A stretch of 64,000 nucleotides of DNA. It comes from Chloroflexota bacterium (lineage in GTDB: Bacteria; Chloroflexota; Anaerolineae; Anaerolineales; UBA4823). The position numbers were made by a program, and so were the translations under genes. Location of the stretch: the NCBI GenBank assembly GCA_029265355.1, contig JAJUJL010000021.1, positions 1 to 64,000 of the forward strand, given 5' to 3'. The notes under the pieces were generated by a model, which saw only the letters and a program-made list of their open reading frames with translations, ran no database searches and had not been told where the DNA came from. Positions 1 to 64,000 of this stretch are shown piece after piece (position 1 is the stretch's first letter; each line of letters opens with the position of its first letter).

Positions 1-64
1 AAAACAGCATACTAACACCCCCAAACAACACCCTTAATAATTTTTTTTTTCTCTCCCTTTGTTT

Positions 65-114
<50 letters not shown>

Positions 115-207
115 ACACCCTAATAATTTTCGGATAGAAACTTCGCCCATCTATTACTTCAAGACTTACACAATTGGCGGGAGAGTGGCTTTCAGCCTAT
201 CCCCAGG

Positions 208-280
208 CGCCCCCGGCGGGATTCGAACCCACAACCATCTGCTTAGAAGGCAGGTGCTCTGTCCGTTGAGCTACGGGGGC
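208..280 (-). tRNA. tRNA-Arg (anticodon TCT)
   Basis: The reverse complement folds as a 73-base cloverleaf. The acceptor stem GCCCCCG pairs with CGGGGGC and is followed by discriminator G; the T-arm has GTTCGAATC. The seven-base anticodon loop CTTCTAA gives anticodon TCT (Arg, AGA codons). No CCA is encoded. It lies 5 bases downstream of the stop of the 286-723 gene on the same strand, so the two may share a transcript. Confidence 0.93.
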
Positions 281-285
281 TGGTC

Positions 286-723
286 TTAATCCAGACAGGG
301 GCGAATGCCTTTGTAAACCCGAGTCCCGGAAAGCGTTCTCAAGATCATCACAGGATCTTTACCCAGCTTTTCGGCTAATTCCGAGGCGGTCAGCGGCGTA
401 TTGCCGTTTGCAAGAAAGATGCGAAAAGCAGCATCCACCAGTGTGGATTGTTGGGTGATAAAATCCTTCTGCTTGGCGCAGTGGGTGATCAATAAATGCT
501 GCAGTCCATCCACCCGCTGAACTTCTGCTGTTTCAGGGTCCACCCAGTCCACTTTTTCTTCGGTCAGCACATTTTCAAACAAGCGCTGATGCTCAGGGCA
601 GAGATTGCTTCGCAAATAAACACGCCAATCGCGATCGTTCTGCTGCCACCATTGAAAATCGATATGGAAGCGCGTCTGCAGGGTGGGTTTAACCAGGCTC
701 ATTCGTTTGATTGGTTCGGTCAA
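286..723 (-). CDS. Conserved protein of unknown function, C-terminal HTH-like segment
   Basis: Encodes about 145 residues; I do not recognise a named family. The start is chosen as TTG at 723 because AGGAGG lies 5 bases upstream of it. The next in-frame ATG (702) has that Shine-Dalgarno 26 bases away, which is too far. The N-terminal half is rich in Trp and charged residues (FQWWQQNDRDWRVYLRS). Two Cys (SNLCPEHQ and ITHCAKQ) could bind metal. The last ~50 residues (TPLTASELAEKLGKDPVMIL) resemble a winged-helix or HTH fold. It lies 25 bases after the stop of the 749-2332 gene, which also ends in a helix-turn-helix-like segment, so the pair is probably one operon acting together, perhaps in nucleic-acid handling. 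That role is inference. Confidence 0.7.
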   Translation of the reverse strand: MTEPIKRMSLVKPTLQTRFHIDFQWWQQNDRDWRVYLRSNLCPEHQRLFENVLTEEKVDWVDPETAEVQRVDGLQHLLITHCAKQKDFITQQSTLVDAAFRIFLANGNTPLTASELAEKLGKDPVMILRTLSGTRVYKGIRPCLD

Positions 724-748
724 GCACCCCTCCTGAAAGATATCTTGC

Positions 749-2332
749 TCATGCAGGGCTCTCTGCCTCAACGTAACGGAAATGTAAATCACCCACATGC
801 ACAAACCACGGGCGAGAAGCCAATAAGGCCAGGATCGGACCTGGCGGGCAACGGCGCACCACATTCAATGCCGCGTACAATTCGCTGGCATGCACATGGC
901 CTTGCGGATTCAGTTTGGCAAGCTCTCGCACGATACTCACCACCACTCGCTCGAAAGTTGAGTGCTCTTTCGATCCCTTTTCCCATACCTGGTCGACTGC
1001 TTCGACATCCGGCACCGCGATCACCATGCGCTCATCAAAGTTAGAGGATACGATCTGCTTGAGCATGGCAAACACCAGCCCGCCATCCGAGCCAACCAGC
1101 ACCGTACGGATCCATTCACGACTGGAACGTTGGCTGTCGCTGTAGATCAGAACCTCGCCAGGTTTCTTACCGCGCTTAACCCGGATGATGCTGCCGGGTA
1201 TCAAGTTGTGCTTTTCATACCACTCTTTCAGGCCATAAACATAGCGCTTATTACGTACAACCCAACCAGGAAGTTTCTCGCCGCTGTCTCCATCCACCAG
1301 GTTAAACTGGATGCGTGGCGATTCATAAGCGGTCGGGAACAGATGGCGTAAGCGCGAGGAGAGTGGAAGCGTACCAGCGCGCCAGTGGGGGTATATCAAG
1401 CTCAGTCGAACTTCATCAAGGTTATCGCGGCCGCTCAGGGGCGAAAGCTCATCATCCAAGAGTTGTTCCAACGCCAGCATCTCTTGACTCAGCATGGAGC
1501 GATCATAATCGATGCCTGCATAGCGCAGCGTGATCGGGGGCTCTTTCACCGCTTCCGGCTCAAGGCGCTGTAAATACCATAACACTTTCCCCGTCGAACC
1601 GACTTCATCAAACCGACCATCTTCCTGCAGCGCCATATCCAATGAGAACTCTAATAACTTTGGCTTGGCGTTGGAGGTCAACCCAATTTGCGCCAACAGC
1701 TCCTCCGTCGGCAATGGCCCGCCACCTGCCATATCTAAAACCGCCTCTGCCAGGTTCAAATGACCGACATTGATGTCTACCAGTAACGCCCGCGCAAACC
1801 AGCGTCCGGCTATGCGCACAAAATCCGGATGAGATTGCAGTCCTTCCTCCAAGGCTGCCACCAGGTCTTCTTCATATTGCTCCAACACCCACGCGGCGTC
1901 CAATGTTTTCTCGGTGATCTCGATTCGTTTCGGCTGGTTCAGCGCATGTTCGGCTAATCCAGCCGCAAACTCGCGCCAATCTTCCCCGCCAAAGTTGACC
2001 TGGATCACATCAAACGGGCCAAGATCGGGGTTTTCACCAGGCCGCACACCAGTTACCACCCCTTTCTTCCAACCAAATGCGGGAAATATCAGGGTTTGGT
2101 TTACCTGGTAATGTTCTTTTGGCAGATAAACCTCGCCACCCGCGTTGCGTGACGCCTCGATAGCCTGAATTTCCCGGCGGATGCGTTCAGCAACCAACAC
2201 CTCTAGCAACTCTTTGGGTGTTCGCGGTTCCTCGACCTCCAGCAAGTGTGCGTAGATGAATTCTATATCTTCGTCTTGCAGCTCAAAGGATTCCCAATAA
2301 TCCTCGCGCAAAGATAGCGGAGCCATCACCAT
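749..2332 (-). CDS. Large conserved protein of unknown function, C-terminal winged-helix-like domain
   Basis: Encodes 527 residues, soluble, with no signal peptide or membrane span. I cannot assign a family. The N-terminal part is acidic and helical (roughly 1-70), followed by a beta-rich part with FPAFGWKKGVVTGVRPG that looks like a small barrel. The middle is Leu-rich and helical. The last ~90 residues (ELAKLNPQGHVHASELYAALN to VGDLHFRYVE) resemble the winged-helix/HARE-type domains found in transcription or DNA-processing proteins. The start is ATG 2332 with GAGG 9 bases upstream. A -35/-10 pair lies about 75-105 bases upstream. The gene is probably co-transcribed with 286-723. Alternatives include a restriction-like or transcription-associated factor; nothing catalytic is visible. 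Confidence 0.75.
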   Translation of the reverse strand: MVMAPLSLREDYWESFELQDEDIEFIYAHLLEVEEPRTPKELLEVLVAERIRREIQAIEASRNAGGEVYLPKEHYQVNQTLIFPAFGWKKGVVTGVRPGENPDLGPFDVIQVNFGGEDWREFAAGLAEHALNQPKRIEITEKTLDAAWVLEQYEEDLVAALEEGLQSHPDFVRIAGRWFARALLVDINVGHLNLAEAVLDMAGGGPLPTEELLAQIGLTSNAKPKLLEFSLDMALQEDGRFDEVGSTGKVLWYLQRLEPEAVKEPPITLRYAGIDYDRSMLSQEMLALEQLLDDELSPLSGRDNLDEVRLSLIYPHWRAGTLPLSSRLRHLFPTAYESPRIQFNLVDGDSGEKLPGWVVRNKRYVYGLKEWYEKHNLIPGSIIRVKRGKKPGEVLIYSDSQRSSREWIRTVLVGSDGGLVFAMLKQIVSSNFDERMVIAVPDVEAVDQVWEKGSKEHSTFERVVVSIVRELAKLNPQGHVHASELYAALNVVRRCPPGPILALLASRPWFVHVGDLHFRYVEAESPA

Positions 2333-2408
2333 ATGTCAGTGCCTCTACTTGATTGATAACATTCCGGTATCCGCTTGTCCGGTAGACTGTATACAAAACA
2401 ACAATAAT

Positions 2409-2437
2409 ATTATACTCTAAGAAATTAGACAGGTCAG
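2409..2437 (-). promoter_or_regulatory. Candidate promoter for the 749-2332 gene
   Basis: On the minus strand CTGACC (2437-2432) and TATAAT (2414-2409) are separated by 17 bases. The leader to the ATG at 2332 would be about 70 bases. The -10 is perfect and the -35 matches four of six consensus positions. Confidence 0.5.
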
Positions 2438-2520
2438 GAATGATGTAGCGGTGTCAAAGAGGCCGGGCACGCTCCTTCACCTTCTGATCATCCGTTGCCT
2501 GCCGCCGGAGGAGGTATATT

Positions 2521-2808
2521 ATGAATAAAACTGCCCCGCATTGGGAAGTATTGACCGTCACCACCGGGGATTTACAAGCCGAGTTACTCTCCGGTCTCTT
2601 GACCGCACAGGGCATCCAGGTGCAGCTTTCACAGGAGGGCGCTGGCCGCGCTATTGGACTGAGCGTGGGGCCTCTCGGTGAAGTCGAAATCCTGGTACCG
2701 AACCACCAACTGGATGAAGCGCGCAAGATCCTGGAAGATTACCAGGCGGGAAGATTTGAGAACAGCCTGGATGATATACCGAGCAGCGACGACATGGATC
2801 AAGGGTAA
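2521..2808 (+). CDS. DUF2007 family small protein
   Basis: Encodes 95 residues. The sequence WEVLTVTTGDLQAELLSGLL followed by VEILVPNHQLDEARKILEDY is the pattern of DUF2007 (putative signal-transducing protein): a small alpha/beta domain seen alone or fused to zinc ribbons. It is cytoplasmic and its biochemical role is not established. GGAGGAGG lies about 7 bases before the ATG, a very strong ribosome binding site. The tail is acidic (SSDDMDQG). The gene converges with the peptidase gene on the other strand and the two stops overlap by 10 bases. Confidence 0.85.
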   Translation: MNKTAPHWEVLTVTTGDLQAELLSGLLTAQGIQVQLSQEGAGRAIGLSVGPLGEVEILVPNHQLDEARKILEDYQAGRFENSLDDIPSSDDMDQG

Positions 2809-4250
2809 GTCTGCCTTAGCCACTCCAGGGGATCCACCTGCACGCCACCTACCCACACCTCCCAATGCAGGTGCGGGCCCTCGACGCGCCCGGTCGCTCC
2901 CACCTTACCAATGAGCTGGCCAGTTTCCACCCGCTCGCCAACGCCAACCAGTATCTCGGACTGGTGCATGTAACCCGTGTACACACCCCATCCATGATCG
3001 ATCATGGTCGCGTTGCCGCGCACTGTCAAAGGTCCCGCAAACACGACCACACCCGGCGCTGGCGCATAAATATCCACCCCGGTCGTTCCGGCAATATCCA
3101 GCCCAGTGTGAAAAGCATTGTATGGACCGCCATTGTAGGAGCGGCGGTTGCCAAAGCGCGAGGTCCAGCAATCGCCGGTTTCCACACAGTATTCCTGTTC
3201 GAGTGGAGAGGGAATGCGAAATAGCCCGTCCCACATCTTTTGAGGCGTTGCTGGCTGCGCCAGGGCAGTCCATTGGGCATCTTCCGGGCGAGTCACTGCC
3301 GGGTCGATCGTGGCCGGGTTCACGGTCAGGGGGCGATCATACGGATAATCAACCGCGCGCACAAAAATTTTTTGCTCATAGGCGAACTCGCCTCCGCCAG
3401 GCAGAGTACCCCTGAGCTTAAGGGGATAAAATCCCGGCTCCGTCATCGCGTGAGTCCCCTGCAGGGCGACATAGTTAGCGCCCAGGCCGTGAAAATCAAA
3501 GGCATGTCCCATAACCTCTCCTGAGAGCTGCATCTCCGGAGCGCCAGATATTTCGAAGACGCTGGTCTTACCCTGGCGCAGAGGCAATGGATCAATTGTC
3601 ACCGACGCGATTTCACCCGGCAAGCCAGTCGGACCTGCTTGCGTTGCGCCAGGCAGATGCAGCACATCGCCTGGCAGCGCTATGGCTTTGCTCTCCAGGT
3701 TGTTTTCAAACGCCAGCACCCACGGGCTGCTGCGATGCAACACCGCCAGCTCCAATAACGATTGGCCTTTCTTGAGCACGGCTCGCCCTGTCGCAGGGAT
3801 TGCCAGGTTGGCCTCTGGCAGGATGAGATTCTGGCCAGCGTAAAGCTGCGCCGGGCTGGCGATGCGGTTCATGCGCGCCAGCTCGATCGTGGATATTCCA
3901 AGCTGGCGGCTCAATCCCTCCAGCGAATCGCCATATTGGATGGGGCGCGTCACCAGCCGACCTGTAATCCCTTGCAAACCAGGGATTACCAACTCCTGCC
4001 CCTCAATCAGTTGATTGGGATCATTGATCCCATTGGCATCTGCCAACTCGCGCTCTGAAACGCCGAATCGCTGAGCAATATCCCAAAGCGTATCCCCTGG
4101 CTGGACCACGTATACTGGCCCAGGAGAGGCCTGCTGCGCAGCCGCTGGAGAGAAATACACCAACGCTGGCAAAAAACAGGCAAACAATAAAATGCAGGCA
4201 GTCCAACAGCGCAAAATAACCAAGCCAGGTGACACCTTACCCCTATCCAT
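2799..4250 (-). CDS. LysM-repeat M23 family metallopeptidase
   Basis: Encodes about 483 residues and is exported: the N-terminus has a hydrophobic signal segment ending in AAAQQAS. Three LysM modules follow: YVVQPGDTLWDIAQRFG, RPIQYGDSLEGLSRQLG, and a degenerate AVLKKGQSLLELAVLH. A beta-rich linker leads to a C-terminal M23 peptidase domain with the zinc residues of HTGLD and HLHWE, plus the lysostaphin-like GVYTGYMHQS. It should bind peptidoglycan by LysM and cut or regulate cutting of cross-links, as in NlpD/EnvC-type proteins. All metal ligands are present, so it is probably active. The ATG at 4250 overlaps the end of the DUF192 gene by 8 bases; a GTG five codons further in is an alternative start. 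Confidence 0.92.
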   Translation of the reverse strand: MDRGKVSPGLVILRCWTACILLFACFLPALVYFSPAAAQQASPGPVYVVQPGDTLWDIAQRFGVSERELADANGINDPNQLIEGQELVIPGLQGITGRLVTRPIQYGDSLEGLSRQLGISTIELARMNRIASPAQLYAGQNLILPEANLAIPATGRAVLKKGQSLLELAVLHRSSPWVLAFENNLESKAIALPGDVLHLPGATQAGPTGLPGEIASVTIDPLPLRQGKTSVFEISGAPEMQLSGEVMGHAFDFHGLGANYVALQGTHAMTEPGFYPLKLRGTLPGGGEFAYEQKIFVRAVDYPYDRPLTVNPATIDPAVTRPEDAQWTALAQPATPQKMWDGLFRIPSPLEQEYCVETGDCWTSRFGNRRSYNGGPYNAFHTGLDIAGTTGVDIYAPAPGVVVFAGPLTVRGNATMIDHGWGVYTGYMHQSEILVGVGERVETGQLIGKVGATGRVEGPHLHWEVWVGGVQVDPLEWLRQTYP

Positions 4251-4608
4251 CAATCGCCACCTGGTCACCAATAACAAAATCGTTGATATGGCTGGATTCC
4301 AGTTCCAGGATGTATTTGGCAGCGCGGCGCGGAAAATAGGCCGGCCGCCAGGGCTTCGCCAGTTGTACATCTACCACTTCACCTCGCGCATTGATCCATA
4401 CCACCGCCAGGGCAAAGCAAACGAAAAACATGTGAATGGAGGCATCCAGACGACTTTCACGAGCTTGCACCAGCAATAGACCTTGATCGGCGGGCATACG
4501 CCGGCGAAACATCAATCCGCGCAACCGGCAGAAAAAAGAAGCGCAGTAATACGCCTGCACCGGCTGCTGTTGAGGTCGGTTGAGAAGACGGATAAAAACA
4601 ATCTGCAT
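4243..4608 (-). CDS. DUF192 family protein
   Basis: Encodes 121 residues. It has the DUF192 layout: an N-terminal segment with RLRGLMFRRRMPADQGLLLV, then SIHMFFVCFALAVVWINARGEVVDV, then KPWRPAYFPRRAAKYILEL and a final GDQV. The family is a small beta-sandwich, usually secreted or membrane-tethered, of unknown function. The segment around residues 58-72 could pass for a weak membrane span, and no classical signal peptide is visible. The ATG at 4608 overlaps the stop of the receiver gene (TGATG) and its own stop overlaps the next gene, so translation of all three is probably coupled. Confidence 0.85.
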   Translation of the reverse strand: MQIVFIRLLNRPQQQPVQAYYCASFFCRLRGLMFRRRMPADQGLLLVQARESRLDASIHMFFVCFALAVVWINARGEVVDVQLAKPWRPAYFPRRAAKYILELESSHINDFVIGDQVAIDG

Positions 4609-5000
4609 CAAAGAGAAGAATACTTGGCCAACACCAGATCGACGCTTTCGACCAGCTCCTGAGGGCTGAATGGCTTCGAAATATAGTCATCAACTTTGGC
4701 GATATGCAAACCTAATACTTTGTCGATGCTTTGCGCCTTCGCCGTGATAACAATCACCGGTATACCCGCTGTGGCATCATCGGCCTTAATTTGCTGATAG
4801 ACGTCCCAACCATCCATATCCGGCATCATCAAGTCGAGCAGCACCAGGTCTGGCGGATTCTGCCGGATCATGTCCAGCCCCTCACGTCCACCATTGGCGC
4901 CTCTAACCTCGATTCCTTTTCGGCTCAAGATTAAGCGCACCAGGTCGATCATCTCCTGCTCATCTTCGATGTAAATAGCCTGTTTTTTCTTGTCGATCAT
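4608..5000 (-). CDS. Stand-alone response-regulator receiver protein
   Basis: Encodes 130 residues consisting of one CheY-like receiver domain and no output domain. The acidic pair is in YIEDEQE, the phospho-acceptor Asp in LVLLDLMMPDMDG, the Thr in VIVITAKAQS and the conserved Lys in YISKPFSPQEL. It should take a phosphate from a histidine kinase and act by protein contact. The start at 5000 is chosen over a GTG-type start at 5018 because GGAGGG lies 5 bases upstream. It heads a three-gene coupled unit with DUF192 and a peptidoglycan peptidase. No kinase is adjacent; the histidine kinase at 34-38 kb is one candidate partner, by inference only. Confidence 0.9.
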   Translation of the reverse strand: MIDKKKQAIYIEDEQEMIDLVRLILSRKGIEVRGANGGREGLDMIRQNPPDLVLLDLMMPDMDGWDVYQQIKADDATAGIPVIVITAKAQSIDKVLGLHIAKVDDYISKPFSPQELVESVDLVLAKYSSL

Positions 5001-5136
5001 CCGACCCTCCAGGGTCATGATTTGCTCAAAATTTTGATTAAGTTTACCACAACCCGACTTACTGAATTGTGCCGCGAGACCTGGCCAAAAAGAAGACTTT
5101 CACAAAACAATCAGCCCTGGGAACGAGGGCGCGCCC

Positions 5137-5165
5137 TTGCCACCCCATACCCGCTGGGCTATAAT
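5137..5165 (+). promoter_or_regulatory. Promoter of efp
   Basis: TTGCCA (5137-5142), a 17-base spacer and a perfect TATAAT (5160-5165) lie 38 bases before the efp ATG. The expected transcript start is near 5172, giving a leader of about 30 bases with GAAGAGG as ribosome binding site. This is the cleanest -35/-10 pair in the window. Confidence 0.8.
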
Positions 5166-5202
5166 GGTGCGGATATGCTAAAAACAGAAGAGGCAAGCAG
5201 AT

Positions 5203-5763
5203 ATGATTGATGTAAATGACCTTCGCAAAGGCGTTACTTTCGAGCTCGACAACGCCCTATACAAAGTTCTAGACTATGAACACCATAAACCAGGTCGTGG
5301 TAACGCGACCATCCGCATTAAAGCGCGCAATCTGCGCACAGGCACCATCCTGGAAAAGACCTTCACCTCGGGTGATCGGGTACAAGATGTACGCCTGGAT
5401 TACCATAATGTCCAGTATCTTTACAACGATGGGCAGTTCTATCATTTTATGGATAATGATACCTATGAACAACCGGCGATATCCGCCGAAATTCTCGGCG
5501 ACACCACTCAATATCTCAAAGAAGGGATGGAAGTAAAACTCACCTTCTACATGGGTGAAGCCTTAGATATCGAACTGCCCACTTCCGTCGACCTGGAGGT
5601 CGTGGAAGCGGAGATGGCGGTGCGCGGTGATACCGCCACGGGCGTCACTAAGAAAGTGGTAACGGAAACCGGCTTGTCGGTGCAGGTGCCCAACTTTGTA
5701 AAAACCGGCGACGTGATTCGCGTGGATACGCGCACCGGTGCGTACGTAACTCGCGTCAATTAG
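5203..5763 (+). CDS. efp: Elongation factor P
   Basis: Encodes 186 residues, full length for EF-P, with the three-domain KOW/OB layout. It binds the ribosome between the P and E sites and relieves stalling at polyproline stretches. The modification loop reads HKPGRGNA, so the tip residue is Arg32 rather than the Lys of E. coli or B. subtilis. The C-terminal signature region TGLSVQVPNFVKTGDVIRVD and the ending TGAYVTRVN are typical. Arg32 EF-P is rhamnosylated by EarP in some proteobacteria. No EarP-like gene, nor EpmA/EpmB, lies within this window, so the modification state cannot be told from here. Expressed from its own promoter at 5137-5165. Confidence 0.97.
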   Translation: MIDVNDLRKGVTFELDNALYKVLDYEHHKPGRGNATIRIKARNLRTGTILEKTFTSGDRVQDVRLDYHNVQYLYNDGQFYHFMDNDTYEQPAISAEILGDTTQYLKEGMEVKLTFYMGEALDIELPTSVDLEVVEAEMAVRGDTATGVTKKVVTETGLSVQVPNFVKTGDVIRVDTRTGAYVTRVN

Positions 5764-5816
5764 CCGCGCCATGCGGATTATAACCATCCCCGCAGGATGA
5801 TTATCGGCCCATTATC

Positions 5817-6167
5817 ATGAGGACGCCAGCCGGAAAGGAATGCCGCTACTTCTACGGCGACTATTATCGCGGGCGGAACAATGAGGAATGCCGTCTGCTT
5901 TCCATGGCTTCGCCACCGCTGCCGTGGAAACCGGATTTATGTAAACACTGCCCGGTTCCGGAAATTTTGCTCGCCAATGCCTGTCCCAACCTGGTATTGA
6001 GACCCAGGTTGGCGCGGCCGTTTCCTTTCATTAACCAGCAAGTGGAGGTGCAGCCATTCTGCAGCCACACGCAGCGCTCCGGCTTCGATCCGCACATCGG
6101 CTGTGGCGAGTGCCATCCGCTGCCCCCAATCTTTAACGACGCCAAACTGGGCGGAGACAAATCTTGA
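5817..6167 (+). CDS. Small Cys-rich protein of unknown function
   Basis: Encodes 116 residues. I do not recognise a named family. It has about eight Cys in spaced pairs: ECRYFYG, EECRLL, LCKHCPVPEI, NACPNL, PFCSH and GCGECHP. These would suit one or two structural zinc sites or an Fe-S centre. A WKPDLCKHCPVP core followed by ACP looks deliberate rather than chance. There is no signal peptide. The stop overlaps the TTG start of the HAD-DinB gene by 4 bases, so the two are probably translated together. The start ATG has only a weak ribosome binding site and may be read from the efp transcript, 53 bases upstream. Confidence 0.75.
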   Translation: MRTPAGKECRYFYGDYYRGRNNEECRLLSMASPPLPWKPDLCKHCPVPEILLANACPNLVLRPRLARPFPFINQQVEVQPFCSHTQRSGFDPHIGCGECHPLPPIFNDAKLGGDKS

Positions 6168-7375
6168 GCCTGACACTGCTGGTCGATCTGGATAACACCC
6201 TGCTCCTGAACTCGATGGAGCAGTTTTTACCTGCCTATCTCAATGCCATCTCCGCCCACCTGGCGCCGGCTTTGAATCCTAAGGATGTTTTGCAAGGGTT
6301 GATGGCTGGCACGCGCGAGATGGTCAAAAACCAGCGCCCCGACCGGACACTCAAAGAAGCTTTCGACTCGGTGTTCTACCCCTCGCTGGGCATCCAAGAA
6401 TCCGAATACGGCCCTATCTTTGCAGACTTCTACGCTCGGGTATACCCACAGTTGCGCGCTCTAACTCAACCCAATCCAGATGCGCACACCCTGCTCGAGC
6501 AAGCGCGACGACGCAATTACCGCCTGGTCATCGCCACCAATCCACTTTTCCCGCTGACAGCCATCCAGCAAAGAGTGGAATGGGCAGGAGTCACTTCAAA
6601 CGGGTTCGCGGTTGATTTGATCCCCTCCTATGAAACCATGCACTTTGCCAAACCTCACACCGCCTATTACGCTGAGCTGTTGGGCACCCTGGGATGGCCT
6701 GAAGGTGCGGTGGTCATGGTGGGTGATGATTTGGAAAACGACATCTATCCAGCGCGACGTTTACAATTAGCAGCCTATTGGGTGCACCCTGGGCAGGCGA
6801 TTCTCGATCAGAAAGACCTGCTGGCGCCTTCAGCCTCCGGAGACTTACAGGCACTCCTGGACTGGATTGACGCCTCCGGCATCGAACAACAGCCTCCCGA
6901 TTTTTCAACCCCCGACGCGGTAATGGCTGTGCTGCGCGCAACGCCAGCCGCCTTGCGCAACCTGTGCCACCAGCTTCCAATAGATCAATGGAATATTCGC
7001 CCGCAGCTTAGCGAATGGTGCCTTGCAGAGATCCTGTGCCATCTTCGTGATGTCGAGCGCGAAGTGAATCTCCCGCGGCTGCGGCGCGTTATCCAGGAGA
7101 ACAACCCTTTTATATCTGGGCAGGATACCGATCCCTGGGCAGAACAGCGCCAATACATCTGCCAGGATGGCCTCAAGGCGCTGGCGGATTTCACCGAGAC
7201 CCGGCTTGCAACGCTCGAGCTGCTTTCCACGCTCGACCCTTCAGACTGGCAACGTCCAGCCCGGCATACGATTTTTGGGCCCACGGATTTGAAAGAAATT
7301 GTCAGCATCATTGCCGCGCATGACCGTCTGCACCTGCGTCAGGTGCGAGAATCACTTCAAAGCGCACTCAAATAA
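6164..7375 (+). CDS. HAD-family hydrolase fused to a DinB-like domain
   Basis: Encodes 403 residues in two domains. Residues 1-235 are a haloacid-dehalogenase-like phosphatase: motif I LLVDLDNTLL with the nucleophile Asp, motif II around VIATNP, a Lys in HFAKPH and motif IV VMVGDDLENDI. Residues about 250-400 resemble the DinB/YfiT four-helix bundle, with WCLAEILCHLRDVEREV and the HDRLHLRQVRESL ending that supplies metal-binding His. The fusion could couple phosphate-ester hydrolysis to a thiol- or metal-dependent transfer; the substrate is unknown. The start is TTG at 6164, overlapping the upstream stop, and fits the HAD N-terminus exactly (MSLTLLVDLDNT). Confidence 0.88.
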   Translation: MSLTLLVDLDNTLLLNSMEQFLPAYLNAISAHLAPALNPKDVLQGLMAGTREMVKNQRPDRTLKEAFDSVFYPSLGIQESEYGPIFADFYARVYPQLRALTQPNPDAHTLLEQARRRNYRLVIATNPLFPLTAIQQRVEWAGVTSNGFAVDLIPSYETMHFAKPHTAYYAELLGTLGWPEGAVVMVGDDLENDIYPARRLQLAAYWVHPGQAILDQKDLLAPSASGDLQALLDWIDASGIEQQPPDFSTPDAVMAVLRATPAALRNLCHQLPIDQWNIRPQLSEWCLAEILCHLRDVEREVNLPRLRRVIQENNPFISGQDTDPWAEQRQYICQDGLKALADFTETRLATLELLSTLDPSDWQRPARHTIFGPTDLKEIVSIIAAHDRLHLRQVRESLQSALK

Positions 7376-7439
7376 TCCGATTCGCATCCATTTCAAATGG
7401 ATGGTGTTAGATTTCCTGACACACACTATGTAACTTTCC

Positions 7440-7510
7440 GGTATTGGGGTTGGCGGTGCTCGCTGTGCACAATAGGCACAGCGAACGTCCCCATACCCTC
7501 AATTTTTTGG
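7440..7510 (+). promoter_or_regulatory. Structured leader upstream of fabF
   Basis: CGCTGTGC (7461-7468) and GCACAGCG (7476-7483) form a perfect 8-bp hairpin with a 7-base loop. It is enclosed by GGTATTGGGG (7440-7449) and CCCCATACC (7489-7497), which pair with one bulge. A run of six T follows at 7505-7510. A further palindrome CATCCATTT-C-AAATGGATG lies at 7385-7403. Together these could form an attenuator or a protein-binding leader for fabF-fabH. No known riboswitch core is recognised. Confidence 0.4.
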
Positions 7511-7530
7511 AAAGGCAGGAGGCACGTGGA

Positions 7531-8772
7531 ATGCGCAAACGAGTAGTAATCACCGGGGCAGGCTGCATCACACCCAATGGCAATGACCTGCCATCTACCT
7601 GGGAAAGCATGCTCGCCGGTCGCGCCGGCGCTGGAAAAATCACATCTTTCGATACCAGCGAGTTCAAAGTCAAGATCGCCGCCGAAGTCAAGGGCTTTGA
7701 CGGCGCAGCCATCTTCGGTAGCCGCGAGGCCCGGCGCATGGATCGCTATACTCAATTCGCCCTGGTAGCCACCCAGGAAGCCATCGAGAATGCACAATTG
7801 CACATCGATGAAAGCAACCGAGATCGCATCGGAGCGCTGATTGGCACTGCCATTGGCGGCATAGGCACGTTGTATGAACAAACGGTTTTGATGTTGGAGC
7901 GCGGCCCGTCTCGGGTCAGTCCATTCCTGATCCCCATGATGCTGCCAGATACCGCTGGCGGAATGGTTGCCATCCAGTACGGCATCCGGGGGCCAAATAT
8001 GAGCGTGGTTACCGCCTGTGCTACCGGCACCAACGCCCTCGGCGAAGCTGCAGAAATCATCCGCCGCGGGCAAGCCGATGTGATGCTGGCTGGGGGCAGC
8101 GAAGCGGCGATCCTGCCGATATCGATTGCTGGCCTGGGCGTTATGACTGCCCTCTCGACGCGCAATGACGAACCGCAGCGCGCTTCGCGACCTTTCGATC
8201 GGGAACGAGATGGCTTCGTCATGGGCGAAGGCGCCGCGGTGCTGGTATTGGAATCCCTCGAGCACGCCCGACAACGCGGCGCCGCGATACTGGGAGAATT
8301 GTGCGGCTATGGCACGACAAACGATGCCTACCATATCTCTGCCCCGGCGGAAAACGGGACTGGCGCCGCTCGCTGCATGCAACTGGCCCTCGAAGACGCC
8401 AAACTGGCCCCTGCCCAGATCGATTATATTAATGCCCACGGCACCAGCACGCCCTTGAATGACAAGAGCGAGACCGCCGCCATCAAACAGATCTTCGGCG
8501 AACAGGCCTACCAGATACCCATCTCGTCCACCAAATCGATGACCGGCCATCTGTTGGGCGCCTCCGGCGCGGTGGAAGCTGTGGTCTGCCTGATGGTTCT
8601 TCAGAAACAAATGCTCCCACCCACCATCAACTACGAATTCCCGGACCCCGATTGTGATCTGGACTACGTGCCCAATTATGCACGCCCGGCGACGGTGCGA
8701 CGCGCGATGTCGAACTCCTTTGGGTTCGGAGGGCACAACGCCACGATCATCCTGAGCCAATACCAAGAGTAG
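7531..8772 (+). CDS. fabF: Beta-ketoacyl-ACP synthase II
   Basis: Encodes 413 residues, the usual FabF length. It condenses malonyl-ACP with acyl-ACP in fatty-acid chain elongation in the cytoplasm. The catalytic triad is visible: Cys163 in VVTACATGTNALGEA, His303 in NAHGTSTPLND and His340 in GHLLGASGA; Lys335 and the C-terminal NSFGFGGHNA glycine loop are present. The ATG at 7531 follows GGAGG by 9 bases and begins with MRKRVVITGAG, the normal N-terminus. The gene stands 5 bases before fabH, so the two are co-transcribed, possibly under control of the folded leader at 7440-7510. FabF versus FabB cannot be separated on sequence alone; the FabF reading is favoured by the overall pattern. Confidence 0.95.
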   Translation: MRKRVVITGAGCITPNGNDLPSTWESMLAGRAGAGKITSFDTSEFKVKIAAEVKGFDGAAIFGSREARRMDRYTQFALVATQEAIENAQLHIDESNRDRIGALIGTAIGGIGTLYEQTVLMLERGPSRVSPFLIPMMLPDTAGGMVAIQYGIRGPNMSVVTACATGTNALGEAAEIIRRGQADVMLAGGSEAAILPISIAGLGVMTALSTRNDEPQRASRPFDRERDGFVMGEGAAVLVLESLEHARQRGAAILGELCGYGTTNDAYHISAPAENGTGAARCMQLALEDAKLAPAQIDYINAHGTSTPLNDKSETAAIKQIFGEQAYQIPISSTKSMTGHLLGASGAVEAVVCLMVLQKQMLPPTINYEFPDPDCDLDYVPNYARPATVRRAMSNSFGFGGHNATIILSQYQE

Positions 8773-8777
8773 GCGCT

Positions 8778-9884
8778 ATGAGCCATTATGCACATATTAC
8801 CGGTTGGGGCATGGCTGTGCCCGAGAAGACATTGACCAACGAAGACCTGGCGCAGATGGTCGACACCAGCGATGAATGGATCGTTTCTCGCACAGGCATA
8901 CGCCAGCGCCACCTGGCAACCGAAAACCAAACCACCGCTACGCTGGCAACCGATGCTGCCATTAAGGCACTCCAGATGGCAAATATCACCCCGCAAGATG
9001 TGGACCTGATCATTGTCTCGACCTCTTCGCCGGAGCATATCTTCCCTGCCACCGCTTGCCTGGTGCAGGACAATATCGGCGCCTCGAAGGCCGGTGCTTT
9101 CGATCTTTCGGCGGCCTGTTCCGGTTTCATCTATGCACTGAACATGGCTGCCCAGGCGATCCAGACCGGATCCATTAAATGCGCTGTGGTGATCGGCTCA
9201 GAGACGCTTTCGCGCCTGGTGAACTGGCAGGATCGCAACACCTGTATCTTGTTCGGCGACGGCGCTGGCGCTTTTGTGCTTCAATCCAGCGAAGAGCCGG
9301 GCGGCGTACTTTCGGCAGTCATGCGCTCCGACGGCTCCGGGCGCGACTCGCTCAGCCTGCCCGCTGGCGGCAGCTTGATGCCAACCACCGCTGACACAGT
9401 CTCTATGGGATTGCATTTTATCCAAATGAACGGGCGCGAGGTCTTTCGCTTCGCCACGCGGGTGATGGCTCAAGCCACCCAGGAAGCCGTCGAATTAGCC
9501 GGGCTCAAGATGGAAGATATCTCCCTGATCGTTCCCCACCAGGCCAACCTGCGCATCATCGAAGCGGCTGCCCGTAGCCTGGAGGTGCCGATGCAACGGG
9601 TGATGGTCAATGTCGACCGCTATGGCAATACCTCCACCGCGTCGATTCCCATCGCAGCCGTTGAAGCTGCGAACAGCGGCCGACTGAAACAGGGCGATTA
9701 TGTCGTCTTCGTTGGCTTTGGCGCGGGTCTGACCTGGGGAGCCGCTGTGGTGCGCTGGGGCGCACCCTTCCCCACCAAGCGCCGCTTGCCGCCAGTATCC
9801 TTCCGCATCTGGGCGCGACTGCGCTCGTTGGTTCGCCGGCTGCTGCGGCAGATCGAAGGCATGCTGTGGGGTCGCCACGCCTGA
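8778..9884 (+). CDS. fabH: Beta-ketoacyl-ACP synthase III with cationic C-terminal tail
   Basis: Encodes 368 residues. FabH starts fatty-acid synthesis by condensing acyl-CoA with malonyl-ACP. The triad is Cys114 (AACSGF), His254 (VPHQAN) and Asn284 (YGNTSTAS). The catalytic domain ends near residue 329 (AAVVRWG). About 39 extra residues follow, very rich in Arg and aromatic residues (FRIWARLRSLVRRLLRQIEG), predicted as an amphipathic helix and not part of ordinary FabH. The tail could anchor the enzyme to membrane or to acidic ACP; this is inference. The gene ends 13 bases from the stop of the convergent membrane-protein gene, and no terminator is visible between them. Confidence 0.94.
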   Translation: MSHYAHITGWGMAVPEKTLTNEDLAQMVDTSDEWIVSRTGIRQRHLATENQTTATLATDAAIKALQMANITPQDVDLIIVSTSSPEHIFPATACLVQDNIGASKAGAFDLSAACSGFIYALNMAAQAIQTGSIKCAVVIGSETLSRLVNWQDRNTCILFGDGAGAFVLQSSEEPGGVLSAVMRSDGSGRDSLSLPAGGSLMPTTADTVSMGLHFIQMNGREVFRFATRVMAQATQEAVELAGLKMEDISLIVPHQANLRIIEAAARSLEVPMQRVMVNVDRYGNTSTASIPIAAVEAANSGRLKQGDYVVFVGFGAGLTWGAAVVRWGAPFPTKRRLPPVSFRIWARLRSLVRRLLRQIEGMLWGRHA

Positions 9885-9897
9885 GCGACTTGGTATC

Positions 9898-10968
9898 TCA
9901 GCCTCGGGCTGGTGGTTCAGGCGCTGCCCCGCTGGCCGGCGCAGCCCTGTCTGCGCCATCATCCAGTCGAAATGCCTGCAGCAGTTGCTTGACCAGGCGG
10001 GTGAAGATATTCTGTTGGTAACCAGCCAGGCAGGCCAGCAGATAGATGACCAGTGGGGAGTTGATCGCCTCGCCCGAGCCAGTGATCGAGAGCAAACCAG
10101 CGCGGATAATCAAGAAGACGACCGCCCCGATGGCAATCCCCATGATCGGGCTGGCCAGGTACCACAGGGAATGCTGGCGGTCGAAATTTTGCTCCCAGGC
10201 GATATGCTTGACCAGGGCCAACATTGCGCCAATCACACCACCCAGCGCCCCCCAGGACATGGTCGCCAGCAAATAGATGTAGTCATTTGGCAGGTTGAAA
10301 AGCTGTGCTCGCGGACCGCTGGTGAAAGCGCCTACGCCCAACCCCAAGAGCACAAAAGCCAGGAGCGCTGCGCCCCACACCACTTCATAGGTAAACAGAA
10401 ACGCCCCCAGCGAGCGCGACCACACGCTCATGCGCTGGTAGAAAGCCAGGCGATACTCCACTTCATTGACATGGCGCTCGGCCTCCTCGTAATTGGCCTT
10501 GCCGCCCAGAATCTCGTTGCGCGCAAATTTGAGCTGGTCGAGCAGTAAACCGGCAGTCCGGGTGTTATTCACCTCTTCATCGATGCGCTTCTTGGCGCGT
10601 TCGATGCGCTCCCACAGCGCCAACAGCGCCTGGTCGGGCACGAATTCCCTGAGGACATCCTCTGCCGGCGACCTGTCCTCAGGATGCGATGGGAATTCGC
10701 CCAGCTCTGGTTCGACCGGCAATGACTGAGGTGTTAACACCGTTGACCCAAAGGCATCGCCACGCACTACAGAGCCCACCGGCGGCAGCGCCACTTCCGC
10801 CTGGGGCTGTCCTTCGGGCGGCAGCGGTTCAACCGCAGATAATCCCTTATCTGGCGCGCCATCGGGGATGTATTCTGGCATGGCATAAGCCTGCTCTGAG
10901 GGAATGGAGGCTCTGTCATCCTCTTCTGGTGAGGGCGGAATAGACGGAGGCGGCGTTTCTGACGGCAT
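9898..10968 (-). CDS. Membrane protein of unknown function with Pro-rich N-terminus
   Basis: Encodes about 356 residues. Residues 1-90 are Pro/Glu-rich and probably disordered (ETPPPSIPPSPEEDD). A coiled-coil-like charged stretch follows at about 105-175 (LWERIERAKKRIDEEVNNTR, ANYEEAERHVNEVEYR). Four hydrophobic spans then come, around VVWGAALLAFVLLGLGVGAF, IYLLATMSWGALGGVIGAML, YLASPIMGIAIGAVVFLIIR and VIYLLACLAGYQ. No catalytic motif is seen. The ATG at 10968 has a GGAG about 11 bases upstream; an upstream start at 11046 would add a stretch lacking support. The gene is monocistronic and divergent from ftsH. The layout recalls small YYY-independent scaffold or channel-like proteins, but I assign no function. 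Confidence 0.7.
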   Translation of the reverse strand: MPSETPPPSIPPSPEEDDRASIPSEQAYAMPEYIPDGAPDKGLSAVEPLPPEGQPQAEVALPPVGSVVRGDAFGSTVLTPQSLPVEPELGEFPSHPEDRSPAEDVLREFVPDQALLALWERIERAKKRIDEEVNNTRTAGLLLDQLKFARNEILGGKANYEEAERHVNEVEYRLAFYQRMSVWSRSLGAFLFTYEVVWGAALLAFVLLGLGVGAFTSGPRAQLFNLPNDYIYLLATMSWGALGGVIGAMLALVKHIAWEQNFDRQHSLWYLASPIMGIAIGAVVFLIIRAGLLSITGSGEAINSPLVIYLLACLAGYQQNIFTRLVKQLLQAFRLDDGADRAAPASGAAPEPPARG

Positions 10969-11128
10969 TTTGTTCACTGTTCTCCAACTTGTCCAGGATA
11001 TTGGCGAGAGTTTATTCTTAACCCAAACATTGCCAGTATAGATCATCTACTCATGGAAGTCAAACGTTAGAGTGGCGTTAGAAATCTACTCAAACCTGAG
11101 GCAGTTGCTACCAGCTATCCTCATAGAT

Positions 11129-11137
11129 TGGTATAAT
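11129..11137 (+). promoter_or_regulatory. Extended -10 promoter of ftsH
   Basis: TG-G-TATAAT lies 44 bases before the GTG start. A TTGCTA at 11105-11110 is 21 bases away, too far for a normal -35, so the extended -10 is probably the working element. Confidence 0.6.
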
Positions 11138-11180
11138 TTAATCAAGTCTACTAGGACTGTCGTATTTTGTGGAGGTATCT

Positions 11181-13040
11181 GTGAATTCGAATCGTAATCG
11201 CTCCTCTATCGTGTACCTGTTGTTGTTCATCGCAATCATCGTATTGTTGGTGGCAACCTTCAGGGGCAACACCTCCCAGGAAACTGTGCCGATCAACCAG
11301 GCCGCGGCTGATATTCAAAAAGGTATCGTCGAACGGCTGATCGAAAACGAGAATCGCTTGCGAATTATCTACGCAGATGGTAGTGAGAAAATCGCCAATA
11401 TCGAGCCAAACGCTACCTTGATCGAGCAGTTGAAAGAACTGGGGGTGACAACCGAACAGCTCAGCTCCGAACGCATCAAGCTGGAAATCACCCCACCCAA
11501 TGCCTGGCTGGGCTTGCTGACGGGGTTAAGCTACATCTTGCCCTTCATCCTGATTGCTGGTGTCTTTTGGTTCGTCTTTCGCCAGGCGCAAGGGAGCAAT
11601 AACGCCGCTCTCTCCTTTGGCAAATCGCGCGCCAGGATGTTCACCGGCGATCAGCCCTCGGTAACCTTCGAGGACGTGGCTGGCGTCGAAGAAGCCAAGG
11701 AAGAGCTGCACGAGGTGGTGGAATTTCTGCGCGAACCGGAGAAGTTCATCTCGCTTGGGGCGCGCATCCCCAAGGGTGTCCTGCTGGTTGGGCCTCCAGG
11801 CACGGGAAAAACCCTGCTGGCAAAAGCAGTCTCAGGCGAGGCCGGCGTGCCCTTCTTCTCCATCTCTGGCTCGGAGTTTGTGGAAATGTTCGTTGGCGTC
11901 GGCGCTAGCCGCGTGCGCGACCTGTTCGACCAGGCTAAGCGACATTCACCCTGCATCGTTTTCGTGGATGAGATCGACGCGGTCGGCCGCCAGCGTGGCG
12001 CCGGCCTTGGCGGCAGCCACGATGAGCGTGAGCAGACCCTCAACCAGATGCTGGTCGAGATGGATGGCTTCGATACCGACACCAACGTTATCATCATCGC
12101 TGCTACCAACCGCCCCGATATTCTCGACCCGGCGCTGATGCGCCCCGGGCGCTTCGATCGCCGCGTGGTGTTGGACCGCCCGGATATGCGTGGCCGTGAA
12201 GCCATCCTGAAGGTGCACATCAAGGGCAAGCCCCTGGCAACCAATGTCGACCTGGGGGTACTGGCGCGCTCCACCCCAGGCTTTGTCGGCGCTGACCTGG
12301 AGAACCTGGTCAATGAAGCCGCTATCCTGGCAGCCCGGCGCAACAAGAAGATGATCGAGCAGCCCGAGCTGGAAGAGGCTATCGAGCGCGTGATAGCCGG
12401 CCCAGAGCGCAAGAGCCGTTTGATCAGCCAGGAAGAAAAGCGCATCGTCGCCTACCACGAAGCCGGGCATGCCGTGGTCATGAACGCCCTGCCCGAAGCA
12501 GACCGGGTGCAAAAAGTGTCCATCATTGCCCGTGGCATGGCTGGCGGCTACACCCTGGCGCTGCCAGAAGATGATCGCACGCTGATGCCGCGCAAAAAGA
12601 TCATCGCCGATATGATCGGTCTGCTGGGCGGGCGCGCCGCTGAAGAGCTGGTCTTCGATGACATCACCTCTGGCGCTTCCAACGACCTCGAACGGGTCAC
12701 ACGCCTGGCGCGCGCTATGGTTACCCGCCTGGGTATGAGCGATGAGCTTGGCCCGCTGGTGTACGGGCAAAAAGAAGAGCTCATCTTCCTGGGCCGAGAA
12801 ATTTCCGAGCAGCGCGATTACTCTGAAGCTGTCGCCGAACAAATTGACAAGGAAGTGCGCCGGTTGATCAATGAGGCTTACGAGAAGGCGCGCTCCCTGT
12901 TAGTGCAGTACCGCGACAAGCTCGATGCCGTCGCTACTCGCTTGCTGGAGGTGGAGACGATCTCGCGCGAAGAGTTCGAGGCCCTTTTCCCACCGCCAGT
13001 GCCCAAAAACAGCGGCACGCCTATTCCAATGGCGATGTAA
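11181..13040 (+). CDS. ftsH: ATP-dependent zinc metalloprotease FtsH
   Basis: Encodes 619 residues. FtsH is a membrane-anchored AAA+ protease that degrades unassembled membrane proteins and short-lived regulators. There are two N-terminal membrane spans ([16 protein letters not shown] and [18 protein letters not shown]) around a periplasmic-side domain. The AAA+ module has Walker A GPPGTGKT, Walker B IVFVDEID and the second region of homology RPGRFDRRV. The M41 protease has the zinc site HEAGH and the third ligand Asp in [11 protein letters not shown]. The pore motif MFVG is present. GTG at 11181 is the start because GGAGGT lies 6 bases upstream; an in-frame GTG at 11169 lies before that site. 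Ends at a strong terminator at 13061-13092. Confidence 0.97.
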
Positions 13041-13060
13041 GCGAAGTGTTGTAATGGTAC

Positions 13061-13092
13061 AGGCGTGAAACGAACTGCGTTTCACGCCTTTT
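13061..13092 (+). terminator. Rho-independent terminator after ftsH
   Basis: A perfect 12-bp stem AGGCGTGAAACG / CGTTTCACGCCT with loop AACTG is followed by TTTT. It lies 20 bases after the ftsH stop and separates ftsH from the YgfZ-like gene. Confidence 0.85.
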
Positions 13093-13113
13093 CATTCCCA
13101 CAGGAGTGATGCA

Positions 13114-14124
13114 ATGCAAACTTTACCTGCCGAGGAAACTGCAGGTTACACAGCCGCCTTGGAGCAATGCGGATATCATCTCATCGAGCAGCCAGGCTGC
13201 CTGCGCATCGCTGGCGCCGATCGGATCGCCTTCCTTCAGCGCCAGACAACCAACGATGTCAGGCTGGTCAGCGAGACCCGTTCGGTTCTGACCGTGCTCA
13301 CCACGCCCACCGCCCGCATACTGGATGTACTGCGCGTCTTCAGCGATGAAGAAACGCTGCTGGCGCTGACACTGCCCGGCAGCAGCGCCAAAACAGCTCA
13401 ATATCTGAGAAGCCGCATCTTTTTTATGGATAAAGTGAGCGTGACGGACGCCAGCGCCGAATTTTTCCAGCTCGATCTGGAAGGGCCACAGGCAGCCCAG
13501 GCGCTGACACACCTGCCAGCGCCGGTTCCAGGTGTAGATCACACGGTCGTGCGCGGTGAGCTCGCGGGCGAAGAGCTGTTTGTCCTCTCCCAGGCGGGTC
13601 TGTTCGCCCCAGGATACCGGCTTGTCGCGCTGGCGTCCTTGCGAGAGGCGTTGCAAGACCGCCTGCATGCGGCTGGAGTAAAGCCCATCTCGCCCCAGGT
13701 TTATCAGATTTTGCGCGTCGAAGCGGGCAAACCGTGGGCGCCCAACGAGCTAAGCGAAGAGTACACCCCGCTGGAAAGCGGACTGGAAGCTGCCATTTCC
13801 AGCACCAAAGGCTGCTACACCGGGCAAGAAGTCATTGCCCGCCAGATTACCTACGATAAGATCACCCAACGCCTGGCAGGACTGCGGCTGGAGATGCCCA
13901 CCCGGCCTGGTGAGAAAGTTTGGGCTGGAGAGCGGCTGGTGGGAGAGATTACCTCCAGCGCGGTCTCCCCGCGCTTCGGCTCGATAGCTCTCGGTGTGCT
14001 GCGCAAGCCCCATTTCGAGCCGGGCAGCCAGTTGCGTGTGGGTGCTAACGCCAGCAACGCCCAGCCCGCTCTCTGTGTAACCCTACCCTTCTCCGCCAGT
14101 GAAAATGAGCACATTCCCCGCTGA
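13114..14124 (+). CDS. ygfZ: YgfZ/GcvT-type folate-binding protein
   Basis: Encodes 336 residues. The family signature KGCYTGQEVIARQ, with its conserved Cys, is present near residue 235. The protein shares the GcvT fold, starting with GCLRIAGADRIAFLQRQTTND. YgfZ proteins bind tetrahydrofolate and help build or repair certain Fe-S clusters, for example that of MiaB. The catalytic Asp used by true aminomethyltransferases is not evident, which fits YgfZ rather than GcvT. The ATG at 13114 follows ACAGGAG by 6 bases. The C-terminus overlaps the next gene by about 20 bases, so translation may be coupled. Confidence 0.88.
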   Translation: MQTLPAEETAGYTAALEQCGYHLIEQPGCLRIAGADRIAFLQRQTTNDVRLVSETRSVLTVLTTPTARILDVLRVFSDEETLLALTLPGSSAKTAQYLRSRIFFMDKVSVTDASAEFFQLDLEGPQAAQALTHLPAPVPGVDHTVVRGELAGEELFVLSQAGLFAPGYRLVALASLREALQDRLHAAGVKPISPQVYQILRVEAGKPWAPNELSEEYTPLESGLEAAISSTKGCYTGQEVIARQITYDKITQRLAGLRLEMPTRPGEKVWAGERLVGEITSSAVSPRFGSIALGVLRKPHFEPGSQLRVGANASNAQPALCVTLPFSASENEHIPR

Positions 14125-14920
14125 ACAGCAACCCTTCGCCGGTAAGATCGCCCTGGTAACCGGCTCGGGCAGGGGCATCGGGCGCGCCATCGCCCTGCAC
14201 TTCGCCCGCCTGGGCGCAGACCTGGTGATCAATTTCTTCCGGAACCGCGCGCCCGCCGAGCAAACCGCCCAAGAAATTCGCCAGATGGGACGCCGCGCCC
14301 TGCTGGTGCGCGCCAATATTGGCGAGTTGGAGCAATTGGAGACTTTGTTCGACGAAACTGCCAAAACCTACGGCGGGCTGGACTTCCTGATCCACAACGC
14401 TGCCTCCGGCTACAATCGCCCGGTCATGGAGCAAAAGCCCAAAGGCTGGGAGTGGAGCATGAACATCAACGCCCGCTCGCTGCTCTTCGCCGCCCAACGC
14501 GCGGTCCCTTTGATGGCAGCCCGGCAAGGAGGGGCGATGGTCAGCATCAGCAGCCCGGGCGCGCAGCGCGTCCTGCCCGATTACGTGGTCGTTGGCGCCA
14601 GCAAAGCGGCCCTGGAAGCCATCACCCGCTACCTGGCGGTAGAGCTTTCGCCGCTCAATATCGTTGTCAACGCCATCTCGCCTGGGGTGGTGCTCACCGA
14701 GGCGCTGCGCCATTTCGCCGTCGTGCGCCAGGATGAGCACATCCTCGAGCACGCCATCGCACACACCCCCGCCGGGCGGTTGGTCAGCCCGGAGGACGTG
14801 GCTCACTTGGCGGCGTTTTTATGTTCTCCGCAGGCAGCCATGATCCGTGGGCAGGTGATCGCCATCGACGGCGGCGCCACGCTGCCCGGCCCGGGCGTGT
14901 TTTCCGGGCAAAAAACCTAA
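14105..14920 (+). CDS. fabL: SDR-family enoyl-ACP reductase III (FabL-like)
   Basis: Encodes about 271 residues. It is a short-chain dehydrogenase with the NADP-binding motif VTGSGRGIGRAIA and NAASGY in place of NNAG. The active site is Tyr-x6-Lys (DYVVVGASKAALE), not Tyr-x3-Lys. That spacing, followed by ITRYLAVELSPLNIVVNAIS and AHTPAGRLVSPEDVA, is characteristic of B. subtilis FabL. It would reduce trans-2-enoyl-ACP in the last step of each elongation cycle and complements the nearby fabF and fabH. A GTG at 14099 is an alternative start. The gene converges with a PEBP lipoprotein gene and their stops overlap by 4 bases. A different SDR substrate cannot be excluded. Confidence 0.82.
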   Translation: MSTFPAEQQPFAGKIALVTGSGRGIGRAIALHFARLGADLVINFFRNRAPAEQTAQEIRQMGRRALLVRANIGELEQLETLFDETAKTYGGLDFLIHNAASGYNRPVMEQKPKGWEWSMNINARSLLFAAQRAVPLMAARQGGAMVSISSPGAQRVLPDYVVVGASKAALEAITRYLAVELSPLNIVVNAISPGVVLTEALRHFAVVRQDEHILEHAIAHTPAGRLVSPEDVAHLAAFLCSPQAAMIRGQVIAIDGGATLPGPGVFSGQKT

Positions 14921-15471
14921 CGGCCGTAGCGCCCCATCCACTCGCCCTGCGCCAGGATGTGCCCCTCCATCGCCTGCAGTAAGCGCGCCTTGGTCGCCCC
15001 TTCCTTCAGGTCGAGCATGGTATCCAGAGCATATAGCTTGAAGAAATAGCGATGGGCTTTGCCCCTGGGTGGGCATGGCCCGCCATAACCCAGGCGACCA
15101 AAGTCATTCTTTCCCTGGACGCCAACACCTTTCACCCCTTCGGGCAGTTCGCTGAGATCAGGCGGCAAATTGTACAGCACCCAATGTACCCAGGTGCCTG
15201 CCGGCGCATCGGGATCATCCGCGATCAACGCCAGGCTGGCGACACCTGCTGGCAGTTCACTCCACGCCAGGTGCGGTGACACATCGGCATCATCGCAGGT
15301 GTAGCGGCGCGGGATCGTCTCCCCATTGGCAAATGAATTGCTGGTTAGTCGCAAAGCCATTTCTACGCCTCCTTCCGGCGAGGCAGGCGTGGGTGATGAA
15401 GCTGTCGAAGAGGCGGGGGTGCAGCCTGCCGCGCTCAGTAAGACCATCAGCAGCAGACACAGGTTTCGCAT
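14917..15471 (-). CDS. YbhB/YbcL (PEBP-like) lipoprotein
   Basis: Encodes 184 residues. It begins with a lipoprotein signal peptide whose lipobox is LSAAGC, then a Ser/Thr/Pro linker of about 20 residues. The rest is a phosphatidylethanolamine-binding-protein-like domain with CDDADVSPHLAW, DDPDAPAGTWVHWVLYNLP and GYGGPCPPRGKAHRYFFKLYALD, including the ligand-pocket residues D-P-D-x-P and G-x-x-x-P-P. It is expected to sit on the outer face of the membrane. The bacterial function is unknown; small anionic or phosphorylated ligands are likely. Convergent with the FabL-like gene, 4-base overlap. Confidence 0.92.
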   Translation of the reverse strand: MRNLCLLLMVLLSAAGCTPASSTASSPTPASPEGGVEMALRLTSNSFANGETIPRRYTCDDADVSPHLAWSELPAGVASLALIADDPDAPAGTWVHWVLYNLPPDLSELPEGVKGVGVQGKNDFGRLGYGGPCPPRGKAHRYFFKLYALDTMLDLKEGATKARLLQAMEGHILAQGEWMGRYGR

Positions 15472-15504
15472 TTCAGCAAGTTCTGATATCAGCCTTCAGC
15501 GCCT

Positions 15505-16137
15505 TCAGACGCCCACTAAGATGGCGCGCGCTGGCGCTCCTTCGGCTCCTTTCAAGAAAAGCGGTAAGCAGTACAATGTATAGCGTCCCTGAGCCACCTG
15601 AGATAAGTTGAGACCTTCTACGATGATCACCTCTGAGCGCAGCAAAATCTGGTGCGTGGGCACCGCGGCGTCGAAAGGCGCCACCGAAAGGTAGTCCACA
15701 CCCACCAACCGCACACCGCGTTCCACCAGGTAGTTCGCCCCGTCCGCGCTCAAAGCTACGAAATCTTTTTGAAAACCCGCTGTGTTATTGCTCCAATGGT
15801 TCGAGTTGCGCGTCTTGAACAGCAGGCGGCGGGTGCGCGGTGGAATATCTGCAGCTTGCAGCACCTCAGCGGTGATCACGTCTGCCTCCGGCAAATGCAC
15901 CACATAGGCACGCCCTATCAATATTTTGAGTTGCATGTGCTCCACTTTACTACCATCCGCCAGGAAATGGTACGGAGCGTCCACGTGCGTGCCCGTGTGC
16001 ACACCCATGGCGATACGCGAAACGTTGGCAGTTTCACCATCTTCGATGCGCGCAAAACGCTCCAGCACCACGCTGGGATCACCGGGCCACACCGGCAGCT
16101 CAGGTGAAATCGGCAGAGAAATATCGTAGATGCGCAT
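15505..16137 (-). CDS. Cyclase family protein (kynurenine formamidase-like)
   Basis: Encodes 210 residues of the PF04199 cyclase fold. It has the family metal motif HTGTHVDAPYHF, and conserved segments DLSLPIS-like at the N-terminus (YDISLPISPELPVWPGDP), VGVDYLSV and VIIVEGLNLSQV. Relatives are Mn- or Zn-dependent amidohydrolases, such as kynurenine formamidase and isatin hydrolase. The substrate here is unknown and no tryptophan-catabolism gene lies nearby. It is probably cytoplasmic. The gap to the PEBP gene is 33 bases. Confidence 0.9.
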   Translation of the reverse strand: MRIYDISLPISPELPVWPGDPSVVLERFARIEDGETANVSRIAMGVHTGTHVDAPYHFLADGSKVEHMQLKILIGRAYVVHLPEADVITAEVLQAADIPPRTRRLLFKTRNSNHWSNNTAGFQKDFVALSADGANYLVERGVRLVGVDYLSVAPFDAAVPTHQILLRSEVIIVEGLNLSQVAQGRYTLYCLPLFLKGAEGAPARAILVGV

Positions 16138-16158
16138 ACAGCCTCCTGCTATACAAAA

Positions 16159-16350
16159 TCAGTATAGTCCAGGCTCGAAGATCGCGCAACGGGGGTCGCC
16201 CCCGACATAAACGCGGTTGCCTGCACGGGTGAACCGGCCCCGCGGCGTGTCTTCAACGGCAGCCCTGTGCAACAAAATTGCCCCTGTCCAATCAGCAGGC
16301 GCAGGTAGACCAGCATCAACCTCAATCTGTTTGAAAATTCTCCCACCCAT
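16159..16350 (-). CDS. Possible small protein coupled to the GrpB-family gene
   Basis: An open frame of 63 codons starts at an ATG that overlaps the stop of the GrpB-family gene (TAATG). No family is recognised. The ending RVYVGGDPRCAIFEPGLY looks protein-like, but there is no independent support and the stretch could be a decayed remnant. It is listed because the coupled start is typical of real genes in this window. Confidence 0.3.
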   Translation of the reverse strand: MGGRIFKQIEVDAGLPAPADWTGAILLHRAAVEDTPRGRFTRAGNRVYVGGDPRCAIFEPGLY

Positions 16351-16904
16351 TACGGACGCCAGCCTGTCTGTCTCGCCCAGTCTTGCGCCGCGTCCCAGAT
16401 CAAATCGTAGACCGGGTCCTTGATCGCATAATACGCTTCCGCATCTTCGGCGTGCCGCCTTGCAAGTTCACGCTTGATGCGCTCGATGGTGCGCGCAGAG
16501 TTGGGGTGCGCCCGCAGGTAATCGCGAAACCGCAGGGCATAGCGCTGGTTTGGGTTGCTGTCGAGGCGCACATGCACATTGGCGCGGCGCTGCCCCTTGG
16601 GCTGAGTGAAAAGCAGCTTAACCCACCGCTCCGGATCGCCAGCCTCGCCCAGAGGCACATGATCGTGCGTGATCGTCTCCCAAAACTCGTAACCCGCCTC
16701 CACCAGCCTGTGCTTGATCTCAGGCGTCAGCGCTCGAACCGTTATTTGAACATCGATCACATTTTTAGCGCCTAGCCCAGGCACCGCGGTGGAGCCGATA
16801 TGATCAATTCTCAAGGCGAAATCGCCCAAAATCTGCCAGAGAGCGCTCTGAATCAATTCAAACTCTTTGGGCCAGTCTGGATTGTAGTCGGAGATGACGA
16901 TCAT
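16350..16904 (-). CDS. GrpB/UPF0157 nucleotidyltransferase-like protein
   Basis: Encodes 184 residues. It has the UPF0157 (GrpB) pattern: ISDYNPDWPKEFELIQSAL, IDHIGSTAVPGLGAKNVIDV, then ANVHVRLDSN and FRDYLRAHPNSARTIERIK. The HIGSTAVPGL and DVQI residues match the nucleotidyltransferase-fold core. Family members occur alone or fused to dephospho-CoA kinase; the reaction is not settled. The ATG overlaps the stop of the carboxymuconolactone-decarboxylase-like gene by 4 bases. Confidence 0.9.
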   Translation of the reverse strand: MIVISDYNPDWPKEFELIQSALWQILGDFALRIDHIGSTAVPGLGAKNVIDVQITVRALTPEIKHRLVEAGYEFWETITHDHVPLGEAGDPERWVKLLFTQPKGQRRANVHVRLDSNPNQRYALRFRDYLRAHPNSARTIERIKRELARRHAEDAEAYYAIKDPVYDLIWDAAQDWARQTGWRP

Positions 16905-17389
16905 ATTCCACCGCCCCAGCGCCCGAAAGATACTCGACTCAACAGATAGTCAGTCGTATTGCCGATGAGGTTGCCTACCCGGATGATGTGCATCGCCAGG
17001 TCCATCATCTTCACCGCCTGCCCGCCATATCGCTCCAAGACAAAACTTCTCGCCTGCTCATCGGGCGCTCCGTCCATCTCGGCCCAATGCTGAGCATACA
17101 ACAGCGCCGGCACCTCATCCAATGGGCTGCCTTCGAACAACCCTTTCCCCAACGCCTCGATTTCCGCCTGCGAGATACCTTTCGTCAGCGCTTCGCGAGC
17201 ATGCACGTACGAACAATAGCGGCACCCGTTCACCCCCGTCACCACCAGCATCAAGCGTTCGCGGAAGGCAGGCGAGACGATCTTTCCCCGCATCAATGCG
17301 CGCACCTCCTTCCGCCGTGAGACAATTTTCCGCAGGTCGATTAGCAGCTCACCCAGGCTGTGATACATTCTGCGCTTGAATGGTTTCAT
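16901..17389 (-). CDS. Carboxymuconolactone decarboxylase/AhpD-like protein
   Basis: Encodes 162 residues, helical. The AhpD-type redox motif is NGCRYCSYVHAREAL, with Cys-x-x-Cys and the following His. Such proteins reduce peroxides or partner proteins, or act as gamma-carboxymuconolactone decarboxylases; the CxxC favours a redox role. Basic N-terminus (KPFKRRMYHS), no signal peptide. Stop and start are shared with the GrpB-like gene by 4 bases. Bases 17390-17480, upstream, contain nothing I can name. Confidence 0.88.
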   Translation of the reverse strand: MKPFKRRMYHSLGELLIDLRKIVSRRKEVRALMRGKIVSPAFRERLMLVVTGVNGCRYCSYVHAREALTKGISQAEIEALGKGLFEGSPLDEVPALLYAQHWAEMDGAPDEQARSFVLERYGGQAVKMMDLAMHIIRVGNLIGNTTDYLLSRVSFGRWGGGI

Positions 17390-17480
17390 CCCTACCCACT
17401 GTGGACAATATCTTCCCGCTAAGCCATCGGCGAATCCTGTCGGGTTGCACGATGATCCTGTTCGTGGATGACCTGCGAGT

Positions 17481-18587
17481 TTACCTTATCTCCTCTCTCC
17501 TCAGCGAATAACGCTCCAACGCCTCGCGATTGACCGTCACGCCCAGCCCAGGCCCTTCCGGCACATCGATCGTACTATCCGGGTTGAGAGTAAAGATTTC
17601 GTTTGTGATATCCTCATGATAGTAGCGCGCCGAGGCCGAGATATCGCCCGGCAGCGTGAAGCCTGGCAGCGAAGCCAGCGCCAGGTTGGAGGCGCGCCCC
17701 ACGCCTGTCTCGAGCATGCCGCCGCACCACACCGGAACGTTCTGCGCCTGGCACAGGTCGTGCACTGCCAGCCCTTGGCTCAAGCCGCCCATGCGCCCGG
17801 CTTTGATGTTGATGATGCGGCAGGCGCCCATCTCCAGCGCCTGGCGAGCGTGGCGCGCTGAGAGGATGCTCTCGTCCAGGCAGATGGGTGTGCGCATACG
17901 CTGCTGCACCAGGCGGTGGTCCCACAGGTCATCTTCGTTGAGCGGCTGCTCGATCAGCAGCAGATTCAGGTCATCCAACGGCTGCAGCGCGCCCACCGTT
18001 TCAATGGTGTAGGCCGAGTTGGCGTCCACCTGCAAGCGCAGATGCGGGAATTCCTTGCGCAGCGCGGCTGTTTCTGCCACATCGCGACCGGGTTTGATCT
18101 TGATCTTGATGCGCTGGTAGCCCTGCGCCAGGTAGTCTTCCACGGCGCGCAACAGAGCTGGCACGTCCTCCTGGATACCGACGGAGACACCCACTTCTAC
18201 CCGCTCGCGCACACCGCCCAGCATCTGGCGCAGCGAACGCCCTTGCGCCTTGCCCAGCAAGTCCCACAGCGCCATCTCCAGCCCGGCTTTCGCCATTGGA
18301 TGGCCGCGCACAGCGCTCAGCCGCGCCTGCAATGCTGTAGCGTCTGCAAAATCCTCCCCCAGAACAGCCGGCGCCAGGAATTCCTTCAGGATATGCCAGG
18401 CCGTGCCGGTGGTCTCGTAGGCATAGCCCGGGTCGCGGTCGGCGACGCACTCGCCCCAGCCCACCAGGCCGTCTGCAAAGGTTTCCAGCAGGACGCACTC
18501 ACGCGCCTCGGAACGTCCGAAGGATGTCTCGAATGGTGAAACCAGCGGCATGCTCAGGTGATACAGGACGATGCGCTCGATCTTCAT
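17481..18587 (-). CDS. N-succinylamino-acid racemase / o-succinylbenzoate synthase (enolase superfamily)
   Basis: Encodes 368 residues with the enolase-superfamily capping domain plus barrel. The acid-base Lys pair is Lys163 in KIKIKPG and Lys262 in NIKAGRMGG. The magnesium ligands are Asp188 (QVDANSAY), Glu213 (LIEQPL) and Asp238 (CLDES). These mark the OSBS/NSAR branch. No menaquinone gene is nearby. Instead the gene overlaps a COG3375 acyltransferase by 4 bases, the pairing described in Geobacillus kaustophilus, where NSAR racemises N-succinyl-D-amino acids in a route that turns D-amino acids into L-amino acids. I therefore favour NSAR activity, possibly with residual OSBS activity. Confidence 0.88.
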   Translation of the reverse strand: MKIERIVLYHLSMPLVSPFETSFGRSEARECVLLETFADGLVGWGECVADRDPGYAYETTGTAWHILKEFLAPAVLGEDFADATALQARLSAVRGHPMAKAGLEMALWDLLGKAQGRSLRQMLGGVRERVEVGVSVGIQEDVPALLRAVEDYLAQGYQRIKIKIKPGRDVAETAALRKEFPHLRLQVDANSAYTIETVGALQPLDDLNLLLIEQPLNEDDLWDHRLVQQRMRTPICLDESILSARHARQALEMGACRIINIKAGRMGGLSQGLAVHDLCQAQNVPVWCGGMLETGVGRASNLALASLPGFTLPGDISASARYYHEDITNEIFTLNPDSTIDVPEGPGLGVTVNREALERYSLRREEIR

Positions 18588-19480
18588 AGCGTGCTTTCTC
18601 CGTAGGTTAGAACGTAGAAACTGCGCGGGTGCGTACCCGGCAGATAGACAAAATCAGTCACCAGGTAGCCCATCTGGAAAAGTTCGGTAAACAGGCGACG
18701 GGTGTGCTTGCGCCAGGCAGCCGCCAGCTCGGTCGAGGCGGCCTTCAAGGCGTGGAAATCGGATGGAATCTCCACCAACAGGAGCGGGCGCTCGGCAGGG
18801 TCGATCTGCGCGGTGGCAAAATCGTCCCCTCCCGGGACAGGCCAGCCGCTGGCATCCTGCCGGGTTGGGTTTAGCACCTGTGCTCCGCCCGCATAATAGT
18901 GCGCCAGGTCCAGCGCAGGGCGTGCGCTGCGGCTCAAGCGGCGATTGACCCGGGCAGAGTTCACCCACCAATCCACCTGAAAACGGTCGGATGGCAACCC
19001 CAGGTTGAGCCCATCGCGCAGGGTGCCGTACTCATCTTCCAGATAGGTATTGCACACCGTTCCCAGGCGAGTGATATTCAGATGAGCGTTGCGGCTCAAG
19101 AGCGGATCGTATGTCCAGGTGATGTGATTCAGTCCCTGGTGACGCACCATCTGCCACTGCGCTCGCTTTAGAGCGAAACCGATCTGCTGGCCGCGGTACT
19201 GCGGATGCACACCCATCATGTGAGAGTGATGCTTGAGGTGCAGACCATCAGGCGTTTGCACCAACCCAGGGAAACCGAACACAAAGCCCGCCAGCTTGCC
19301 AGCCGGCTCGCCCTCTTCGGCAACGAAGGCGCCAATCACCAGCCCGCCATTGTGCACCACCGCTACCAGCATGTGCACCGGCACGATTTCGACCTCGCTT
19401 CCCGTCCACACCTGGGCCTGCAGGCGTTCGACCTCCGCCAGTTCATCAGGATGCTCCAAAATCCGGATCGAAACCTTCAC
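18584..19480 (-). CDS. COG3375 GNAT-family acyltransferase, probable D-amino-acid N-succinyltransferase
   Basis: Encodes 298 residues. The N-terminal GNAT core has VVHNGGLVIGAFVAEEG, HSHMMGVHPQYRGQQIGFAL (acyl-CoA loop) and LNHITWTYDPLLSRNAHLNI, followed by LPSDRFQVDWWVNS. These are the hallmarks of COG3375. In Geobacillus the orthologous type succinylates D-amino acids as the partner of NSAR. Here it is directly upstream of and overlaps an NSAR gene, which supports the same role. The C-terminal ~100 residues (LVEIPSDFHALKAAS) are typical of the family. The preceding gap to the epimerase-like gene is 19 bases. Confidence 0.87.
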   Translation of the reverse strand: MKVSIRILEHPDELAEVERLQAQVWTGSEVEIVPVHMLVAVVHNGGLVIGAFVAEEGEPAGKLAGFVFGFPGLVQTPDGLHLKHHSHMMGVHPQYRGQQIGFALKRAQWQMVRHQGLNHITWTYDPLLSRNAHLNITRLGTVCNTYLEDEYGTLRDGLNLGLPSDRFQVDWWVNSARVNRRLSRSARPALDLAHYYAGGAQVLNPTRQDASGWPVPGGDDFATAQIDPAERPLLLVEIPSDFHALKAASTELAAAWRKHTRRLFTELFQMGYLVTDFVYLPGTHPRSFYVLTYGESTL

Positions 19481-19499
19481 CAGCCTCTCCTTCTACGAA

Positions 19500-20444
19500 T
19501 TACACCCGCCTGCGACGCTGAAACAGCGAAACTAGCAACTCGCGCTGCCAGTTTACACCTCGCAGGTAATCCAGTTGGTGCGACATGCGCCGCGGCAGCA
19601 GGTTGAAATACCTGGGCAGCGTATCCAGCGAACAGGTGCGGTTGGCTGCCAGGTAATCCAACCAGAAAATCGAAACGGGCAAGGATGGGAACATGGCTTC
19701 CAGTAGAATGGTGATGACGCGCAGGTAAGGCGGCGCCACCCCTACCAGGCGGCGCTGTACGCCCATCTCCCGTAAAATCATCTCGATCACCTGTCGGAAA
19801 GTGAGGTATTCCGGTCCCCCCAGCTCGTACATCTGGTTGCGCGTCGACTGGTCTTCCAGCGCCCAGGTCAGGCAGGTTGCCAGGTCTCGCACCCAGATAG
19901 GCTGCACCAGCGTGCGCCCTTCGCCTGGCATAAAAAAGATGAAAGGCAGTGCTGCCAGGAGGCGCGCCAGGCCGGTGGTGAAGCCATCCTGCGGGCCATA
20001 CACCACTGCAGAGCGCATAATGGTGAAATCGATCCCGCTCCGGCGCACGAACTCCTCCGCAATACCCTTGGCTTTTAACACCGGGAAAGCTGAAGCACGG
20101 TCGGCGCCCAGGTGGCTCAACATGAAAAAGCGGTCGACCCTGGCGTCTATCGCCGCTTGCAGCACCGCCCGCGTGCCTTGAATATCCACTTTCACCAGGT
20201 CGGCGTAGGCGCCGCGCCACTCCACACCTGCCAGGTGATAGATCGTATCTACCCCAACCATCGCTGCCCGCAGGCCACGCGCATCGCTAAGACTGCTGAC
20301 CGCCACCTCAACCGCCTTGCCGCGCGGCAGGTTCGGAGATTTAGGCGAGGGGCGAATCAAGAGGCGCACCGGGTATCCCATTTCCACCAGGCTGCTGACA
20401 AGCTCTCTGCCGATGAAACCGGTAGCTCCTGTTACCAGGATCAT
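19500..20444 (-). CDS. NAD(P)-dependent epimerase/NmrA-like protein
   Basis: Encodes 314 residues. It is an extended SDR with the nucleotide-binding motif VTGATGFIGREL, then YHLAGVEW and NDUFA9/NmrA-like features (LSHLGADRASAFPVLKAKG, PIWVRDLA, YELGGPEYLTF). The usual Tyr-x3-Lys is altered: Lys in the LKAKG segment remains but the Tyr is replaced (SAFPVLK). Such atypical SDRs often bind NAD(P) structurally, as in complex I NDUFA9 or sensor proteins, rather than catalysing. The C-terminus is basic (LFQRRRRV). It starts one base after the stop of the Nudix gene. Confidence 0.85.
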   Translation of the reverse strand: MILVTGATGFIGRELVSSLVEMGYPVRLLIRPSPKSPNLPRGKAVEVAVSSLSDARGLRAAMVGVDTIYHLAGVEWRGAYADLVKVDIQGTRAVLQAAIDARVDRFFMLSHLGADRASAFPVLKAKGIAEEFVRRSGIDFTIMRSAVVYGPQDGFTTGLARLLAALPFIFFMPGEGRTLVQPIWVRDLATCLTWALEDQSTRNQMYELGGPEYLTFRQVIEMILREMGVQRRLVGVAPPYLRVITILLEAMFPSLPVSIFWLDYLAANRTCSLDTLPRYFNLLPRRMSHQLDYLRGVNWQRELLVSLFQRRRRV

Positions 20445-20445
20445 A

Positions 20446-20949
20446 TCAACCCAGTTCTAATCCCATCTGGCGATAAGCCTGCCGCAGCTCTGGAGGCGCC
20501 AGCCTGCGCAGCATCTCCGCGCGCCTCAGCACACCTTCAATCCAGGCAGTGCTGGCATCTCCTGCATTCAATAAGGTCTGCGCTTCCACTGCGTTCACCC
20601 AGCGATAGGCGTCATGCTCCTGGCTGATCTGGATTTGATCCACGCTGCTCGCCAGGCGACATAAACACACCACACCGATCAGTTCGTTATCGGCACCTGG
20701 CGCGCCGCGATAGAAATGCGTGGTGCCAATGACCAGTTCCACCTCGACCCGCGCTCCCAATTCCTCATCCACCTCGCGGTGCAACGCAGCCTCGAAGCCC
20801 TCCCCCTGGTCTACCCTGCCGGTGACACATTCCCACACACCGCCGCCAAAATCCTTCTCCGCTGAACGGCGCAGCAGCAAATAACGCTCATCTTCGGGTC
20901 GGTAGATCAGGGCAGCAACACCGCCCAGGAAACGGCCGATCGTCGTCAT
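20446..20949 (-). CDS. Nudix hydrolase
   Basis: Encodes 167 residues. The Nudix box is complete: G-x5-E-x7-REVDEELG in GRVDQGEGF with REVDEELGA. These enzymes split nucleoside-diphosphate-linked compounds. The substrate is not evident; WECVTGRVDQGE resembles the dATP/dihydroneopterin or generic house-cleaning groups. It lies between the receiver-phosphatase gene upstream and the SDR gene downstream. Bases 20950-21087 are without a recognisable feature. Confidence 0.92.
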   Translation of the reverse strand: MTTIGRFLGGVAALIYRPEDERYLLLRRSAEKDFGGGVWECVTGRVDQGEGFEAALHREVDEELGARVEVELVIGTTHFYRGAPGADNELIGVVCLCRLASSVDQIQISQEHDAYRWVNAVEAQTLLNAGDASTAWIEGVLRRAEMLRRLAPPELRQAYRQMGLELG

Positions 20950-21087
20950 CAGACCTCACAGGAAAGTTCAATCTTTGGGCGCCAGGCTAAGCACGCACAT
21001 AGTTGACCAGGGTTTTCCAAAAATGCTCGCTGCACGACAAACAGGCTGCTGCAACATTCACCCAGCCTCGCCACACTCCTGCCGTGG

Positions 21088-22704
21088 CTATTTCTTACGG
21101 CAAACCACCATCACGGCGATATCATCCCCTGTGGCCTGGCTGCCAGTAAAGCGGTTGACAGCTTCGAAGACCGAGTCTTGCAATTCCTGAGCAGAGCTAG
21201 AGCGCCGCGGCAGCACCACATCGAACAGGTTATCTTCGCCGAAATCCTCGCCATCTGGGTTCTGCGCCTCGGTGACGCCGTCGGTGTACAGCAGCAGCAC
21301 ATCGCCAGGTGAAAATTTTACAACTTTTTGCTGCCAGGTTGCTTTTTCAACCATGCCCAGCGCCATACCGGTTGCTCGCAACTGGTCTACTGGTTTTCCC
21401 TTGGCGGAGCTGACCATCAACGGCGGTGGATGACCGGCATTGACATAGCGCAACCTGCCGGTATGCGGCTCGAGCACGCCGAAGAAAGCCGTCACAAACA
21501 TGCTGCCGTGTGTATCGGATAGGATACGGTCGTTGACAATGCTCACAGCAAATCCTGGCAAGGTGGGATACTGCAACGCATACGTGCGGATCAAAGTGCT
21601 GCTCAGCGCCATAAACATCGCCGCGCCCATGCCCTTATCAGTAACGTCTGCAATCACAATCCCCAGGTTGCCATTGGGCAGTGGGATGAAATCGTAAAAA
21701 TCTCCCGAGGTTTCCCGCGCCGGCTGTAAACGAGCGGCGAAATCCCAGCCTGCCAATCTCGGAGACTCTTTGGGCAGGATGCTGGCTTGAATGCGCGCTG
21801 CTTCAGAAAGCTCGTATGCCAGGTTGGCAGGCCATAAAGGGCGCGCCCGTCCTTGCGCGGCGCTGACTGACTGCGCCAGCATAGCTGCCAGCGCCTCGAT
21901 GGTGCGCGTAATGCTCGGGTCATCCAGCACCGGCTGTCTGCTGACCAGACCCAGGCCGCCCAGCGGTTTGGCGTTCTCGTGCTGGCGGATGGAAGCCAGC
22001 GTCAGCGAACAGCCGTCCGGCTGGCGGCCTGTCCATGGGTAGGCATCCCCGGGCAGGTAAACCTGGGTGTGTGGATTATTGCGCAGCCATTTCCAGGCTG
22101 ACTCCGAGATGGCGCAACCAGGTTCATCGATGGCGCTCACCTCCAGGTCTTGCGCCGGGTAAATGCGCACGCGCATCTGGCAGTTTGGAAACAGATCAGG
22201 CAAGTGCTGGCGCAGCAATGTGGTCAATTCAGCGGCATCCTGCCAGGGATTGCGCAGCTCATACTCCAAGATTTTCAGGCGCTCGGCGCGGTTCAATTCC
22301 CTGGCGGCATGGCTGGCATCCATGCGCTGGCCTGCCTTCGCCAGGCGAATGGCTTTGACCAGCTCATCGGGGGTGATATTTTTTGACAGGAAGCCCGCCG
22401 CGCCTACCTCCATGGCTTGCTGCAGCAGGCTGTGATCGTGAAAATTTCCCAGCACTAAAACCTTGATCTGTGGCCAACGCTGGCTGATCAGGCGAGTCGC
22501 GGCAACGCCATCCATGCGCGGCATCTCCAAATCCATCAGCACCACGTCTGGCATCACCAAACCACACAACTGCACGGCATCCTCGCCGTCAGAGGCCTCA
22601 CCAATCAGGTGCATATCCGGCACGCTGCGCAGAAAGGCTGCCCAGCCGCTGCGGATTACAGGCAAGTCATCGACCACCACGACACGCACTGCGGCGGCGC
22701 TCAT
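21088..22704 (-). CDS. Response regulator with SpoIIE-type PP2C phosphatase output
   Basis: Encodes 538 residues. Residues 1-125 are a receiver domain (VVVVDDLPVIRSG, phospho-acceptor in VLMDLEMPRMDG, Lys in GFLSKNITPDEL). Residues about 150-310 look like a degenerate GAF-like sensor region. Residues about 315-538 are a PP2C/SpoIIE phosphatase with ETSGDFYDF, VIADVTDKGMGAAMF, YVNAGHPPPL and LLLYTDGVTEA, keeping the metal Asp residues. RsbU/RsbP-type proteins of this build dephosphorylate anti-sigma-factor antagonists. No STAS or anti-sigma gene is adjacent. ATG 22704 follows GAGGGAG by 6 bases. A longer open frame to 22923 would run across tRNA-Gln and is rejected. Confidence 0.92.
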   Translation of the reverse strand: MSAAAVRVVVVDDLPVIRSGWAAFLRSVPDMHLIGEASDGEDAVQLCGLVMPDVVLMDLEMPRMDGVAATRLISQRWPQIKVLVLGNFHDHSLLQQAMEVGAAGFLSKNITPDELVKAIRLAKAGQRMDASHAARELNRAERLKILEYELRNPWQDAAELTTLLRQHLPDLFPNCQMRVRIYPAQDLEVSAIDEPGCAISESAWKWLRNNPHTQVYLPGDAYPWTGRQPDGCSLTLASIRQHENAKPLGGLGLVSRQPVLDDPSITRTIEALAAMLAQSVSAAQGRARPLWPANLAYELSEAARIQASILPKESPRLAGWDFAARLQPARETSGDFYDFIPLPNGNLGIVIADVTDKGMGAAMFMALSSTLIRTYALQYPTLPGFAVSIVNDRILSDTHGSMFVTAFFGVLEPHTGRLRYVNAGHPPPLMVSSAKGKPVDQLRATGMALGMVEKATWQQKVVKFSPGDVLLLYTDGVTEAQNPDGEDFGEDNLFDVVLPRRSSSAQELQDSVFEAVNRFTGSQATGDDIAVMVVCRKK

Positions 22705-22743
22705 CCACTCTCCCTCAAAGCAAAACCAGAGAACATCTCTGTG

Positions 22744-22752
22744 ATTATGACA
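22744..22752 (-). promoter_or_regulatory. Candidate extended -10 promoter of the receiver-phosphatase gene
   Basis: Minus-strand TG-T-CATAAT (22752-22744) lies about 40 bases upstream of the ATG at 22704. CATAAT is one mismatch from consensus. No convincing -35 seen. Confidence 0.4.
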
Positions 22753-22813
22753 CATTTTCAGAGAATTGGGGAAGTATACAACCGGTTCTGTGGTCTGCAC
22801 GCTTCCCAAAATG

Positions 22814-22843
22814 AAAACTGCTCCGGATTGTTTACCAGAGCAG
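22814..22843 (-). terminator. Terminator after tRNA-Gln
   Basis: On the minus strand CTGCTCTGG and CCGGAGCAG pair over 9 bases with one G-U, loop of 8, followed by TTTT and later a second TTTT. It lies 6 bases after the tRNA, which isolates the tRNA from the receiver-phosphatase gene. Confidence 0.65.
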
Positions 22844-22848
22844 TCAGG

Positions 22849-22919
22849 CTGGGGGCAAAGGATTCGAACCTCTACATACGGATCCAGAGTCCGCTGTCCT
22901 ACCGTTAGACGAGCCCCCA
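22849..22919 (-). tRNA. tRNA-Gln (anticodon CTG)
   Basis: The reverse complement gives a 71-base cloverleaf: acceptor TGGGGGC with GCCCCCA and discriminator G, D-arm GTC-TAACGGTAG-GAC, T-loop TTCGAAT. The anticodon loop CTCTGGA gives CTG, reading CAG (Gln). The U1-A72 weak first pair is the normal identity mark of bacterial tRNA-Gln. It is divergent from glnS, about 210 bases away. Confidence 0.94.
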
Positions 22920-23088
22920 ACATCCAGCGGGCAGTATTTTACCACGGATAAATCTTGTCGTCAAATCAAGCTGCCAGCCGTAAATGAATACACCTACCAC
23001 CCCGTCGAGCATCGCTCTTTGCCATCAGAAACCTGCCGAGATCGCATTGACCTGGCTAAAATGGCGAGATAAAGGTGGCTGCCTGATT

Positions 23089-23097
23089 TGTTATAAT
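23089..23097 (+). promoter_or_regulatory. Extended -10 promoter of glnS
   Basis: TG-T-TATAAT is found 32 bases before the glnS ATG. A TTGACC at 23047-23052 is 39 bases away and cannot be its -35. The leader would be about 24 bases, with GAGGAAA as ribosome binding site. Confidence 0.6.
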
Positions 23098-23128
23098 AAG
23101 CGCTAATTCATTCCTCGAGGAAAATACC

Positions 23129-24862
23129 ATGCAAGATTCATCCAGCATTACCGGCAGCTCAGGAGCTGAAAGCGAGCGCCCTTCCGATATTTATCCTGCG
23201 ACCGATTTCATCCGAGAAATCATCAAAGAAGACATCCGCACCGGCAGATTCGGTGGGCGTGTGCATACCCGCTTCCCGCCTGAGCCCAATGGCTACCTTC
23301 ACATCGGACACGCCAAATCGATCGTCCTCAATTACGGCATTGCCCAGGAGTTCGGCGGCAAGTTCAACCTGCGCTTCGATGATACGAACCCATCGAAAGA
23401 GGAGGTTGAATACGTCGAGTCGATCATCGCGGACGTGCGCTGGTTGGGCGCCGACTGGGAAGATCGCCTGTTCTTTGCCTCGGACTATTTCGAGCAGCTC
23501 TATGAATGGGCGGTAAAGCTGATCAAGAAAGGCAAGGCTTATGTCGATGATCTGAGCGCCGATGAGATCCGCGCTTACCGTGGCACGCTCACCGAACCTG
23601 GCAAAGAAAGCCCCTACCGCAATCGCAGCATCGAGGAGAACCTCGACCTGTTCGAACGGATGCGCCGGGGTGAATTTCCAGATGGGTCGCGCGTGCTCCG
23701 CGCCAAGATTGACATGGCTTCCGGCAACATGAACCTGCGCGATCCGATCCTCTACCGCATCGTGCACGAATCTCACCACCGCACCGGCGATAAATGGTGC
23801 ATTTACCCCATGTACGATTTCGCCCACGGTCAATGCGATTCGATCGAAGGCATCACTCATTCCATTTGCACACTGGAATTTGAAGATCACCGTCCACTTT
23901 ACGATTGGTTCCTGGACGAGTTGGAGATTTACCATCCGCGGCAGATCGAATTTGCCCGCCTGAACTTGAGCTACACGTTGCTCAGCAAACGCAAACTGCT
24001 GCGCCTGGTACAGGAAAAATATGTCGATGGTTGGGATGACCCGCGCATGCCCACCATCTCCGGTATCCGCCGGCGCGGTTATACGCCCGAGGCGCTGTGG
24101 GATTTTGCGCGCCGCATCGGCGTGGCCAAGAACGATAGCATTGTGGATATTGCTTTGCTGGAGTATTGCATCCGCCAGGATCTCAACCAGCGCGCCCCGC
24201 GCCGCATGGCGGTGCTGCGCCCACTCAAGCTGGTCATCGACAACTACCCTGAAGACCAGGTTGAATATATGCAGGCGATCAACAATCCAGAAGATGCGTC
24301 CGCCGGAACGCGCCAGGTGCCTTTCTCCAAGGTGCTGTATATCGAGCAGGACGATTTCCGAGAGGTTCCCCCACCCAAATATTTCCGCCTGTCTCCAGGG
24401 CGCGAAGTGCGCCTGCGATACGCTTATTTCGTGCGCTGCACCAGCGTGGTCAAGGATCCCAACACCGGCGAAGTGCTCGAAGTGCATTGCACCTACGATC
24501 CAGCAACGCGCGGCGGCGATGCTCCCGATGGGCGCAAGGTGAAAGCCACCCTGCACTGGGTATCCGCCGCTCACGCCGTGCCAGCCGAGGTGCGACTGTA
24601 CGACCGTCTTTTCATCAAAGAAGATCCCAACCAGGCTCCCGAAGGGCAAGACTTCCTGGCGAACTTAAATCCCAACTCATTGGAGATCCTGCAAGGATGT
24701 CAACTCGAGCCCAGCCTGGCGCAGGCCCAGCCTGGAGAAACCTTCCAATTCGAGCGCATGGGATATTTCTGCGTTGACAAATACTCCCAAGCCGGTGCGC
24801 CGGTTTTTAACCGCACCGTGACGCTCAAGGACACCTGGGCGAAGATCGAGCAAAAGCTGTAA
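23129..24862 (+). CDS. glnS: Glutaminyl-tRNA synthetase
   Basis: Encodes 577 residues, usual for GlnRS. It charges tRNA-Gln with glutamine. The class I motif HIGH occurs as [15 protein letters not shown], and the second signature as TLLSKRKL (KMSKS-like). LRFDDTNP and [10 protein letters not shown] are GlnRS-specific relative to GluRS, and the C-terminal anticodon-binding barrels end in [14 protein letters not shown]. The N-terminal ~25 residues are extra and polar. The ATG at 23129 follows GAGGAAAATACC. Presence of GlnRS means that glutaminylation need not go through GatCAB amidation. Converges with gltX at a shared terminator. Confidence 0.97.
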
Positions 24863-24964
24863 GGCGCACTGTTCATTCGTCGCGCTTGTGCATTGCAAAT
24901 GAGCTGACACGAAATCTGCGAGACAATCTCGCACCCAGTTTTCGCAGTTCACCCGGATGCCTTT

Positions 24965-25007
24965 AAAAAGTCTGGCGGAGGCCTATCGTCTCCGCCAGAT
25001 CTATTTT
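24965..25007. terminator. Bidirectional terminator between glnS and gltX
   Basis: TCTGGCGGAG (24971-24980) and CTCCGCCAGA (24990-24999) pair over 10 bases around a 9-base loop. On the plus strand it is followed by TCTATTTT; on the minus strand by CTTTTTAAAG. It can therefore end both convergent transcripts. Confidence 0.85.
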
Positions 25008-25016
25008 CTCAAGGGT

Positions 25017-26519
25017 TTAACTTTCGATGTTGTCTTCCAGCATCCTGGCAGCAACTTGCAGGCGATCCAGGACAACGTCCCGCCCGAGGATTGCCATGCT
25101 CTCCAACAGCGGCGGGCTGACGATTTGTCCAGTCACAGCCACGCGCAGGATACCAAACAACTGTCCCGCCTTGATGCCCAACTCATCCGCCAGCTCGCGC
25201 AGCGGTCCCTCAGCGCTTTCATGGGAAAAATCCCGCAAACCAGCCAGCAGGTGATAGGTGCGTTGCACCGCGCGCAGCGACTCGGCAGGGGTCATATTCT
25301 TGCCCACCAACTCCTGCGCCGCGGGCATCACCTGGTCTTTGAAGAAGAAACCTGCCATAGGGACAGCATCATCCAGCGTCACCATGCGCTCACGGATTAA
25401 GGGGGCGATGCGCAACAATTTATCCTGGCTGGTGGCGTAACCGGCAATCTCAAAGAAAGGCTGCACCCGTCGGGCGATCTCTTCATCTGACAGGCTGCGG
25501 ATGTGCAACCCATTGAAATGATCCAGCTTGGTGAAGTTGATCGCCGCCGGCGCCGGATTCAGCCGCTCCAGGCTGAACTTATCTACCAGGTCCGCAAGGG
25601 TGAAGAACTCGGTATGGTCATCGTAGCTCCATCCCATCAGCGCGATCCAGTTCAAGACACCCTCTGGCGTATAACCCAACTCCTTCAAATCCTTGATAAA
25701 AATCGAGTAGCCGTCCTGCATCAAGGCGGCTGTCTCGCGCTTGCTCATCTTACCTTTACCGCTGGGCTTGAGGAATACCGATAGGTGGACAAATACCGGT
25801 TCTTGTAGGCCCAGAGCGCGCAGGATGTGCACATGCAATGGGAAGGTCGGCAACCATTCGGAACCGCGGATCACATGGCTGATTTTCATCAGGTGGTCGT
25901 CCACCATGGCTGCCAGGTGATACAAGGCCAGGCCATCAGACCTGACCAGGATGTAATCATCCAGGTTGGCATTCTCTACGGTGATCTCACCGCGCACGTA
26001 GTCATTGACGGTGATCGAACCCTCGTGGGGCATCTTGAAGCGAATGACATGGGGCTCGCCATCTGCCACGCGGGCGGCAGCTTCTGCGGGAGGGATACGC
26101 CGGCAGCGTCCATCATATCGCCCTGTTTCCCTGCGGCTTTGTTGCTCCTGGCGCAACTCAGCCAGCCGGTCTGCAGAGCAGAAACAGGGGTAAGCGCTGC
26201 CACGCTCGACCAGTTCCCAGGCGTACTGCTGGTAGATCTCCTTGCGTTCAGACTGGCGATAAGGGCCGTATGGACCGCCCTTATCGGGGCCCTCATCCCA
26301 TTCCAGGCCAAGCCAACGCAGGCTATCCATCAGTTCCTGTTCGGCGCCTTCAACATAGCGCTTTTGGTCGGAATCTTCGATGCGCAGGATGAACTGCCCG
26401 CCAGTCTGGCGAGCAAGCAAATAATCATACAAGGCAGTGCGCCCACTGCCCAGGTGAGTGTGCCCGGTGGGCGAGGGTGCAAAACGCACTCGCGCCGGTT
26501 GGTCAGTTTTGGATATCAT
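25017..26519 (-). CDS. gltX: Glutamyl-tRNA synthetase
   Basis: Encodes 500 residues. The class I signature reads PSPTGHTHLGSGRTAL and the KMSKS loop KMSKRE. YPCFCSADRL with a downstream YDGRC is a probable zinc-binding insert as in many GluRS. It charges tRNA-Glu. The start at 26519 has AGGAG 5 bases upstream. It is the last gene of the long minus-strand series, 33 bases after rodA, and probably transcribed with it. Whether it also misacylates tRNA-Gln is unlikely given glnS next door. Confidence 0.97.
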   Translation of the reverse strand: MISKTDQPARVRFAPSPTGHTHLGSGRTALYDYLLARQTGGQFILRIEDSDQKRYVEGAEQELMDSLRWLGLEWDEGPDKGGPYGPYRQSERKEIYQQYAWELVERGSAYPCFCSADRLAELRQEQQSRRETGRYDGRCRRIPPAEAAARVADGEPHVIRFKMPHEGSITVNDYVRGEITVENANLDDYILVRSDGLALYHLAAMVDDHLMKISHVIRGSEWLPTFPLHVHILRALGLQEPVFVHLSVFLKPSGKGKMSKRETAALMQDGYSIFIKDLKELGYTPEGVLNWIALMGWSYDDHTEFFTLADLVDKFSLERLNPAPAAINFTKLDHFNGLHIRSLSDEEIARRVQPFFEIAGYATSQDKLLRIAPLIRERMVTLDDAVPMAGFFFKDQVMPAAQELVGKNMTPAESLRAVQRTYHLLAGLRDFSHESAEGPLRELADELGIKAGQLFGILRVAVTGQIVSPPLLESMAILGRDVVLDRLQVAARMLEDNIES

Positions 26520-26552
26520 TTGACTCCTGAATGCTTTTGATTTTGCTGTATT

Positions 26553-27716
26553 TTACCTGTTTCCACCAGGCGAGGCGGCAAATTCCAGGGTTTTGTGACG
26601 CAAGATCACGCTCTGCACCAATCCAATACCGATCAGCACTGTAACCAGAGAACTGCCCCCATAACTGACGAACGGCAGCGTTAAGCCGGTCGCTGGCATC
26701 AGGCGCAGATTGACGCCGATGTTGACAATTGCCTGAAAGCTGATCAACACCGCCACACCAAAAGCGATTAATGCGCCAAACGTATCTCGCGCCAGCCGCG
26801 CCGCCCGGATACAGCGCAGGATGACGAACAACAACAACAGGATTAACAACACGGTGCCGATAAAACCAAACTCCTCTGCAATCGCAGAAAAGATAAAATC
26901 TGACCAACGCACTTTCAAGAATCGAAGCTGTACCTGAGTTCCTTGACCATACCCCTGCCCGAACCAACCACCCGAACCAATTGTGATCAGCGCCTGTTGG
27001 ATATTGTACTCATCGCCATAGCGCGCCTCAGGATCTGGAAACAAGAAGCTGGTGACGCGGTCGATCTGATAATCTTCGATAACCTTGGTTTCGATTAGCA
27101 CAGGCAACACGATTGCCAGCAAGATCAATCCGATCAAACCGTAGGTGACTAGCTGACGAACTGTGAGACCGCCAGCCCACAGCAAGGCAAACCACAGCAC
27201 CAGGATGACAATGGAAGTGCTCAAGTTCGGCTGCAAAATGATCCACACCACAATGCCCAATGTGTAAACCAGGCTGCCAGCCACAAAACGCAGGTTATGG
27301 ATCTTTTCTCTGTTCTTGGTGAAGAAATCTGCCAGTACCAGGATAATCACGATCTTGGCAAATTCAGATGGCTGAAGGTTGAACTGCAAAAACTCAAACC
27401 AGCGCGCCGAGCCAAACACGGCTGCTGCAACCACATTCAAGATCGCCAACGCGCCGGCTGTGCCCAGGTACAGCAGTCTGTTCAACGAAGACCAGACATG
27501 GTAATCGATCGCGGCGGTAATGAACACAATCACAAAGCCCAAAAAGGCAAAACCGATTTGCCGGTTGACCAAATTGGTTTCGGTGGTCAACTCGATATTC
27601 CCGGCAACCGCCGAGCGGATCATGGTGATGCCAAAGATCACGAGGACAATCACCGCACCCAGCAACCAAAAATCGAAATGCCGCCAGGTCAGTGATACGC
27701 TGCTGTTACTGCGCAT
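26553..27716 (-). CDS. rodA: Rod-shape SEDS glycosyltransferase RodA
   Basis: Encodes 387 residues with about ten membrane spans. SEDS proteins polymerise lipid II glycan strands together with a class B penicillin-binding protein. Conserved segments include YVLGLV-type features, QPNLSTSIVILVLWFALLWAGG, the putative catalytic Asp region and the C-terminal NIGVNLRLMPATGLTLPFVSYGGSSL typical of RodA/FtsW. The placement with mreBCD and mrdA identifies it as RodA rather than FtsW. It is unusual that it follows minE, separated from mrdA by three min genes. Confidence 0.93.
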   Translation of the reverse strand: MRSNSSVSLTWRHFDFWLLGAVIVLVIFGITMIRSAVAGNIELTTETNLVNRQIGFAFLGFVIVFITAAIDYHVWSSLNRLLYLGTAGALAILNVVAAAVFGSARWFEFLQFNLQPSEFAKIVIILVLADFFTKNREKIHNLRFVAGSLVYTLGIVVWIILQPNLSTSIVILVLWFALLWAGGLTVRQLVTYGLIGLILLAIVLPVLIETKVIEDYQIDRVTSFLFPDPEARYGDEYNIQQALITIGSGGWFGQGYGQGTQVQLRFLKVRWSDFIFSAIAEEFGFIGTVLLILLLLFVILRCIRAARLARDTFGALIAFGVAVLISFQAIVNIGVNLRLMPATGLTLPFVSYGGSSLVTVLIGIGLVQSVILRHKTLEFAASPGGNR

Positions 27717-27787
27717 CCGTTCTTATCTACTTTCTACCAGTTCAACGACGCTCACCCATAAAAAGCCCAGCTCTTTTTGCTGCCTGC

Positions 27788-28057
27788 TCAACCTGCTCGC
27801 CGGCGGGCAGCCGGTTTGAACGGGATATCAGCTACCAGCCGCTGCTCGCGCCCCTCCTGGGCAATGTCGATCGTAACTGCTTTGGGATCGATCTCGATGT
27901 AACGGGAAATCACGGAGATCAACTCATCCTTCAGCTTCTCTAGCGCTTGCGGCGAAAGATCGGTGCGGTCATGGATCAACACCAGCTTCATGCGCTCTTT
28001 CGCCAACTGTGCGCTGCGTTGGTCGCGTCCGAACAGGCGGTCGAGAAAGCGGTTCAT
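27788..28057 (-). CDS. minE: Cell division topological specificity factor MinE
   Basis: Encodes 89 residues, the normal MinE size. The N-terminal LDRLFGRDQRSAQLAKERMKL matches the membrane-targeting and MinD-binding helix; the C-terminal ISRYIEIDPKAVTIDIAQEG is the dimerisation strand. It stimulates MinD ATPase to give pole-to-pole waves that keep the Z ring at midcell. The ATG overlaps the minD stop by 4 bases. Confidence 0.95.
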   Translation of the reverse strand: MNRFLDRLFGRDQRSAQLAKERMKLVLIHDRTDLSPQALEKLKDELISVISRYIEIDPKAVTIDIAQEGREQRLVADIPFKPAARRRAG

Positions 28058-28860
28058 CTGTTGCCTCCCGGGCGGACCAGGCGCGCCAAGCGCCCCAAGA
28101 AGCCGCCATCGTCATTCATCGACATGAAGGGAACTTGCTCACCATTCAGGCGGCGAGCGATATTTCGAAATGCCTGCCCGGCTTTGCTGCGTTCATCCAG
28201 GGCCACCGGCATTCCCCGGTTGGTGCTCACCACCACGTTCTCATCTTCTGGGATCATTCCCACCAGGTCAACTGCCAGCAATTCCAGCACATCGTCTGCT
28301 GAAAGCATCTCACCGCGTTTAACCATGCTTGGCTTGATGCGGTTGATGATCAAGCGCGCTGGTCCTTTCTCTTCCGCTTCGATCAAGCCGATGATGCGGT
28401 CAGCATCCCGCACTGCAGAGACCTCGGGATTGGTCACCACCAGCACGATATCCGCTGGCGCAATGGCGTTGCGAAAGCCACGTTCGATGCCAGCCGGCGA
28501 ATCGATCAAGATCCAATCGTGCTCGCCGCGCAGTTCATCGCACAGGCGCACCATATCGCTGGGCGAGACAGCATTCTTATCACGCGTCTGTGCAGCCGGG
28601 ATGAGGTACAGCTCCGGTAACCGCTTATCGCGTATCATCGCCTGCCGTAGCCGGCAGCGACCCTCGACCACATCCACCAGGTCATAAACAATCCGGTTTT
28701 CCAGACCTAAGACCACATCCAGGTTTCTCAACCCAATATCTGCATCCACGCAAACCACTTTTGCCCCATTGGCTGCCAGCGCAGTCGCCAGGTTGGCCGT
28801 GGCGGTGGTTTTGCCCACGCCTCCCTTACCAGAGGTCACTGTAACAACTTTAGCTGTCAT
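28054..28860 (-). CDS. minD: Septum-site determining ATPase MinD
   Basis: Encodes 268 residues. The deviant Walker A is SGKGGVGKTTATANL with the signature Lys, followed by CVDADIGLRNLDV and LIDSPAGIE. The C-terminal GGFLGRLARLVR is an amphipathic membrane-targeting helix. MinD-ATP binds the membrane and recruits MinC to block FtsZ assembly. It overlaps minE by 4 bases, and minC ends 34 bases upstream. Confidence 0.96.
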   Translation of the reverse strand: MTAKVVTVTSGKGGVGKTTATANLATALAANGAKVVCVDADIGLRNLDVVLGLENRIVYDLVDVVEGRCRLRQAMIRDKRLPELYLIPAAQTRDKNAVSPSDMVRLCDELRGEHDWILIDSPAGIERGFRNAIAPADIVLVVTNPEVSAVRDADRIIGLIEAEEKGPARLIINRIKPSMVKRGEMLSADDVLELLAVDLVGMIPEDENVVVSTNRGMPVALDERSKAGQAFRNIARRLNGEQVPFMSMNDDGGFLGRLARLVRPGGNR

Positions 28861-28894
28861 TCAATTTACCCTGCCCTCCACAAAGATAGCGGGT

Positions 28895-29587
28895 TTACCT
28901 GCGCCGGTCATCCCACGCCTCAGCCACTACCTGTCCGTCAACCAGGCGGGCCATTTCTGGTTGCGGTCGACCGCGCCTTTTGGGGGGTATAGCTATCGAG
29001 CCAGCGATGCGCAGTTGCGTCGGAGCCAGGTTCAAGGCACACACCACTGCGCTCTCATCCCCTTCGGCTCCAGCGTGCACCACGCCGCTCAAACGCCCCC
29101 AAACCACGACGTTGCCGCTAGCGATGATCTCCGCTCCCGGGTTAACATCGCCAATCACAACCACATGCCCGGCATACTTGACGCTGGAGCCAGAACGAAG
29201 CGTCCGGTGAATCATCAGCGCAGTGTCGCGACTGGGCGGCATGTCTATGGGGATCTCCTCGCGCCGCTGCGTCGTTGGCTTTGAAAGGCGCGTTGCCAGC
29301 CCAAGGGTTTGCGCCGTGCTCTCTGTGGTTGGTGAATTGCTCAGCACACCCCATAGCTGCAAGCCGCGCTCGGAAAGTTCATCTCGCAGGCGACTCATCT
29401 CGACGGCTTTGAGTACGTGATTTCCCACATCCAACATCAGGCGTGCGCCGCGTAAAAATTCTAGCTGCTGGTCGATCTGCTCCAGAAAAAGCTGAAATAC
29501 ATCTTCCCAGCTTCCCTCCCCCAGGGTAACCAGCAGGCCGTCCCTGACACCTTTGATCTGCATTTTTGGCTGCATCTCAATCGCCAT
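28895..29587 (-). CDS. minC: Septum-site determining protein MinC
   Basis: Encodes about 230 residues. The N-terminal domain binds FtsZ (MQIKGVRDGLLVTLGEG and ARLMLDVGNHVLKAVEMSRL). The C-terminal beta-helix binds MinD and dimerises, with HRTLRSGSSVKYAGHVVVIG and DVNPGAEIIASGNVVVWGRL. No clear ribosome binding site decides among ATG 29605, 29587 and a third further in; 29587 fits the family N-terminus best. It has its own candidate promoter at 29674-29682 and follows mrdA by about 100 bases. Confidence 0.92.
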   Translation of the reverse strand: MAIEMQPKMQIKGVRDGLLVTLGEGSWEDVFQLFLEQIDQQLEFLRGARLMLDVGNHVLKAVEMSRLRDELSERGLQLWGVLSNSPTTESTAQTLGLATRLSKPTTQRREEIPIDMPPSRDTALMIHRTLRSGSSVKYAGHVVVIGDVNPGAEIIASGNVVVWGRLSGVVHAGAEGDESAVVCALNLAPTQLRIAGSIAIPPKRRGRPQPEMARLVDGQVVAEAWDDRRR

Positions 29588-29673
29588 CGCGCTTGCACAA
29601 ATCATGGATGCACAGGGGTTGTTTGCGCTTCAGGCGCTGAAACGCTCCATTCCCCAAAACATCTAAGTCAATG

Positions 29674-29682
29674 ATTATAGCA
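29674..29682 (-). promoter_or_regulatory. Internal promoter ahead of minCDE-rodA
   Basis: Minus-strand TG-C-TATAAT (29682-29674) sits in the gap between mrdA and minC, about 80 bases before the minC start. It would let the min genes, rodA and gltX be expressed apart from mreBCD-mrdA. No good -35 is seen. Confidence 0.55.
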
Positions 29683-29689
29683 TGATACA

Positions 29690-31774
29690 CTACGGTGTAG
29701 CGCCAGCATTGTCGATGGTTTTCAGCTCGAAGTAGGCGTTCATGATCTGCCATACGATCGGACCAGCCACGCTCGAACCTTCGTTGCCGTTGTACACGAA
29801 GGCCACCACAGCGATCTCGGGAGTCTCGTAAGGGGCGTAACCCACTGTCCAGGCGTGGGATGGCCAGTTGCCTGGTATACAACGGTTCCTTGCGTCCGCA
29901 TATTTATCGCAGTATTCCGCCGTGCCGGTCTTGCCCGCCGCGGTCAGATTAAAACTCGAATAGAACTCCTGGATTTTGGTCAGGGTACCGTTGGTCACCG
30001 CTCTGCGCATACCCGCTTGAACAGTCTGGATTACCCAGGGTTCTACAGTCTTGGTTTGCCCCTCGATCGGCTCACAACCCCTCAGTGTAGTATCGTAATA
30101 TTCCTGGATCACGGGGTCTTTGGTGATGTCCCACTTCATAATCGGAGTAAATGGCTTCACGACGTTGCCTTCGCTATCCAGCACTTCGCGGACAATTTGT
30201 GGCTGCATCAGTTTCCCGTTGTTGGCAATTGTGGCAGCAGACATCAACACCTGCAAGGGCGTCGCCAATACAAACCCTTGCCCCACACTGGCAATATACG
30301 TATCACCTGTGGACCAGCTTTCGCCGTGTGTGATGCGTTTCCAGCGTGGATCGGGTATCAATCCCTTCTCTTCTTCCGGCATTCCGATGCCTGGGTAATC
30401 GCCGTACCCCAGAGCGCGTGCATAGGTACCCAGACGACAGACACCCAGCCCCTCGGGGACTTCATCCTGGTAGCCCCCGCCCAGTTTATAGAAATACACA
30501 TTGCTGGAATTGGCCAATCCATCGATAAACGATAACCTGCCAAAACCAGCTTTGTTCCAGTCCACGAAATCGCGCGGTGTACCGCGATCATTGGCAAAAT
30601 AGCGTTCAGAGATGGTGATCTTGGGCGGAGTCTCAAGCACCTGGTCCGGCGTCACCACACCTTCGTTGAGCGCCCCAACGGCTGTAACCAGCTTGAATAC
30701 CGAGCCGGCAGGCAATACATCCCCAACCGCATGGTTGAGCAGCGGATTGGCTGGATCCTCGATCAATTGAGTGTAATAATACGCTGGGATGAGGCGCGCC
30801 ATGCGATTGTTTTCATAGCTTGGGTAAGACACCATCGCCAAAACTTCCCCCGTGGTAGGATTCATGGCAATGGCAACACCGCTTGTGGATTGGATTTCGC
30901 CGAGAAAATTATTCCAATAGTTGATCTCGCGCTCGACGATTGCTGTCGCGGCTTGCTGCAAACGGGTGTCCAGCGTCAGGCGCAGGTTCAATCCAGGTCG
31001 AGCTTCCTGGATCACACCCAGCGTCTGCAACTCAGCGCCAGCAACATCGACTTCCACCGTGCGCAGCCCATTTTGCCCTGCCAGCAAATCCTGGTACTGC
31101 AGTTCAAGCCCGGCATAGCCAACTTTATCCCGGTTCGGCAGCAAACCAAGCGCTCGATATTCCGCTTCCTGGCTGGCAGGGATCGGGCCAAGAAATCCCA
31201 CGATCGAAGCAGTGATCTCACCGGTCGGATAATCCCGTATCGGCTGGATCTCGACGCCAACCCCAGGCCAATCCTGGGCTTTCTCTTCCAGGATCATGGC
31301 AGTGGTGCGATCGATGTCACACTTGATTGGCACCGGTGTGAATGGCGTGGACGTGTCGCCATACAAGACAATCTCCGCAATCCCATGATTTGAGATGCAC
31401 GGTACAAATGGATTGTCCTCGCTCAGCTCCCCGCCATTGACCGGCACACCCAGCAAGGCCGACAAATTGCGATAAATCTCCTGGATCTCTCCAGGATCAT
31501 CCGGCAAATCTGCTGCCGTCACCACCGCATTGTAAGAGGCCAGGTTGCGCGCCAGCACCGTACCATTGCGATCATAGATGACGCCTCGCGGTGCAGGCTC
31601 ATTGACCGTGGCAGTGCGGTTATCATTCGCTTGCAAGGTATAGACTGTGCCCTGGACGATCTGCAACCAGAACAGACGCCCGGCATACAAACCAAATGTT
31701 AAAACCAATACCAGCACAAAGGCCAGGATTCGCCACCTCTCCACTTGATTTTGTGTATAGGAAGAACCGTTCAT
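29690..31774 (-). CDS. mrdA: Penicillin-binding protein 2 (elongation transpeptidase)
   Basis: Encodes 694 residues. A single N-terminal membrane span (ILAFVLVLVLTFGLYAGRLF) is followed by the non-catalytic dimerisation domain with RGVIYDRNGTVLARN. The transpeptidase domain has the active-site Ser358 in SVFK, SSN at 423-425 and KTG at 615-617. It cross-links side-wall peptidoglycan with RodA as partner. An extra insertion around residues 425-490, containing Cys446, is typical of Gram-positive-like and Chloroflexi PBP2 versions only in part. The start overlaps the mreD stop by 4 bases. Confidence 0.95.
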   Translation of the reverse strand: MNGSSYTQNQVERWRILAFVLVLVLTFGLYAGRLFWLQIVQGTVYTLQANDNRTATVNEPAPRGVIYDRNGTVLARNLASYNAVVTAADLPDDPGEIQEIYRNLSALLGVPVNGGELSEDNPFVPCISNHGIAEIVLYGDTSTPFTPVPIKCDIDRTTAMILEEKAQDWPGVGVEIQPIRDYPTGEITASIVGFLGPIPASQEAEYRALGLLPNRDKVGYAGLELQYQDLLAGQNGLRTVEVDVAGAELQTLGVIQEARPGLNLRLTLDTRLQQAATAIVEREINYWNNFLGEIQSTSGVAIAMNPTTGEVLAMVSYPSYENNRMARLIPAYYYTQLIEDPANPLLNHAVGDVLPAGSVFKLVTAVGALNEGVVTPDQVLETPPKITISERYFANDRGTPRDFVDWNKAGFGRLSFIDGLANSSNVYFYKLGGGYQDEVPEGLGVCRLGTYARALGYGDYPGIGMPEEEKGLIPDPRWKRITHGESWSTGDTYIASVGQGFVLATPLQVLMSAATIANNGKLMQPQIVREVLDSEGNVVKPFTPIMKWDITKDPVIQEYYDTTLRGCEPIEGQTKTVEPWVIQTVQAGMRRAVTNGTLTKIQEFYSSFNLTAAGKTGTAEYCDKYADARNRCIPGNWPSHAWTVGYAPYETPEIAVVAFVYNGNEGSSVAGPIVWQIMNAYFELKTIDNAGATP

Positions 31775-32271
31775 ACCTCAACCTCGGCCGGATACAACCA
31801 ACTTGCCAGGTCGGCAATCAAATAAAACGTCGGCGCAGCCAACAATAAATTTAACAACAGGCTCGGCAGTGTGACCAGGTTAAGCGCTTCCAGTACCGGA
31901 ATAGGGTCGCCCACCAGGCGCAAAGCCACGATAGATAATCCATGAAAAACCAGCGTGCCCGTCAGTATAACCAAAAACATCGCCAGCACAGGAGCTTGCC
32001 AGATGCGCTGGCGCAGCAGAAGCGCCAGGCCAGTGGCAATGCCGTAACTGACGAAAGCCACGCCAATTGGCAACGCCGATGATAGCGTGGCCAAAACTCC
32101 GGCAACCACCGTCCACTGCCAGGCGGTTTCGACCTTTTTTTGCAGCGCCCAGGCAGCGATGACCAGCAGCATCAGGTCAGGCGTGCCTAAAAGCAGCGGT
32201 ACCCGGCTTACCAGGCTGGTTTGTAGCACAGCGAGCGCACCCAGGATTGGAAAAGCAAGCAGTGTTGCCAT
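31771..32271 (-). CDS. mreD: Rod shape-determining protein MreD
   Basis: Encodes 166 residues, nearly all hydrophobic, with five or six membrane spans. The pattern LLGTPDLMLLVIAAWALQK and the position between mreC and mrdA identify it; MreD sequences are poorly conserved. It is a membrane partner of MreC in the elongasome. It overlaps mrdA by 4 bases and follows mreC by 5 bases. Confidence 0.88.
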   Translation of the reverse strand: MATLLAFPILGALAVLQTSLVSRVPLLLGTPDLMLLVIAAWALQKKVETAWQWTVVAGVLATLSSALPIGVAFVSYGIATGLALLLRQRIWQAPVLAMFLVILTGTLVFHGLSIVALRLVGDPIPVLEALNLVTLPSLLLNLLLAAPTFYLIADLASWLYPAEVEV

Positions 32272-32276
32272 AGGTA

Positions 32277-33125
32277 TCAGGGCGTTCCTTCTTCCGGCAC
32301 CAATGGGGCAGTATCCAAGGGACGGAAATTGGTGATCACCAGCACGATCTCCAACTGGGTGAAGTCAACCACCGATTGCAGCGTGGCGCGCTTGAACAAG
32401 TCTTGATCGCGGCTTCGAATACCGGAAACCTGGCCAATCAAAATGTTCGCCGGATAACCACCGCCTAAACCAGAGGTCAACACCAGGTCGCCTACTTGTA
32501 AGTCGGCCTCCTGGGGCACCATATCCAGGAGCAGATCGCCGGTGAGTTGTCCTTTCAAGACCGCTTGCGCGCCGGAAGGGTCCAGGCGCACATTGACTGT
32601 CGAGGCCGGATCGGTGATGAGCTGAACGCGCGCAGCGTTGGCGGTAACCGCTGCGATCCGCCCCACCAGGCCCTGCTGTGTGACTACCGGCATGCCTCGC
32701 CGCAGGCCATCATCGGAACCCCGGTTGATAAACACATATTTCAAGAATGGACTGGTATCGTAACCAATCACCGCCGCTGCCTGGTAGCGGTTCTCAGGAT
32801 TGGCGCGCGCAAAATCCACCAACGCGGAAAGAATATTTGTCTCCACGAGCTGCTGCTGAAGCTCAATGACTTGGGATTGCAAGCGCGCAACCTCGGCTTC
32901 CAGTTCCTGGTTGCGCTGTCGCAAACGGCTAATATCTTGCGGCGCGCTCAAAAAATCTTGGATGAACTGGTATCTCTGCGTGATCCAGGTTTGTGCAGAG
33001 ACAATGGGATTCAGCAGAAACCGCGAAACTGGCGATAGATAGCCGCCCAATGCCAGTAAAATCAGCCCCAGCGCTACCAAAACGAATACAATCGTTTGGA
33101 TTGGGCGAGAAGAGGTTGTATTCAT
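32277..33125 (-). CDS. mreC: Rod shape-determining protein MreC
   Basis: Encodes about 282 residues. One N-terminal membrane span (TIVFVLVALGLILLALGGYL), a coiled coil at about 65-100 (ISRLRQRNQELEAEVARLQS) and the double beta-barrel with GVDGLR-like RGSDDGLRRGMPVVTQQGLVGRI and DLVLTSGLGGGYPANILIGQV. It scaffolds PBP2/RodA outside the membrane. The start at ATG 33125 (MNTTSSRPIQ) is preferred to 33146, which has no better ribosome binding site. Confidence 0.93.
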   Translation of the reverse strand: MNTTSSRPIQTIVFVLVALGLILLALGGYLSPVSRFLLNPIVSAQTWITQRYQFIQDFLSAPQDISRLRQRNQELEAEVARLQSQVIELQQQLVETNILSALVDFARANPENRYQAAAVIGYDTSPFLKYVFINRGSDDGLRRGMPVVTQQGLVGRIAAVTANAARVQLITDPASTVNVRLDPSGAQAVLKGQLTGDLLLDMVPQEADLQVGDLVLTSGLGGGYPANILIGQVSGIRSRDQDLFKRATLQSVVDFTQLEIVLVITNFRPLDTAPLVPEEGTP

Positions 33126-33188
33126 ATCACTTATCGTTAACCACAATCAGCGCACATCAGCATCCCGCTCTGGGTAGCTGAGTCAACC

Positions 33189-34256
33189 TCAACTATGACG
33201 TGTGCTGCCGCGCTCCACACCTACCAGTAAATGTTTCAACGCTTCCAGGTCTTCCAGGATCATACCCGCACCGCGGGCTACACAGCTCATCGGATCTTCT
33301 GCCACCCAAACACGGATGCGCAGCTCGTCAGCCAGGCGGCGATCTAAGGCTTGCACCAGCCCACCTCCGCCTGCCAGGCAGACACCGGTTTCCATCAGGT
33401 CGGAGATGATTTCCGGAGGCGCTTCATCCAGCGCATCTTTGACCGTATCAACGATCGTTTGTATCGAGTTGGACATCGCTTCTCGGATTTCGACGGATGA
33501 AACTTCCACCGCATCCGGCAAGCCGGTGACCAGGTTGCGACCGCGCAGCACCATCGTCTTCTCTTCTGGCAAGTGATAGGCTGAGCCAATCGCTATCTTT
33601 GCCTGCTCTGCCATGCGCAGACCTATCAGCAGGTTGTATTTGTTGCGCATGTATTGGACAATATCCTCATCCATTTCATCGCCGGCCACGCGCAAGGAAC
33701 GCGATACGACGACACCGCCCATGGACATCACCGCCACTTCCGACGTGCCCCCGCCGATGTCCACAATCATACTGCCGCGAATTTCCGCCACCGGTAGGCC
33801 CGCCCCCAGGGCTGCCGCCACCGGTTCTTCGATCAAGTACACTTCACGGGCGCCCACCGACATTGCCGCATCGTACACAGCGCGCTTTTCCACCTCGGTG
33901 ACGCCAGAAGGAATGCCAATCACCACCCGCGGCCGAGGTACAGGCACGATGCTCTGTTCGTGGGCTTTGCCGATGAAGTATTCCAACATCGACTGCGTAA
34001 TTTCGAACTCGGAGATCACGCCATCGCGCAAGGGGCGGATTGCAACCACATTGGCCGGTGTTCGCCCCACCATTTCCTTGGCCTCGGCGCCAATCGCGTG
34101 CACCTTGCGGGTGCGCTTGTCCATCGCCACCCAGGAAGGTTCGTTGATGACGATGCCTTTTCCACGAACATTAACCAGGGTATTTGCGGTTCCCAGGTCA
34201 ATGCCGATATCCAGTGAGAAGAGCCCCAACAGCCAATCAAATAATCTAAAAGCCAA
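33189..34256 (-). CDS. mreB: Actin-like cytoskeletal protein MreB
   Basis: Encodes 355 residues. Actin/Hsp70 ATPase motifs are present: phosphate 1 DIGIDLGTANTLV, phosphate 2 MIVDIGGGTSEVA and adenosine GVCLAGGGGLVQALD. The N-terminus FDWLLGLFSLDIG has an amphipathic, hydrophobic stretch that can bind the membrane. It forms filaments that direct side-wall synthesis. First gene of the mre-mrd-min-rod block, with an extended -10 promoter about 125 bases upstream. Confidence 0.97.
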   Translation of the reverse strand: MAFRLFDWLLGLFSLDIGIDLGTANTLVNVRGKGIVINEPSWVAMDKRTRKVHAIGAEAKEMVGRTPANVVAIRPLRDGVISEFEITQSMLEYFIGKAHEQSIVPVPRPRVVIGIPSGVTEVEKRAVYDAAMSVGAREVYLIEEPVAAALGAGLPVAEIRGSMIVDIGGGTSEVAVMSMGGVVVSRSLRVAGDEMDEDIVQYMRNKYNLLIGLRMAEQAKIAIGSAYHLPEEKTMVLRGRNLVTGLPDAVEVSSVEIREAMSNSIQTIVDTVKDALDEAPPEIISDLMETGVCLAGGGGLVQALDRRLADELRIRVWVAEDPMSCVARGAGMILEDLEALKHLLVGVERGSTRHS

Positions 34257-34381
34257 ATCAGGCTCCCTGGCGGCTGACTGCCGGTAAACATTTCCTGCTA
34301 CCAGGCAATTTCATTACAGCCGCCAATCCGGTATAAATATTGCCGGGAGTAAGCCGGCACCCCGCTGAGATGTCGCGACGC

Positions 34382-34390
34382 ATTATACCA
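34382..34390 (-). promoter_or_regulatory. Extended -10 promoter of the mreB block
   Basis: Minus-strand TG-G-TATAAT (34390-34382) lies about 125 bases before the mreB ATG, within the 162-base gap after the histidine-kinase gene. The gap holds no other recognised feature. Confidence 0.6.
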
Positions 34391-34418
34391 TCGAACAGTA
34401 CCACAGTATGACTGCGGG

Positions 34419-37400
34419 CTACGTCGCCTCAACCACGCTGTGGCTGAGCGGTATCTCCAGGTAGAAGGTGCTTCCTTTTCCGAGTTGGCTTTCGACCCAT
34501 ACTCTTCCCCCGTGGCGGTCAGCAATCGAGCGCACAATCGATAGGCCCAACCCCACACCAGGGCGCTGCTTGCTGACCTGTTGAGCGCCACGGTAGAATT
34601 TCTCGAATAAGCGCGGTTGGTCTACCGGTGAAATTCCGATCCCTGTGTCGCTGACCATAAACAACATTCGATTCTGGCTGGCAGAAACTCGAACCTGCAC
34701 TTTCCCGTTGGGCTCGGTGTATTTGATCGCATTCTCTACAAGATTGTGCAGCGCCTGGTGCAAAAGCGCAGGATCGGCTTCTAACAACGGGATCGTCTGC
34801 TCTGGGATAGTAGTTCCCAGTTGCACTCGCTTTTGGGTGGCCTCCAATTGTAGCCCGCCCACCACTTTTTCAACGATATCATACACAGAGACCTTTTCAA
34901 GTTGCAATCCGATCCCGGCCTCGATACGCCCCAGATCCAAAAGGTTGCTTACCAGTCTTGACATGCTTTCCACGCTGCTAATAATTTTGCGCACATAGTT
35001 GAGCTGCTGCTGGTTCAGCTCGCCAACCGACTCTAGCATACTGGCATAGCCGCGGATCAGGGTGAGCGGAGAGCGCAGATCGTGACTCACCGTCGCCACA
35101 AACTCGGATTTTAGCGCATCCAGCTCCTTAAAGGTGGTAATATCGCGCAGCACACACACTCGCCCGACCCTGTGCCCCTCAGCCTGCACAACAGAAGCTG
35201 TGGCATAAAATACCCGTTCACCATCGAGCATCACCTCGGCAGAAGGCTTTTCGTTATCCGAGGTCAACAGGCTCAACAGTGCAGGCTGGGAAACGACTTT
35301 CTGGATCGGCTGACCTTCTTCCCAATCGATGCCCAACCCCAGCACCTTCCAGGCTGCCGGGTTGGCTAACAGCAGCCTGTTTTGCTGGTCGGTCACCAGC
35401 ACTGGATCCGGCGTGGAGGCGAGGATCGCGGACAATCTTTGTCGCCCAATTTCAGCATTCAGGAACAACTGCGCGTTGGCCGCTGCCAGGGCTGCCTGGC
35501 CTGCCAGAGTCATCAAAAATCGCACCTCTTCTTCGGAAAAGGCGTGCGCCTGATCGTATGCCACCACCAGGCAACCGTAAAATTGGTTTTCATGTCGCAA
35601 AGCAGCCGCCATCAGCGCCGTTGGTCGTGGAGCCTCGCTAGAAAAGCGCAGAATGCGCGGCCGGCTCACGTTGCTGAGTACCAGGCGATCCTGCTGGCGG
35701 GTTAGCCCCAATACCTGGTCATCCAGGTCATGATACAAGTCTTTGCCGCTTCCAGCGCTGTACACCTGCGGTCTCAGCGCGTCACCCTCCAACTCGGGCA
35801 CTACGGCTGGCACAACAACAATGCGCACCATAGAAGCGCCCATCGCCAGGGCAGCGTCCAACACCGGGCGAATGGCTTCCTCCAAATCAAGCGTGGAGGC
35901 AACCCCCTGGCTAACCCCCAACAGGCGGTTCAGCTCATCCAGTCGCCCTTTCAAGCTGGCGCGCATGCGCTCCAGCGCATTCTTCAACCGCCCAATCTCA
36001 TCCTCTCCACCAGCAGGGATAGCCTCCTCGAGCTGTCCCTGGGCCAGCTTGCTTGATTGGTATGCCAGACTCTTCAATGAACCGGTAATCACATTCAAGC
36101 TGACCTGCAGCACAATGTAGGCCGCCAGAGCAGCCACCAGCAAGATCACAAACAACGGCGCGGCAATTTCCAGCGCGATATCCTGCACCAGGCGCGCTGG
36201 AACCGACAACACGACTGCCCAAGGGCGACCTAAGGCCGGTTGGTAATAAACCCACCGTCGCGAGCCATCCGGAGCAGCCTGATCAAAAAAGTCGGCCTGC
36301 TCTGTAACCTTACCGGTGTACTGGCTCAGCAGCAAATCCGGGTTTTGGTGGTAAAGGATGCGCCCTTTCTCATCGATCAGCATACCTTCCCCTTGATCGC
36401 CAGCGACGCTCTGCAGGCTGCTCAGTATCGGGCGGGTAAACAGGTTGGTTTCCAGGTCGGTGCGCCCGATGAGCAAGCCTCTTGGACGATTGTTGGTGTC
36501 GAAAATCGTCGCCATGAAGGTCACCTGGGCGGTCTTGCCACCCGGCGCAGGTGGTGCAATGAACGATTGGAAGGGCAAGGCGCCGCTCAAGGCAGATTTC
36601 AAAGCCACCTGCTCATCCGGAAGGGGCTTGGTTGAATCATATTGTTGCTGAGGAAAGCCGGTCACAGGGTTTCCCTGGTGATCCAGCACATACAGTTGGG
36701 TAAAGAATGCTGCTTGCTGACGAGCTACCCTGAGCACCTCGCGAATTTCTGCGGAGCTGGCCGAATACAGGCGCGGGTCCATTGCCAGTAGCGCAATCTG
36801 GTTTTGGCCAACCTCAAGGAAATACGGCACTGCTTCGGCTGCGCTCAGCGCCGCATCCGCCATCCGGTCGCGCAGCACCTTACGCGCCGCATTGCCCGCG
36901 GTGTACCAATTGGCAAAGATCAGTGTCAGGAGCAGCATCAAGAGCAATGGCATGGTGCTGTAGAGCATGCGCGTTCGCAGGCTCTTCTCTACCGGCGAGG
37001 CTTCCAGTGGGAGATGATTTCCCCAGGCAAGCGGCCATGCCATAGCAGCAACTTGACCAATCAATCCAGCCAAAGTCAACTGCACGATAGCTGCCAGGCT
37101 GTCAGGGCCAAATTTCGAGATGGCATAATCCAGCCGCACCGCCAGCGAATCCTGGATGACGAGAAGGCCTAAGGGGAAGAACAATAACAGGTGTACGATG
37201 GACGCTGCCAGGCAGGCCAGCAACGGCTGGCGTAGCCAACGGTAAAACGGCGTGCGGTAGCGTTGGTTTATCGCAGCGCTGACCAGCACCCCCAGAAGGG
37301 CCATCTCTAAGGGCAGAAAGGGGTTGTGCGCTTCCCAAACCGCCAGCAACGTGCCAGAAAATGCACCCAGACCGGAGGCCGCAGCCGGACCCAGAAAGCC

Positions 37401-37727
37401 GGCCGCGAAAACCCAGGGCACTGCCGAAAATAGAACAACCAGCGTGCCAACTTGTTCAACAGGCATCCCCGGCTGCGTCAAGCTGCTACTCGGCGGCAGC
37501 CGTACAGCCAGGAACAGGCTGGTCAACGGGGTGAGCAGTGTCAGACCGGCAAGTATCCACCAATACCTCGAGGTACGCGGTTTCTCGAACGCGCGCCAAC
37601 GTCGCAGCAGCGAGAAAATTACGCTCAGCAGCGCCAGCCACACAAATAAAGCCAGCAATTTTTCCCCCAGGCTGGCGGGCAGGTCCAGGTATCTTTTTTG
37701 AAATAGCAGTGTAAACAAAGGTGTCAT
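34419..37727 (-). CDS. Large hybrid-sensing histidine kinase (Cache-HAMP-GAF-PAS-HisKA-HATPase)
   Basis: Encodes about 1102 residues. Order: about eight N-terminal membrane spans (residues ~15-270), an extracytoplasmic Cache-like region (~290-530), another span, a HAMP linker (~560-610), GAF (~640-770), PAS (~780-860), then the kinase core. The kinase has the phospho-His in VSHDLRSPLTLIRGYA, N box NLVENAIKYTE, G1 DTGIGI and G2 VGLGLSIVRSIADRHGG, so it should be active. It senses an external small molecule and an intracellular cue. No response regulator is adjacent. The start is ATG 37727; a TTG at 37748 is possible. A promoter lies just upstream at 37758. Confidence 0.9.
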   Translation of the reverse strand: MTPLFTLLFQKRYLDLPASLGEKLLALFVWLALLSVIFSLLRRWRAFEKPRTSRYWWILAGLTLLTPLTSLFLAVRLPPSSSLTQPGMPVEQVGTLVVLFSAVPWVFAAGFLGPAAASGLGAFSGTLLAVWEAHNPFLPLEMALLGVLVSAAINQRYRTPFYRWLRQPLLACLAASIVHLLLFFPLGLLVIQDSLAVRLDYAISKFGPDSLAAIVQLTLAGLIGQVAAMAWPLAWGNHLPLEASPVEKSLRTRMLYSTMPLLLMLLLTLIFANWYTAGNAARKVLRDRMADAALSAAEAVPYFLEVGQNQIALLAMDPRLYSASSAEIREVLRVARQQAAFFTQLYVLDHQGNPVTGFPQQQYDSTKPLPDEQVALKSALSGALPFQSFIAPPAPGGKTAQVTFMATIFDTNNRPRGLLIGRTDLETNLFTRPILSSLQSVAGDQGEGMLIDEKGRILYHQNPDLLLSQYTGKVTEQADFFDQAAPDGSRRWVYYQPALGRPWAVVLSVPARLVQDIALEIAAPLFVILLVAALAAYIVLQVSLNVITGSLKSLAYQSSKLAQGQLEEAIPAGGEDEIGRLKNALERMRASLKGRLDELNRLLGVSQGVASTLDLEEAIRPVLDAALAMGASMVRIVVVPAVVPELEGDALRPQVYSAGSGKDLYHDLDDQVLGLTRQQDRLVLSNVSRPRILRFSSEAPRPTALMAAALRHENQFYGCLVVAYDQAHAFSEEEVRFLMTLAGQAALAAANAQLFLNAEIGRQRLSAILASTPDPVLVTDQQNRLLLANPAAWKVLGLGIDWEEGQPIQKVVSQPALLSLLTSDNEKPSAEVMLDGERVFYATASVVQAEGHRVGRVCVLRDITTFKELDALKSEFVATVSHDLRSPLTLIRGYASMLESVGELNQQQLNYVRKIISSVESMSRLVSNLLDLGRIEAGIGLQLEKVSVYDIVEKVVGGLQLEATQKRVQLGTTIPEQTIPLLEADPALLHQALHNLVENAIKYTEPNGKVQVRVSASQNRMLFMVSDTGIGISPVDQPRLFEKFYRGAQQVSKQRPGVGLGLSIVRSIADRHGGRVWVESQLGKGSTFYLEIPLSHSVVEAT

Positions 37728-37757
37728 GTCGGAGGTAAACTGCTGCAATCCTCAAAA

Positions 37758-37766
37758 ATTATAGCA
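37758..37766 (-). promoter_or_regulatory. Extended -10 promoter of the histidine-kinase gene
   Basis: Minus-strand TG-C-TATAAT (37766-37758) lies 31 bases before the ATG at 37727 and right after the stop of the acyltransferase gene. The transcript would start near 37751, which leaves a short leader. Confidence 0.55.
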
Positions 37767-38501
37767 TTAAACCCATTCGATGGTATCCAGGCTTGCTTTT
37801 GACAGGTCGGCGTAAACTCCACGCCGGGCTTCCGGCAGCATAGCCGCCAGAATATACATGGCCTCATCCGTCATCTTGCGCAGCAGGTCTTTTCCGACCT
37901 TCTGATACTCAGCCCGGAAACGAAACGGTCTGCCAAATCGCAGTTGCGCGCCAGGACCGCGCCAGGCACGAGAAAAACGCAAGGCAGGGAAACCCTCTGT
38001 TCCGTCGATGGCTACCGGCACCACCGGCGCACCGCTGCGGCTGGCGAGGTAAGCGATGCCTTCTTTGCCTCTTGTCAGGCTGGGGCTGCGTGTGCCTTCT
38101 GGGGCTACCAGCACGATCTCCCCGGCTTTCAAAACCTGCAGCACCTGTGTGACGGCGCGGCGGTCAAACTCTTCACGACGTACCGGGATAACCCCCCACA
38201 AGCGGGGGAAGATGCCCACGAGAGGGTAGTCGTACACTTCCACCTTGGCCAGGGGTACGATATTGCGCTTCAATACGTGCAGCACCACAATGGGATCGAT
38301 AAAAGCGATGTGATTGATCATCAAGATCGCCGGGCCACTGGCTGGTACGTTTTCTACCCCTTCTACACTGCCCAATTTGGCCAGCAGCGTAAAACCGATC
38401 CAGCGGATCAAGAAGCGCAACACTTTTCGCCGTCCCTCCCAATCCGCATGGCGGTAGATCGTTGGCAATTCGTTTGTCTTTGCAATACTGTCAACTGCCA
38501 T
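37767..38501 (-). CDS. 1-acyl-glycerol-3-phosphate acyltransferase-like protein (first of three)
   Basis: Encodes 244 residues of the PlsC fold. Motif I is NHIAFID (His-x4-Asp), motif II is RREEFDRR and motif III is PEGTRSP, followed by a VPVAIDGTEGF motif IV. It should acylate a lysophospholipid, most likely lysophosphatidate, at the membrane. The C-terminus GVYADLSKAS matches its neighbours. Separated from the second plsC by 111 bases, where only a ribosome binding site is seen. Confidence 0.88.
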   Translation of the reverse strand: MAVDSIAKTNELPTIYRHADWEGRRKVLRFLIRWIGFTLLAKLGSVEGVENVPASGPAILMINHIAFIDPIVVLHVLKRNIVPLAKVEVYDYPLVGIFPRLWGVIPVRREEFDRRAVTQVLQVLKAGEIVLVAPEGTRSPSLTRGKEGIAYLASRSGAPVVPVAIDGTEGFPALRFSRAWRGPGAQLRFGRPFRFRAEYQKVGKDLLRKMTDEAMYILAAMLPEARRGVYADLSKASLDTIEWV

Positions 38502-38612
38502 TTCGCACCTTATCCCTTTACACCAACCATCAATCGCACCTGTTCAATAGGTTTGTGAAAGTCTTATCCACCATATACAGACGGGCTGACCTATCAACCA
38601 ATAAAACACTAC

Positions 38613-39332
38613 TTACGAATAAACACCTCGATATTCTTCAGGCAGCAGTTCAGCCAGCCGCCGCATGATCTCATCAGTACCAAGTTTGATCGCCTGACGC
38701 TTGTCCTCGCTCGACTGCTCCAGGTGGAACAGCTCGCCGACCGTCATCGTCACGGCAGTCTTGCGCAGGCGTCGCATATTGCGGTACAGGATAGCATTCT
38801 GCGTGCCGGTAAAGGCAATCGGCAGCAAAGGCACACCTGATTTCAAAGCCAGGAAAGAAGCCCCATTCAACCCTTCTTCCAAAGCGCCGGTCAGGCTTTC
38901 CCGTCCCTCGGGAGCGAGAGCCACCACACGCCCCTCTTTCAGCGCCTGCAGAATCACTCGAATCGCCGCCCGGTCCGGCTGGCCGCGATGCACCCAGATC
39001 ACGCCATAGGCATCCATCAACCAGCCCAGCACAGGGAAATCGTACAGCTCGCTCTTGGCGACGATTTCAGCATCCACAGGTGAGTAGGCTACACCCAAGA
39101 CCAAATCAGCATCGCCAAGATGGTTGGTGACAACCAACAAAGGTCCTCCGCGAGGGATGCGCTCAATTCCCTGCACAGTTGGGCGTGTAAAACAAACGAC
39201 CAACACACGCAATATCCAGCGCATTAGCTTGCGAAAGGCGCGCCGCGCGGGTGTGCGCGTTGGCAGGCGCGTCAACGACGGGCGTATTCTTTGACTGACC
39301 GGTTTGGCAGGCAGATCAGGCGTCTCGGGCAT
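38613..39332 (-). CDS. 1-acyl-glycerol-3-phosphate acyltransferase-like protein (second of three)
   Basis: Encodes about 239 residues, a PlsC homologue with motif I NHLGDAD (His-x4-Asp), motif II HRGQPDRAA, motif III PEGRESL and motif IV LPIAFTGT. The N-terminal ~30 residues are basic and Pro-rich. ATG 39332 has GGGGTG upstream; a GTG at 39338 is an alternative. It overlaps the third plsC gene by 17 bases and ends in PEEYRGVYS, like the others. Confidence 0.87.
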   Translation of the reverse strand: MPETPDLPAKPVSQRIRPSLTRLPTRTPARRAFRKLMRWILRVLVVCFTRPTVQGIERIPRGGPLLVVTNHLGDADLVLGVAYSPVDAEIVAKSELYDFPVLGWLMDAYGVIWVHRGQPDRAAIRVILQALKEGRVVALAPEGRESLTGALEEGLNGASFLALKSGVPLLPIAFTGTQNAILYRNMRRLRKTAVTMTVGELFHLEQSSEDKRQAIKLGTDEIMRRLAELLPEEYRGVYS

Positions 39333-39993
39333 ACACACCCCGGTATTCCTTAGGAAGCAGTTCGGCGATGTGCATCATAATCAGGTCGACATTGTGTTGG
39401 CGGCTTTCCCGGCGAGCTTCGCCGATGCCAGTAACCGGCGGCAGCCACAACGCTTTTCCGATACGCATTTCAATCTGCGGGCGATGACCGCGCAAGGCAC
39501 GCTGCAGGAAATCATCTGTAGCCCCACATATTCCAACGGGTATCACCGGAACATTGGCCTTCTCGATGACATAGGCCACGCCAGGCAAGCCCCGGCGCAT
39601 CCCCGGGCGATGCGAGCGTCCCCCTTCAGGCGCAATCAACAAAGGCCGTCCTGATTGCAGGGCAGCCAGCATGGTATCCAGCAGTTGTCGGTCATATTGG
39701 CCACGGTGCACCGGGATGCCGCCATACAATTTCGCCAAAATCCCCTGACCGGGGCGATCCCAAATGTCCACAGCACCAACTGCCTCCGGCGCCACTGGCC
39801 AGAAAGCCAGCAAGAATGGGGGTTCGAACAAGGAGACGTGGTTGATTGCGATCACATACGCGCCGCTGGCAGGCACATTTTCCAGCCCCTCAATTTTGAC
39901 CCGGCTGAGCAGGTGAAATAATAACCGGAACAGCGGGCGAAAGAGGGTGCGAAATATGCGGTTTGCCAGCAGTACGCGATATGTAGCAGGCAT
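39316..39993 (-). CDS. 1-acyl-glycerol-3-phosphate acyltransferase-like protein (third, variant motif)
   Basis: Encodes 225 residues. The PlsC fold is clear (GLENVPASGAYVIAINHVSL, VHRGQYDRQ, APEGGRSHRPG, IPVGICG). Motif I is NHVSLFE, that is His-x4-Glu in place of the usual Asp. The change could alter the charge-relay or specificity. It starts 4 bases after the cmk stop and overlaps the second plsC by 17 bases. The family role is acylation of a lysolipid; the exact substrate is not known. Confidence 0.85.
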   Translation of the reverse strand: MPATYRVLLANRIFRTLFRPLFRLLFHLLSRVKIEGLENVPASGAYVIAINHVSLFEPPFLLAFWPVAPEAVGAVDIWDRPGQGILAKLYGGIPVHRGQYDRQLLDTMLAALQSGRPLLIAPEGGRSHRPGMRRGLPGVAYVIEKANVPVIPVGICGATDDFLQRALRGHRPQIEMRIGKALWLPPVTGIGEARRESRQHNVDLIMMHIAELLPKEYRGVYARDA

Positions 39994-39997
39994 CGCT

Positions 39998-40681
39998 CTA
40001 ATTCCGAGAGGCCAAAATGCACATTACTTCCTCAAAAACCTGGTCCAGAGTCTTGCCATCCGAGTCGATCGTGACGGCATCCTCTGCCGGCCGCAGCGGT
40101 GCGACCTTGCGCGTGGAATCGATCTCATCCCGCCGGCGCATTGCTGCCAGAATTTCATCGTAATCCACCACCTCACCACGCGCTTCCATCTCTTTGTACC
40201 TGCGCCGGGCCCGCTCCTCTACGCTGGCGTCCAGGTAGATCTTTACCTCGGCTTCTGGCAAGACAACTGTGCCAATATCCCTCCCCACCATGACCACCCG
40301 ACCGCGTGCTCCAATGCGACGCTGCTGCATCGTGAGCGCTTGCCTCACCCCCGGGTAGGCCGAAACCACCGATACATTGGCATCTACTTCAGGCTGGCGG
40401 ATCTCCCAGGTGACATCCTGCCCCTCAATCAAAATATCGCAAGCGCGCCCATCCGGTATGGATGCAGGCCTGACCTCAATTAACGTTCGCTCTGCCAACC
40501 TCGTCACCTGCAGTTCGTCTTCAGGCGCAATGCCCCGCGCCAACACCAGCCAGGTTATCGCCCGGTACATCACACCGGTATCAAAAAACAAGTAACCCAG
40601 GCGATCAGCGATTTTTTTCGCCAGGGTGGATTTCCCGGAAGCCGCCGGTCCATCGATCGCAATCACTTCAGGCCACTTCAT
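39998..40681 (-). CDS. cmk: Cytidylate kinase
   Basis: Encodes 227 residues. It phosphorylates CMP and dCMP with ATP. The P-loop is GPAASGKST and the monophosphate-binding parts include FFDTGVMYRAITWL, GRDIGTVVLPEAEVKIYLDA and RARRRYKEMEARGE. It supplies CDP for nucleotide and CDP-diacylglycerol pools, which suits its position ahead of three acyltransferase genes. The order cmk-plsC is frequent in bacteria. Confidence 0.95.
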   Translation of the reverse strand: MKWPEVIAIDGPAASGKSTLAKKIADRLGYLFFDTGVMYRAITWLVLARGIAPEDELQVTRLAERTLIEVRPASIPDGRACDILIEGQDVTWEIRQPEVDANVSVVSAYPGVRQALTMQQRRIGARGRVVMVGRDIGTVVLPEAEVKIYLDASVEERARRRYKEMEARGEVVDYDEILAAMRRRDEIDSTRKVAPLRPAEDAVTIDSDGKTLDQVFEEVMCILASRN

Positions 40682-40720
40682 CCATGCTCCAATATTGTTT
40701 TGCGCTGTTTGGATTCGGCG

Positions 40721-42499
40721 CTAAGGTTCCTGCAGGTCCTCCGCCGGCACCGGCGCAAGCTGCTCATCTTGGGATTCTTCCGGAACAATCAGCCCGCTGC
40801 TGGAAGCTGCCTCCCCGGGAAACAGATCGGCGCGCGCCCATAGGATAATCTTTTCCTGCCACCAGGGTTGTGCGCGATACGCCAGCCAATGCAGCACATC
40901 CGGCGGAGCGTTTCCCTGCCATTCTGGGTAGCTCCACCACACAAAATCCTGGCCGCGGTAGCTGGAAGTCAGACTGGGGGCATCTTCCGACTGGCGGGTA
41001 ATGACCACTGAGGCCGGGTTTTCTGCGCTGGCTGCTGCCACGCTGGCGAATTGCACCTGTGAGTGATTCCGTAGGGACCACCGAAGGGCGGGGGAATCGA
41101 CAGCTACCAGAACATCCAGCGATTGAGGGTCGCCGCTGCGCCACACCGCCAATTGCTCAACAGTCTGCATGAACAATTCAACATCGCCGGCGCCAGGAAC
41201 TGGCGCCCACGCGCTCCAGCGTTCATCGCTGCGCAAAAGCGCCGCGTTGGAGAGGCCTGCCAGCGTATAAATGCCCAACCCGGCAGCCAGGCCCATCGTT
41301 GCCCCCCAGCGCGCCAGGTTCCACGACCATCCCATTCCAACCAAAACGGTTGTCAACCCTCCCAGGACGAGAACGCCGCTCATCACCGCCAGGCGCAGGT
41401 AGAAAGCCTGTGTATCCAACAGGGAGTTTGCCATTCCTGCCAGGTTCAGCCACATTAATCCGATCAGTACCAGGATTAACCCTGCCTGCGAATAGGCGAT
41501 GCCGCGCGGCTCATCTTGCATGGTGAGACCTTCACTCAGCTCACCTGCCGCTAAAGCCCATAAGGGCAAGAGTAACCAAACCAGGTCGCCGCTCTGGCGG
41601 GCCGGATAAATCAACACCAGCAGCAAAGCGATCAGCAACCATACCCCCAGGAAGATGGCATGGGGTTTGTACAAACCGCGTACCACGCCAATCACACCAA
41701 ATACCAACGCCAGCGGCTGGTATGTGGCCAGGAGTATCATTAGCTTAAGCGCCGGCTGGGCAACTTGAGCCGTCCATCCCGAGAGATAAACGGGTATGGC
41801 ATTCAACCAGGCGCTCAAACCAGAGGGTTGCAGAAAAAGAAAAGTTCCACCCAACAGCACTGTGCCAGCAAATGCCAGGCCTGTCGTTCTCAGTCGGGCT
41901 GCATCGGGCAACGCCAGGAGCGCTCTGCGCAAGTCGATCCTGCCCGGAATAGCGAGCAGCACCAACACGGTTATCGTCAGCAATACCGCACCAAAAATCG
42001 CTGCTGGGCCAGAGAGCATCGCCAACCCTGCCAGCAGGCCCACCGCTGTCCACCGTCGCTGTAGCAGCATCGCCACCGCAAACAGCAACGCCACAAGCGC
42101 CAGCATTCCCGAACCCGCCAGGCGAGACTGCGAAACCAATCCAGGATCCATTGCCAATCCAAAAGCTAATATCACGGCGGCATTGCGTCCCAACTGCTGG
42201 CGGAAAAACCAGGGCAACATCACCAGGGTGCTGCCTGCCAGGGCTGGCGCTAGTCGCGCCAGGGTTTCACTGCTGCCCAAGATATTGAAAAGCAGCGCCG
42301 TGATGAAGATATACATCGGATTCGGGCCTAGAGATATCGAATGCGCCGCGCCCTGAGCAACCTGCCAGGCTTGCAGCGCCCAATCAGCCTCGAAATCAGA
42401 CAGCGGAGTGCGCCCTAAGTTGGTCAGGCGCACGAAAATTCCCAGCGCCAGCGCAGCAAAGTAGAGAATGTGTTCAATAGATATTCGCCGGTAGTTCAT
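40721..42499 (-). CDS. GT39-like multispanning membrane protein
   Basis: Encodes 592 residues with a dozen or so membrane spans. The first loop has RLTNLGRTPLSDFEADWALQ, which matches the position of the Asp-Glu motif in dolichyl-phosphate-mannose-type (GT-C) glycosyltransferases, with Asp-Phe-Glu in place of Asp-Glu. A soluble tail of ~150 residues ends in an acidic, Pro-rich stretch. It may belong with the TIGR03663-type proteins that occur beside DUF2298 genes, although the HGP tripeptide of that group is not clear (LGPNPMYI instead). Expected role: transfer of a sugar from a polyprenyl carrier on the outer face. It lies 28 bases after the DUF2298 gene. Confidence 0.72.
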   Translation of the reverse strand: MNYRRISIEHILYFAALALGIFVRLTNLGRTPLSDFEADWALQAWQVAQGAAHSISLGPNPMYIFITALLFNILGSSETLARLAPALAGSTLVMLPWFFRQQLGRNAAVILAFGLAMDPGLVSQSRLAGSGMLALVALLFAVAMLLQRRWTAVGLLAGLAMLSGPAAIFGAVLLTITVLVLLAIPGRIDLRRALLALPDAARLRTTGLAFAGTVLLGGTFLFLQPSGLSAWLNAIPVYLSGWTAQVAQPALKLMILLATYQPLALVFGVIGVVRGLYKPHAIFLGVWLLIALLLVLIYPARQSGDLVWLLLPLWALAAGELSEGLTMQDEPRGIAYSQAGLILVLIGLMWLNLAGMANSLLDTQAFYLRLAVMSGVLVLGGLTTVLVGMGWSWNLARWGATMGLAAGLGIYTLAGLSNAALLRSDERWSAWAPVPGAGDVELFMQTVEQLAVWRSGDPQSLDVLVAVDSPALRWSLRNHSQVQFASVAAASAENPASVVITRQSEDAPSLTSSYRGQDFVWWSYPEWQGNAPPDVLHWLAYRAQPWWQEKIILWARADLFPGEAASSSGLIVPEESQDEQLAPVPAEDLQEP

Positions 42500-42526
42500 G
42501 GCTGTCCCATATTATAAAATGCCGTT

Positions 42527-45301
42527 TCAGTGAGCACCGCTTCGCCAGGGAACTTCATAGATACTGACCTGCCCCTGTTCGAAGACCTTGCGCATATTTC
42601 GTTCGAATTTTGCCTCCTGGAGCGCCACGCCGCACGCGGCAGGACCATAAGCGGACCTTTCCAGGGAACCAATATACACATAGCGAATCCGGTATTGATC
42701 CAGGATGGCGCGGGCTTCCTGCCAATCGCGGGTACAGTACAGGCGCGCCAGGTCATCCTGGCGCGAGCCCATCTCCTGCCCACCGCCTCGCCACTGACTT
42801 TCATGACCAGGCCAGCCCAACACGGTCGGCTGCCCGCTGAACGCCGAAACCCGAGCAAAATCTGTGTAGCTGCCACCCACCGCCTCGCTGAGGATACCGA
42901 CTGGCGCATCTGCCAGCCAGTCGATGGCTGCCATCTCATCGGGGCGTTCACGGGCGATGAAAGCGGCGCCATCCAGCGTCCACCCGAAGGGCGGCTGGAA
43001 TCCAAAAGTGATATCCCAGGCGCGCAGAATAGTGAAGGCCATGCCCATCAGCACCAAGGCGGTCATGGCCGCTGTGAACACATTCCGCGTCCAGCCGCGC
43101 AATTCCTCCAGTAAAACGAGCGCCCCAAATGTCGCCGCCACACCCCACAGCAGCCATGCCTGGTAATAGAACTTGAAGATCGTGTTCATGCGCGTGTTGA
43201 ACAGGTCGCGCAAGAAGAAAAATTCAGGCCCGATAACCAGCAGCGTTCCCAGGGAAGCCAGCAGCAGCGCAAAAGCAGACGCAGGTTGCAAGCCTTGAGG
43301 TGGCAACAAGTTGCCGGTCATTTCCTCTCGCGTGGGGCGTAACAACGCGATCAAGAAGGCTGCCAGGAACAGGAGTGTGATCCACCCCCCTGGATTGCTA
43401 AATCGCCTCACCAGCGCGGAGCCAAACAGCTCACCGGTGGTATTTGCACCCAGGTCGCCCAGGTACAGGTCGCCCAGGCCTGGCAGCAAGCTGATCAGAA
43501 AGCCGAGCAAGAGCGAAAGCAGCCACAAGAGCAGCAGCAAGACGGCTGCTGGTTTCAAGCCGCTTCGCAGCATGCCCTGCGCCCATGCCGGCGAATCCAC
43601 AACTTTGCGCAGGTGCAGCAGATAGGCAAATAATGGCGCCAATAGCGTGGCAAACATCACCCACAGGTGCGCGCCACGGGTCGGATAGATCAAATTGGGT
43701 AGCAGGCCCCCAGCCTGTGAAGAAAACCCGAGATAAAATGGCAGGTAGAGCAGTCCCCCAAGCGCGCCCAGGAGTAAGCCCGACACCATAAAATCCCCAA
43801 TCAGTTCCCGCCAGGAGCGAGATTTGCCCTGCCATAATTGACGCAAGCCATACGCTGCGGCGAAAAGCGCTACGTAGAAAGGAAAATCCCAGGTGTTCAA
43901 AAATGCCAGTCCGCCCAAGGCTACGGCTGCCAGAAGCAGGTTGGCTTTCGACAAATCCAAATTCCGGGAGGTGCTCACTCCCGCCGCCTGGCCATCCAGG
44001 AAGACTTTGGCGCCTTGCTCCTGGATCGAGGGCAACAAGTAAACCCAGGCAGCTCCCCCCATGACGAACAAGAGCAATCCCTGGAGCAGGGAGGCTACCG
44101 ATTGGCTAACGCTACCGGAGCCGATCAGCGCCAGGCCCCCCACCGTCAGCCCCACCGCCAGCCAGGCAAGCGCCCGCCGTCGCAGTTCCAGGCGCAGCCA
44201 CAGTGAATCCCCATTTTCTCGGCTCAGAAACACATTCAGCGCCAGGGCCATCGCCAAAAATGCAAACGGCATGGCCAACACATGAGGATGCAAGTCTGCC
44301 AGAAAATAGGAAAATGCCGGAAATTCGTCGATCACCTCGCGATGCATTCCATCCAGGTTGTAATCCGAGAGCACGCGTGAGGCACGCCACCACCACCAGG
44401 CGCCGGTGCCATACGATTGCGGCAACCAGGAGTATGGTTCAGCCGGCGGAGTATTCATATCCAGGATGTTCAGCCAGGCCCAAAAGCCAGCCGGAAGCAA
44501 CCCACGAGCGTGCAACATCGCCAAAAAACCCTGGATATTGCTCACCACCAGGATCAAAAATGGCGCCAATAAAGCCCGCAGATATTGCCGATCCGCTGGC
44601 TGGGCAATTGGGCTGCCTTGCGCAGTTTTTCGGACATTCCAGGCGCTCAACAGATTATAGACGACGCTGTAAGCGCCCAAAGCGCTCAGGCTAAAGACCA
44701 ACGCCACACCCAGGTTGAACGCCACGCTTGGCAGCGTACCGGTAAATTTCGCCAGCATGGCAACCATCACATAACCAAAGTAATAGTATGAGATGGCGTA
44801 GCCGGAGAGCCACGGGTCGAAGGGTGGGAACGTTTCAGAGCGCAGGATGGCATTGATAAAGCCAATCTCCATCGGCTTCTCAGTGTGGCGAATATCAGGG
44901 TATGCAGCGCGGATGACAGCCCAGGCCACGAAAGCCGCCAGGAACAACACCTCGGTCAAGATCACCATCCGCCGCTCCTGGCGCACCCAGTTGATCATCT
45001 CGCCGCTCCCGCTGCGCAACCTTTGGAGAAGGCTCTCTGCCCCGTTGCTTGAGCGTCTATCAAGCGCCCAGAAGCTGAGGCCAGCCACCGCAGCCAGGGC
45101 AAACAGCAACCCGCCGACATCGTTGCGCAGGATACCCAGCGATGCCAGCAACCAGAAGACATACGCCCACAGCAGCAGCCCCAGCGCCCGGCTGAGAGCA
45201 TAGCCGCGATCCCTCAGCCCTGGCAGCATCCGGTAAGCCAAAGGAAACACCAGCCAACCCAGGGCTGAAACCAACACGTACCAGGTGAGAAATGCTACCA
45301 T
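42527..45301 (-). CDS. DUF2298 (Chlor_Arch_YYY) membrane protein, single-unit form
   Basis: Encodes about 924 residues with some 18-20 hydrophobic spans. The family motif is around residue 171: SGYAISYYYFGYVMVAML, preceded by EKPMEIGFINAILRSETFPP and FDPW. A second conserved part is YSWLPQSYGTGAWWWWRASR. The C-terminal soluble domain has YCTRDWQEARAILDQYRIRY. The family is known from Chloroflexi and archaea and its function has not been established; the build fits a GT-C glycosyltransferase. ATG 45301 starts one base after the stop of the 1721-residue gene. Its whole length is paralogous to the C-terminal half of that protein. Confidence 0.85.
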   Translation of the reverse strand: MVAFLTWYVLVSALGWLVFPLAYRMLPGLRDRGYALSRALGLLLWAYVFWLLASLGILRNDVGGLLFALAAVAGLSFWALDRRSSNGAESLLQRLRSGSGEMINWVRQERRMVILTEVLFLAAFVAWAVIRAAYPDIRHTEKPMEIGFINAILRSETFPPFDPWLSGYAISYYYFGYVMVAMLAKFTGTLPSVAFNLGVALVFSLSALGAYSVVYNLLSAWNVRKTAQGSPIAQPADRQYLRALLAPFLILVVSNIQGFLAMLHARGLLPAGFWAWLNILDMNTPPAEPYSWLPQSYGTGAWWWWRASRVLSDYNLDGMHREVIDEFPAFSYFLADLHPHVLAMPFAFLAMALALNVFLSRENGDSLWLRLELRRRALAWLAVGLTVGGLALIGSGSVSQSVASLLQGLLLFVMGGAAWVYLLPSIQEQGAKVFLDGQAAGVSTSRNLDLSKANLLLAAVALGGLAFLNTWDFPFYVALFAAAYGLRQLWQGKSRSWRELIGDFMVSGLLLGALGGLLYLPFYLGFSSQAGGLLPNLIYPTRGAHLWVMFATLLAPLFAYLLHLRKVVDSPAWAQGMLRSGLKPAAVLLLLLWLLSLLLGFLISLLPGLGDLYLGDLGANTTGELFGSALVRRFSNPGGWITLLFLAAFLIALLRPTREEMTGNLLPPQGLQPASAFALLLASLGTLLVIGPEFFFLRDLFNTRMNTIFKFYYQAWLLWGVAATFGALVLLEELRGWTRNVFTAAMTALVLMGMAFTILRAWDITFGFQPPFGWTLDGAAFIARERPDEMAAIDWLADAPVGILSEAVGGSYTDFARVSAFSGQPTVLGWPGHESQWRGGGQEMGSRQDDLARLYCTRDWQEARAILDQYRIRYVYIGSLERSAYGPAACGVALQEAKFERNMRKVFEQGQVSIYEVPWRSGAH

Positions 45302-45302
45302 A

Positions 45303-48300
45303 TCATGGCCCAATCACTTCATAGATCACCGTGTCGCCATCCTGGTACACGGGGCGCCACAGCACACCTTCCGCCAGGCTGAACTTCTCCAGCCCAGCGC
45401 CAGGCTGCGCCTCCAGGTTGTCTGGCGGCACCTGGCTGCCGTAATGGCCGCGTTCTAATTGCCCCAGGACAATATATCGCACATGGTACTTTCGCAAGAA
45501 AGCGCGTGCCTTTTCCCAGTCCGTCGTCAGGTAAAACGCATCCACTTCTGCGATGCGGTTGCTCACCACGCTTCCGGGCAAGACCGCGCGCTGTTGTTGC
45601 TGGTGCCATTCCCAACCCACCACTCCTGGCAGCCCAGTGTTGATCGTGTAACGCGATCCCCAGCGGTATAGATTGCGCAGGTTGGCTTCCACGATCACCG
45701 GGGAGCCTTTGATATTTTCCTGCATCCAGCGAATGGCTTTATAGTCCTGGTTTAAGTCCATGGCGCCCCAGGTCTCAGCATACTGCGAGTATTGCATGTA
45801 AGCGAGGCCGTCCAGCGTCTGCGGTGTGCGTGGATCCATGCGGTCCTTGATCTTCGCCATGCTGGCGGTGAGCGGGTAGAGCGCTGCGGAAGCGACCAGC
45901 AGCGCCAGGGCGATTTCCCAACCATACTTCAGACGCGGCGCCCAGCCCGAAATGGAGGGCCACATCCAGGCAAACGCCGCCGCGGCGCTGATCGAAAACA
46001 GCGTCCATACCTGCAAGTAGAACTTGAACACGGTGTTCATGCGTCCAATATCGCCGACCAGCACGATGGCTTCCACCATCAGCGTCAGCACCAGCCCTGT
46101 ACCCACCAGGAAGAGCACAAACCGTTTAGCATCCCGTTGACCTTGCTCTCCATCGCCGCGCAGCAATAGCACGCCCGCCCAGGCTGCCAACAGCAGCACG
46201 AACCAGGCAATGCTGACCTTGAAGTAAACCATCAGCGCCAATATCGCCAGCACCATCAGCAGCAACGCGGCATAGATGACGCCCCGGTAAGGCTCCAGTT
46301 TGCGCAGGTGGGAAAGGGGTGTGCGCGCCATCCAATCGATGCTCTCCCACGCTAACCAGGATACGATCACGAACAGAAATACACCCCAATGGGTGAGATA
46401 CGCCGAAAGCGGGGTGTGGGTGCCCGTCCACACTGCGACCTGCGTGTATCCCAGCGCATACCACCGGGCAAATGGTTGGAAGAGCAACAGCGAAAGGCCG
46501 ACCAAGGCGATCACGCTGAGACCGGCTTGCAGCAGTTTGCGATTGGTTTCTGGCAACGCGGCCAGTAACCCAAAGCGGGAGAACGGCGTCTTTTCGCCCG
46601 GGTCGCTCGGCGCGCGCAGATAGGCATACACAAGTCCCACACACCCCAACGCCAGGTAAGGCGGGAAGTCCCAGGTATTGGTGGGGCGCAGGCTACCAAT
46701 CGCCAACCCGCCCAACAAGAAGCCCAAGAGCGTATTGACTCGGTTCTGCCAGCGCGCCCGGCTGAGAACGACAGATAAGATGAAGGCCAGCGCCAGCAGC
46801 GTCAAGGGCAGCGCCATGAGATGGGCGTGCAGGTCGGCGTAGATAAACGTGAAGAATGGAAATTCGGTGATCGGTTCCACATCCCCCGGCGCTGGGATTG
46901 CCCGGCTGGGGAGCCAGTACCAATCTCCAATGCCGTACGGCAGGTCAGTCCCAGCAAGCACCTGGAAAAACCCGCGCAGCGCCCAGACGATGCGCGTTGG
47001 CAGCCGCGCGCCTTCGATCACCCCATCCGGGGCGGCCAGGCGTTGGTAGCCTTGCCAGATCATGCGGATCGTTCCCAGGTTGCCCAAAACCGCCATGCCG
47101 GCGGCAGCCCCCAGGCCGGTTAGCAGTGGCAGCCATTCTATCCTTTGTGTTGCAGGGTGGATTTTGGCGGTGGTTGCAATCTCCTTTGAACCGGTTTCAT
47201 CTACCACGTGCTCAGCAGGCGCCCGGAGCAGGGAATTTGTGTTCCTTACCGCAGCCGCCAGGTTCCACCCCGCGCTGAAAGCGCCCATGGCAATCAATGC
47301 AAAGAGGGTAGGCAGGACCAGGTTATAGGCCACCGCGGGTGTGATGCCCAGCCACTTCACCGGCACACCCACCAAAACGAAACCGTAATAGTAGTAATTC
47401 AGGTAGCCGCCGGCAAACCAGGGGTCATAGGGCGGGAAAGTTTCGCTCTTCAACACGGCGTTGAAGTAAGAGAAATCCATGGGCTTCTCGCCGCCCTTCC
47501 AGGGATGCCACAAGTCTGGATTGGCGAAGCGGATGAACAATCCCAGCAAGAAGAAAACCAGGAACAGGCTTTCGACAATCAGGATATACCGCTGCCGACC
47601 GCGCAGCGCCTCCGCCAGGCGGCGTCTTTCGCGAAACGCCAGCGCGGTTCCCAACACCGCCAGCAGCGCCACGCCCAGGGTGATGGTGTACCGGTTGAAG
47701 GGAACGCCTGCCGATCCCGCCAGCCAGACGATATACGAGAGCAGCAGCATTCCCACCAACCGCGCCAGCGGGTAGCCGTGATCGGGCAAACCTGGCAAGG
47801 CAGCATAAACAAGCGGTAGGACCAGCAAGCCGAGCAAAGTGATCGCCAGGTACCAGGCGACCACCGCCAACCCCTGCGAGCGATTGAGCAACGATTGGGG
47901 CGGGAACAGCTCGCGCCACGTGCCGCCCTGCTGCTGCTGCACCCAGTTCTTCAGCGGTAGCATCAGGTTCGCCGGGAAACTGCCCGCTCGCTTGGGGGTG
48001 ATGCGCACCACCTGGCTGAGATCTACCTGGTTCAGGATGACTGCCGCCCGCACCGGGTCGTAGTCCTGACTGCGTTGAAAGATAAAGACCTTGGGATGGT
48101 CATAAACGGTGAAAGCTTCTTCGGCGAACTGGTCGTTGATGCGCAGCGGGCCAATCGCCGGATCGGATTGAAAAACCTGCACCAGCTCGTAGCCCAGCTC
48201 TCCCTGGAACATCCCGGGCTGGGCAACGTTGTAGCACCATTGGATACTGGCGTCCAGCGGGCAGCCGAGCAGGCTGCGGTAATATTGGGTGACCAGTGGA

Positions 48301-50468
48301 AAACGCTCAGGCAGCCTGGGCAGGCTCCCCCACTGGCGATTAGAGGAGATCAGCAGATAGTCAGCCTGGTTGAGGATATTCAAGAAGCGTTGGCGCTTCT
48401 CTTCATTGTCATCGGTGTACATGTTGAAGTTCAGCCCGGGCGTGTAGATGCCGCCAAAGCCATCGAAGCCCTCGACCCGCACCGGCAGCCCGTCATCCCA
48501 GTCGCCTTCGTTTGCCAGCGCCGCGCCGCTCAGCGCAATGGCACCATTGGGCGTATCCAACCGTAGCGAGAGCGAGTACTGCGCCTCTGCGATCAAGTCA
48601 ATCGCCGGCTCCAACTTCAAAGTGTAGGATTCACCGCGCGGGTCGCTCAGGATATTGAAATTCGAGCTGAGCTGCGCCGTCGTGCTGGCCTCCGCACCGC
48701 TGATGGTTAACACCAGTAGCTTTGGGCGCGGGTCGCCAGACAGATCCACAGCATGCGCCAGGTGGATCTCTTCCAATCGCCCGGTGCGCCGGGCTGTGAA
48801 AGCTGTGGTGAACGGCTGCTCCGCGCCGATCGTCTGCCCGCTGCTGAAGGGCACCGGCTGGTTAAAGGTCCCCTCTAGGGTCTGGATATTCAGATTGATC
48901 GGCCCGGGCAAGTTCTGGTAGATCCAGCGCGACGCCTCGATGCGCGTGATTGGGCGCTGGTAAATGGTGGAGAAAGCGTAAGCCCAGGTGTAAGTCAGCA
49001 GCATGACAACACTCCCCACCAACACCGCCAGCCAGCGCAGCATTCGGCTGCTGCGCCCAGCCTGGACATTTCCAGCGAGGCCACTCAACCTCCCAGCACC
49101 CAGGTCGTACAGCGCCACTACACCCCAGGCAGCAAAAATCGCCAGGCCTGGATAGATGGGCAGTTGGTAGCGCATGGTGGGGTTGAATTGCAGCGATTGC
49201 CAGGTGAAGTAAAAGGCTGTCCAACCCCACAGCAAAGCATGGCGAAACAGCTCCTCTTTGCCAGGGCTGCGGTCAGCAAGCATGCGCCAGCCGGCCCACA
49301 CGAAAGCAGCCCAAGCCAGCATGCCAAGCGGTAAGCCCAGACCCCACAGCGTCAGATTCTGGAATGAAAACCACACCGGGCGGCGCGCCCACTGCAGCGC
49401 AGGCGGGAAATCCACGTCGCCAGCCGCCTGGTTGCGCTGCTCGCGGATATTCGCCACCCACTGCGGGTTGGGCTTGAAGCCAAAGAAGCCCGGCCCACTG
49501 AAGGCGTATGGCTGGAACAGGCGGAAGATAATCACGCTGACCACTGCAGCAAATGCCAGGTACACAAAGGCGCGCACCAGGTGCGCCTGGCGCTGATGTG
49601 GCGAGGCATGCCGGGTGCGCAGCCATTGAATGAGAAATGCCGCCGGCAACATAGCCGCCACGGGGTAGGCGCTCACCTTGGATGCCATGGCGCAGCCCAG
49701 CGCAATCCCAAACGCTGCGCTCAATCCAAAGAGCGGGTGGCGCACGAAGGGTAGAATCGCTTTCCACGAGAGCGCCTGGCTGCCGCTCGACAACTCGGAA
49801 ACATCGGGGGCGTTCCACCTGCCTGGTGAAGCGATCTCCCAGTCTTGCAGCATGACTCGCACAGCGTAGTAAATTGCCAGCCAGGTGAACAGGTTTACGA
49901 AATTATCGACCGTGAAAAAATGCGATTGTTGGATTTGCATCACCGCGGCTGCCGAGAACGCCGCTGCCAGCAGCGCTACCCTGCGATCGTACAGCCGGGC
50001 AGCAATCAAATACACCAACAGCACAATGACCAGGTCGGCCGCAGCGGACAACGGGCGCCCGACATCAGTCATCTCATTGAAACCGGAATGCCCGTAAACC
50101 CACTCGACCAGGTAACGGGCGGCGAAAACCGGCAGCGTGCCATACACATAAAAGCCGTGACCGCGGTTGTGGGGATTCATGCTGGAATTGACCGTATCGA
50201 AATACTCCCCCAGGCTCATCCAGGCTTTCCGCTCAGGTGGACAGGCGAATTCGCTGACATTTTCATCCAGGCATTTGACCGGGGAAATATCTGTACCCAC
50301 CCATACCAGGAATCGCTCGTCAGGATGCAAATACTGGTATTCGCCCCAGTCAATACCCACCCAGCGAAAATTCGCCCCTGCCAGGAGAACGACCAATAAG
50401 AGAATATCAAAAAACCAGGCTTGAAACTGCCTCTTCGGTTGGGAAACTTTTTCTTCTTCCAGGCTCAT
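45303..50468 (-). CDS. Giant fused GT39-DUF2298 membrane protein
   Basis: Encodes about 1721 residues. Residues ~15-540 are GT39-like: span, then DWGEYQYLHPDERFLVWVG with the Asp50-Glu51 pair expected to be catalytic, and FFTVDNFVNLFTWLAIYYAV. Residues ~540-720 form a beta-sandwich-like soluble insert (TFNQPVPFSSGQTIGAEQPF). Residues ~870-1721 are a full DUF2298 unit with EKPMDFSYFNAVLKSETFPP, YDPWFAGGYLNYYYYGFV near 1024 and a final soluble segment TDWEKARAFLRKYHVRYIVL. About 30 membrane spans in all. The fused build implies two sugar-transfer steps in one chain. The ATG lacks a strong ribosome binding site. Confidence 0.85.
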   Translation of the reverse strand: MSLEEEKVSQPKRQFQAWFFDILLLVVLLAGANFRWVGIDWGEYQYLHPDERFLVWVGTDISPVKCLDENVSEFACPPERKAWMSLGEYFDTVNSSMNPHNRGHGFYVYGTLPVFAARYLVEWVYGHSGFNEMTDVGRPLSAAADLVIVLLVYLIAARLYDRRVALLAAAFSAAAVMQIQQSHFFTVDNFVNLFTWLAIYYAVRVMLQDWEIASPGRWNAPDVSELSSGSQALSWKAILPFVRHPLFGLSAAFGIALGCAMASKVSAYPVAAMLPAAFLIQWLRTRHASPHQRQAHLVRAFVYLAFAAVVSVIIFRLFQPYAFSGPGFFGFKPNPQWVANIREQRNQAAGDVDFPPALQWARRPVWFSFQNLTLWGLGLPLGMLAWAAFVWAGWRMLADRSPGKEELFRHALLWGWTAFYFTWQSLQFNPTMRYQLPIYPGLAIFAAWGVVALYDLGAGRLSGLAGNVQAGRSSRMLRWLAVLVGSVVMLLTYTWAYAFSTIYQRPITRIEASRWIYQNLPGPINLNIQTLEGTFNQPVPFSSGQTIGAEQPFTTAFTARRTGRLEEIHLAHAVDLSGDPRPKLLVLTISGAEASTTAQLSSNFNILSDPRGESYTLKLEPAIDLIAEAQYSLSLRLDTPNGAIALSGAALANEGDWDDGLPVRVEGFDGFGGIYTPGLNFNMYTDDNEEKRQRFLNILNQADYLLISSNRQWGSLPRLPERFPLVTQYYRSLLGCPLDASIQWCYNVAQPGMFQGELGYELVQVFQSDPAIGPLRINDQFAEEAFTVYDHPKVFIFQRSQDYDPVRAAVILNQVDLSQVVRITPKRAGSFPANLMLPLKNWVQQQQGGTWRELFPPQSLLNRSQGLAVVAWYLAITLLGLLVLPLVYAALPGLPDHGYPLARLVGMLLLSYIVWLAGSAGVPFNRYTITLGVALLAVLGTALAFRERRRLAEALRGRQRYILIVESLFLVFFLLGLFIRFANPDLWHPWKGGEKPMDFSYFNAVLKSETFPPYDPWFAGGYLNYYYYGFVLVGVPVKWLGITPAVAYNLVLPTLFALIAMGAFSAGWNLAAAVRNTNSLLRAPAEHVVDETGSKEIATTAKIHPATQRIEWLPLLTGLGAAAGMAVLGNLGTIRMIWQGYQRLAAPDGVIEGARLPTRIVWALRGFFQVLAGTDLPYGIGDWYWLPSRAIPAPGDVEPITEFPFFTFIYADLHAHLMALPLTLLALAFILSVVLSRARWQNRVNTLLGFLLGGLAIGSLRPTNTWDFPPYLALGCVGLVYAYLRAPSDPGEKTPFSRFGLLAALPETNRKLLQAGLSVIALVGLSLLLFQPFARWYALGYTQVAVWTGTHTPLSAYLTHWGVFLFVIVSWLAWESIDWMARTPLSHLRKLEPYRGVIYAALLLMVLAILALMVYFKVSIAWFVLLLAAWAGVLLLRGDGEQGQRDAKRFVLFLVGTGLVLTLMVEAIVLVGDIGRMNTVFKFYLQVWTLFSISAAAAFAWMWPSISGWAPRLKYGWEIALALLVASAALYPLTASMAKIKDRMDPRTPQTLDGLAYMQYSQYAETWGAMDLNQDYKAIRWMQENIKGSPVIVEANLRNLYRWGSRYTINTGLPGVVGWEWHQQQQRAVLPGSVVSNRIAEVDAFYLTTDWEKARAFLRKYHVRYIVLGQLERGHYGSQVPPDNLEAQPGAGLEKFSLAEGVLWRPVYQDGDTVIYEVIGP

Positions 50469-50535
50469 CACACAGATAATCTCGCGTCGCTGGCTTCTTC
50501 TACCAGCAGGGTTTCATCATTATCCCGCCCGCAGC

Positions 50536-52824
50536 TCATTGCTCGGGCAGCACATAGAACAGGTAGAAATCGTGGTTCTCGACCTGCGATTCATACACCG
50601 TTTGCACGCCATTGGGATACACCAGGTACAGAGTCTGCAGGCCAACTTCGTCATCTGGGCGCAGCAAAAACAGCTTCGGAGCAGGAACGCTGCTCGTTTG
50701 GGCGATATTCTCGGGAAAAATTGCGTAATCCTTCAGCGGGAAACCCGCATTCATCGCCACCAGGCGCGTATCCACCCAATGCGGAAAAGCCACCACATAA
50801 GCCGAATCGGGGCTGCCAATGGTATTGGCAAAATCTCGGATGACCGCCCCCATCTCGGAGGTGTTCCAGGAATTCTGTCGGAACATGGTTGCATACTGGT
50901 TGAACACCAGATCATAATTCAGCCAGGCTGTCGCCAGCAGAAGGGTGCTCACAATCGCCCAGGCAAAGCGCCGGCTGCTGCTGCCTTTCCAGGCGTTTTC
51001 CAGCGCGCGCATCAAACCATCCAATGCCAGGGCTGCGATGAGAAATACAGGAATGTAGGCGCCTCCCATGCGGTTGAGCGCCGGGTTTTCATCTGGAAAA
51101 GCCAGGGAAAGGATGGATGGCATCTGCAGCAGCGGCACGGACAACAACAAGAACAAGTCCAGCCAATGCCGCCGACGTAGATAGCGAATGAACAACACCA
51201 TGACTCCCAGGTAAAAGAATGCGCCGCTGACAAAATCCAGCGCTGGGCGGTTGGTGAGCGACACCACCCAGATGTTGCCATCATCCCAGGCGAACATGGT
51301 CACCGCCCGCCACAGGTTATGAAAGAAAAGCGAGGCTGCATCCCCCGGTAGCGGGCGCTCCATCGTGCCAAGGCGTGAAAAAGAACGGAAGGCAAATCCT
51401 TCCGGGTTTTCCAGAGCATAGCGCAGCAAGGGCAGGAAGATGACCAGCGAGATCACCGCCAGCAAGACCAAGAAAGTGACCGTTTGTCGGCGAAAGCCGC
51501 GCGAGTGGCGATGTAACAAATAGAGGCCGACTGCCGCGACCACCACAAAGGGCAGGATGCGAATGGGTGTATAGCCGTGCAACCCAATGCCAAGCGCAGC
51601 CCCTGACAAGATGAAATCGTTGCGCCTGCCGGTGCGCAGGCCGCGCAGCAAGTAATACAAAGTAGGCGCCACAAAAAGGGGATAGAAGGGAAAGCGCAAC
51701 CCCACGCGGGAGATCACGTTAGGCCAATACGCTACACCCGCCAGGAACAGCGCCAGCAGCGCCACACGCCGCCCACCGATCTCCTTGCCCAGCAGGTAGA
51801 TGTAAGGCAGGGTCAACAAACCTGCCAGCACAGTGCCGATTTTCAAACTCAGGTGGCTGTATCCGGTGTTGAAAAGCTGGATGATCGCCGCCGTCAGGTA
51901 AAACTGCAGCGCCTCGCGCCCGGTATTGCGCGGAAAAAAGATGCGCGTTTCCCCATGCAGCACATCCCAAACATCCAGCAGTTTTTCTGCATGGTCGCTG
52001 ACCATCTCGGCAGGCACTTGCTGCAAGCGGTAAACCCGGAAGAAAATCACCACCCCCATCACCAGCAGCACCACCAACCCCCAACCGGAAAGCACATGCT
52101 GCCAGTCCGGGCTGATAACTCGCTCCCGCCAACGCGCCAGCCATGATCTGCCCTGGGGCGCATCCAACCAGAAACCGCGCACCACAAACATGACGCCGGT
52201 CAACCAGACCACCACATTGATCAGGTTGAATCGATTGCCTTCCGGCGCCAGCGGAGTCTGGCCCAGCATAGCAAAAGCTGCCAGGGAAAGCGCCGCCCCA
52301 AACAGCAGAGTTAAGGGTTTAACCTTGAGTGGATCGCGTAGGGGTTCGGCCTCCACAGGCGTCAGCCAGCGCCACTCCCTGCGCCAGGCTGCCCAGGTGA
52401 GAAACACGGCAGCCAATGCATACAAAAAAACACCCGGGCCGTACGACCGCCCTGCTCCGGGCTCCAGGGAGAACTGCGCCATCAGCGCCAATCCCGCCGC
52501 CAGCAATGCGCGCCACGGCAATCCAGCAGGCGCCTGGGCGGCGGCTTCCTCCTCAAGATGATCTTCTGCCAGCGCTTGCCACGCAGGCTGCATTGCAGCA
52601 GGCGCGCCTGTAATCGAGAGGTCTACGACGTGTGGAGTTTCAGGCGCAATTGGCAAGGGTTCTTGTTCATTTGCCAGGCTGGGGGGCAGTTTCTGCGACA
52701 CTTCGCTCGAATCATCAACTTGCCCAGATCCCTCCAATGGGGGAATTTCTGGCGCTGGGCCGCGCCAGGGCATCAGCCTGGCTTTGACGTAATCCAATAC
52801 GCTGGGCTCTTCGTTGCGATTCAT
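50536..52824 (-). CDS. GT39-like membrane glycosyltransferase with long cytoplasmic N-terminus
   Basis: Encodes 762 residues. Residues 1-100 are soluble, acidic and Pro-rich. About 12 membrane spans follow. The first big loop has RLQQVPAEMVSDHAEKLLDV, a D-x-x-E arrangement (Asp277, Glu280) like the catalytic acidic pair of GT39/PMT enzymes, and TGREALQFYLTAAIIQLF. GGRRVALLALFLAGVAYWPN and the HGYTPIRILP loop are typical of this class. A soluble C-terminal domain of ~130 residues ends the chain. The start overlaps the stop of a methyltransferase gene by 4 bases (ATGA). Acceptor and donor unknown. Confidence 0.78.
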   Translation of the reverse strand: MNRNEEPSVLDYVKARLMPWRGPAPEIPPLEGSGQVDDSSEVSQKLPPSLANEQEPLPIAPETPHVVDLSITGAPAAMQPAWQALAEDHLEEEAAAQAPAGLPWRALLAAGLALMAQFSLEPGAGRSYGPGVFLYALAAVFLTWAAWRREWRWLTPVEAEPLRDPLKVKPLTLLFGAALSLAAFAMLGQTPLAPEGNRFNLINVVVWLTGVMFVVRGFWLDAPQGRSWLARWRERVISPDWQHVLSGWGLVVLLVMGVVIFFRVYRLQQVPAEMVSDHAEKLLDVWDVLHGETRIFFPRNTGREALQFYLTAAIIQLFNTGYSHLSLKIGTVLAGLLTLPYIYLLGKEIGGRRVALLALFLAGVAYWPNVISRVGLRFPFYPLFVAPTLYYLLRGLRTGRRNDFILSGAALGIGLHGYTPIRILPFVVVAAVGLYLLHRHSRGFRRQTVTFLVLLAVISLVIFLPLLRYALENPEGFAFRSFSRLGTMERPLPGDAASLFFHNLWRAVTMFAWDDGNIWVVSLTNRPALDFVSGAFFYLGVMVLFIRYLRRRHWLDLFLLLSVPLLQMPSILSLAFPDENPALNRMGGAYIPVFLIAALALDGLMRALENAWKGSSSRRFAWAIVSTLLLATAWLNYDLVFNQYATMFRQNSWNTSEMGAVIRDFANTIGSPDSAYVVAFPHWVDTRLVAMNAGFPLKDYAIFPENIAQTSSVPAPKLFLLRPDDEVGLQTLYLVYPNGVQTVYESQVENHDFYLFYVLPEQ

Positions 52825-53552
52825 GCGATTTTTGCGGCAATGACGATCAGGCTTTCACCCAACCAAAGGGGTATGATACTCCATCCAAGAATTGCTTGCA
52901 AGCCTCCGGGCGCACCAAAGAACAGTTTTTGCAGGCGCGTCGGAATTACAGGTATGTAAGGAGCATCCCAGAAACCATCCGAGAACACCCGCCGCGGTTT
53001 CAAGCCCAGCTCAGCCAGGTAACCAAGCCACTCTGCGGGAGGCTTCAAGCTAATATGCGTCGGATCTTTATACCCCACCCAGCCTTCTTTCTTCCAGGCG
53101 CGCATCGGCGAGTCCAGGTTTGGCGTGGCGAGCAGCAGCACACCGCCTGGCGCCAGCACCCGGCTCATCTCGCTGAGCGCCTGTCTCGGCTGATGCAGAT
53201 GTTCGACGACGTGCTTGGCGATAACGATTTGGAAACTGCCAGCCGGAAACGCCCCTAAATCTTCTGCCGATGCCAGCGCAAAGCTGCCCTGCGGCACGTT
53301 GCGCTGCGCCTGCTGCAGCGCCCAGGCGTTGATATCCGTGCCATACACCTGGTAACGATCGGTCAACCAACCCAGCAGATGTCCCAAGCCACAACCCACC
53401 TCCAGGGCGCGGCCCTGGCGCGGCGCATGGTGACGTGCCAGGAGGGCATAGAAGCGGTTCGACCACCAGTACTGGCTGTATTTCTCGAAAGAAACTCGAG
53501 CATAAGCCTCGGTTTTGAAGTAAGACTCATCAAATGGATGATTGTGGTTCAA
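52821..53552 (-). CDS. SAM-dependent methyltransferase (class I)
   Basis: Encodes about 243 residues. Motif I is LEVGCGLGHLLG, followed by VYGTDINAWAL and motif IV IVIAKHVVEHLHQP, then LAPGGVLLLATPN. A hydrophobic C-terminus (SIIPLWLGESLIVIAAKIA) suggests membrane association. The start is TTG 53552 with GAGGGG 9 bases upstream; an ATG at 53630 would force a 65-base overlap with the previous gene. The substrate may be the sugar or lipid carrier made by the neighbouring glycosyltransferases. Confidence 0.85.
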   Translation of the reverse strand: MNHNHPFDESYFKTEAYARVSFEKYSQYWWSNRFYALLARHHAPRQGRALEVGCGLGHLLGWLTDRYQVYGTDINAWALQQAQRNVPQGSFALASAEDLGAFPAGSFQIVIAKHVVEHLHQPRQALSEMSRVLAPGGVLLLATPNLDSPMRAWKKEGWVGYKDPTHISLKPPAEWLGYLAELGLKPRRVFSDGFWDAPYIPVIPTRLQKLFFGAPGGLQAILGWSIIPLWLGESLIVIAAKIA

Positions 53553-53565
53553 GTCGTCTATCCCC

Positions 53566-54393
53566 TCACGCTGGTTTTCGCGCCACGTAGAACGTGAACA
53601 CACCCTGTGGGTGGGGTGCGGCTTGGGCATAGCCAGATACCAGGCGCCGGGTCAGTGCCAGGTTCCAGTGGTAAGGCGCCAAGATCCACCGTCCGGTGAG
53701 GGCATGCGGGAGCAATGTCGGCGCGCCCAGGTAGTGACCCCATTCCAAAGCGCGCATGGCTGATGGAGGAAAATAGTGCCACCAGCGCTCCAACCGGAAG
53801 CCCGCATCTTCTAACCACGCCCGCCAGACTTCCACCGGTTCAGCGTGGTGCACACGCGACATGCGGCGGAACCATTCGGTGTACGCATTTCCCAGGCCGC
53901 GAAGTCCCAGGCGTTGCAGCAGCCCAGAGATCGCCAGTTCCCTCAGGTAACCGGGGTTGGGCACACAAAACAGGAACAGCGCCCCTGGTCGCAACACACG
54001 CTGGGTTTCTGCCAGAACGCTCCGCACATGCGGAATGTGCTCCAACACCGAATTGCTCACGGCGCTGCCAAAATATTGACTGGGGAAGGGCATTTGCCCT
54101 CCGTCTCCTTGCACCAGTGAGCGGTAACCTTTCAACCGCGCTGCCTGACGAATTGGCCCAGCCCATGGATCCAGGCCCACATCCAAGGGGCGCTCGAACG
54201 TGACGCTGGCAAAGTGACCATCGCCGCAGCCAACATCCAATACAGGCGCTTGCAGCGTAAATGCCTGGTAGAAGTGCGCTTCCACAGAGCGCAAGATGGC
54301 GCGAAAGTATGGCAAGTCTCGCAGGTGCAGCCAAAGGTAATCTCTGGCGGGCGCGCCGGCATTCGACTGGTCAGAGTTTTTCGGGTCGTTCAT
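53566..54393 (-). CDS. SAM-dependent methyltransferase (class I), second
   Basis: Encodes about 275 residues. Motif I is VLDVGCGDGHFASVTF with DVGLDPWAG (acidic end of strand 2), then AVSNSVLEHIPHVRSVLAETQ and LRPGALFLFCVPN. It differs clearly from the adjacent methyltransferase, so this is not a recent duplicate. The start ATG 54393 lies 7 bases after the stop of the GT4 gene; a longer start to 54456 would overlap that gene. Likely to modify the same glycan or lipid. Confidence 0.85.
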   Translation of the reverse strand: MNDPKNSDQSNAGAPARDYLWLHLRDLPYFRAILRSVEAHFYQAFTLQAPVLDVGCGDGHFASVTFERPLDVGLDPWAGPIRQAARLKGYRSLVQGDGGQMPFPSQYFGSAVSNSVLEHIPHVRSVLAETQRVLRPGALFLFCVPNPGYLRELAISGLLQRLGLRGLGNAYTEWFRRMSRVHHAEPVEVWRAWLEDAGFRLERWWHYFPPSAMRALEWGHYLGAPTLLPHALTGRWILAPYHWNLALTRRLVSGYAQAAPHPQGVFTFYVARKPA

Positions 54394-54400
54394 GGCTGGC

Positions 54401-55660
54401 TCAGGCAGGCGGTGATGGTTTATTTTCAGGTGTCGCACCTTGCACTGCGCCGGCAAGGTCTTGTGGTCTGGAGCTGTTGTTTGACTCTTGAGCGTTCAAG
54501 CGGATCTCACCAGGGTAGATTAAACTCTCGAACAGGCTTTCATACATTTTTGCAGTTGATTGCAGAGAAAACAGAGCAGAAATATCCTGCCCTTTCCCCC
54601 GATAGTTCTGGGGGGCATCCAGTATGGCGATGATCGCCTGGGCCAGCGCCCGGGCATCGGCGGGTGGAACGATGAGACCCATGCCCGTCAGGGTCACCGG
54701 CTGACGCACACCCGGCAAATCAGAGGCAACAACTGGCGTACCGGCCATCATCGACTCGACCTGCACCAGGCCAAACGATTCGGTGCTGTTCAGGCTGGGG
54801 AGCACGGTCACATCGCATTCGTGGAAAAACGCTGACCAATCGACCGGGCTCAAATTGCCCAAGAAAGTCCAATGCTCCCCCAGGCTTTGGATCAAGGGCG
54901 CCAGGCGCTGAGCGTACTTTTCCTCGCCGAACACATTCTCGTGCTGCCCGACGAAGATCACCCGCGCTCTCGGGTACTTCTCCATCACCATCGGCAGAGC
55001 CTGCGCCAGGTACTCCACACCTTTTTCGCTCGCCAGGCGGGCTGCCATACCGATGATGCGCTGCCCAGTTTGAATGCCAGCCTTGCGCCGGAAGGCGGCT
55101 CGATCTTCGGGGCTGACCGGACTGATCTCCACCGGTGGAAGGATTGGCCTGACTTTGCCCAGGTAGCCGCGCAAAAACGCCGAATGCTGCGCATAATCCT
55201 GAGTATTGGTGACGATCACATTGGCCGCTCGCGCCGTGATGTGGTTTGCCAGGTGCGAAACCTGGTTCGCCAGCCAATGCACACCCCCCTTGGGCAACTT
55301 GAGATCGCAATGATAAGTCAGCACTACCGGCTTGCCCGCCAGCCGCGCCAGGACGCTGATCGGGGCGGCATCCAACTGCGGCAGGTGCAGATGAACGATA
55401 TCAGCCCGTCGCGCCAGGCTGATAGCCTTGAGCGCCATGCCAGGCATCAGCACACCCTTAGAAATGCGCGCCCACACAGGCAGGCGGATCACCTGCACAC
55501 CATCGCGGCTCTCCTGCAAGGGCAGATCTGGGCTGTATCTCGAGGTCAGGACGGTGACGGTGTGGCCGCGAGCTGCCAGGGCGCTCGCCATGCGCTCAGC
55601 GTAAATCGTCAAGCCCGAATAATGTGGGCGATAATAGGTCAATGCAGTGAGAATGCGCAT
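54401..55660 (-). CDS. Glycosyltransferase family 4
   Basis: Encodes 419 residues with the GT-B fold. The N-terminal Rossmann domain has YYRPHYSGLTIYAERMASAL and the second domain has GMAARLASEKGVEYLAQAL, followed by the retaining GT4 motif ESFGLVQVESMMAGTPVVA (E-x7-E). Cytosolic, using an NDP-sugar. The last ~35 residues are Asn/Ser/Pro-rich and disordered. It would build the first part of the lipid-linked glycan whose later steps use the GT39-like membrane enzymes. Confidence 0.92.
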   Translation of the reverse strand: MRILTALTYYRPHYSGLTIYAERMASALAARGHTVTVLTSRYSPDLPLQESRDGVQVIRLPVWARISKGVLMPGMALKAISLARRADIVHLHLPQLDAAPISVLARLAGKPVVLTYHCDLKLPKGGVHWLANQVSHLANHITARAANVIVTNTQDYAQHSAFLRGYLGKVRPILPPVEISPVSPEDRAAFRRKAGIQTGQRIIGMAARLASEKGVEYLAQALPMVMEKYPRARVIFVGQHENVFGEEKYAQRLAPLIQSLGEHWTFLGNLSPVDWSAFFHECDVTVLPSLNSTESFGLVQVESMMAGTPVVASDLPGVRQPVTLTGMGLIVPPADARALAQAIIAILDAPQNYRGKGQDISALFSLQSTAKMYESLFESLIYPGEIRLNAQESNNSSRPQDLAGAVQGATPENKPSPPA

Positions 55661-55675
55661 CGAGCATTTCCCGGC

Positions 55676-56749
55676 TCAACCCGCTGGCGGATCTGAGCTT
55701 TCCAGAGGTTCTTGGCTGCGTCGGCGCAGGCTGCCCACCCTGCGGTACAGATCGCCTAAGGACTGACCATCTTTTACAAGGCCAATGGCGCCCAATACAC
55801 CCGTGACCACGATTTGAATCAAGTGGGCGGTGAAGGCCATTGCCAGGGCAGTGGATACATCCAATCCAAATGCCGACAATGCACCCACCACCGCAGCTTC
55901 AAAAACACCCACTGCTGCTGGTGAAGAAGGCGCAGCGATTCCCAACGCCGCCACTGCCAATGTAAAAGAAGACCACAGCCATTCGCCTTGCGGGAAAAAC
56001 GCCCGCAGCAGCACATAGTACTGCACCAGCGCCACCAACCAGTTAACAAACGCCCAGGCAATCGCACTGAAAAAAAAGACCGGGTCTGTCAAGACCGATA
56101 GCCCATGCAATCCAGAAGCCACAGCCTGCCTGCCTGCTTTGCTCAGCCAGGGCCAATGCTTCGCCATCCTGACGAACCACCCTTCCACCTGAGCGGGGTT
56201 GCGCGCCATCCAGTATAAGATCACAAAAACCAGCACAACCAGAGCAATTGTGCTGACAGCTACAGTTGCCTCGCGCGCCGCGCCTACCACGAAAGGCAAA
56301 ATCGCCAATAGCAAACTGGCTGCGAAGATTAAGTCCAGAATACGTTCAATGAAAATGCTGGAGACAGCCTCCCAAAATTTTACCGGTGCTTTGCGGCTCA
56401 CCAGGTAGGCGCGGCCCAATTCTCCCAGGCGGAACGGCAGCAAATTATTCAAAAGATAACCTGTATTCACCGTCCAGAACAGGGCGCCCACACCGGCCTT
56501 CTTGCGCAGCAACGCATGCCACAGATAACTGCGCACCACCAGCCAACACAACGTCGTGACGCCTCCCAAGAGAATCAAGCGGTAATCTGCGGCCTGCATG
56601 GCGCTCACCAGCTTGCCCAGATCGGCAAAATAGAGCACAACGCCCAAAGCAGCCGCACTGACCAGCCCTCCAAAGAGCAGGCTGGTGTAGTCGGTGCGGG
56701 TGTTTTCCCTCTTTGTCGCATCTGGAGGTAACACGGCTGCTCTACTCAT
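55676..56749 (-). CDS. PF03706 (LPG-synthase-TM/UPF0104) membrane protein
   Basis: Encodes 357 residues with eight or nine spans. Pattern: [11 protein letters not shown]-like start ([19 protein letters not shown]), [26 protein letters not shown] and [30 protein letters not shown]. The family includes the membrane part of lysylphosphatidylglycerol synthase and the archaeal AglD-associated proteins; many act near glycolipids, perhaps as flippases, and no aminoacyl-transfer domain is present here. Start overlaps the lepA stop by 8 bases. Confidence 0.85.
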
Positions 56750-58541
56750 CTCCGTAGCGCAGCACAGCCAGGAAGGCCTCCTGCGGAATTTCCACGCTAC
56801 CGATCATCTTCATGCGTTTTTTGCCGCGCTTCTGCTTCTCGAGCAGCTTGCGCTTGCGGGTGATGTCGCCGCCATAGCATTTCGCCAAAACATCCTTGCG
56901 CAGCGCTTTCACATTGGCGCGCGAGATCACCCGCCCCGCTGCATAGGCCTGGATGGGGACGACAAAGAGCTGGCGCGGGATCAAATCTTTCAGCTTCGAG
57001 ATCACCGCCTGCCCGCGATGGAAAGCATCCTCGCGATGGACAATGGTCGCCAGGGCGTCCACCGGCTCGCCGTTCACCAGTATCTCTAGCTTCACCAGGT
57101 CATCCGGACGGTACTCGGCAAACTGGTAATCCAACGAGGCATAACCGCGGGTGCGGGATTTGAGCTGGTCGAAAAAATCTACGATCAGCTCAGACAGGGG
57201 AATTTCGAAGTTCAACTGTACTCGGTTAGGCGCTGGATAATCCTGCCCGATAAAGACGCCGCGCCGCTTCGTCACCAGATCCATCACTGTGCCGTAGAAA
57301 TCGGTGGGTGTAAAGATCTGGATTTTCATCCATGGTTCGCGAATCTCAACCAATTGCGCTTCGTCGGGCAGTTGGGCAGGCGAATCGATGCGCACCAGGC
57401 TGCCATCACGCAGCACAACCTCATACTCCACCGAGGGAGCGGTGACAATGATATCCAGGTCATACTCGCGCTCCAGTCGCTCCTGGATGATTTCCATGTG
57501 AAACATGCCCAGGAAACCGCAGCGAAAACCAAAATTCAGCGCCTGCGAGGTCTCGGGTTCATACACCAGCGAGGCGTCATTGAGCTGCAGCTTCTCGAGA
57601 GACTCTTTCAGCTCATCATAATCCTCGCCTTCCACCGGGTAGATACCCGCGAAAACCATCGGTTTGACTTTCTGGTAGCCCGGCAGCGGCTGCTCGGCAG
57701 GCCGTGAGGCCAGGGTGACCGTATCACCCACCCGGCATTCGCGCACGGTCTTCAAACCCGTGGCAATGTAGCCGACCTCGCCAGCTGAAAGCTTCGCTAC
57801 CGGTCGCAGGCCGGGCGAAAAAATGCCGATCTCGATCGGTTTCAGGTCGGTTTCGCTCTGCATCAGGCGCAGAATATCCCCGCTGTTGATTTCTCCATCC
57901 ATCACGCGGATATAAGCAACCACGCCTTTGTACGAATCGTAATGCGAGTCGAAGATCAGTGCCCGCAGCGGCGCCTGGGGGTCGATTTTCGGTGGAGGGA
58001 CATGCTGAACGACATACTCCAGCACCTCCTCAACATTCAAACCGGCTTTGGCGGAAATTCGCAGGATCTGATCATCAGGAACGCCCAGCAAATTGCTCAA
58101 GTCATCCGCCACCTGATCCGGATGCGCAGAGGGTAGATCAATCTTGTTGATCACCGGGATGATCTCGAGGTCCGCTTCAAGCGCCAGGTACAGGTTTGCC
58201 AGGGTCTGCGCTTCAATGCCCTGGGAGGCATCCACCACCAGCAGCGCGCCTTCGCAGGCTGCCAGGGCGCGCGACACTTCGTAGCCGAAATCGACGTGTC
58301 CCGGTGTATCAATCAGGTTCAATTCATAGACCTGACCATCGCGCGCCGTGTACATCATGCGCACGGCGGAAGCCTTGATGGTAACGCCCTTTTCGCGTTC
58401 CAGGTCCATGCTGTCCAGCACTTGCTCAGTCATCTCACGATCAGAAATGGTGCCGGTGAGTTGCAGCAGCCGGTCTGCCAGCGTGGATTTCCCATGATCG
58501 ATATGGGCGATAATACAAAAATTGCGGATATTTGTGCTCAT
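56742..58541 (-). CDS. lepA: Elongation factor 4 (LepA)
   Basis: Encodes 599 residues, normal for LepA. G motifs: [20 protein letters not shown] and [10 protein letters not shown]. The C-terminal LepA-only domain has [22 protein letters not shown] and [16 protein letters not shown]. The GTPase acts on the ribosome, either in initiation or in rescuing stalled complexes. ATG 58541 gives the normal N-terminus [18 protein letters not shown]. No Shine-Dalgarno sequence is visible, and TATACT lies 10 bases upstream, so a short-leader transcript is possible. Confidence 0.97.
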
Positions 58542-58564
58542 AAGCGGGTGAAGTATACCTGATT

Positions 58565-59350
58565 TTAACCGCTGAGTGTTTGCTGAACCAGCGCTTCCAG
58601 GGCGGGGCAAGGCGTGTGCGGAAAGGCCAGCCAGGCCAAAAATTCGACATTCCCCTTGGGTCCAAGCAGCGGCGAGCGCATCAGGCCGCGCAGCCCATAT
58701 CCTTGCGCCTGCGCATATTCCAATACATCCAGGAGGATACGCGCGTGCAGCGCCGGGTCTCGGATCACGCCCTGGCCGCGCGCCGCCTGGGCGCGCCCAG
58801 CTTCGAACTGCGGCTTAATCAGCGCGATCACCTGACCCCCGTCGCCTGACCTGAACCAACCGGCAATCACCGGCAGCAACAACTTCAAAGATATAAATGA
58901 AGCATCCACCGTCGCCAGGCCGATCGGCTCGGGCAACGATTTCACATAGCGCGCGTTGGTCTGCTCCATCACAACCACCCGCTCATCCTGGCGCAGCTTC
59001 CAATGCAGAATGCCCTGCCCCACATCGATGGCATACACCTTGCTGGCGCCGCGCTGCAGCAAGCAGTCGGTGAAGCCGCCTGTAGAAGCGCCAACATCGG
59101 CGCAGACCAGCCCTTTTACAGGCAACTCAAAATGCTCCAGAGCTGCATCCAGCTTCTCGCCGCCGCGCGACACAAAACGCGGCCCCAGATCGAGCGAGAC
59201 CTTTGCAGCAGCGTCTACCCGCGTGGCGGGCTTTAGCATCACCTGCCCATCCACGCGCACCTGCCCGGCCATGATCAACCGCTGGGCCAATGCACGGCTT
59301 TCTACCAGGCCTTGTTCAACCAGCAAAACATCCAATCGAGTGCGGGACAT
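58565..59350 (-). CDS. tlyA: TlyA-family rRNA 2'-O-methyltransferase
   Basis: Encodes 261 residues. Residues 1-60 are an S4 RNA-binding domain ([20 protein letters not shown]), then an FtsJ-like methyltransferase with [34 protein letters not shown] and KPQFEAGR. It probably methylates 16S and/or 23S rRNA. The end (GNVEFLAWL) matches the family. The start is ATG 59350 with TACAAT only 7 bases upstream, which suggests a leaderless message. Confidence 0.93.
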
Positions 59351-59357
59351 ACTGTAA

Positions 59358-59363
59358 ATTGTA
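59358..59363 (-). promoter_or_regulatory. Candidate leaderless promoter of tlyA
   Basis: Minus-strand TACAAT (59363-59358) ends 7 bases before the tlyA ATG, so transcription would begin at or near the A of ATG. A TTGCGA lies upstream but with a 19-base spacer, which is weak. Confidence 0.4.
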
Positions 59364-59488
59364 TCACCCTGGAATCGTGGTCTCGCAAATGCATGGCCAA
59401 TCGGAGTTGTCGCGATGCGTGGTATAAAGTACAGCAAGCCGTCTTGCACCTTCATACACTCCTAACCCTGAAGATCAATTTTGGCGAG

Positions 59489-59494
59489 TATAAT
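59489..59494 (+). promoter_or_regulatory. -10 of the M20 peptidase gene
   Basis: TATAAT at 59489-59494 lies 80 bases upstream of the ATG at 59575, in the gap shared with tlyA. No -35 is obvious. Confidence 0.4.
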
Positions 59495-59574
59495 TCGACT
59501 TGTTCATATCCTCAGGGGAAAACTTCAGCCTCCCTGGCTGCATTTCACCTGAGAACCCAATAAAGGAGATCTTC

Positions 59575-60948
59575 ATGTCGGACCAGCGAGCCAAGGCCAT
59601 CCAAATCGCCCACGAACAGCGCCAGACTTTTCTGCAAGAGCTTAAAGAATTCGCTGCCATACCTTCCATTTCCACTGCCCCAGAGAGCAAACCCGATATC
59701 AACCGGGCTGCTGCGTGGACTGCCCGGAAACTGGAGTCGATTGGCATGCGAAACGTGAGAGTGATACCCACCGCAGGGCATCCGGTGGTCTATGGCGAGC
59801 ATCTGCAAGCCGGTGACGGGGCTCCCACGATGCTGATATACGGTCATTACGATGTCCAGCCAGCAGAACCGCTTGAGCTTTGGAAAAGCGGCGCCTTCGA
59901 GCCCACCGTGCGCGGGGACGAATTGTTCGCCCGCGGCGCGAGTGATATGAAGGGACAGGTGATGGCGACCATCGCTGCAGTCGACGCCGCCCTGCAAGCC
60001 GGGCATCTACCAATCAATGTCAAGTTCTTGATCGAGGGTGAAGAGGAGATCGGCTCTCCCAGCCTGGAGAAATTCATCCTGGAGAACAAGGAGCTGTTGG
60101 CCAGCGACTTCGCCCTCAACCCTGATACCGGAATGCTGGCGCCAGATTTCCCCACCATCACTTATGCTTTGCGCGGCCTGGCTTATTTCGAAGTGCGCGT
60201 TTATGGGCCTGATCACGACCTGCATTCGGGGTTGTACGGCGGCATCGTCCACAACCCGGCGCAGGTGCTGTGCGAGCTGATCGCCGGCATGCACGACGAG
60301 CAAAATCGCATTACCCTGCCAGGTTTCTACGATCGTGTGCGCCCGCTGGATACCGACGAGCGCGCCGCCCTGGCGCGCCTGCCCTTTGGCGAAGATTATT
60401 TCCTCAAGCAGACCGGCGCGCCAGCGCTGCGCGGCGAGGCCGGTTACACGGTCATCGAGCGCCTTGGCGCTCGTCCCACGCTGGAAGTCAACGGTTTGCT
60501 CTCCGGCTACACCGGCGAAGGCTCCAAGACTGTCCTGCCCGCCTGGGCAATGGCCAAGATCTCCTGCCGGCTGGTGCCTGACCAGGACCCTGAAGAAGTA
60601 CACCAGCAGTTATTGAACTACCTGGAAGCGCATGCCCCTGAGACGGTGCGCTGGGAGGTGCTGGTGCACGCTGGCAGCCCGGCTTCCATATCTAACCGGG
60701 AGTCGTCCTGGGTTAAGGCCTTTGCACGCGCCCAGGAAGCCGTTTGGGGAAAGCCGCCTGCCTTCCGCCGTGAAGGCGGCAGCGTGCCGGTGGTCATCCT
60801 GTTTCAAAATCTGCTGGGGATCGAGTCGGTCAATACCGGTTTCGGACTGCCGGATGATCGCGCCCACTCCCCCAACGAAAAGGTGCATCTACCAACCCTG
60901 TACCGTGGCGTGGATGCGCTGGTGCATTTCCTTTACAACCTTGCCTGA
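59575..60948 (+). CDS. M20/M28-type dipeptidase or deacylase
   Basis: Encodes 457 residues with the two-zinc M20 layout: His-Asp in YGHYDVQP, a bridging Asp in GASDMKG, Glu-Glu in EGEEEIGS, an Asp in NPDTGML and the final His in DDRAHSPNEK. The inserted lid domain lies around residues 190-330. Relatives include carnosinase-like dipeptidases, succinyl-diaminopimelate desuccinylase and N-acyl-L-amino-acid hydrolases. AAAGGAG lies 8 bases before the ATG at 59575. A desuccinylase role with the NSAR pair at 17.5-19.5 kb is possible but the genes are 40 kb apart. Confidence 0.92.
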   Translation: MSDQRAKAIQIAHEQRQTFLQELKEFAAIPSISTAPESKPDINRAAAWTARKLESIGMRNVRVIPTAGHPVVYGEHLQAGDGAPTMLIYGHYDVQPAEPLELWKSGAFEPTVRGDELFARGASDMKGQVMATIAAVDAALQAGHLPINVKFLIEGEEEIGSPSLEKFILENKELLASDFALNPDTGMLAPDFPTITYALRGLAYFEVRVYGPDHDLHSGLYGGIVHNPAQVLCELIAGMHDEQNRITLPGFYDRVRPLDTDERAALARLPFGEDYFLKQTGAPALRGEAGYTVIERLGARPTLEVNGLLSGYTGEGSKTVLPAWAMAKISCRLVPDQDPEEVHQQLLNYLEAHAPETVRWEVLVHAGSPASISNRESSWVKAFARAQEAVWGKPPAFRREGGSVPVVILFQNLLGIESVNTGFGLPDDRAHSPNEKVHLPTLYRGVDALVHFLYNLA

Positions 60949-61031
60949 AGAGCCTGGGCGAGCTGTGAACAGCCCAGCCAACCACAACTCGCCCATGAGC
61001 GCCATCACCTGATGAACAGGATTTTACCGTT

Positions 61032-61916
61032 ATGAGCGAATCAAGAATGCCCACCTACGGCGGGCAGGCAGTCATCGAAGGTGTCATGATGCGCGGCGCA
61101 CGGTCAGTGGCCATCGCCATGCGCGCGCCCGACCAGAAGATCGTGGTGCACACCGAAAATCTTACTGGCATTTATAAGAGCAAAATCGCGCGGCTGCCTT
61201 TCCTGCGCGGCCTGGTCATCCTTTGGGATGCGCTCGGTCTGGGGATGCGCGCCCTGACCATCTCCGCTAACCTGCAGACGGACGAAGACGAAAAACTGGA
61301 AGGCCCTGCACTCTACGGCACCATGATCGTCGCCCTATCTTTGGGCATCGGCCTGTTCTTTCTGCTGCCGGCTGGCGCAGGGCAGCTCACCGAACGCTGG
61401 TTCGGCTGGAATGCCTGGTTGAGCAACCTGGCAGAGGGTGTGATCCGCCTGCTCCTGCTGGTTGGTTATATCTGGGCCATTGGATTGGTCCCCGACATCC
61501 GCCGCGTGTACGCCTACCACGGCGCAGAGCACAAAACTATCAACGCTTTCGAAGCCGGGGCAGAGCTCACTCTGGAAAATGTTGCTCGCTTTTCACTGGA
61601 GCACCCGCGCTGCGGCACTGCTTTCCTGCTGACCCTGATGCTGCTCTCGATCCTGCTCTTTTCCCTGTTAGGCCCACTGCCCACCTTTTGGCGGCTGGCC
61701 AGCCGCGTGCTGCTGTTGCCCGTGCTTGCTGGTTTAGCGTATGAGTACATCCGCTTTACCGCCAAATATATCGAAAACCCATTTGTCCAGCTACTGGTGC
61801 GCCCCAATTTAGCCCTGCAACGTCTGACCACACGCGAGCCCACCCCAGATATGCTGGAGGTCTCGATAGCGGCCTTCAACGCCATGCAGGCTAAAGAGCG
61901 GGAGGTACATCTCTAG
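61032..61916 (+). CDS. DUF1385 membrane protein
   Basis: Encodes 294 residues. The family signatures are YGGQAVIEGVMMRG at the N-terminus, VYAYHGAEHKTINAFE and HPRCGTAFLLTLML. Four or five membrane spans. DUF1385 is widespread in Firmicutes, Thermotogae and Chloroflexi and its function is not established; the conserved His/Glu/Cys motifs suggest metal binding or catalysis at the membrane. It follows the M20 gene by 83 bases and precedes a lipoprotein gene in the same frame by 27 bases. Confidence 0.93.
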   Translation: MSESRMPTYGGQAVIEGVMMRGARSVAIAMRAPDQKIVVHTENLTGIYKSKIARLPFLRGLVILWDALGLGMRALTISANLQTDEDEKLEGPALYGTMIVALSLGIGLFFLLPAGAGQLTERWFGWNAWLSNLAEGVIRLLLLVGYIWAIGLVPDIRRVYAYHGAEHKTINAFEAGAELTLENVARFSLEHPRCGTAFLLTLMLLSILLFSLLGPLPTFWRLASRVLLLPVLAGLAYEYIRFTAKYIENPFVQLLVRPNLALQRLTTREPTPDMLEVSIAAFNAMQAKEREVHL

Positions 61917-61943
61917 CATTGCACTCCCTGGAATTGGCAAGCA

Positions 61944-63362
61944 TTGCCCGAATCCTCTCTTGATTGCATCAAATCCCTGGCGCTGACCTTGCTGGTTGCG
62001 CTCTTTGGTTTGTTGGGCGCATGCGACATCTCGACCCCACGGCTGGCCGGCACACCCACCCTACAACCGGAGATGCCCACCATCACACCTGCCCTGCTGC
62101 CAGATCTCAGCATCTTATCTGCCCAACTGGTGATCGAGAATGACCAGCCTTGCTTCGAGATCGGGGATCAGCTCGAGATTATGCTCGCCTTTCAAAACTC
62201 CGGCCTGGCGCCTTCCGGTGAATTTGCATTGAAAGTCGGTGAGCTCGAGGTGATCATCGACCAGGGTCTGAAAGCGGGTGAGAGCCAGACTCTCACTTTG
62301 CCTGTGACTGGCGCACAGCTCACAGCTCAAATCGATACCCGCAACCAGGTTGTAGAGAGCAACGAAAGCAACAACCGCCTATCCTACACCCTGGTGGCGC
62401 CCACTGCCTCCCCGGCGTGTTTCCCGACCCCTGCGAAAGAAATCCCCGAAATTGGCATACAGTCGACGCTGGCCGGTCATCAGGGGAAGGTGCTCGGCCT
62501 GGATTTCTCTCCCGATGGGCGGCTGCTGGTTTCCGCTGGGGTAGACAATACCATGCGTCTGTGGCGGGTCGCACAGCTTTCCTTGCTGCGCACCATGCAA
62601 GGCCATCCCTTCCCCATCACCCGAGTATCCTTCTCTCCCGACGGGCAACAGATCGCCACCGCTTCGGTAGACTCGGTAGCGCGCATCTGGCGCGTTGACA
62701 ATGCCAGCCTGCTCTCTACACTGGTTGGACACGCCGACTGGATCACCAGCCTGGCATATTCCCCGGATGGTGATCTCCTGGCAACCGGCTCGCGCGATTT
62801 CACCGTGCGCCTGTGGCGCCCCTCCAACGGCAGCCCGCTGGCGCTGATCGATGAAGGCATGACCGGCATCCTCAGTCTGGCATTCAGCCCGATCAGCGGC
62901 GACCTGGCATGGGGAGAAAGCGGCGGCGCGGTTCGCATTTGGCAGGTGCAGAATGAGCGCTGGCTGCATGTCTGGAGCGCCAGCGAGTTCCCCGCCTGCT
63001 GCGTGGCATTCTCATCCGATGGAGGCAGCCTGGCAGCCGGGTTCGAAGATGGCGCCATACGCTTTTGGGACCTCGGCTTGGGAAGCCAGACGGGCATTTT
63101 GCGCACATTATCCTCTGCCATCCACGACCTGGCCTTTTCTCCCGATGGGCGCTACCTGGCTGCTGCCCTCGAGAACGGCGATGTTTACCTGTGGCAGTGG
63201 CAAACGCTGCTTTCCGATAACTTCCAGGCCGCTGGACCTGATTACATCCTGAAGGGCGACCAGGTCGTGCTGAATGATATTGCTTTCTCTCCAGACAGCA
63301 GCCTGCTGGCAGCCGCGGCAGATGACGGCAATGTGCTCCTGTGGGCGCTGCCAGCGCCTTGA
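61944..63362 (+). CDS. CARDB and seven-bladed WD40 lipoprotein
   Basis: Encodes about 472 residues. A signal peptide ends in lipobox LLGAC. A CARDB-like beta-sandwich follows (FQNSGLAPSGEFALKVGELE and VVESNESNNRLSYTLV). Then seven WD40 repeats, each with F(S)PDG and a W near the end (LDFSPDGRLLVSAGVDNTMR, ITRVSFSPDGQQIATASVDS and so on), make one complete propeller. It is an extracellular, membrane-anchored binding scaffold, common in Chloroflexi. The start is TTG 61944, with no alternative near; ribosome binding is weak. It is 3 bases from the next gene. Confidence 0.88.
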   Translation: MPESSLDCIKSLALTLLVALFGLLGACDISTPRLAGTPTLQPEMPTITPALLPDLSILSAQLVIENDQPCFEIGDQLEIMLAFQNSGLAPSGEFALKVGELEVIIDQGLKAGESQTLTLPVTGAQLTAQIDTRNQVVESNESNNRLSYTLVAPTASPACFPTPAKEIPEIGIQSTLAGHQGKVLGLDFSPDGRLLVSAGVDNTMRLWRVAQLSLLRTMQGHPFPITRVSFSPDGQQIATASVDSVARIWRVDNASLLSTLVGHADWITSLAYSPDGDLLATGSRDFTVRLWRPSNGSPLALIDEGMTGILSLAFSPISGDLAWGESGGAVRIWQVQNERWLHVWSASEFPACCVAFSSDGGSLAAGFEDGAIRFWDLGLGSQTGILRTLSSAIHDLAFSPDGRYLAAALENGDVYLWQWQTLLSDNFQAAGPDYILKGDQVVLNDIAFSPDSSLLAAAADDGNVLLWALPAP

Positions 63363-63365
63363 CTG

Positions 63366-64000
63366 ATGCGTAAATTCATCTTTCTGCTGCTTGGATTGGC
63401 TATCCTGCTTGGGCTGGTGGCGGCGCTCACGCCCCTCTTCCTGCGTTTCCGCCCCCAGCCGGCAGCTTTGAACCAGGAACTTTTCCAGGGCGTGCAATAT
63501 GAGCGCAGGGTCACCCGCTCGCCGCGGCCGATGGTTATGCACATCATCAGCATTGATCTGCAAACTCCAGGAATCCAACTGCTGGTAACTCCCGGGGACC
63601 CCAAAGCCGAGCTGCCCCTGCAGGCGCGCACCACCTCTCAATTCTTGAAGCAGTTCGGTTTGCAGATCGCCATCAACGGGGATGGATTTACCCCCTGGTA
63701 TGCCAATCACCTGTTCAGCTATTATCCGCACGCTGGCGACCCGGTCGCGCCCATTGGATTTGCCGCTTCCCAGGGCGAGGTTTATTCTGCAGATACCGAC
63801 CGCGAGCCAACATTGTATCTCTCGCGCAACAATCGCGTCAGCTTCCGCATCCCAAACGGGCGCATCTACAACGCTCTCTCCGGCAACTTGATGCTGGTGG
63901 AAGCGGGGCAGATTCTCCAACTGCCGGCATTAGAAGAAAATGTTCGCCCCGACCCGCGCACCGCGGTCGGCGTCGATAAAAGCGGGCGCAGGTTGTACCT
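63366..64000 (+). CDS. Phosphodiester glycosidase (NAGPA-like) domain protein, truncated at window end
   Basis: At least 211 residues, open to the end of the window. It begins with a membrane or signal span (FIFLLLGLAILLGLVAALTP). LQTPGIQLLVTPGDPK, ARTTSQFLKQFGLQIAINGD and the tail PDPRTAVGVDKSGRRLYL are the PF09992 (phosphodiester glycosidase, exopolysaccharide-linked) pattern. Relatives remove GlcNAc from GlcNAc-phosphodiesters or act on surface polymers. It follows the WD40 gene by 3 bases, so they form an operon acting outside the membrane. Confidence 0.85.
   Translation, partial: MRKFIFLLLGLAILLGLVAALTPLFLRFRPQPAALNQELFQGVQYERRVTRSPRPMVMHIISIDLQTPGIQLLVTPGDPKAELPLQARTTSQFLKQFGLQIAINGDGFTPWYANHLFSYYPHAGDPVAPIGFAASQGEVYSADTDREPTLYLSRNNRVSFRIPNGRIYNALSGNLMLVEAGQILQLPALEENVRPDPRTAVGVDKSGRRLY

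Follow-up and report, generated by a model that had tools for sequence, protein, structure and literature searches.

A minus-strand gene block of a Chloroflexota bacterium with two DUF2298 units of predicted GT-C fold and a probable role in outer-face glycan assembly

A gene block was analysed in a 64-kb window, the whole stretch at positions 1 to 64,000 of contig JAJUJL010000021.1 of a Chloroflexota bacterium. The block probably directs the stepwise assembly of a glycan outside the cytoplasm by five GT-C units, among them both DUF2298 units as putative outer-face transferases. A structure model predicts a GT-C fold for DUF2298. The assignment is added here to a family unnamed in the libraries; as the preliminary description had said, neither Pfam nor NCBIfam names a function for it.

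Gene content of the block

Eight open genes on the minus strand fill positions 40721-56749, as found by inspection of open reading frames and by searches with Pfam and NCBIfam profiles. With the starts as listed, neighbouring genes overlap by 4-65 bases or are separated by 15-64 bases. The earlier observation of eight closely packed genes of the families named is confirmed. The gene at the 5' end (55676..56749) encodes a flippase-like membrane protein of 357 aa (PF03706, 143.2 bits, cut-off 33.4; TIGR00374, 62.3 bits, cut-off 43.2). It is followed by a GT4 glycosyltransferase of 419 aa (54401..55660; PF00534, 111.2 bits) and by two class I methyltransferases (53566..54456 and 52821..53630; PF08241, 58 and 77.8 bits). 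The former of these is listed with a TTG start, but translation more likely begins at an ATG at about 54393. Then come a PMT_2-type GT-C protein of 762 aa with the motif SDHAEK (50536..52824; PF13231, 48.8 bits) and a fusion gene encoding 1722 aa (45303..50471). The N-terminal half of the fusion (47898..50471; PF13231, 30.6 bits) is a PMT_2-type GT-C unit with an HPDE motif, followed by an outer domain that is in part rich in beta structure; the C-terminal half (45303..47897) is a DUF2298 unit, with the domain at residues 910-1492. A solo DUF2298 protein of 928 aa (42527..45313; likelier start, ATG at about 45301) and a PMT_2-like protein of 592 aa (40721..42499; PF13231, 26.7 bits, cut-off 26.1) complete the block.

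The earlier count of two GT39-like and two DUF2298 proteins was right as to the families. The number changes: two GT-C units are fused in the 1722-aa gene, so that four genes hold five such units. The label GT39 corresponds here to PMT_2 (PF13231), and the most downstream gene so labelled is related to Agl23.

The block is not set apart from its flanks. At its 5' end it shares 8 bases with a lepA-like gene, and 39 bases past its downstream end lies a gene for cytidylate kinase (CMK, PF02224). The names lepA and tlyA for neighbouring genes are presumptive and given from sequence. A scan for terminators gave 35 candidates against 21.7 expected, mostly intragenic, and nothing usable.

The DUF2298 family

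Both DUF2298 units score above the curated cut-offs: the solo and fused units reach 479 and 515.7 bits with TIGR03662 (cut-off 300.25) and 359.1 and 398.7 bits with PF10060 (cut-off 27.8). The profile of the fused unit matches that of the solo unit at 100% (E 1e-113). We take TIGR03662 (Chlor_Arch_YYY) to have two described architectures and a range covering Chloroflexota and archaea. DUF2298 scores above the cut-off in 201 of 301 sampled Chloroflexota genomes, about two thirds, and is present in both control archaea, Haloferax volcanii and Methanosarcina acetivorans. No further DUF2298 was found in the source genome beyond the window. In the open-licence PMC literature DUF2298 is named in two papers, one of which has it as a gene-table entry only, and there is no mention of TIGR03662, PF10060 or Chlor_Arch_YYY; absence from that literature is weak evidence.

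Predicted fold of DUF2298

The AF2 model of the solo protein has pLDDT 89.4 and pTM 0.91. When it was aligned with PDB structures, ranks 1-40 were all GT-C proteins or complexes holding them (Z 14.0-7.8), and rank 41 had Z 5.7; the top value equals the typical best Z, 14, of five test models that are mostly helical and have no clear match in Foldseek. The leading matches are yeast STT3 (Z 14.0; 471 residues, 7.0 A), ALG12 (13.6), AftA (12.7) and DPY19 (12.6). Foldseek ranks DPY19 best (7.9e-6), followed by AftA (1.3e-4) and AglB (1.4e-3), with a loose superposition (TM-scores 0.26-0.30 by query length, rmsd 16-18 A) and with proton-pumping pyrophosphatases in fifth and sixth place (E 0.009-0.011, probability 0.23-0.28). 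The C-terminal outer domain (model residues 784-922) by itself matches the C-terminal domain of AglB (3vu0_A, Z 10.2, 119 residues, 3.0 A). In the available part of PMC10154233 the core of such a 'luminal dome' is reported as conserved in other GT-C enzymes. The model thus has both the GT-C fold and the C-terminal alpha/beta dome, the latter being a feature that not every GT-C enzyme has. In addition, DUF2298 carries three extra N-terminal helices, with the N-terminus outside. The GT-C fold on which the earlier proposal depended is therefore seen in the model, with the 40 best PDB matches behind it and a loose superposition.

Sequence profiles give no firm link between DUF2298 and GT-C enzymes. 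The best match of the DUF2298 profile among PDB sequences has E 0.24, and the solo profile matches PMT_2-type GT-C units at 2.9% or less. The fused-unit profile matches that of the Agl23-like protein at 69.7% over 202 columns and that of the 762-aa enzyme at 0.5%. A match of the fused unit to the N-terminal half of the fusion at 95.7% was discounted, as its 20 columns are no more than the stretch that both pieces share as cut.

The N-terminal half of the fusion can be placed with PMT_2-type GT-C enzymes. Its AF2 model (pLDDT 91.2, pTM 0.91) matches AglB (3waj, Z 28.0), STT3 (8agc, 27.1), ArnT (5f15, 26.9) and Pmt4 (9e61, 26.7). Among aligned sequences, H49, P50, D51 and E52 are each found in 45 of 46, and R434 in all 46, with P441 in 96%. 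The alignment of fusions comprised the window protein and 49 fusions longer than 1380 aa and having both ends. The unit thus combines the fold with a DE motif after the first helix and the Rx4-14P pattern. Its profile found a single match among PDB sequences (E 0.49). The profile of the 762-aa protein matches it at 97.1%, and D277 and E280 of that protein are conserved in 39 of 39 aligned sequences.

Conserved residues on the outer side

Conservation was assessed in 174 DUF2298 units and the window unit, 170-175 of which have a letter at a given site. Position 145 is E in 99% and D in the remainder of the 170 units with a letter there, and position 149 is E or D in 99%. E330, D340, H342, H344, R313 and K714 are conserved in 99% each, and R708, N710, W720 and E885 in a rounded 100%. 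An archaeal relative keeps these residues. The distribution of loop charges in 77 sequences places E145 and D340-H344 on the outer side. This alignment comprised the window protein and 76 of the 80 loci; three loci truncated at contig ends (L058, L104, L109) and one fragment of 580 aa (L076) were set aside.

The GT-C motifs listed in the accessible part of PMC6801728 are DxD, ExE or DD in the outer loop, soon behind the first membrane helix, and an R or K in the outer loop of the last helix cluster with a proline after it (Rx4-14P). The acidic motif of DUF2298 has the spacing ExxxE/D, as against DxD/ExE in that list. R708 and K714 precede the last two helices, but in the window protein no proline follows within 14 residues. 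Judged by conservation and position, E145, E330, D340, H342, H344, R708 and K714 form the likely active-site set.

The Agl23-like gene

By its sequence the gene at 40721..42499 is a diverged Agl23 paralogue. It reaches 54.3 bits with TIGR03663, under the curated 126.25, so that its score does not place it in the Agl23 family. In its own family, position 35 is D or E in 37 of 46 sequences and E37 is found in 43 of 46, giving DxE instead of DE; R82 and R126 are invariant (46/46), and no HGP was seen. We take the TIGR03663 family text to describe DE and HGP motifs and two arginines. HHDE and HGP were seen in the canonical members compared. The canonical Agl23 of the source genome is on another contig (C5, 228 bits). 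That copy and another long canonical protein (L125) also match NHL-repeat models; shorter canonical-like proteins of 585-590 aa (L129, L132) are too short to include this part. The open-licence PMC literature has no mention of TIGR03663 or of 'flippase activity-associated protein', a weak absence, and Agl23 is absent from the main text of PMC8993221.

DUF2298 and TIGR03663 genes go together. With thresholds of our choosing, which drop 8 genomes with weak DUF2298 and 58 with weak TIGR03663 matches, strong matches occur in 196 and 190 of 301 genomes respectively, both in 187 and one only in 12. Among the matches listed (for 104 and 140 genomes, 72 in common), 39 of the 72 genomes have the start of a TIGR03663 match no more than 12 kb from a DUF2298 match. 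Both counts would suit the main rival to glycosyl transfer, a flippase system for lipid-linked sugars made of DUF2298 and the Agl23 family, whose GT-C fold would bind and move the carrier with no transfer. So would the flipping of lipid-linked oligosaccharide in proteoliposomes by purified Haloarcula Agl23, a PMT_2-like member of TIGR03663, reported in the accessible text of PMC11182771; given this activity, the fold as such does not show what DUF2298 does. However, the near-invariant outer-loop acids and histidines point to an active site more readily than to a route of transport, and the Agl23 relative in the window is the diverged copy, the canonical one lying elsewhere. We consider a flippase system unlikely, and glycosyl transfer by DUF2298 is retained.

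Conservation of the gene set

Of 80 relative loci in Chloroflexota, 53 had enough upstream and 62 enough downstream flank for testing; the fusion was sought anywhere in a locus. The fusion and the solo DUF2298 gene share a locus in 45/53. An Agl23-like gene follows the solo gene in 52/62, starting at most 400 bases from its end in 48/62. Upstream of the solo gene, counterparts of the 762-aa protein occur in 36/53 testable loci, of the GT4 enzyme in 30/53, and of the methyltransferases at 53566-54456 and 52821-53630 in 34/53 and 15/53. PF03706 was found in 8/53; its gene is the farthest upstream, so the reach of the flanks partly explains the low count. Conservation of the set as a whole, as foreseen in the preliminary description, thus applies to the core of DUF2298 genes and the Agl23-like gene, while PF03706 and the methyltransferases are less constant. 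A tblastn search of plasmids gave a single record, a Halarchaeum plasmid. In its incomplete gene table the features on both sides of the DUF2298 gene include genes of sugar metabolism and one for a polysaccharide deacetylase, but neither a glycosyltransferase nor a flippase is listed.

The CMK neighbour is kept in 39 of the 62 testable loci, the loci come mostly from one class, and promoter-like sites do not exceed those in shuffled sequences (4 against 6.9). It could therefore be that the genes are adjacent merely through a conserved tlyA-lepA ... cmk region and form no single pathway. We regard this as very improbable in view of 19 regions elsewhere in the phylum, 16 of them from other classes. 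Counted by eye, 11 of these regions have fused and solo DUF2298 adjacent or separated by one gene, 9 have Agl23-like genes and 6 have PF03706, yet the LepA profile appears in 3 and the CMK profile in 0.

Proposed role

The likely role of the block is outer-face glycan assembly from polyprenyl-phosphate sugars. The source genome encodes a DPMS-like protein (5mlz, 5.4e-30) and an ArnC/GtrB-like protein (1.4e-61), polyprenyl-phosphate sugar synthases that could feed GT-C enzymes. The lipid-linked sugar pathway with transfer by outer-face GT-C enzymes, as proposed earlier, gains from these synthases, from the predicted fold of DUF2298 and from the synteny of the core. Its PF03706 step loses ground, this family being infrequent in the loci and having seven matches in the source genome. 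Methyl decoration, the place of the GT4 enzyme in the pathway and the role of the PF03706 protein are putative, being read from gene position.

From the predicted fold, loop-charge bias, conservation and gene linkage we infer catalysis, donor, acceptor and order of steps as follows. Cytosolic GT2 and GT4 enzymes would load sugars on a polyprenyl phosphate carrier, with donor synthases encoded elsewhere in the genome. Flippases, for which the PF03706 and Agl23-family proteins are candidates, would turn the lipid-linked sugars to the outer leaflet. Outer-face GT-C enzymes, including both DUF2298 units, would then transfer sugars stepwise to a growing surface glycan or glycoprotein. The three extra helices and the outside N-terminus would allow DUF2298 to be joined to the end of a second GT-C unit, after its outer domain.

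Alternatively, DUF2298 might be an oligosaccharyltransferase-like enzyme of bacteria lacking STT3, moving preassembled glycans to secreted proteins. STT3 as the ligase of the source genome was rejected, as PF02516 has no match genome-wide. At E 0.01, PF02516 matches neither P0011 nor P0002, and the latter scores 18.8 bits with TIGR04154 (cut-off 450). Among 151 genomes of the phylum, 17 pass the STT3 cut-off and a single one (G082) exceeds 38.7 bits, with no DUF2298 match. STT3/AglB and DPY19 are among the closest folds, fused and solo DUF2298 occur in Caldilineaceae loci, and densities at T66 and T145 of the archaellin of Litorilinea, also of the Chloroflexota, were read as likely O-glycans in the available part of PMC12488501. 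On the other hand, the Z values of STT3, ALG12, AftA and DPY19 are so close that the fold does not pick a reaction, the acceptor is assumed, and STT3 is present beside DUF2298 in both control archaea. This enzyme is improbable compared with stepwise outer-face transfer.

A wider picture, which we offer as speculation, would make DUF2298 a GT-C branch unrecognisable by sequence and part of an outer-face glycosylation shared by Chloroflexota and archaea, with Agl23 as carrier translocase. DUF2298 would be the protein-glycan ligase of Chloroflexota, where a strong STT3 match was seen in 1 of 151 genomes, and fusions that join two or three GT-C units in tandem would be processive multi-step glycan synthases. 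With its predicted fold, its outer-face residues that hardly vary and a constant partner family of known biochemistry, DUF2298 becomes a testable enzyme family, and a handle on the sugar decoration of Chloroflexota, perhaps of their archaella.

Comparison with known systems

Agl23 of Haloarcula hispanica is a distant relative of the gene at 40721-42499, and canonical members lie near DUF2298 in many Chloroflexota. Unlike these, the window gene scores below the cut-off, has a DxE-type motif for HHDE and lacks HGP. DPY19, ALG12/ALG9, AftA, ArnT and Pmt4 have the GT-C fold in common with DUF2298. An acid also stands in the outer loop not far behind the first core helix, Glu71 in DPY19 according to the available part of PMC10154233, with the ExxxE/D spacing in DUF2298.

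STT3/AglB/PglB (PF02516) are among the top structural matches of the DUF2298 and fusion N-half models, the C-terminal outer domain included. WWDYG, which we take to be the STT3 motif, is absent from P0011. DUF2298 differs from these enzymes in having no sequence-profile match to them, and in its three extra N-terminal helices and its EKPM[E/D] and DLHxH stretches.

Structure and borders of the gene block

All eight consecutive minus-strand genes of the block (40721-56749) are present, and family searches return the families claimed in the preliminary description. The genes encode a PF03706 protein, a GT4 enzyme, two methyltransferases, a 762-aa PMT_2 enzyme (50536..52824), a 1722-aa fusion (45303..50471), a solo DUF2298 protein (PF10060/TIGR03662; 42527..45313) and a 592-aa Agl23-like protein (40721..42499). 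Given the listed starts, each pair of neighbours either shares 4 to 65 bases or is separated by a gap of 15 to 64 bases. The two GT39-like and two DUF2298 proteins that had been counted exist, but the 1722-aa DUF2298 protein is a fusion whose N-half (47898..50471) is another PMT_2-type unit. Four consecutive genes contain five GT-C-type units, two of them assigned from predicted structures and the others, as candidates, from matches to a family or profile.

The block continues into the flanking genes on either side without a break. The upstream neighbour, named from its sequence, is lepA-like and overlaps the block by 8 bases; the downstream neighbour, identified by a family search, is a cytidylate kinase gene 39 bases away. 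The latter is followed on the same strand by three consecutive PlsC-type acyltransferase genes (PF01553, 37767-39993). Further downstream, at 34419-37748, lies a gene for a sensor histidine kinase (1109 aa; dCache, HAMP, GAF, PAS, HisKA, HATPase). It has tblastn matches in 28 of the best 80 relatives listed, some of them weak and probably generic.

Predicted fold of DUF2298

A GT-C fold for DUF2298 was looked for in the predicted structure. The solo protein was modelled from alignment A2 (the window protein and 76 relatives) with mean pLDDT 89.4 and pTM 0.91. The top three Foldseek matches in PDB were C-mannosyltransferase DPY19 (7.9e-6), arabinosyltransferase AftA (1.3e-4) and archaeal AglB (1.4e-3), the last of which falls short of E 0.001. 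The superposition is loose (TM-scores 0.26-0.30 by query length, rmsd 16-18 A), and pyrophosphatases come next (E 0.009, low probability). A second structural aligner, re-examining the best 1000 Foldseek chains, gave yeast STT3 (Z 14.0, 471 residues, 7.0 A), ALG12 (13.6), AftA (12.7) and DPY19 (12.6), values to be read against a typical best Z of 14 for mostly helical test models with no clear Foldseek match. The 40 best rows (Z 7.8 or higher) consist entirely of GT-C proteins, fragments of these and complexes that contain one, and the first non-GT-C row has Z 5.7. Given this gap and the uniformity of the list, chance is unlikely, and the model points to a GT-C fold. The C-terminal outer domain separately matches that of AglB (Z 10.2, 119 residues, 3.0 A), a domain type whose core is described in passages of PMC10154233 as conserved in other GT-Cs.

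In profile comparisons, the N-half, the 762-aa enzyme and the 592-aa protein are mutually linked (93.7-97.1%), as are the two DUF2298 units (100%). The solo DUF2298 profile has no link to the profiles of those three (2.9% or less), and the fused one reaches 69.7% with the Agl23-like profile. Thus the GT-C assignment of DUF2298 rests on structure prediction.

Conservation of residues was computed over 174 Chloroflexota DUF2298 units and the window unit (170-175 with a letter at each site; percentages rounded; numbering of the 928-aa solo protein). E145 is glutamate in 99% and aspartate in the remainder; R313, E330, D340, H342, H344 and K714 are conserved in 99% each, and R708, N710, W720 and E885 in 100% each. 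The same stretches occur in an archaeal DUF2298 gene of a Halarchaeum plasmid (EKFLDF, LPPEDFWFAG, YYYGG, EFPFF, DLHAH, RLNTVFK, LER). This gene (L113:2-1840 and L114, Halarchaeum sp. plasmid pCBA1220-01) spans the record origin and is absent from the plasmid gene table. Averaged over 77 sequences, loops 30-40 (3.06 K+R, 0.88 D+E) and 86-113 (4.27 and 1.74) are positive, and loops 138-178 (2.95 and 4.42) and 270-342 (6.09 and 9.38) are acidic. By the positive-inside rule, this would place the N-terminus, E145 and D340-H344 outside. The conserved outer-face residues likely form the active site, as far as sequence conservation indicates.

Helix lists of the model suggest that three extra membrane helices precede the GT-C core. 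With these in front, a DUF2298 unit could be attached C-terminal to the outer domain of a second GT-C unit, and the 1722-aa protein has this architecture. Five regions (L115, L119, L120, L122, L128), which belong to two further families of the phylum (f24, f60), have open frames of 2498-2863 aa that combine, by profile hits, one PMT_2-type N-unit with two tandem DUF2298 units. A solo DUF2298 gene adjoins each of these long frames, and in L119 the long frame and the solo gene overlap. Two regions have short DUF2298 frames, fused in L072 (1179 aa) and solo in L076 (580 aa), which may reflect breaks from assembly or sequencing.

Conservation of the gene set

The best 80 relatives among the matches listed were considered; the available sequence upstream of the solo gene exceeded 9 kb in 53, and that downstream exceeded 3.5 kb in 62. 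Among the 53, the fusion occurs in the locus in 45, the 762-aa enzyme in 36, GT4 in 30, the methyltransferases in 34 and 15, and PF03706 in 8. Downstream, the Agl23-like gene is present in 52/62 (within 400 bases in 48) and cytidylate kinase in 39/62. Caldilineaceae relatives have both the fused and the solo DUF2298. A wider sample taken from strong DUF2298 rows and counted by eye comprised 19 usable regions of 18 genomes, 16 of the regions from other classes. Of the 19, 11 have fused and solo DUF2298 adjacent or one gene apart; Agl23-like genes occur in 9, PF03706 in 6 and a LepA profile match in 3; the CMK profile matched none of the 19. From these counts, the core is the fusion, the solo DUF2298 and the Agl23-like gene. 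The remaining genes, PF03706 and the methyltransferases among them, are less constant.

The Agl23-like partner

DUF2298 has a match in 204 of 301 phylum genomes (201 over the cut-off), and TIGR03663, the Agl23 family, in 248 (191 over the cut-off). At stricter thresholds, with kinship uncorrected so that the Fisher value of these counts cannot be read as a probability, DUF2298 is present in 196, TIGR03663 in 190, both in 187, DUF2298 only in 9, Agl23 only in 3 and neither in 102. In 39 of the 72 genomes with rows listed for both, TIGR03663 starts within 12 kb of DUF2298; it is on the same contig but distant in 5, and in 28 the two are on different contigs. TIGR03663 is already described in its family text as often near TIGR03662.

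L117, L123, L124 and L125 each have two adjacent Agl23-type genes, a canonical one with HHDE and HGP and a diverged one. The 592-aa gene is of the diverged kind (TIGR03663 54.3 bits) with a DxE-type motif: D or E at 35 in 37/46 sequences, E37 in 43/46. Since these acids are kept, loss of activity is not implied. The canonical Agl23 of the same genome is on a contig other than that of the block (L142:9903-13316, about 177.9-181.3 kb of contig C5; TIGR03663 228 bits, with NHL repeats). In a midpoint-rooted tree that also includes the 592-aa window protein and 34 of the other sequences, six canonical proteins, labelled by a simple motif that missed, for example, L129, form one clade (support 1.0).

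PMC11182771 reports flipping of lipid-linked oligosaccharide by Haloarcula Agl23 in proteoliposomes, and suppression of Rft1 loss in yeast by the same protein. A translocation role for DUF2298 beside Agl23, with which it often co-occurs, is a less likely alternative to sugar transfer.

Proposed pathway and comparison with known GT-C enzymes

In the proposed pathway, sugar donors are probably made in the cytosol and then probably turned outward across the membrane, and a set of GT-C enzymes probably uses them on the outer face. The genome contains a DPMS-like gene (5mlz, 5.4e-30), an ArnC/GtrB-like gene (1.4e-61), 34 PF00535 and seven PF03706 matches, and one GtrA/DPMS-TM match (C5:170289-170687) that lies roughly 7 kb away from canonical Agl23. 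No STT3 (PF02516) match was found in it. Over 151 phylum genomes, STT3 exceeds the cut-off in 17 and is strong in one, G082 (93.1, 85.3 and 68.7 bits), which has no DUF2298 match; elsewhere no match exceeds 38.7 bits, and many are short. Densities in the archaellin of the Chloroflexota bacterium Litorilinea are read as likely O-glycans in sections of PMC12488501.

As a whole, the proposed surface-glycan block holds. It is stronger than first stated in the predicted GT-C fold of DUF2298 and the five GT-C units, and weaker in PF03706, the methyltransferases and the product. The families were already described; the predicted fold assignment and the tandem architecture set this variant apart.

The N-half of the fusion, modelled from fifty sequences (pLDDT 91.2, pTM 0.91), has far stronger matches than DUF2298: AglB (Z 28.0), STT3 (27.1), ArnT (26.9) and Pmt4 (26.7). 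All 50 second-aligner rows listed and all 32 Foldseek matches passing E 0.001 are GT-C proteins or GT-C-holding complexes. Its outer domain has a predicted beta-rich region (fusion residues about 520-660, within 47898-50471), whose weak Foldseek matches, ranked below the GT-C rows, are carbohydrate-binding or viral fibre domains. An HPDE motif follows the first helix in 45/46 sequences, and R434 is present in 46/46 with P441 behind it. These features agree with the motifs set out for GT-C enzymes in PMC6801728.
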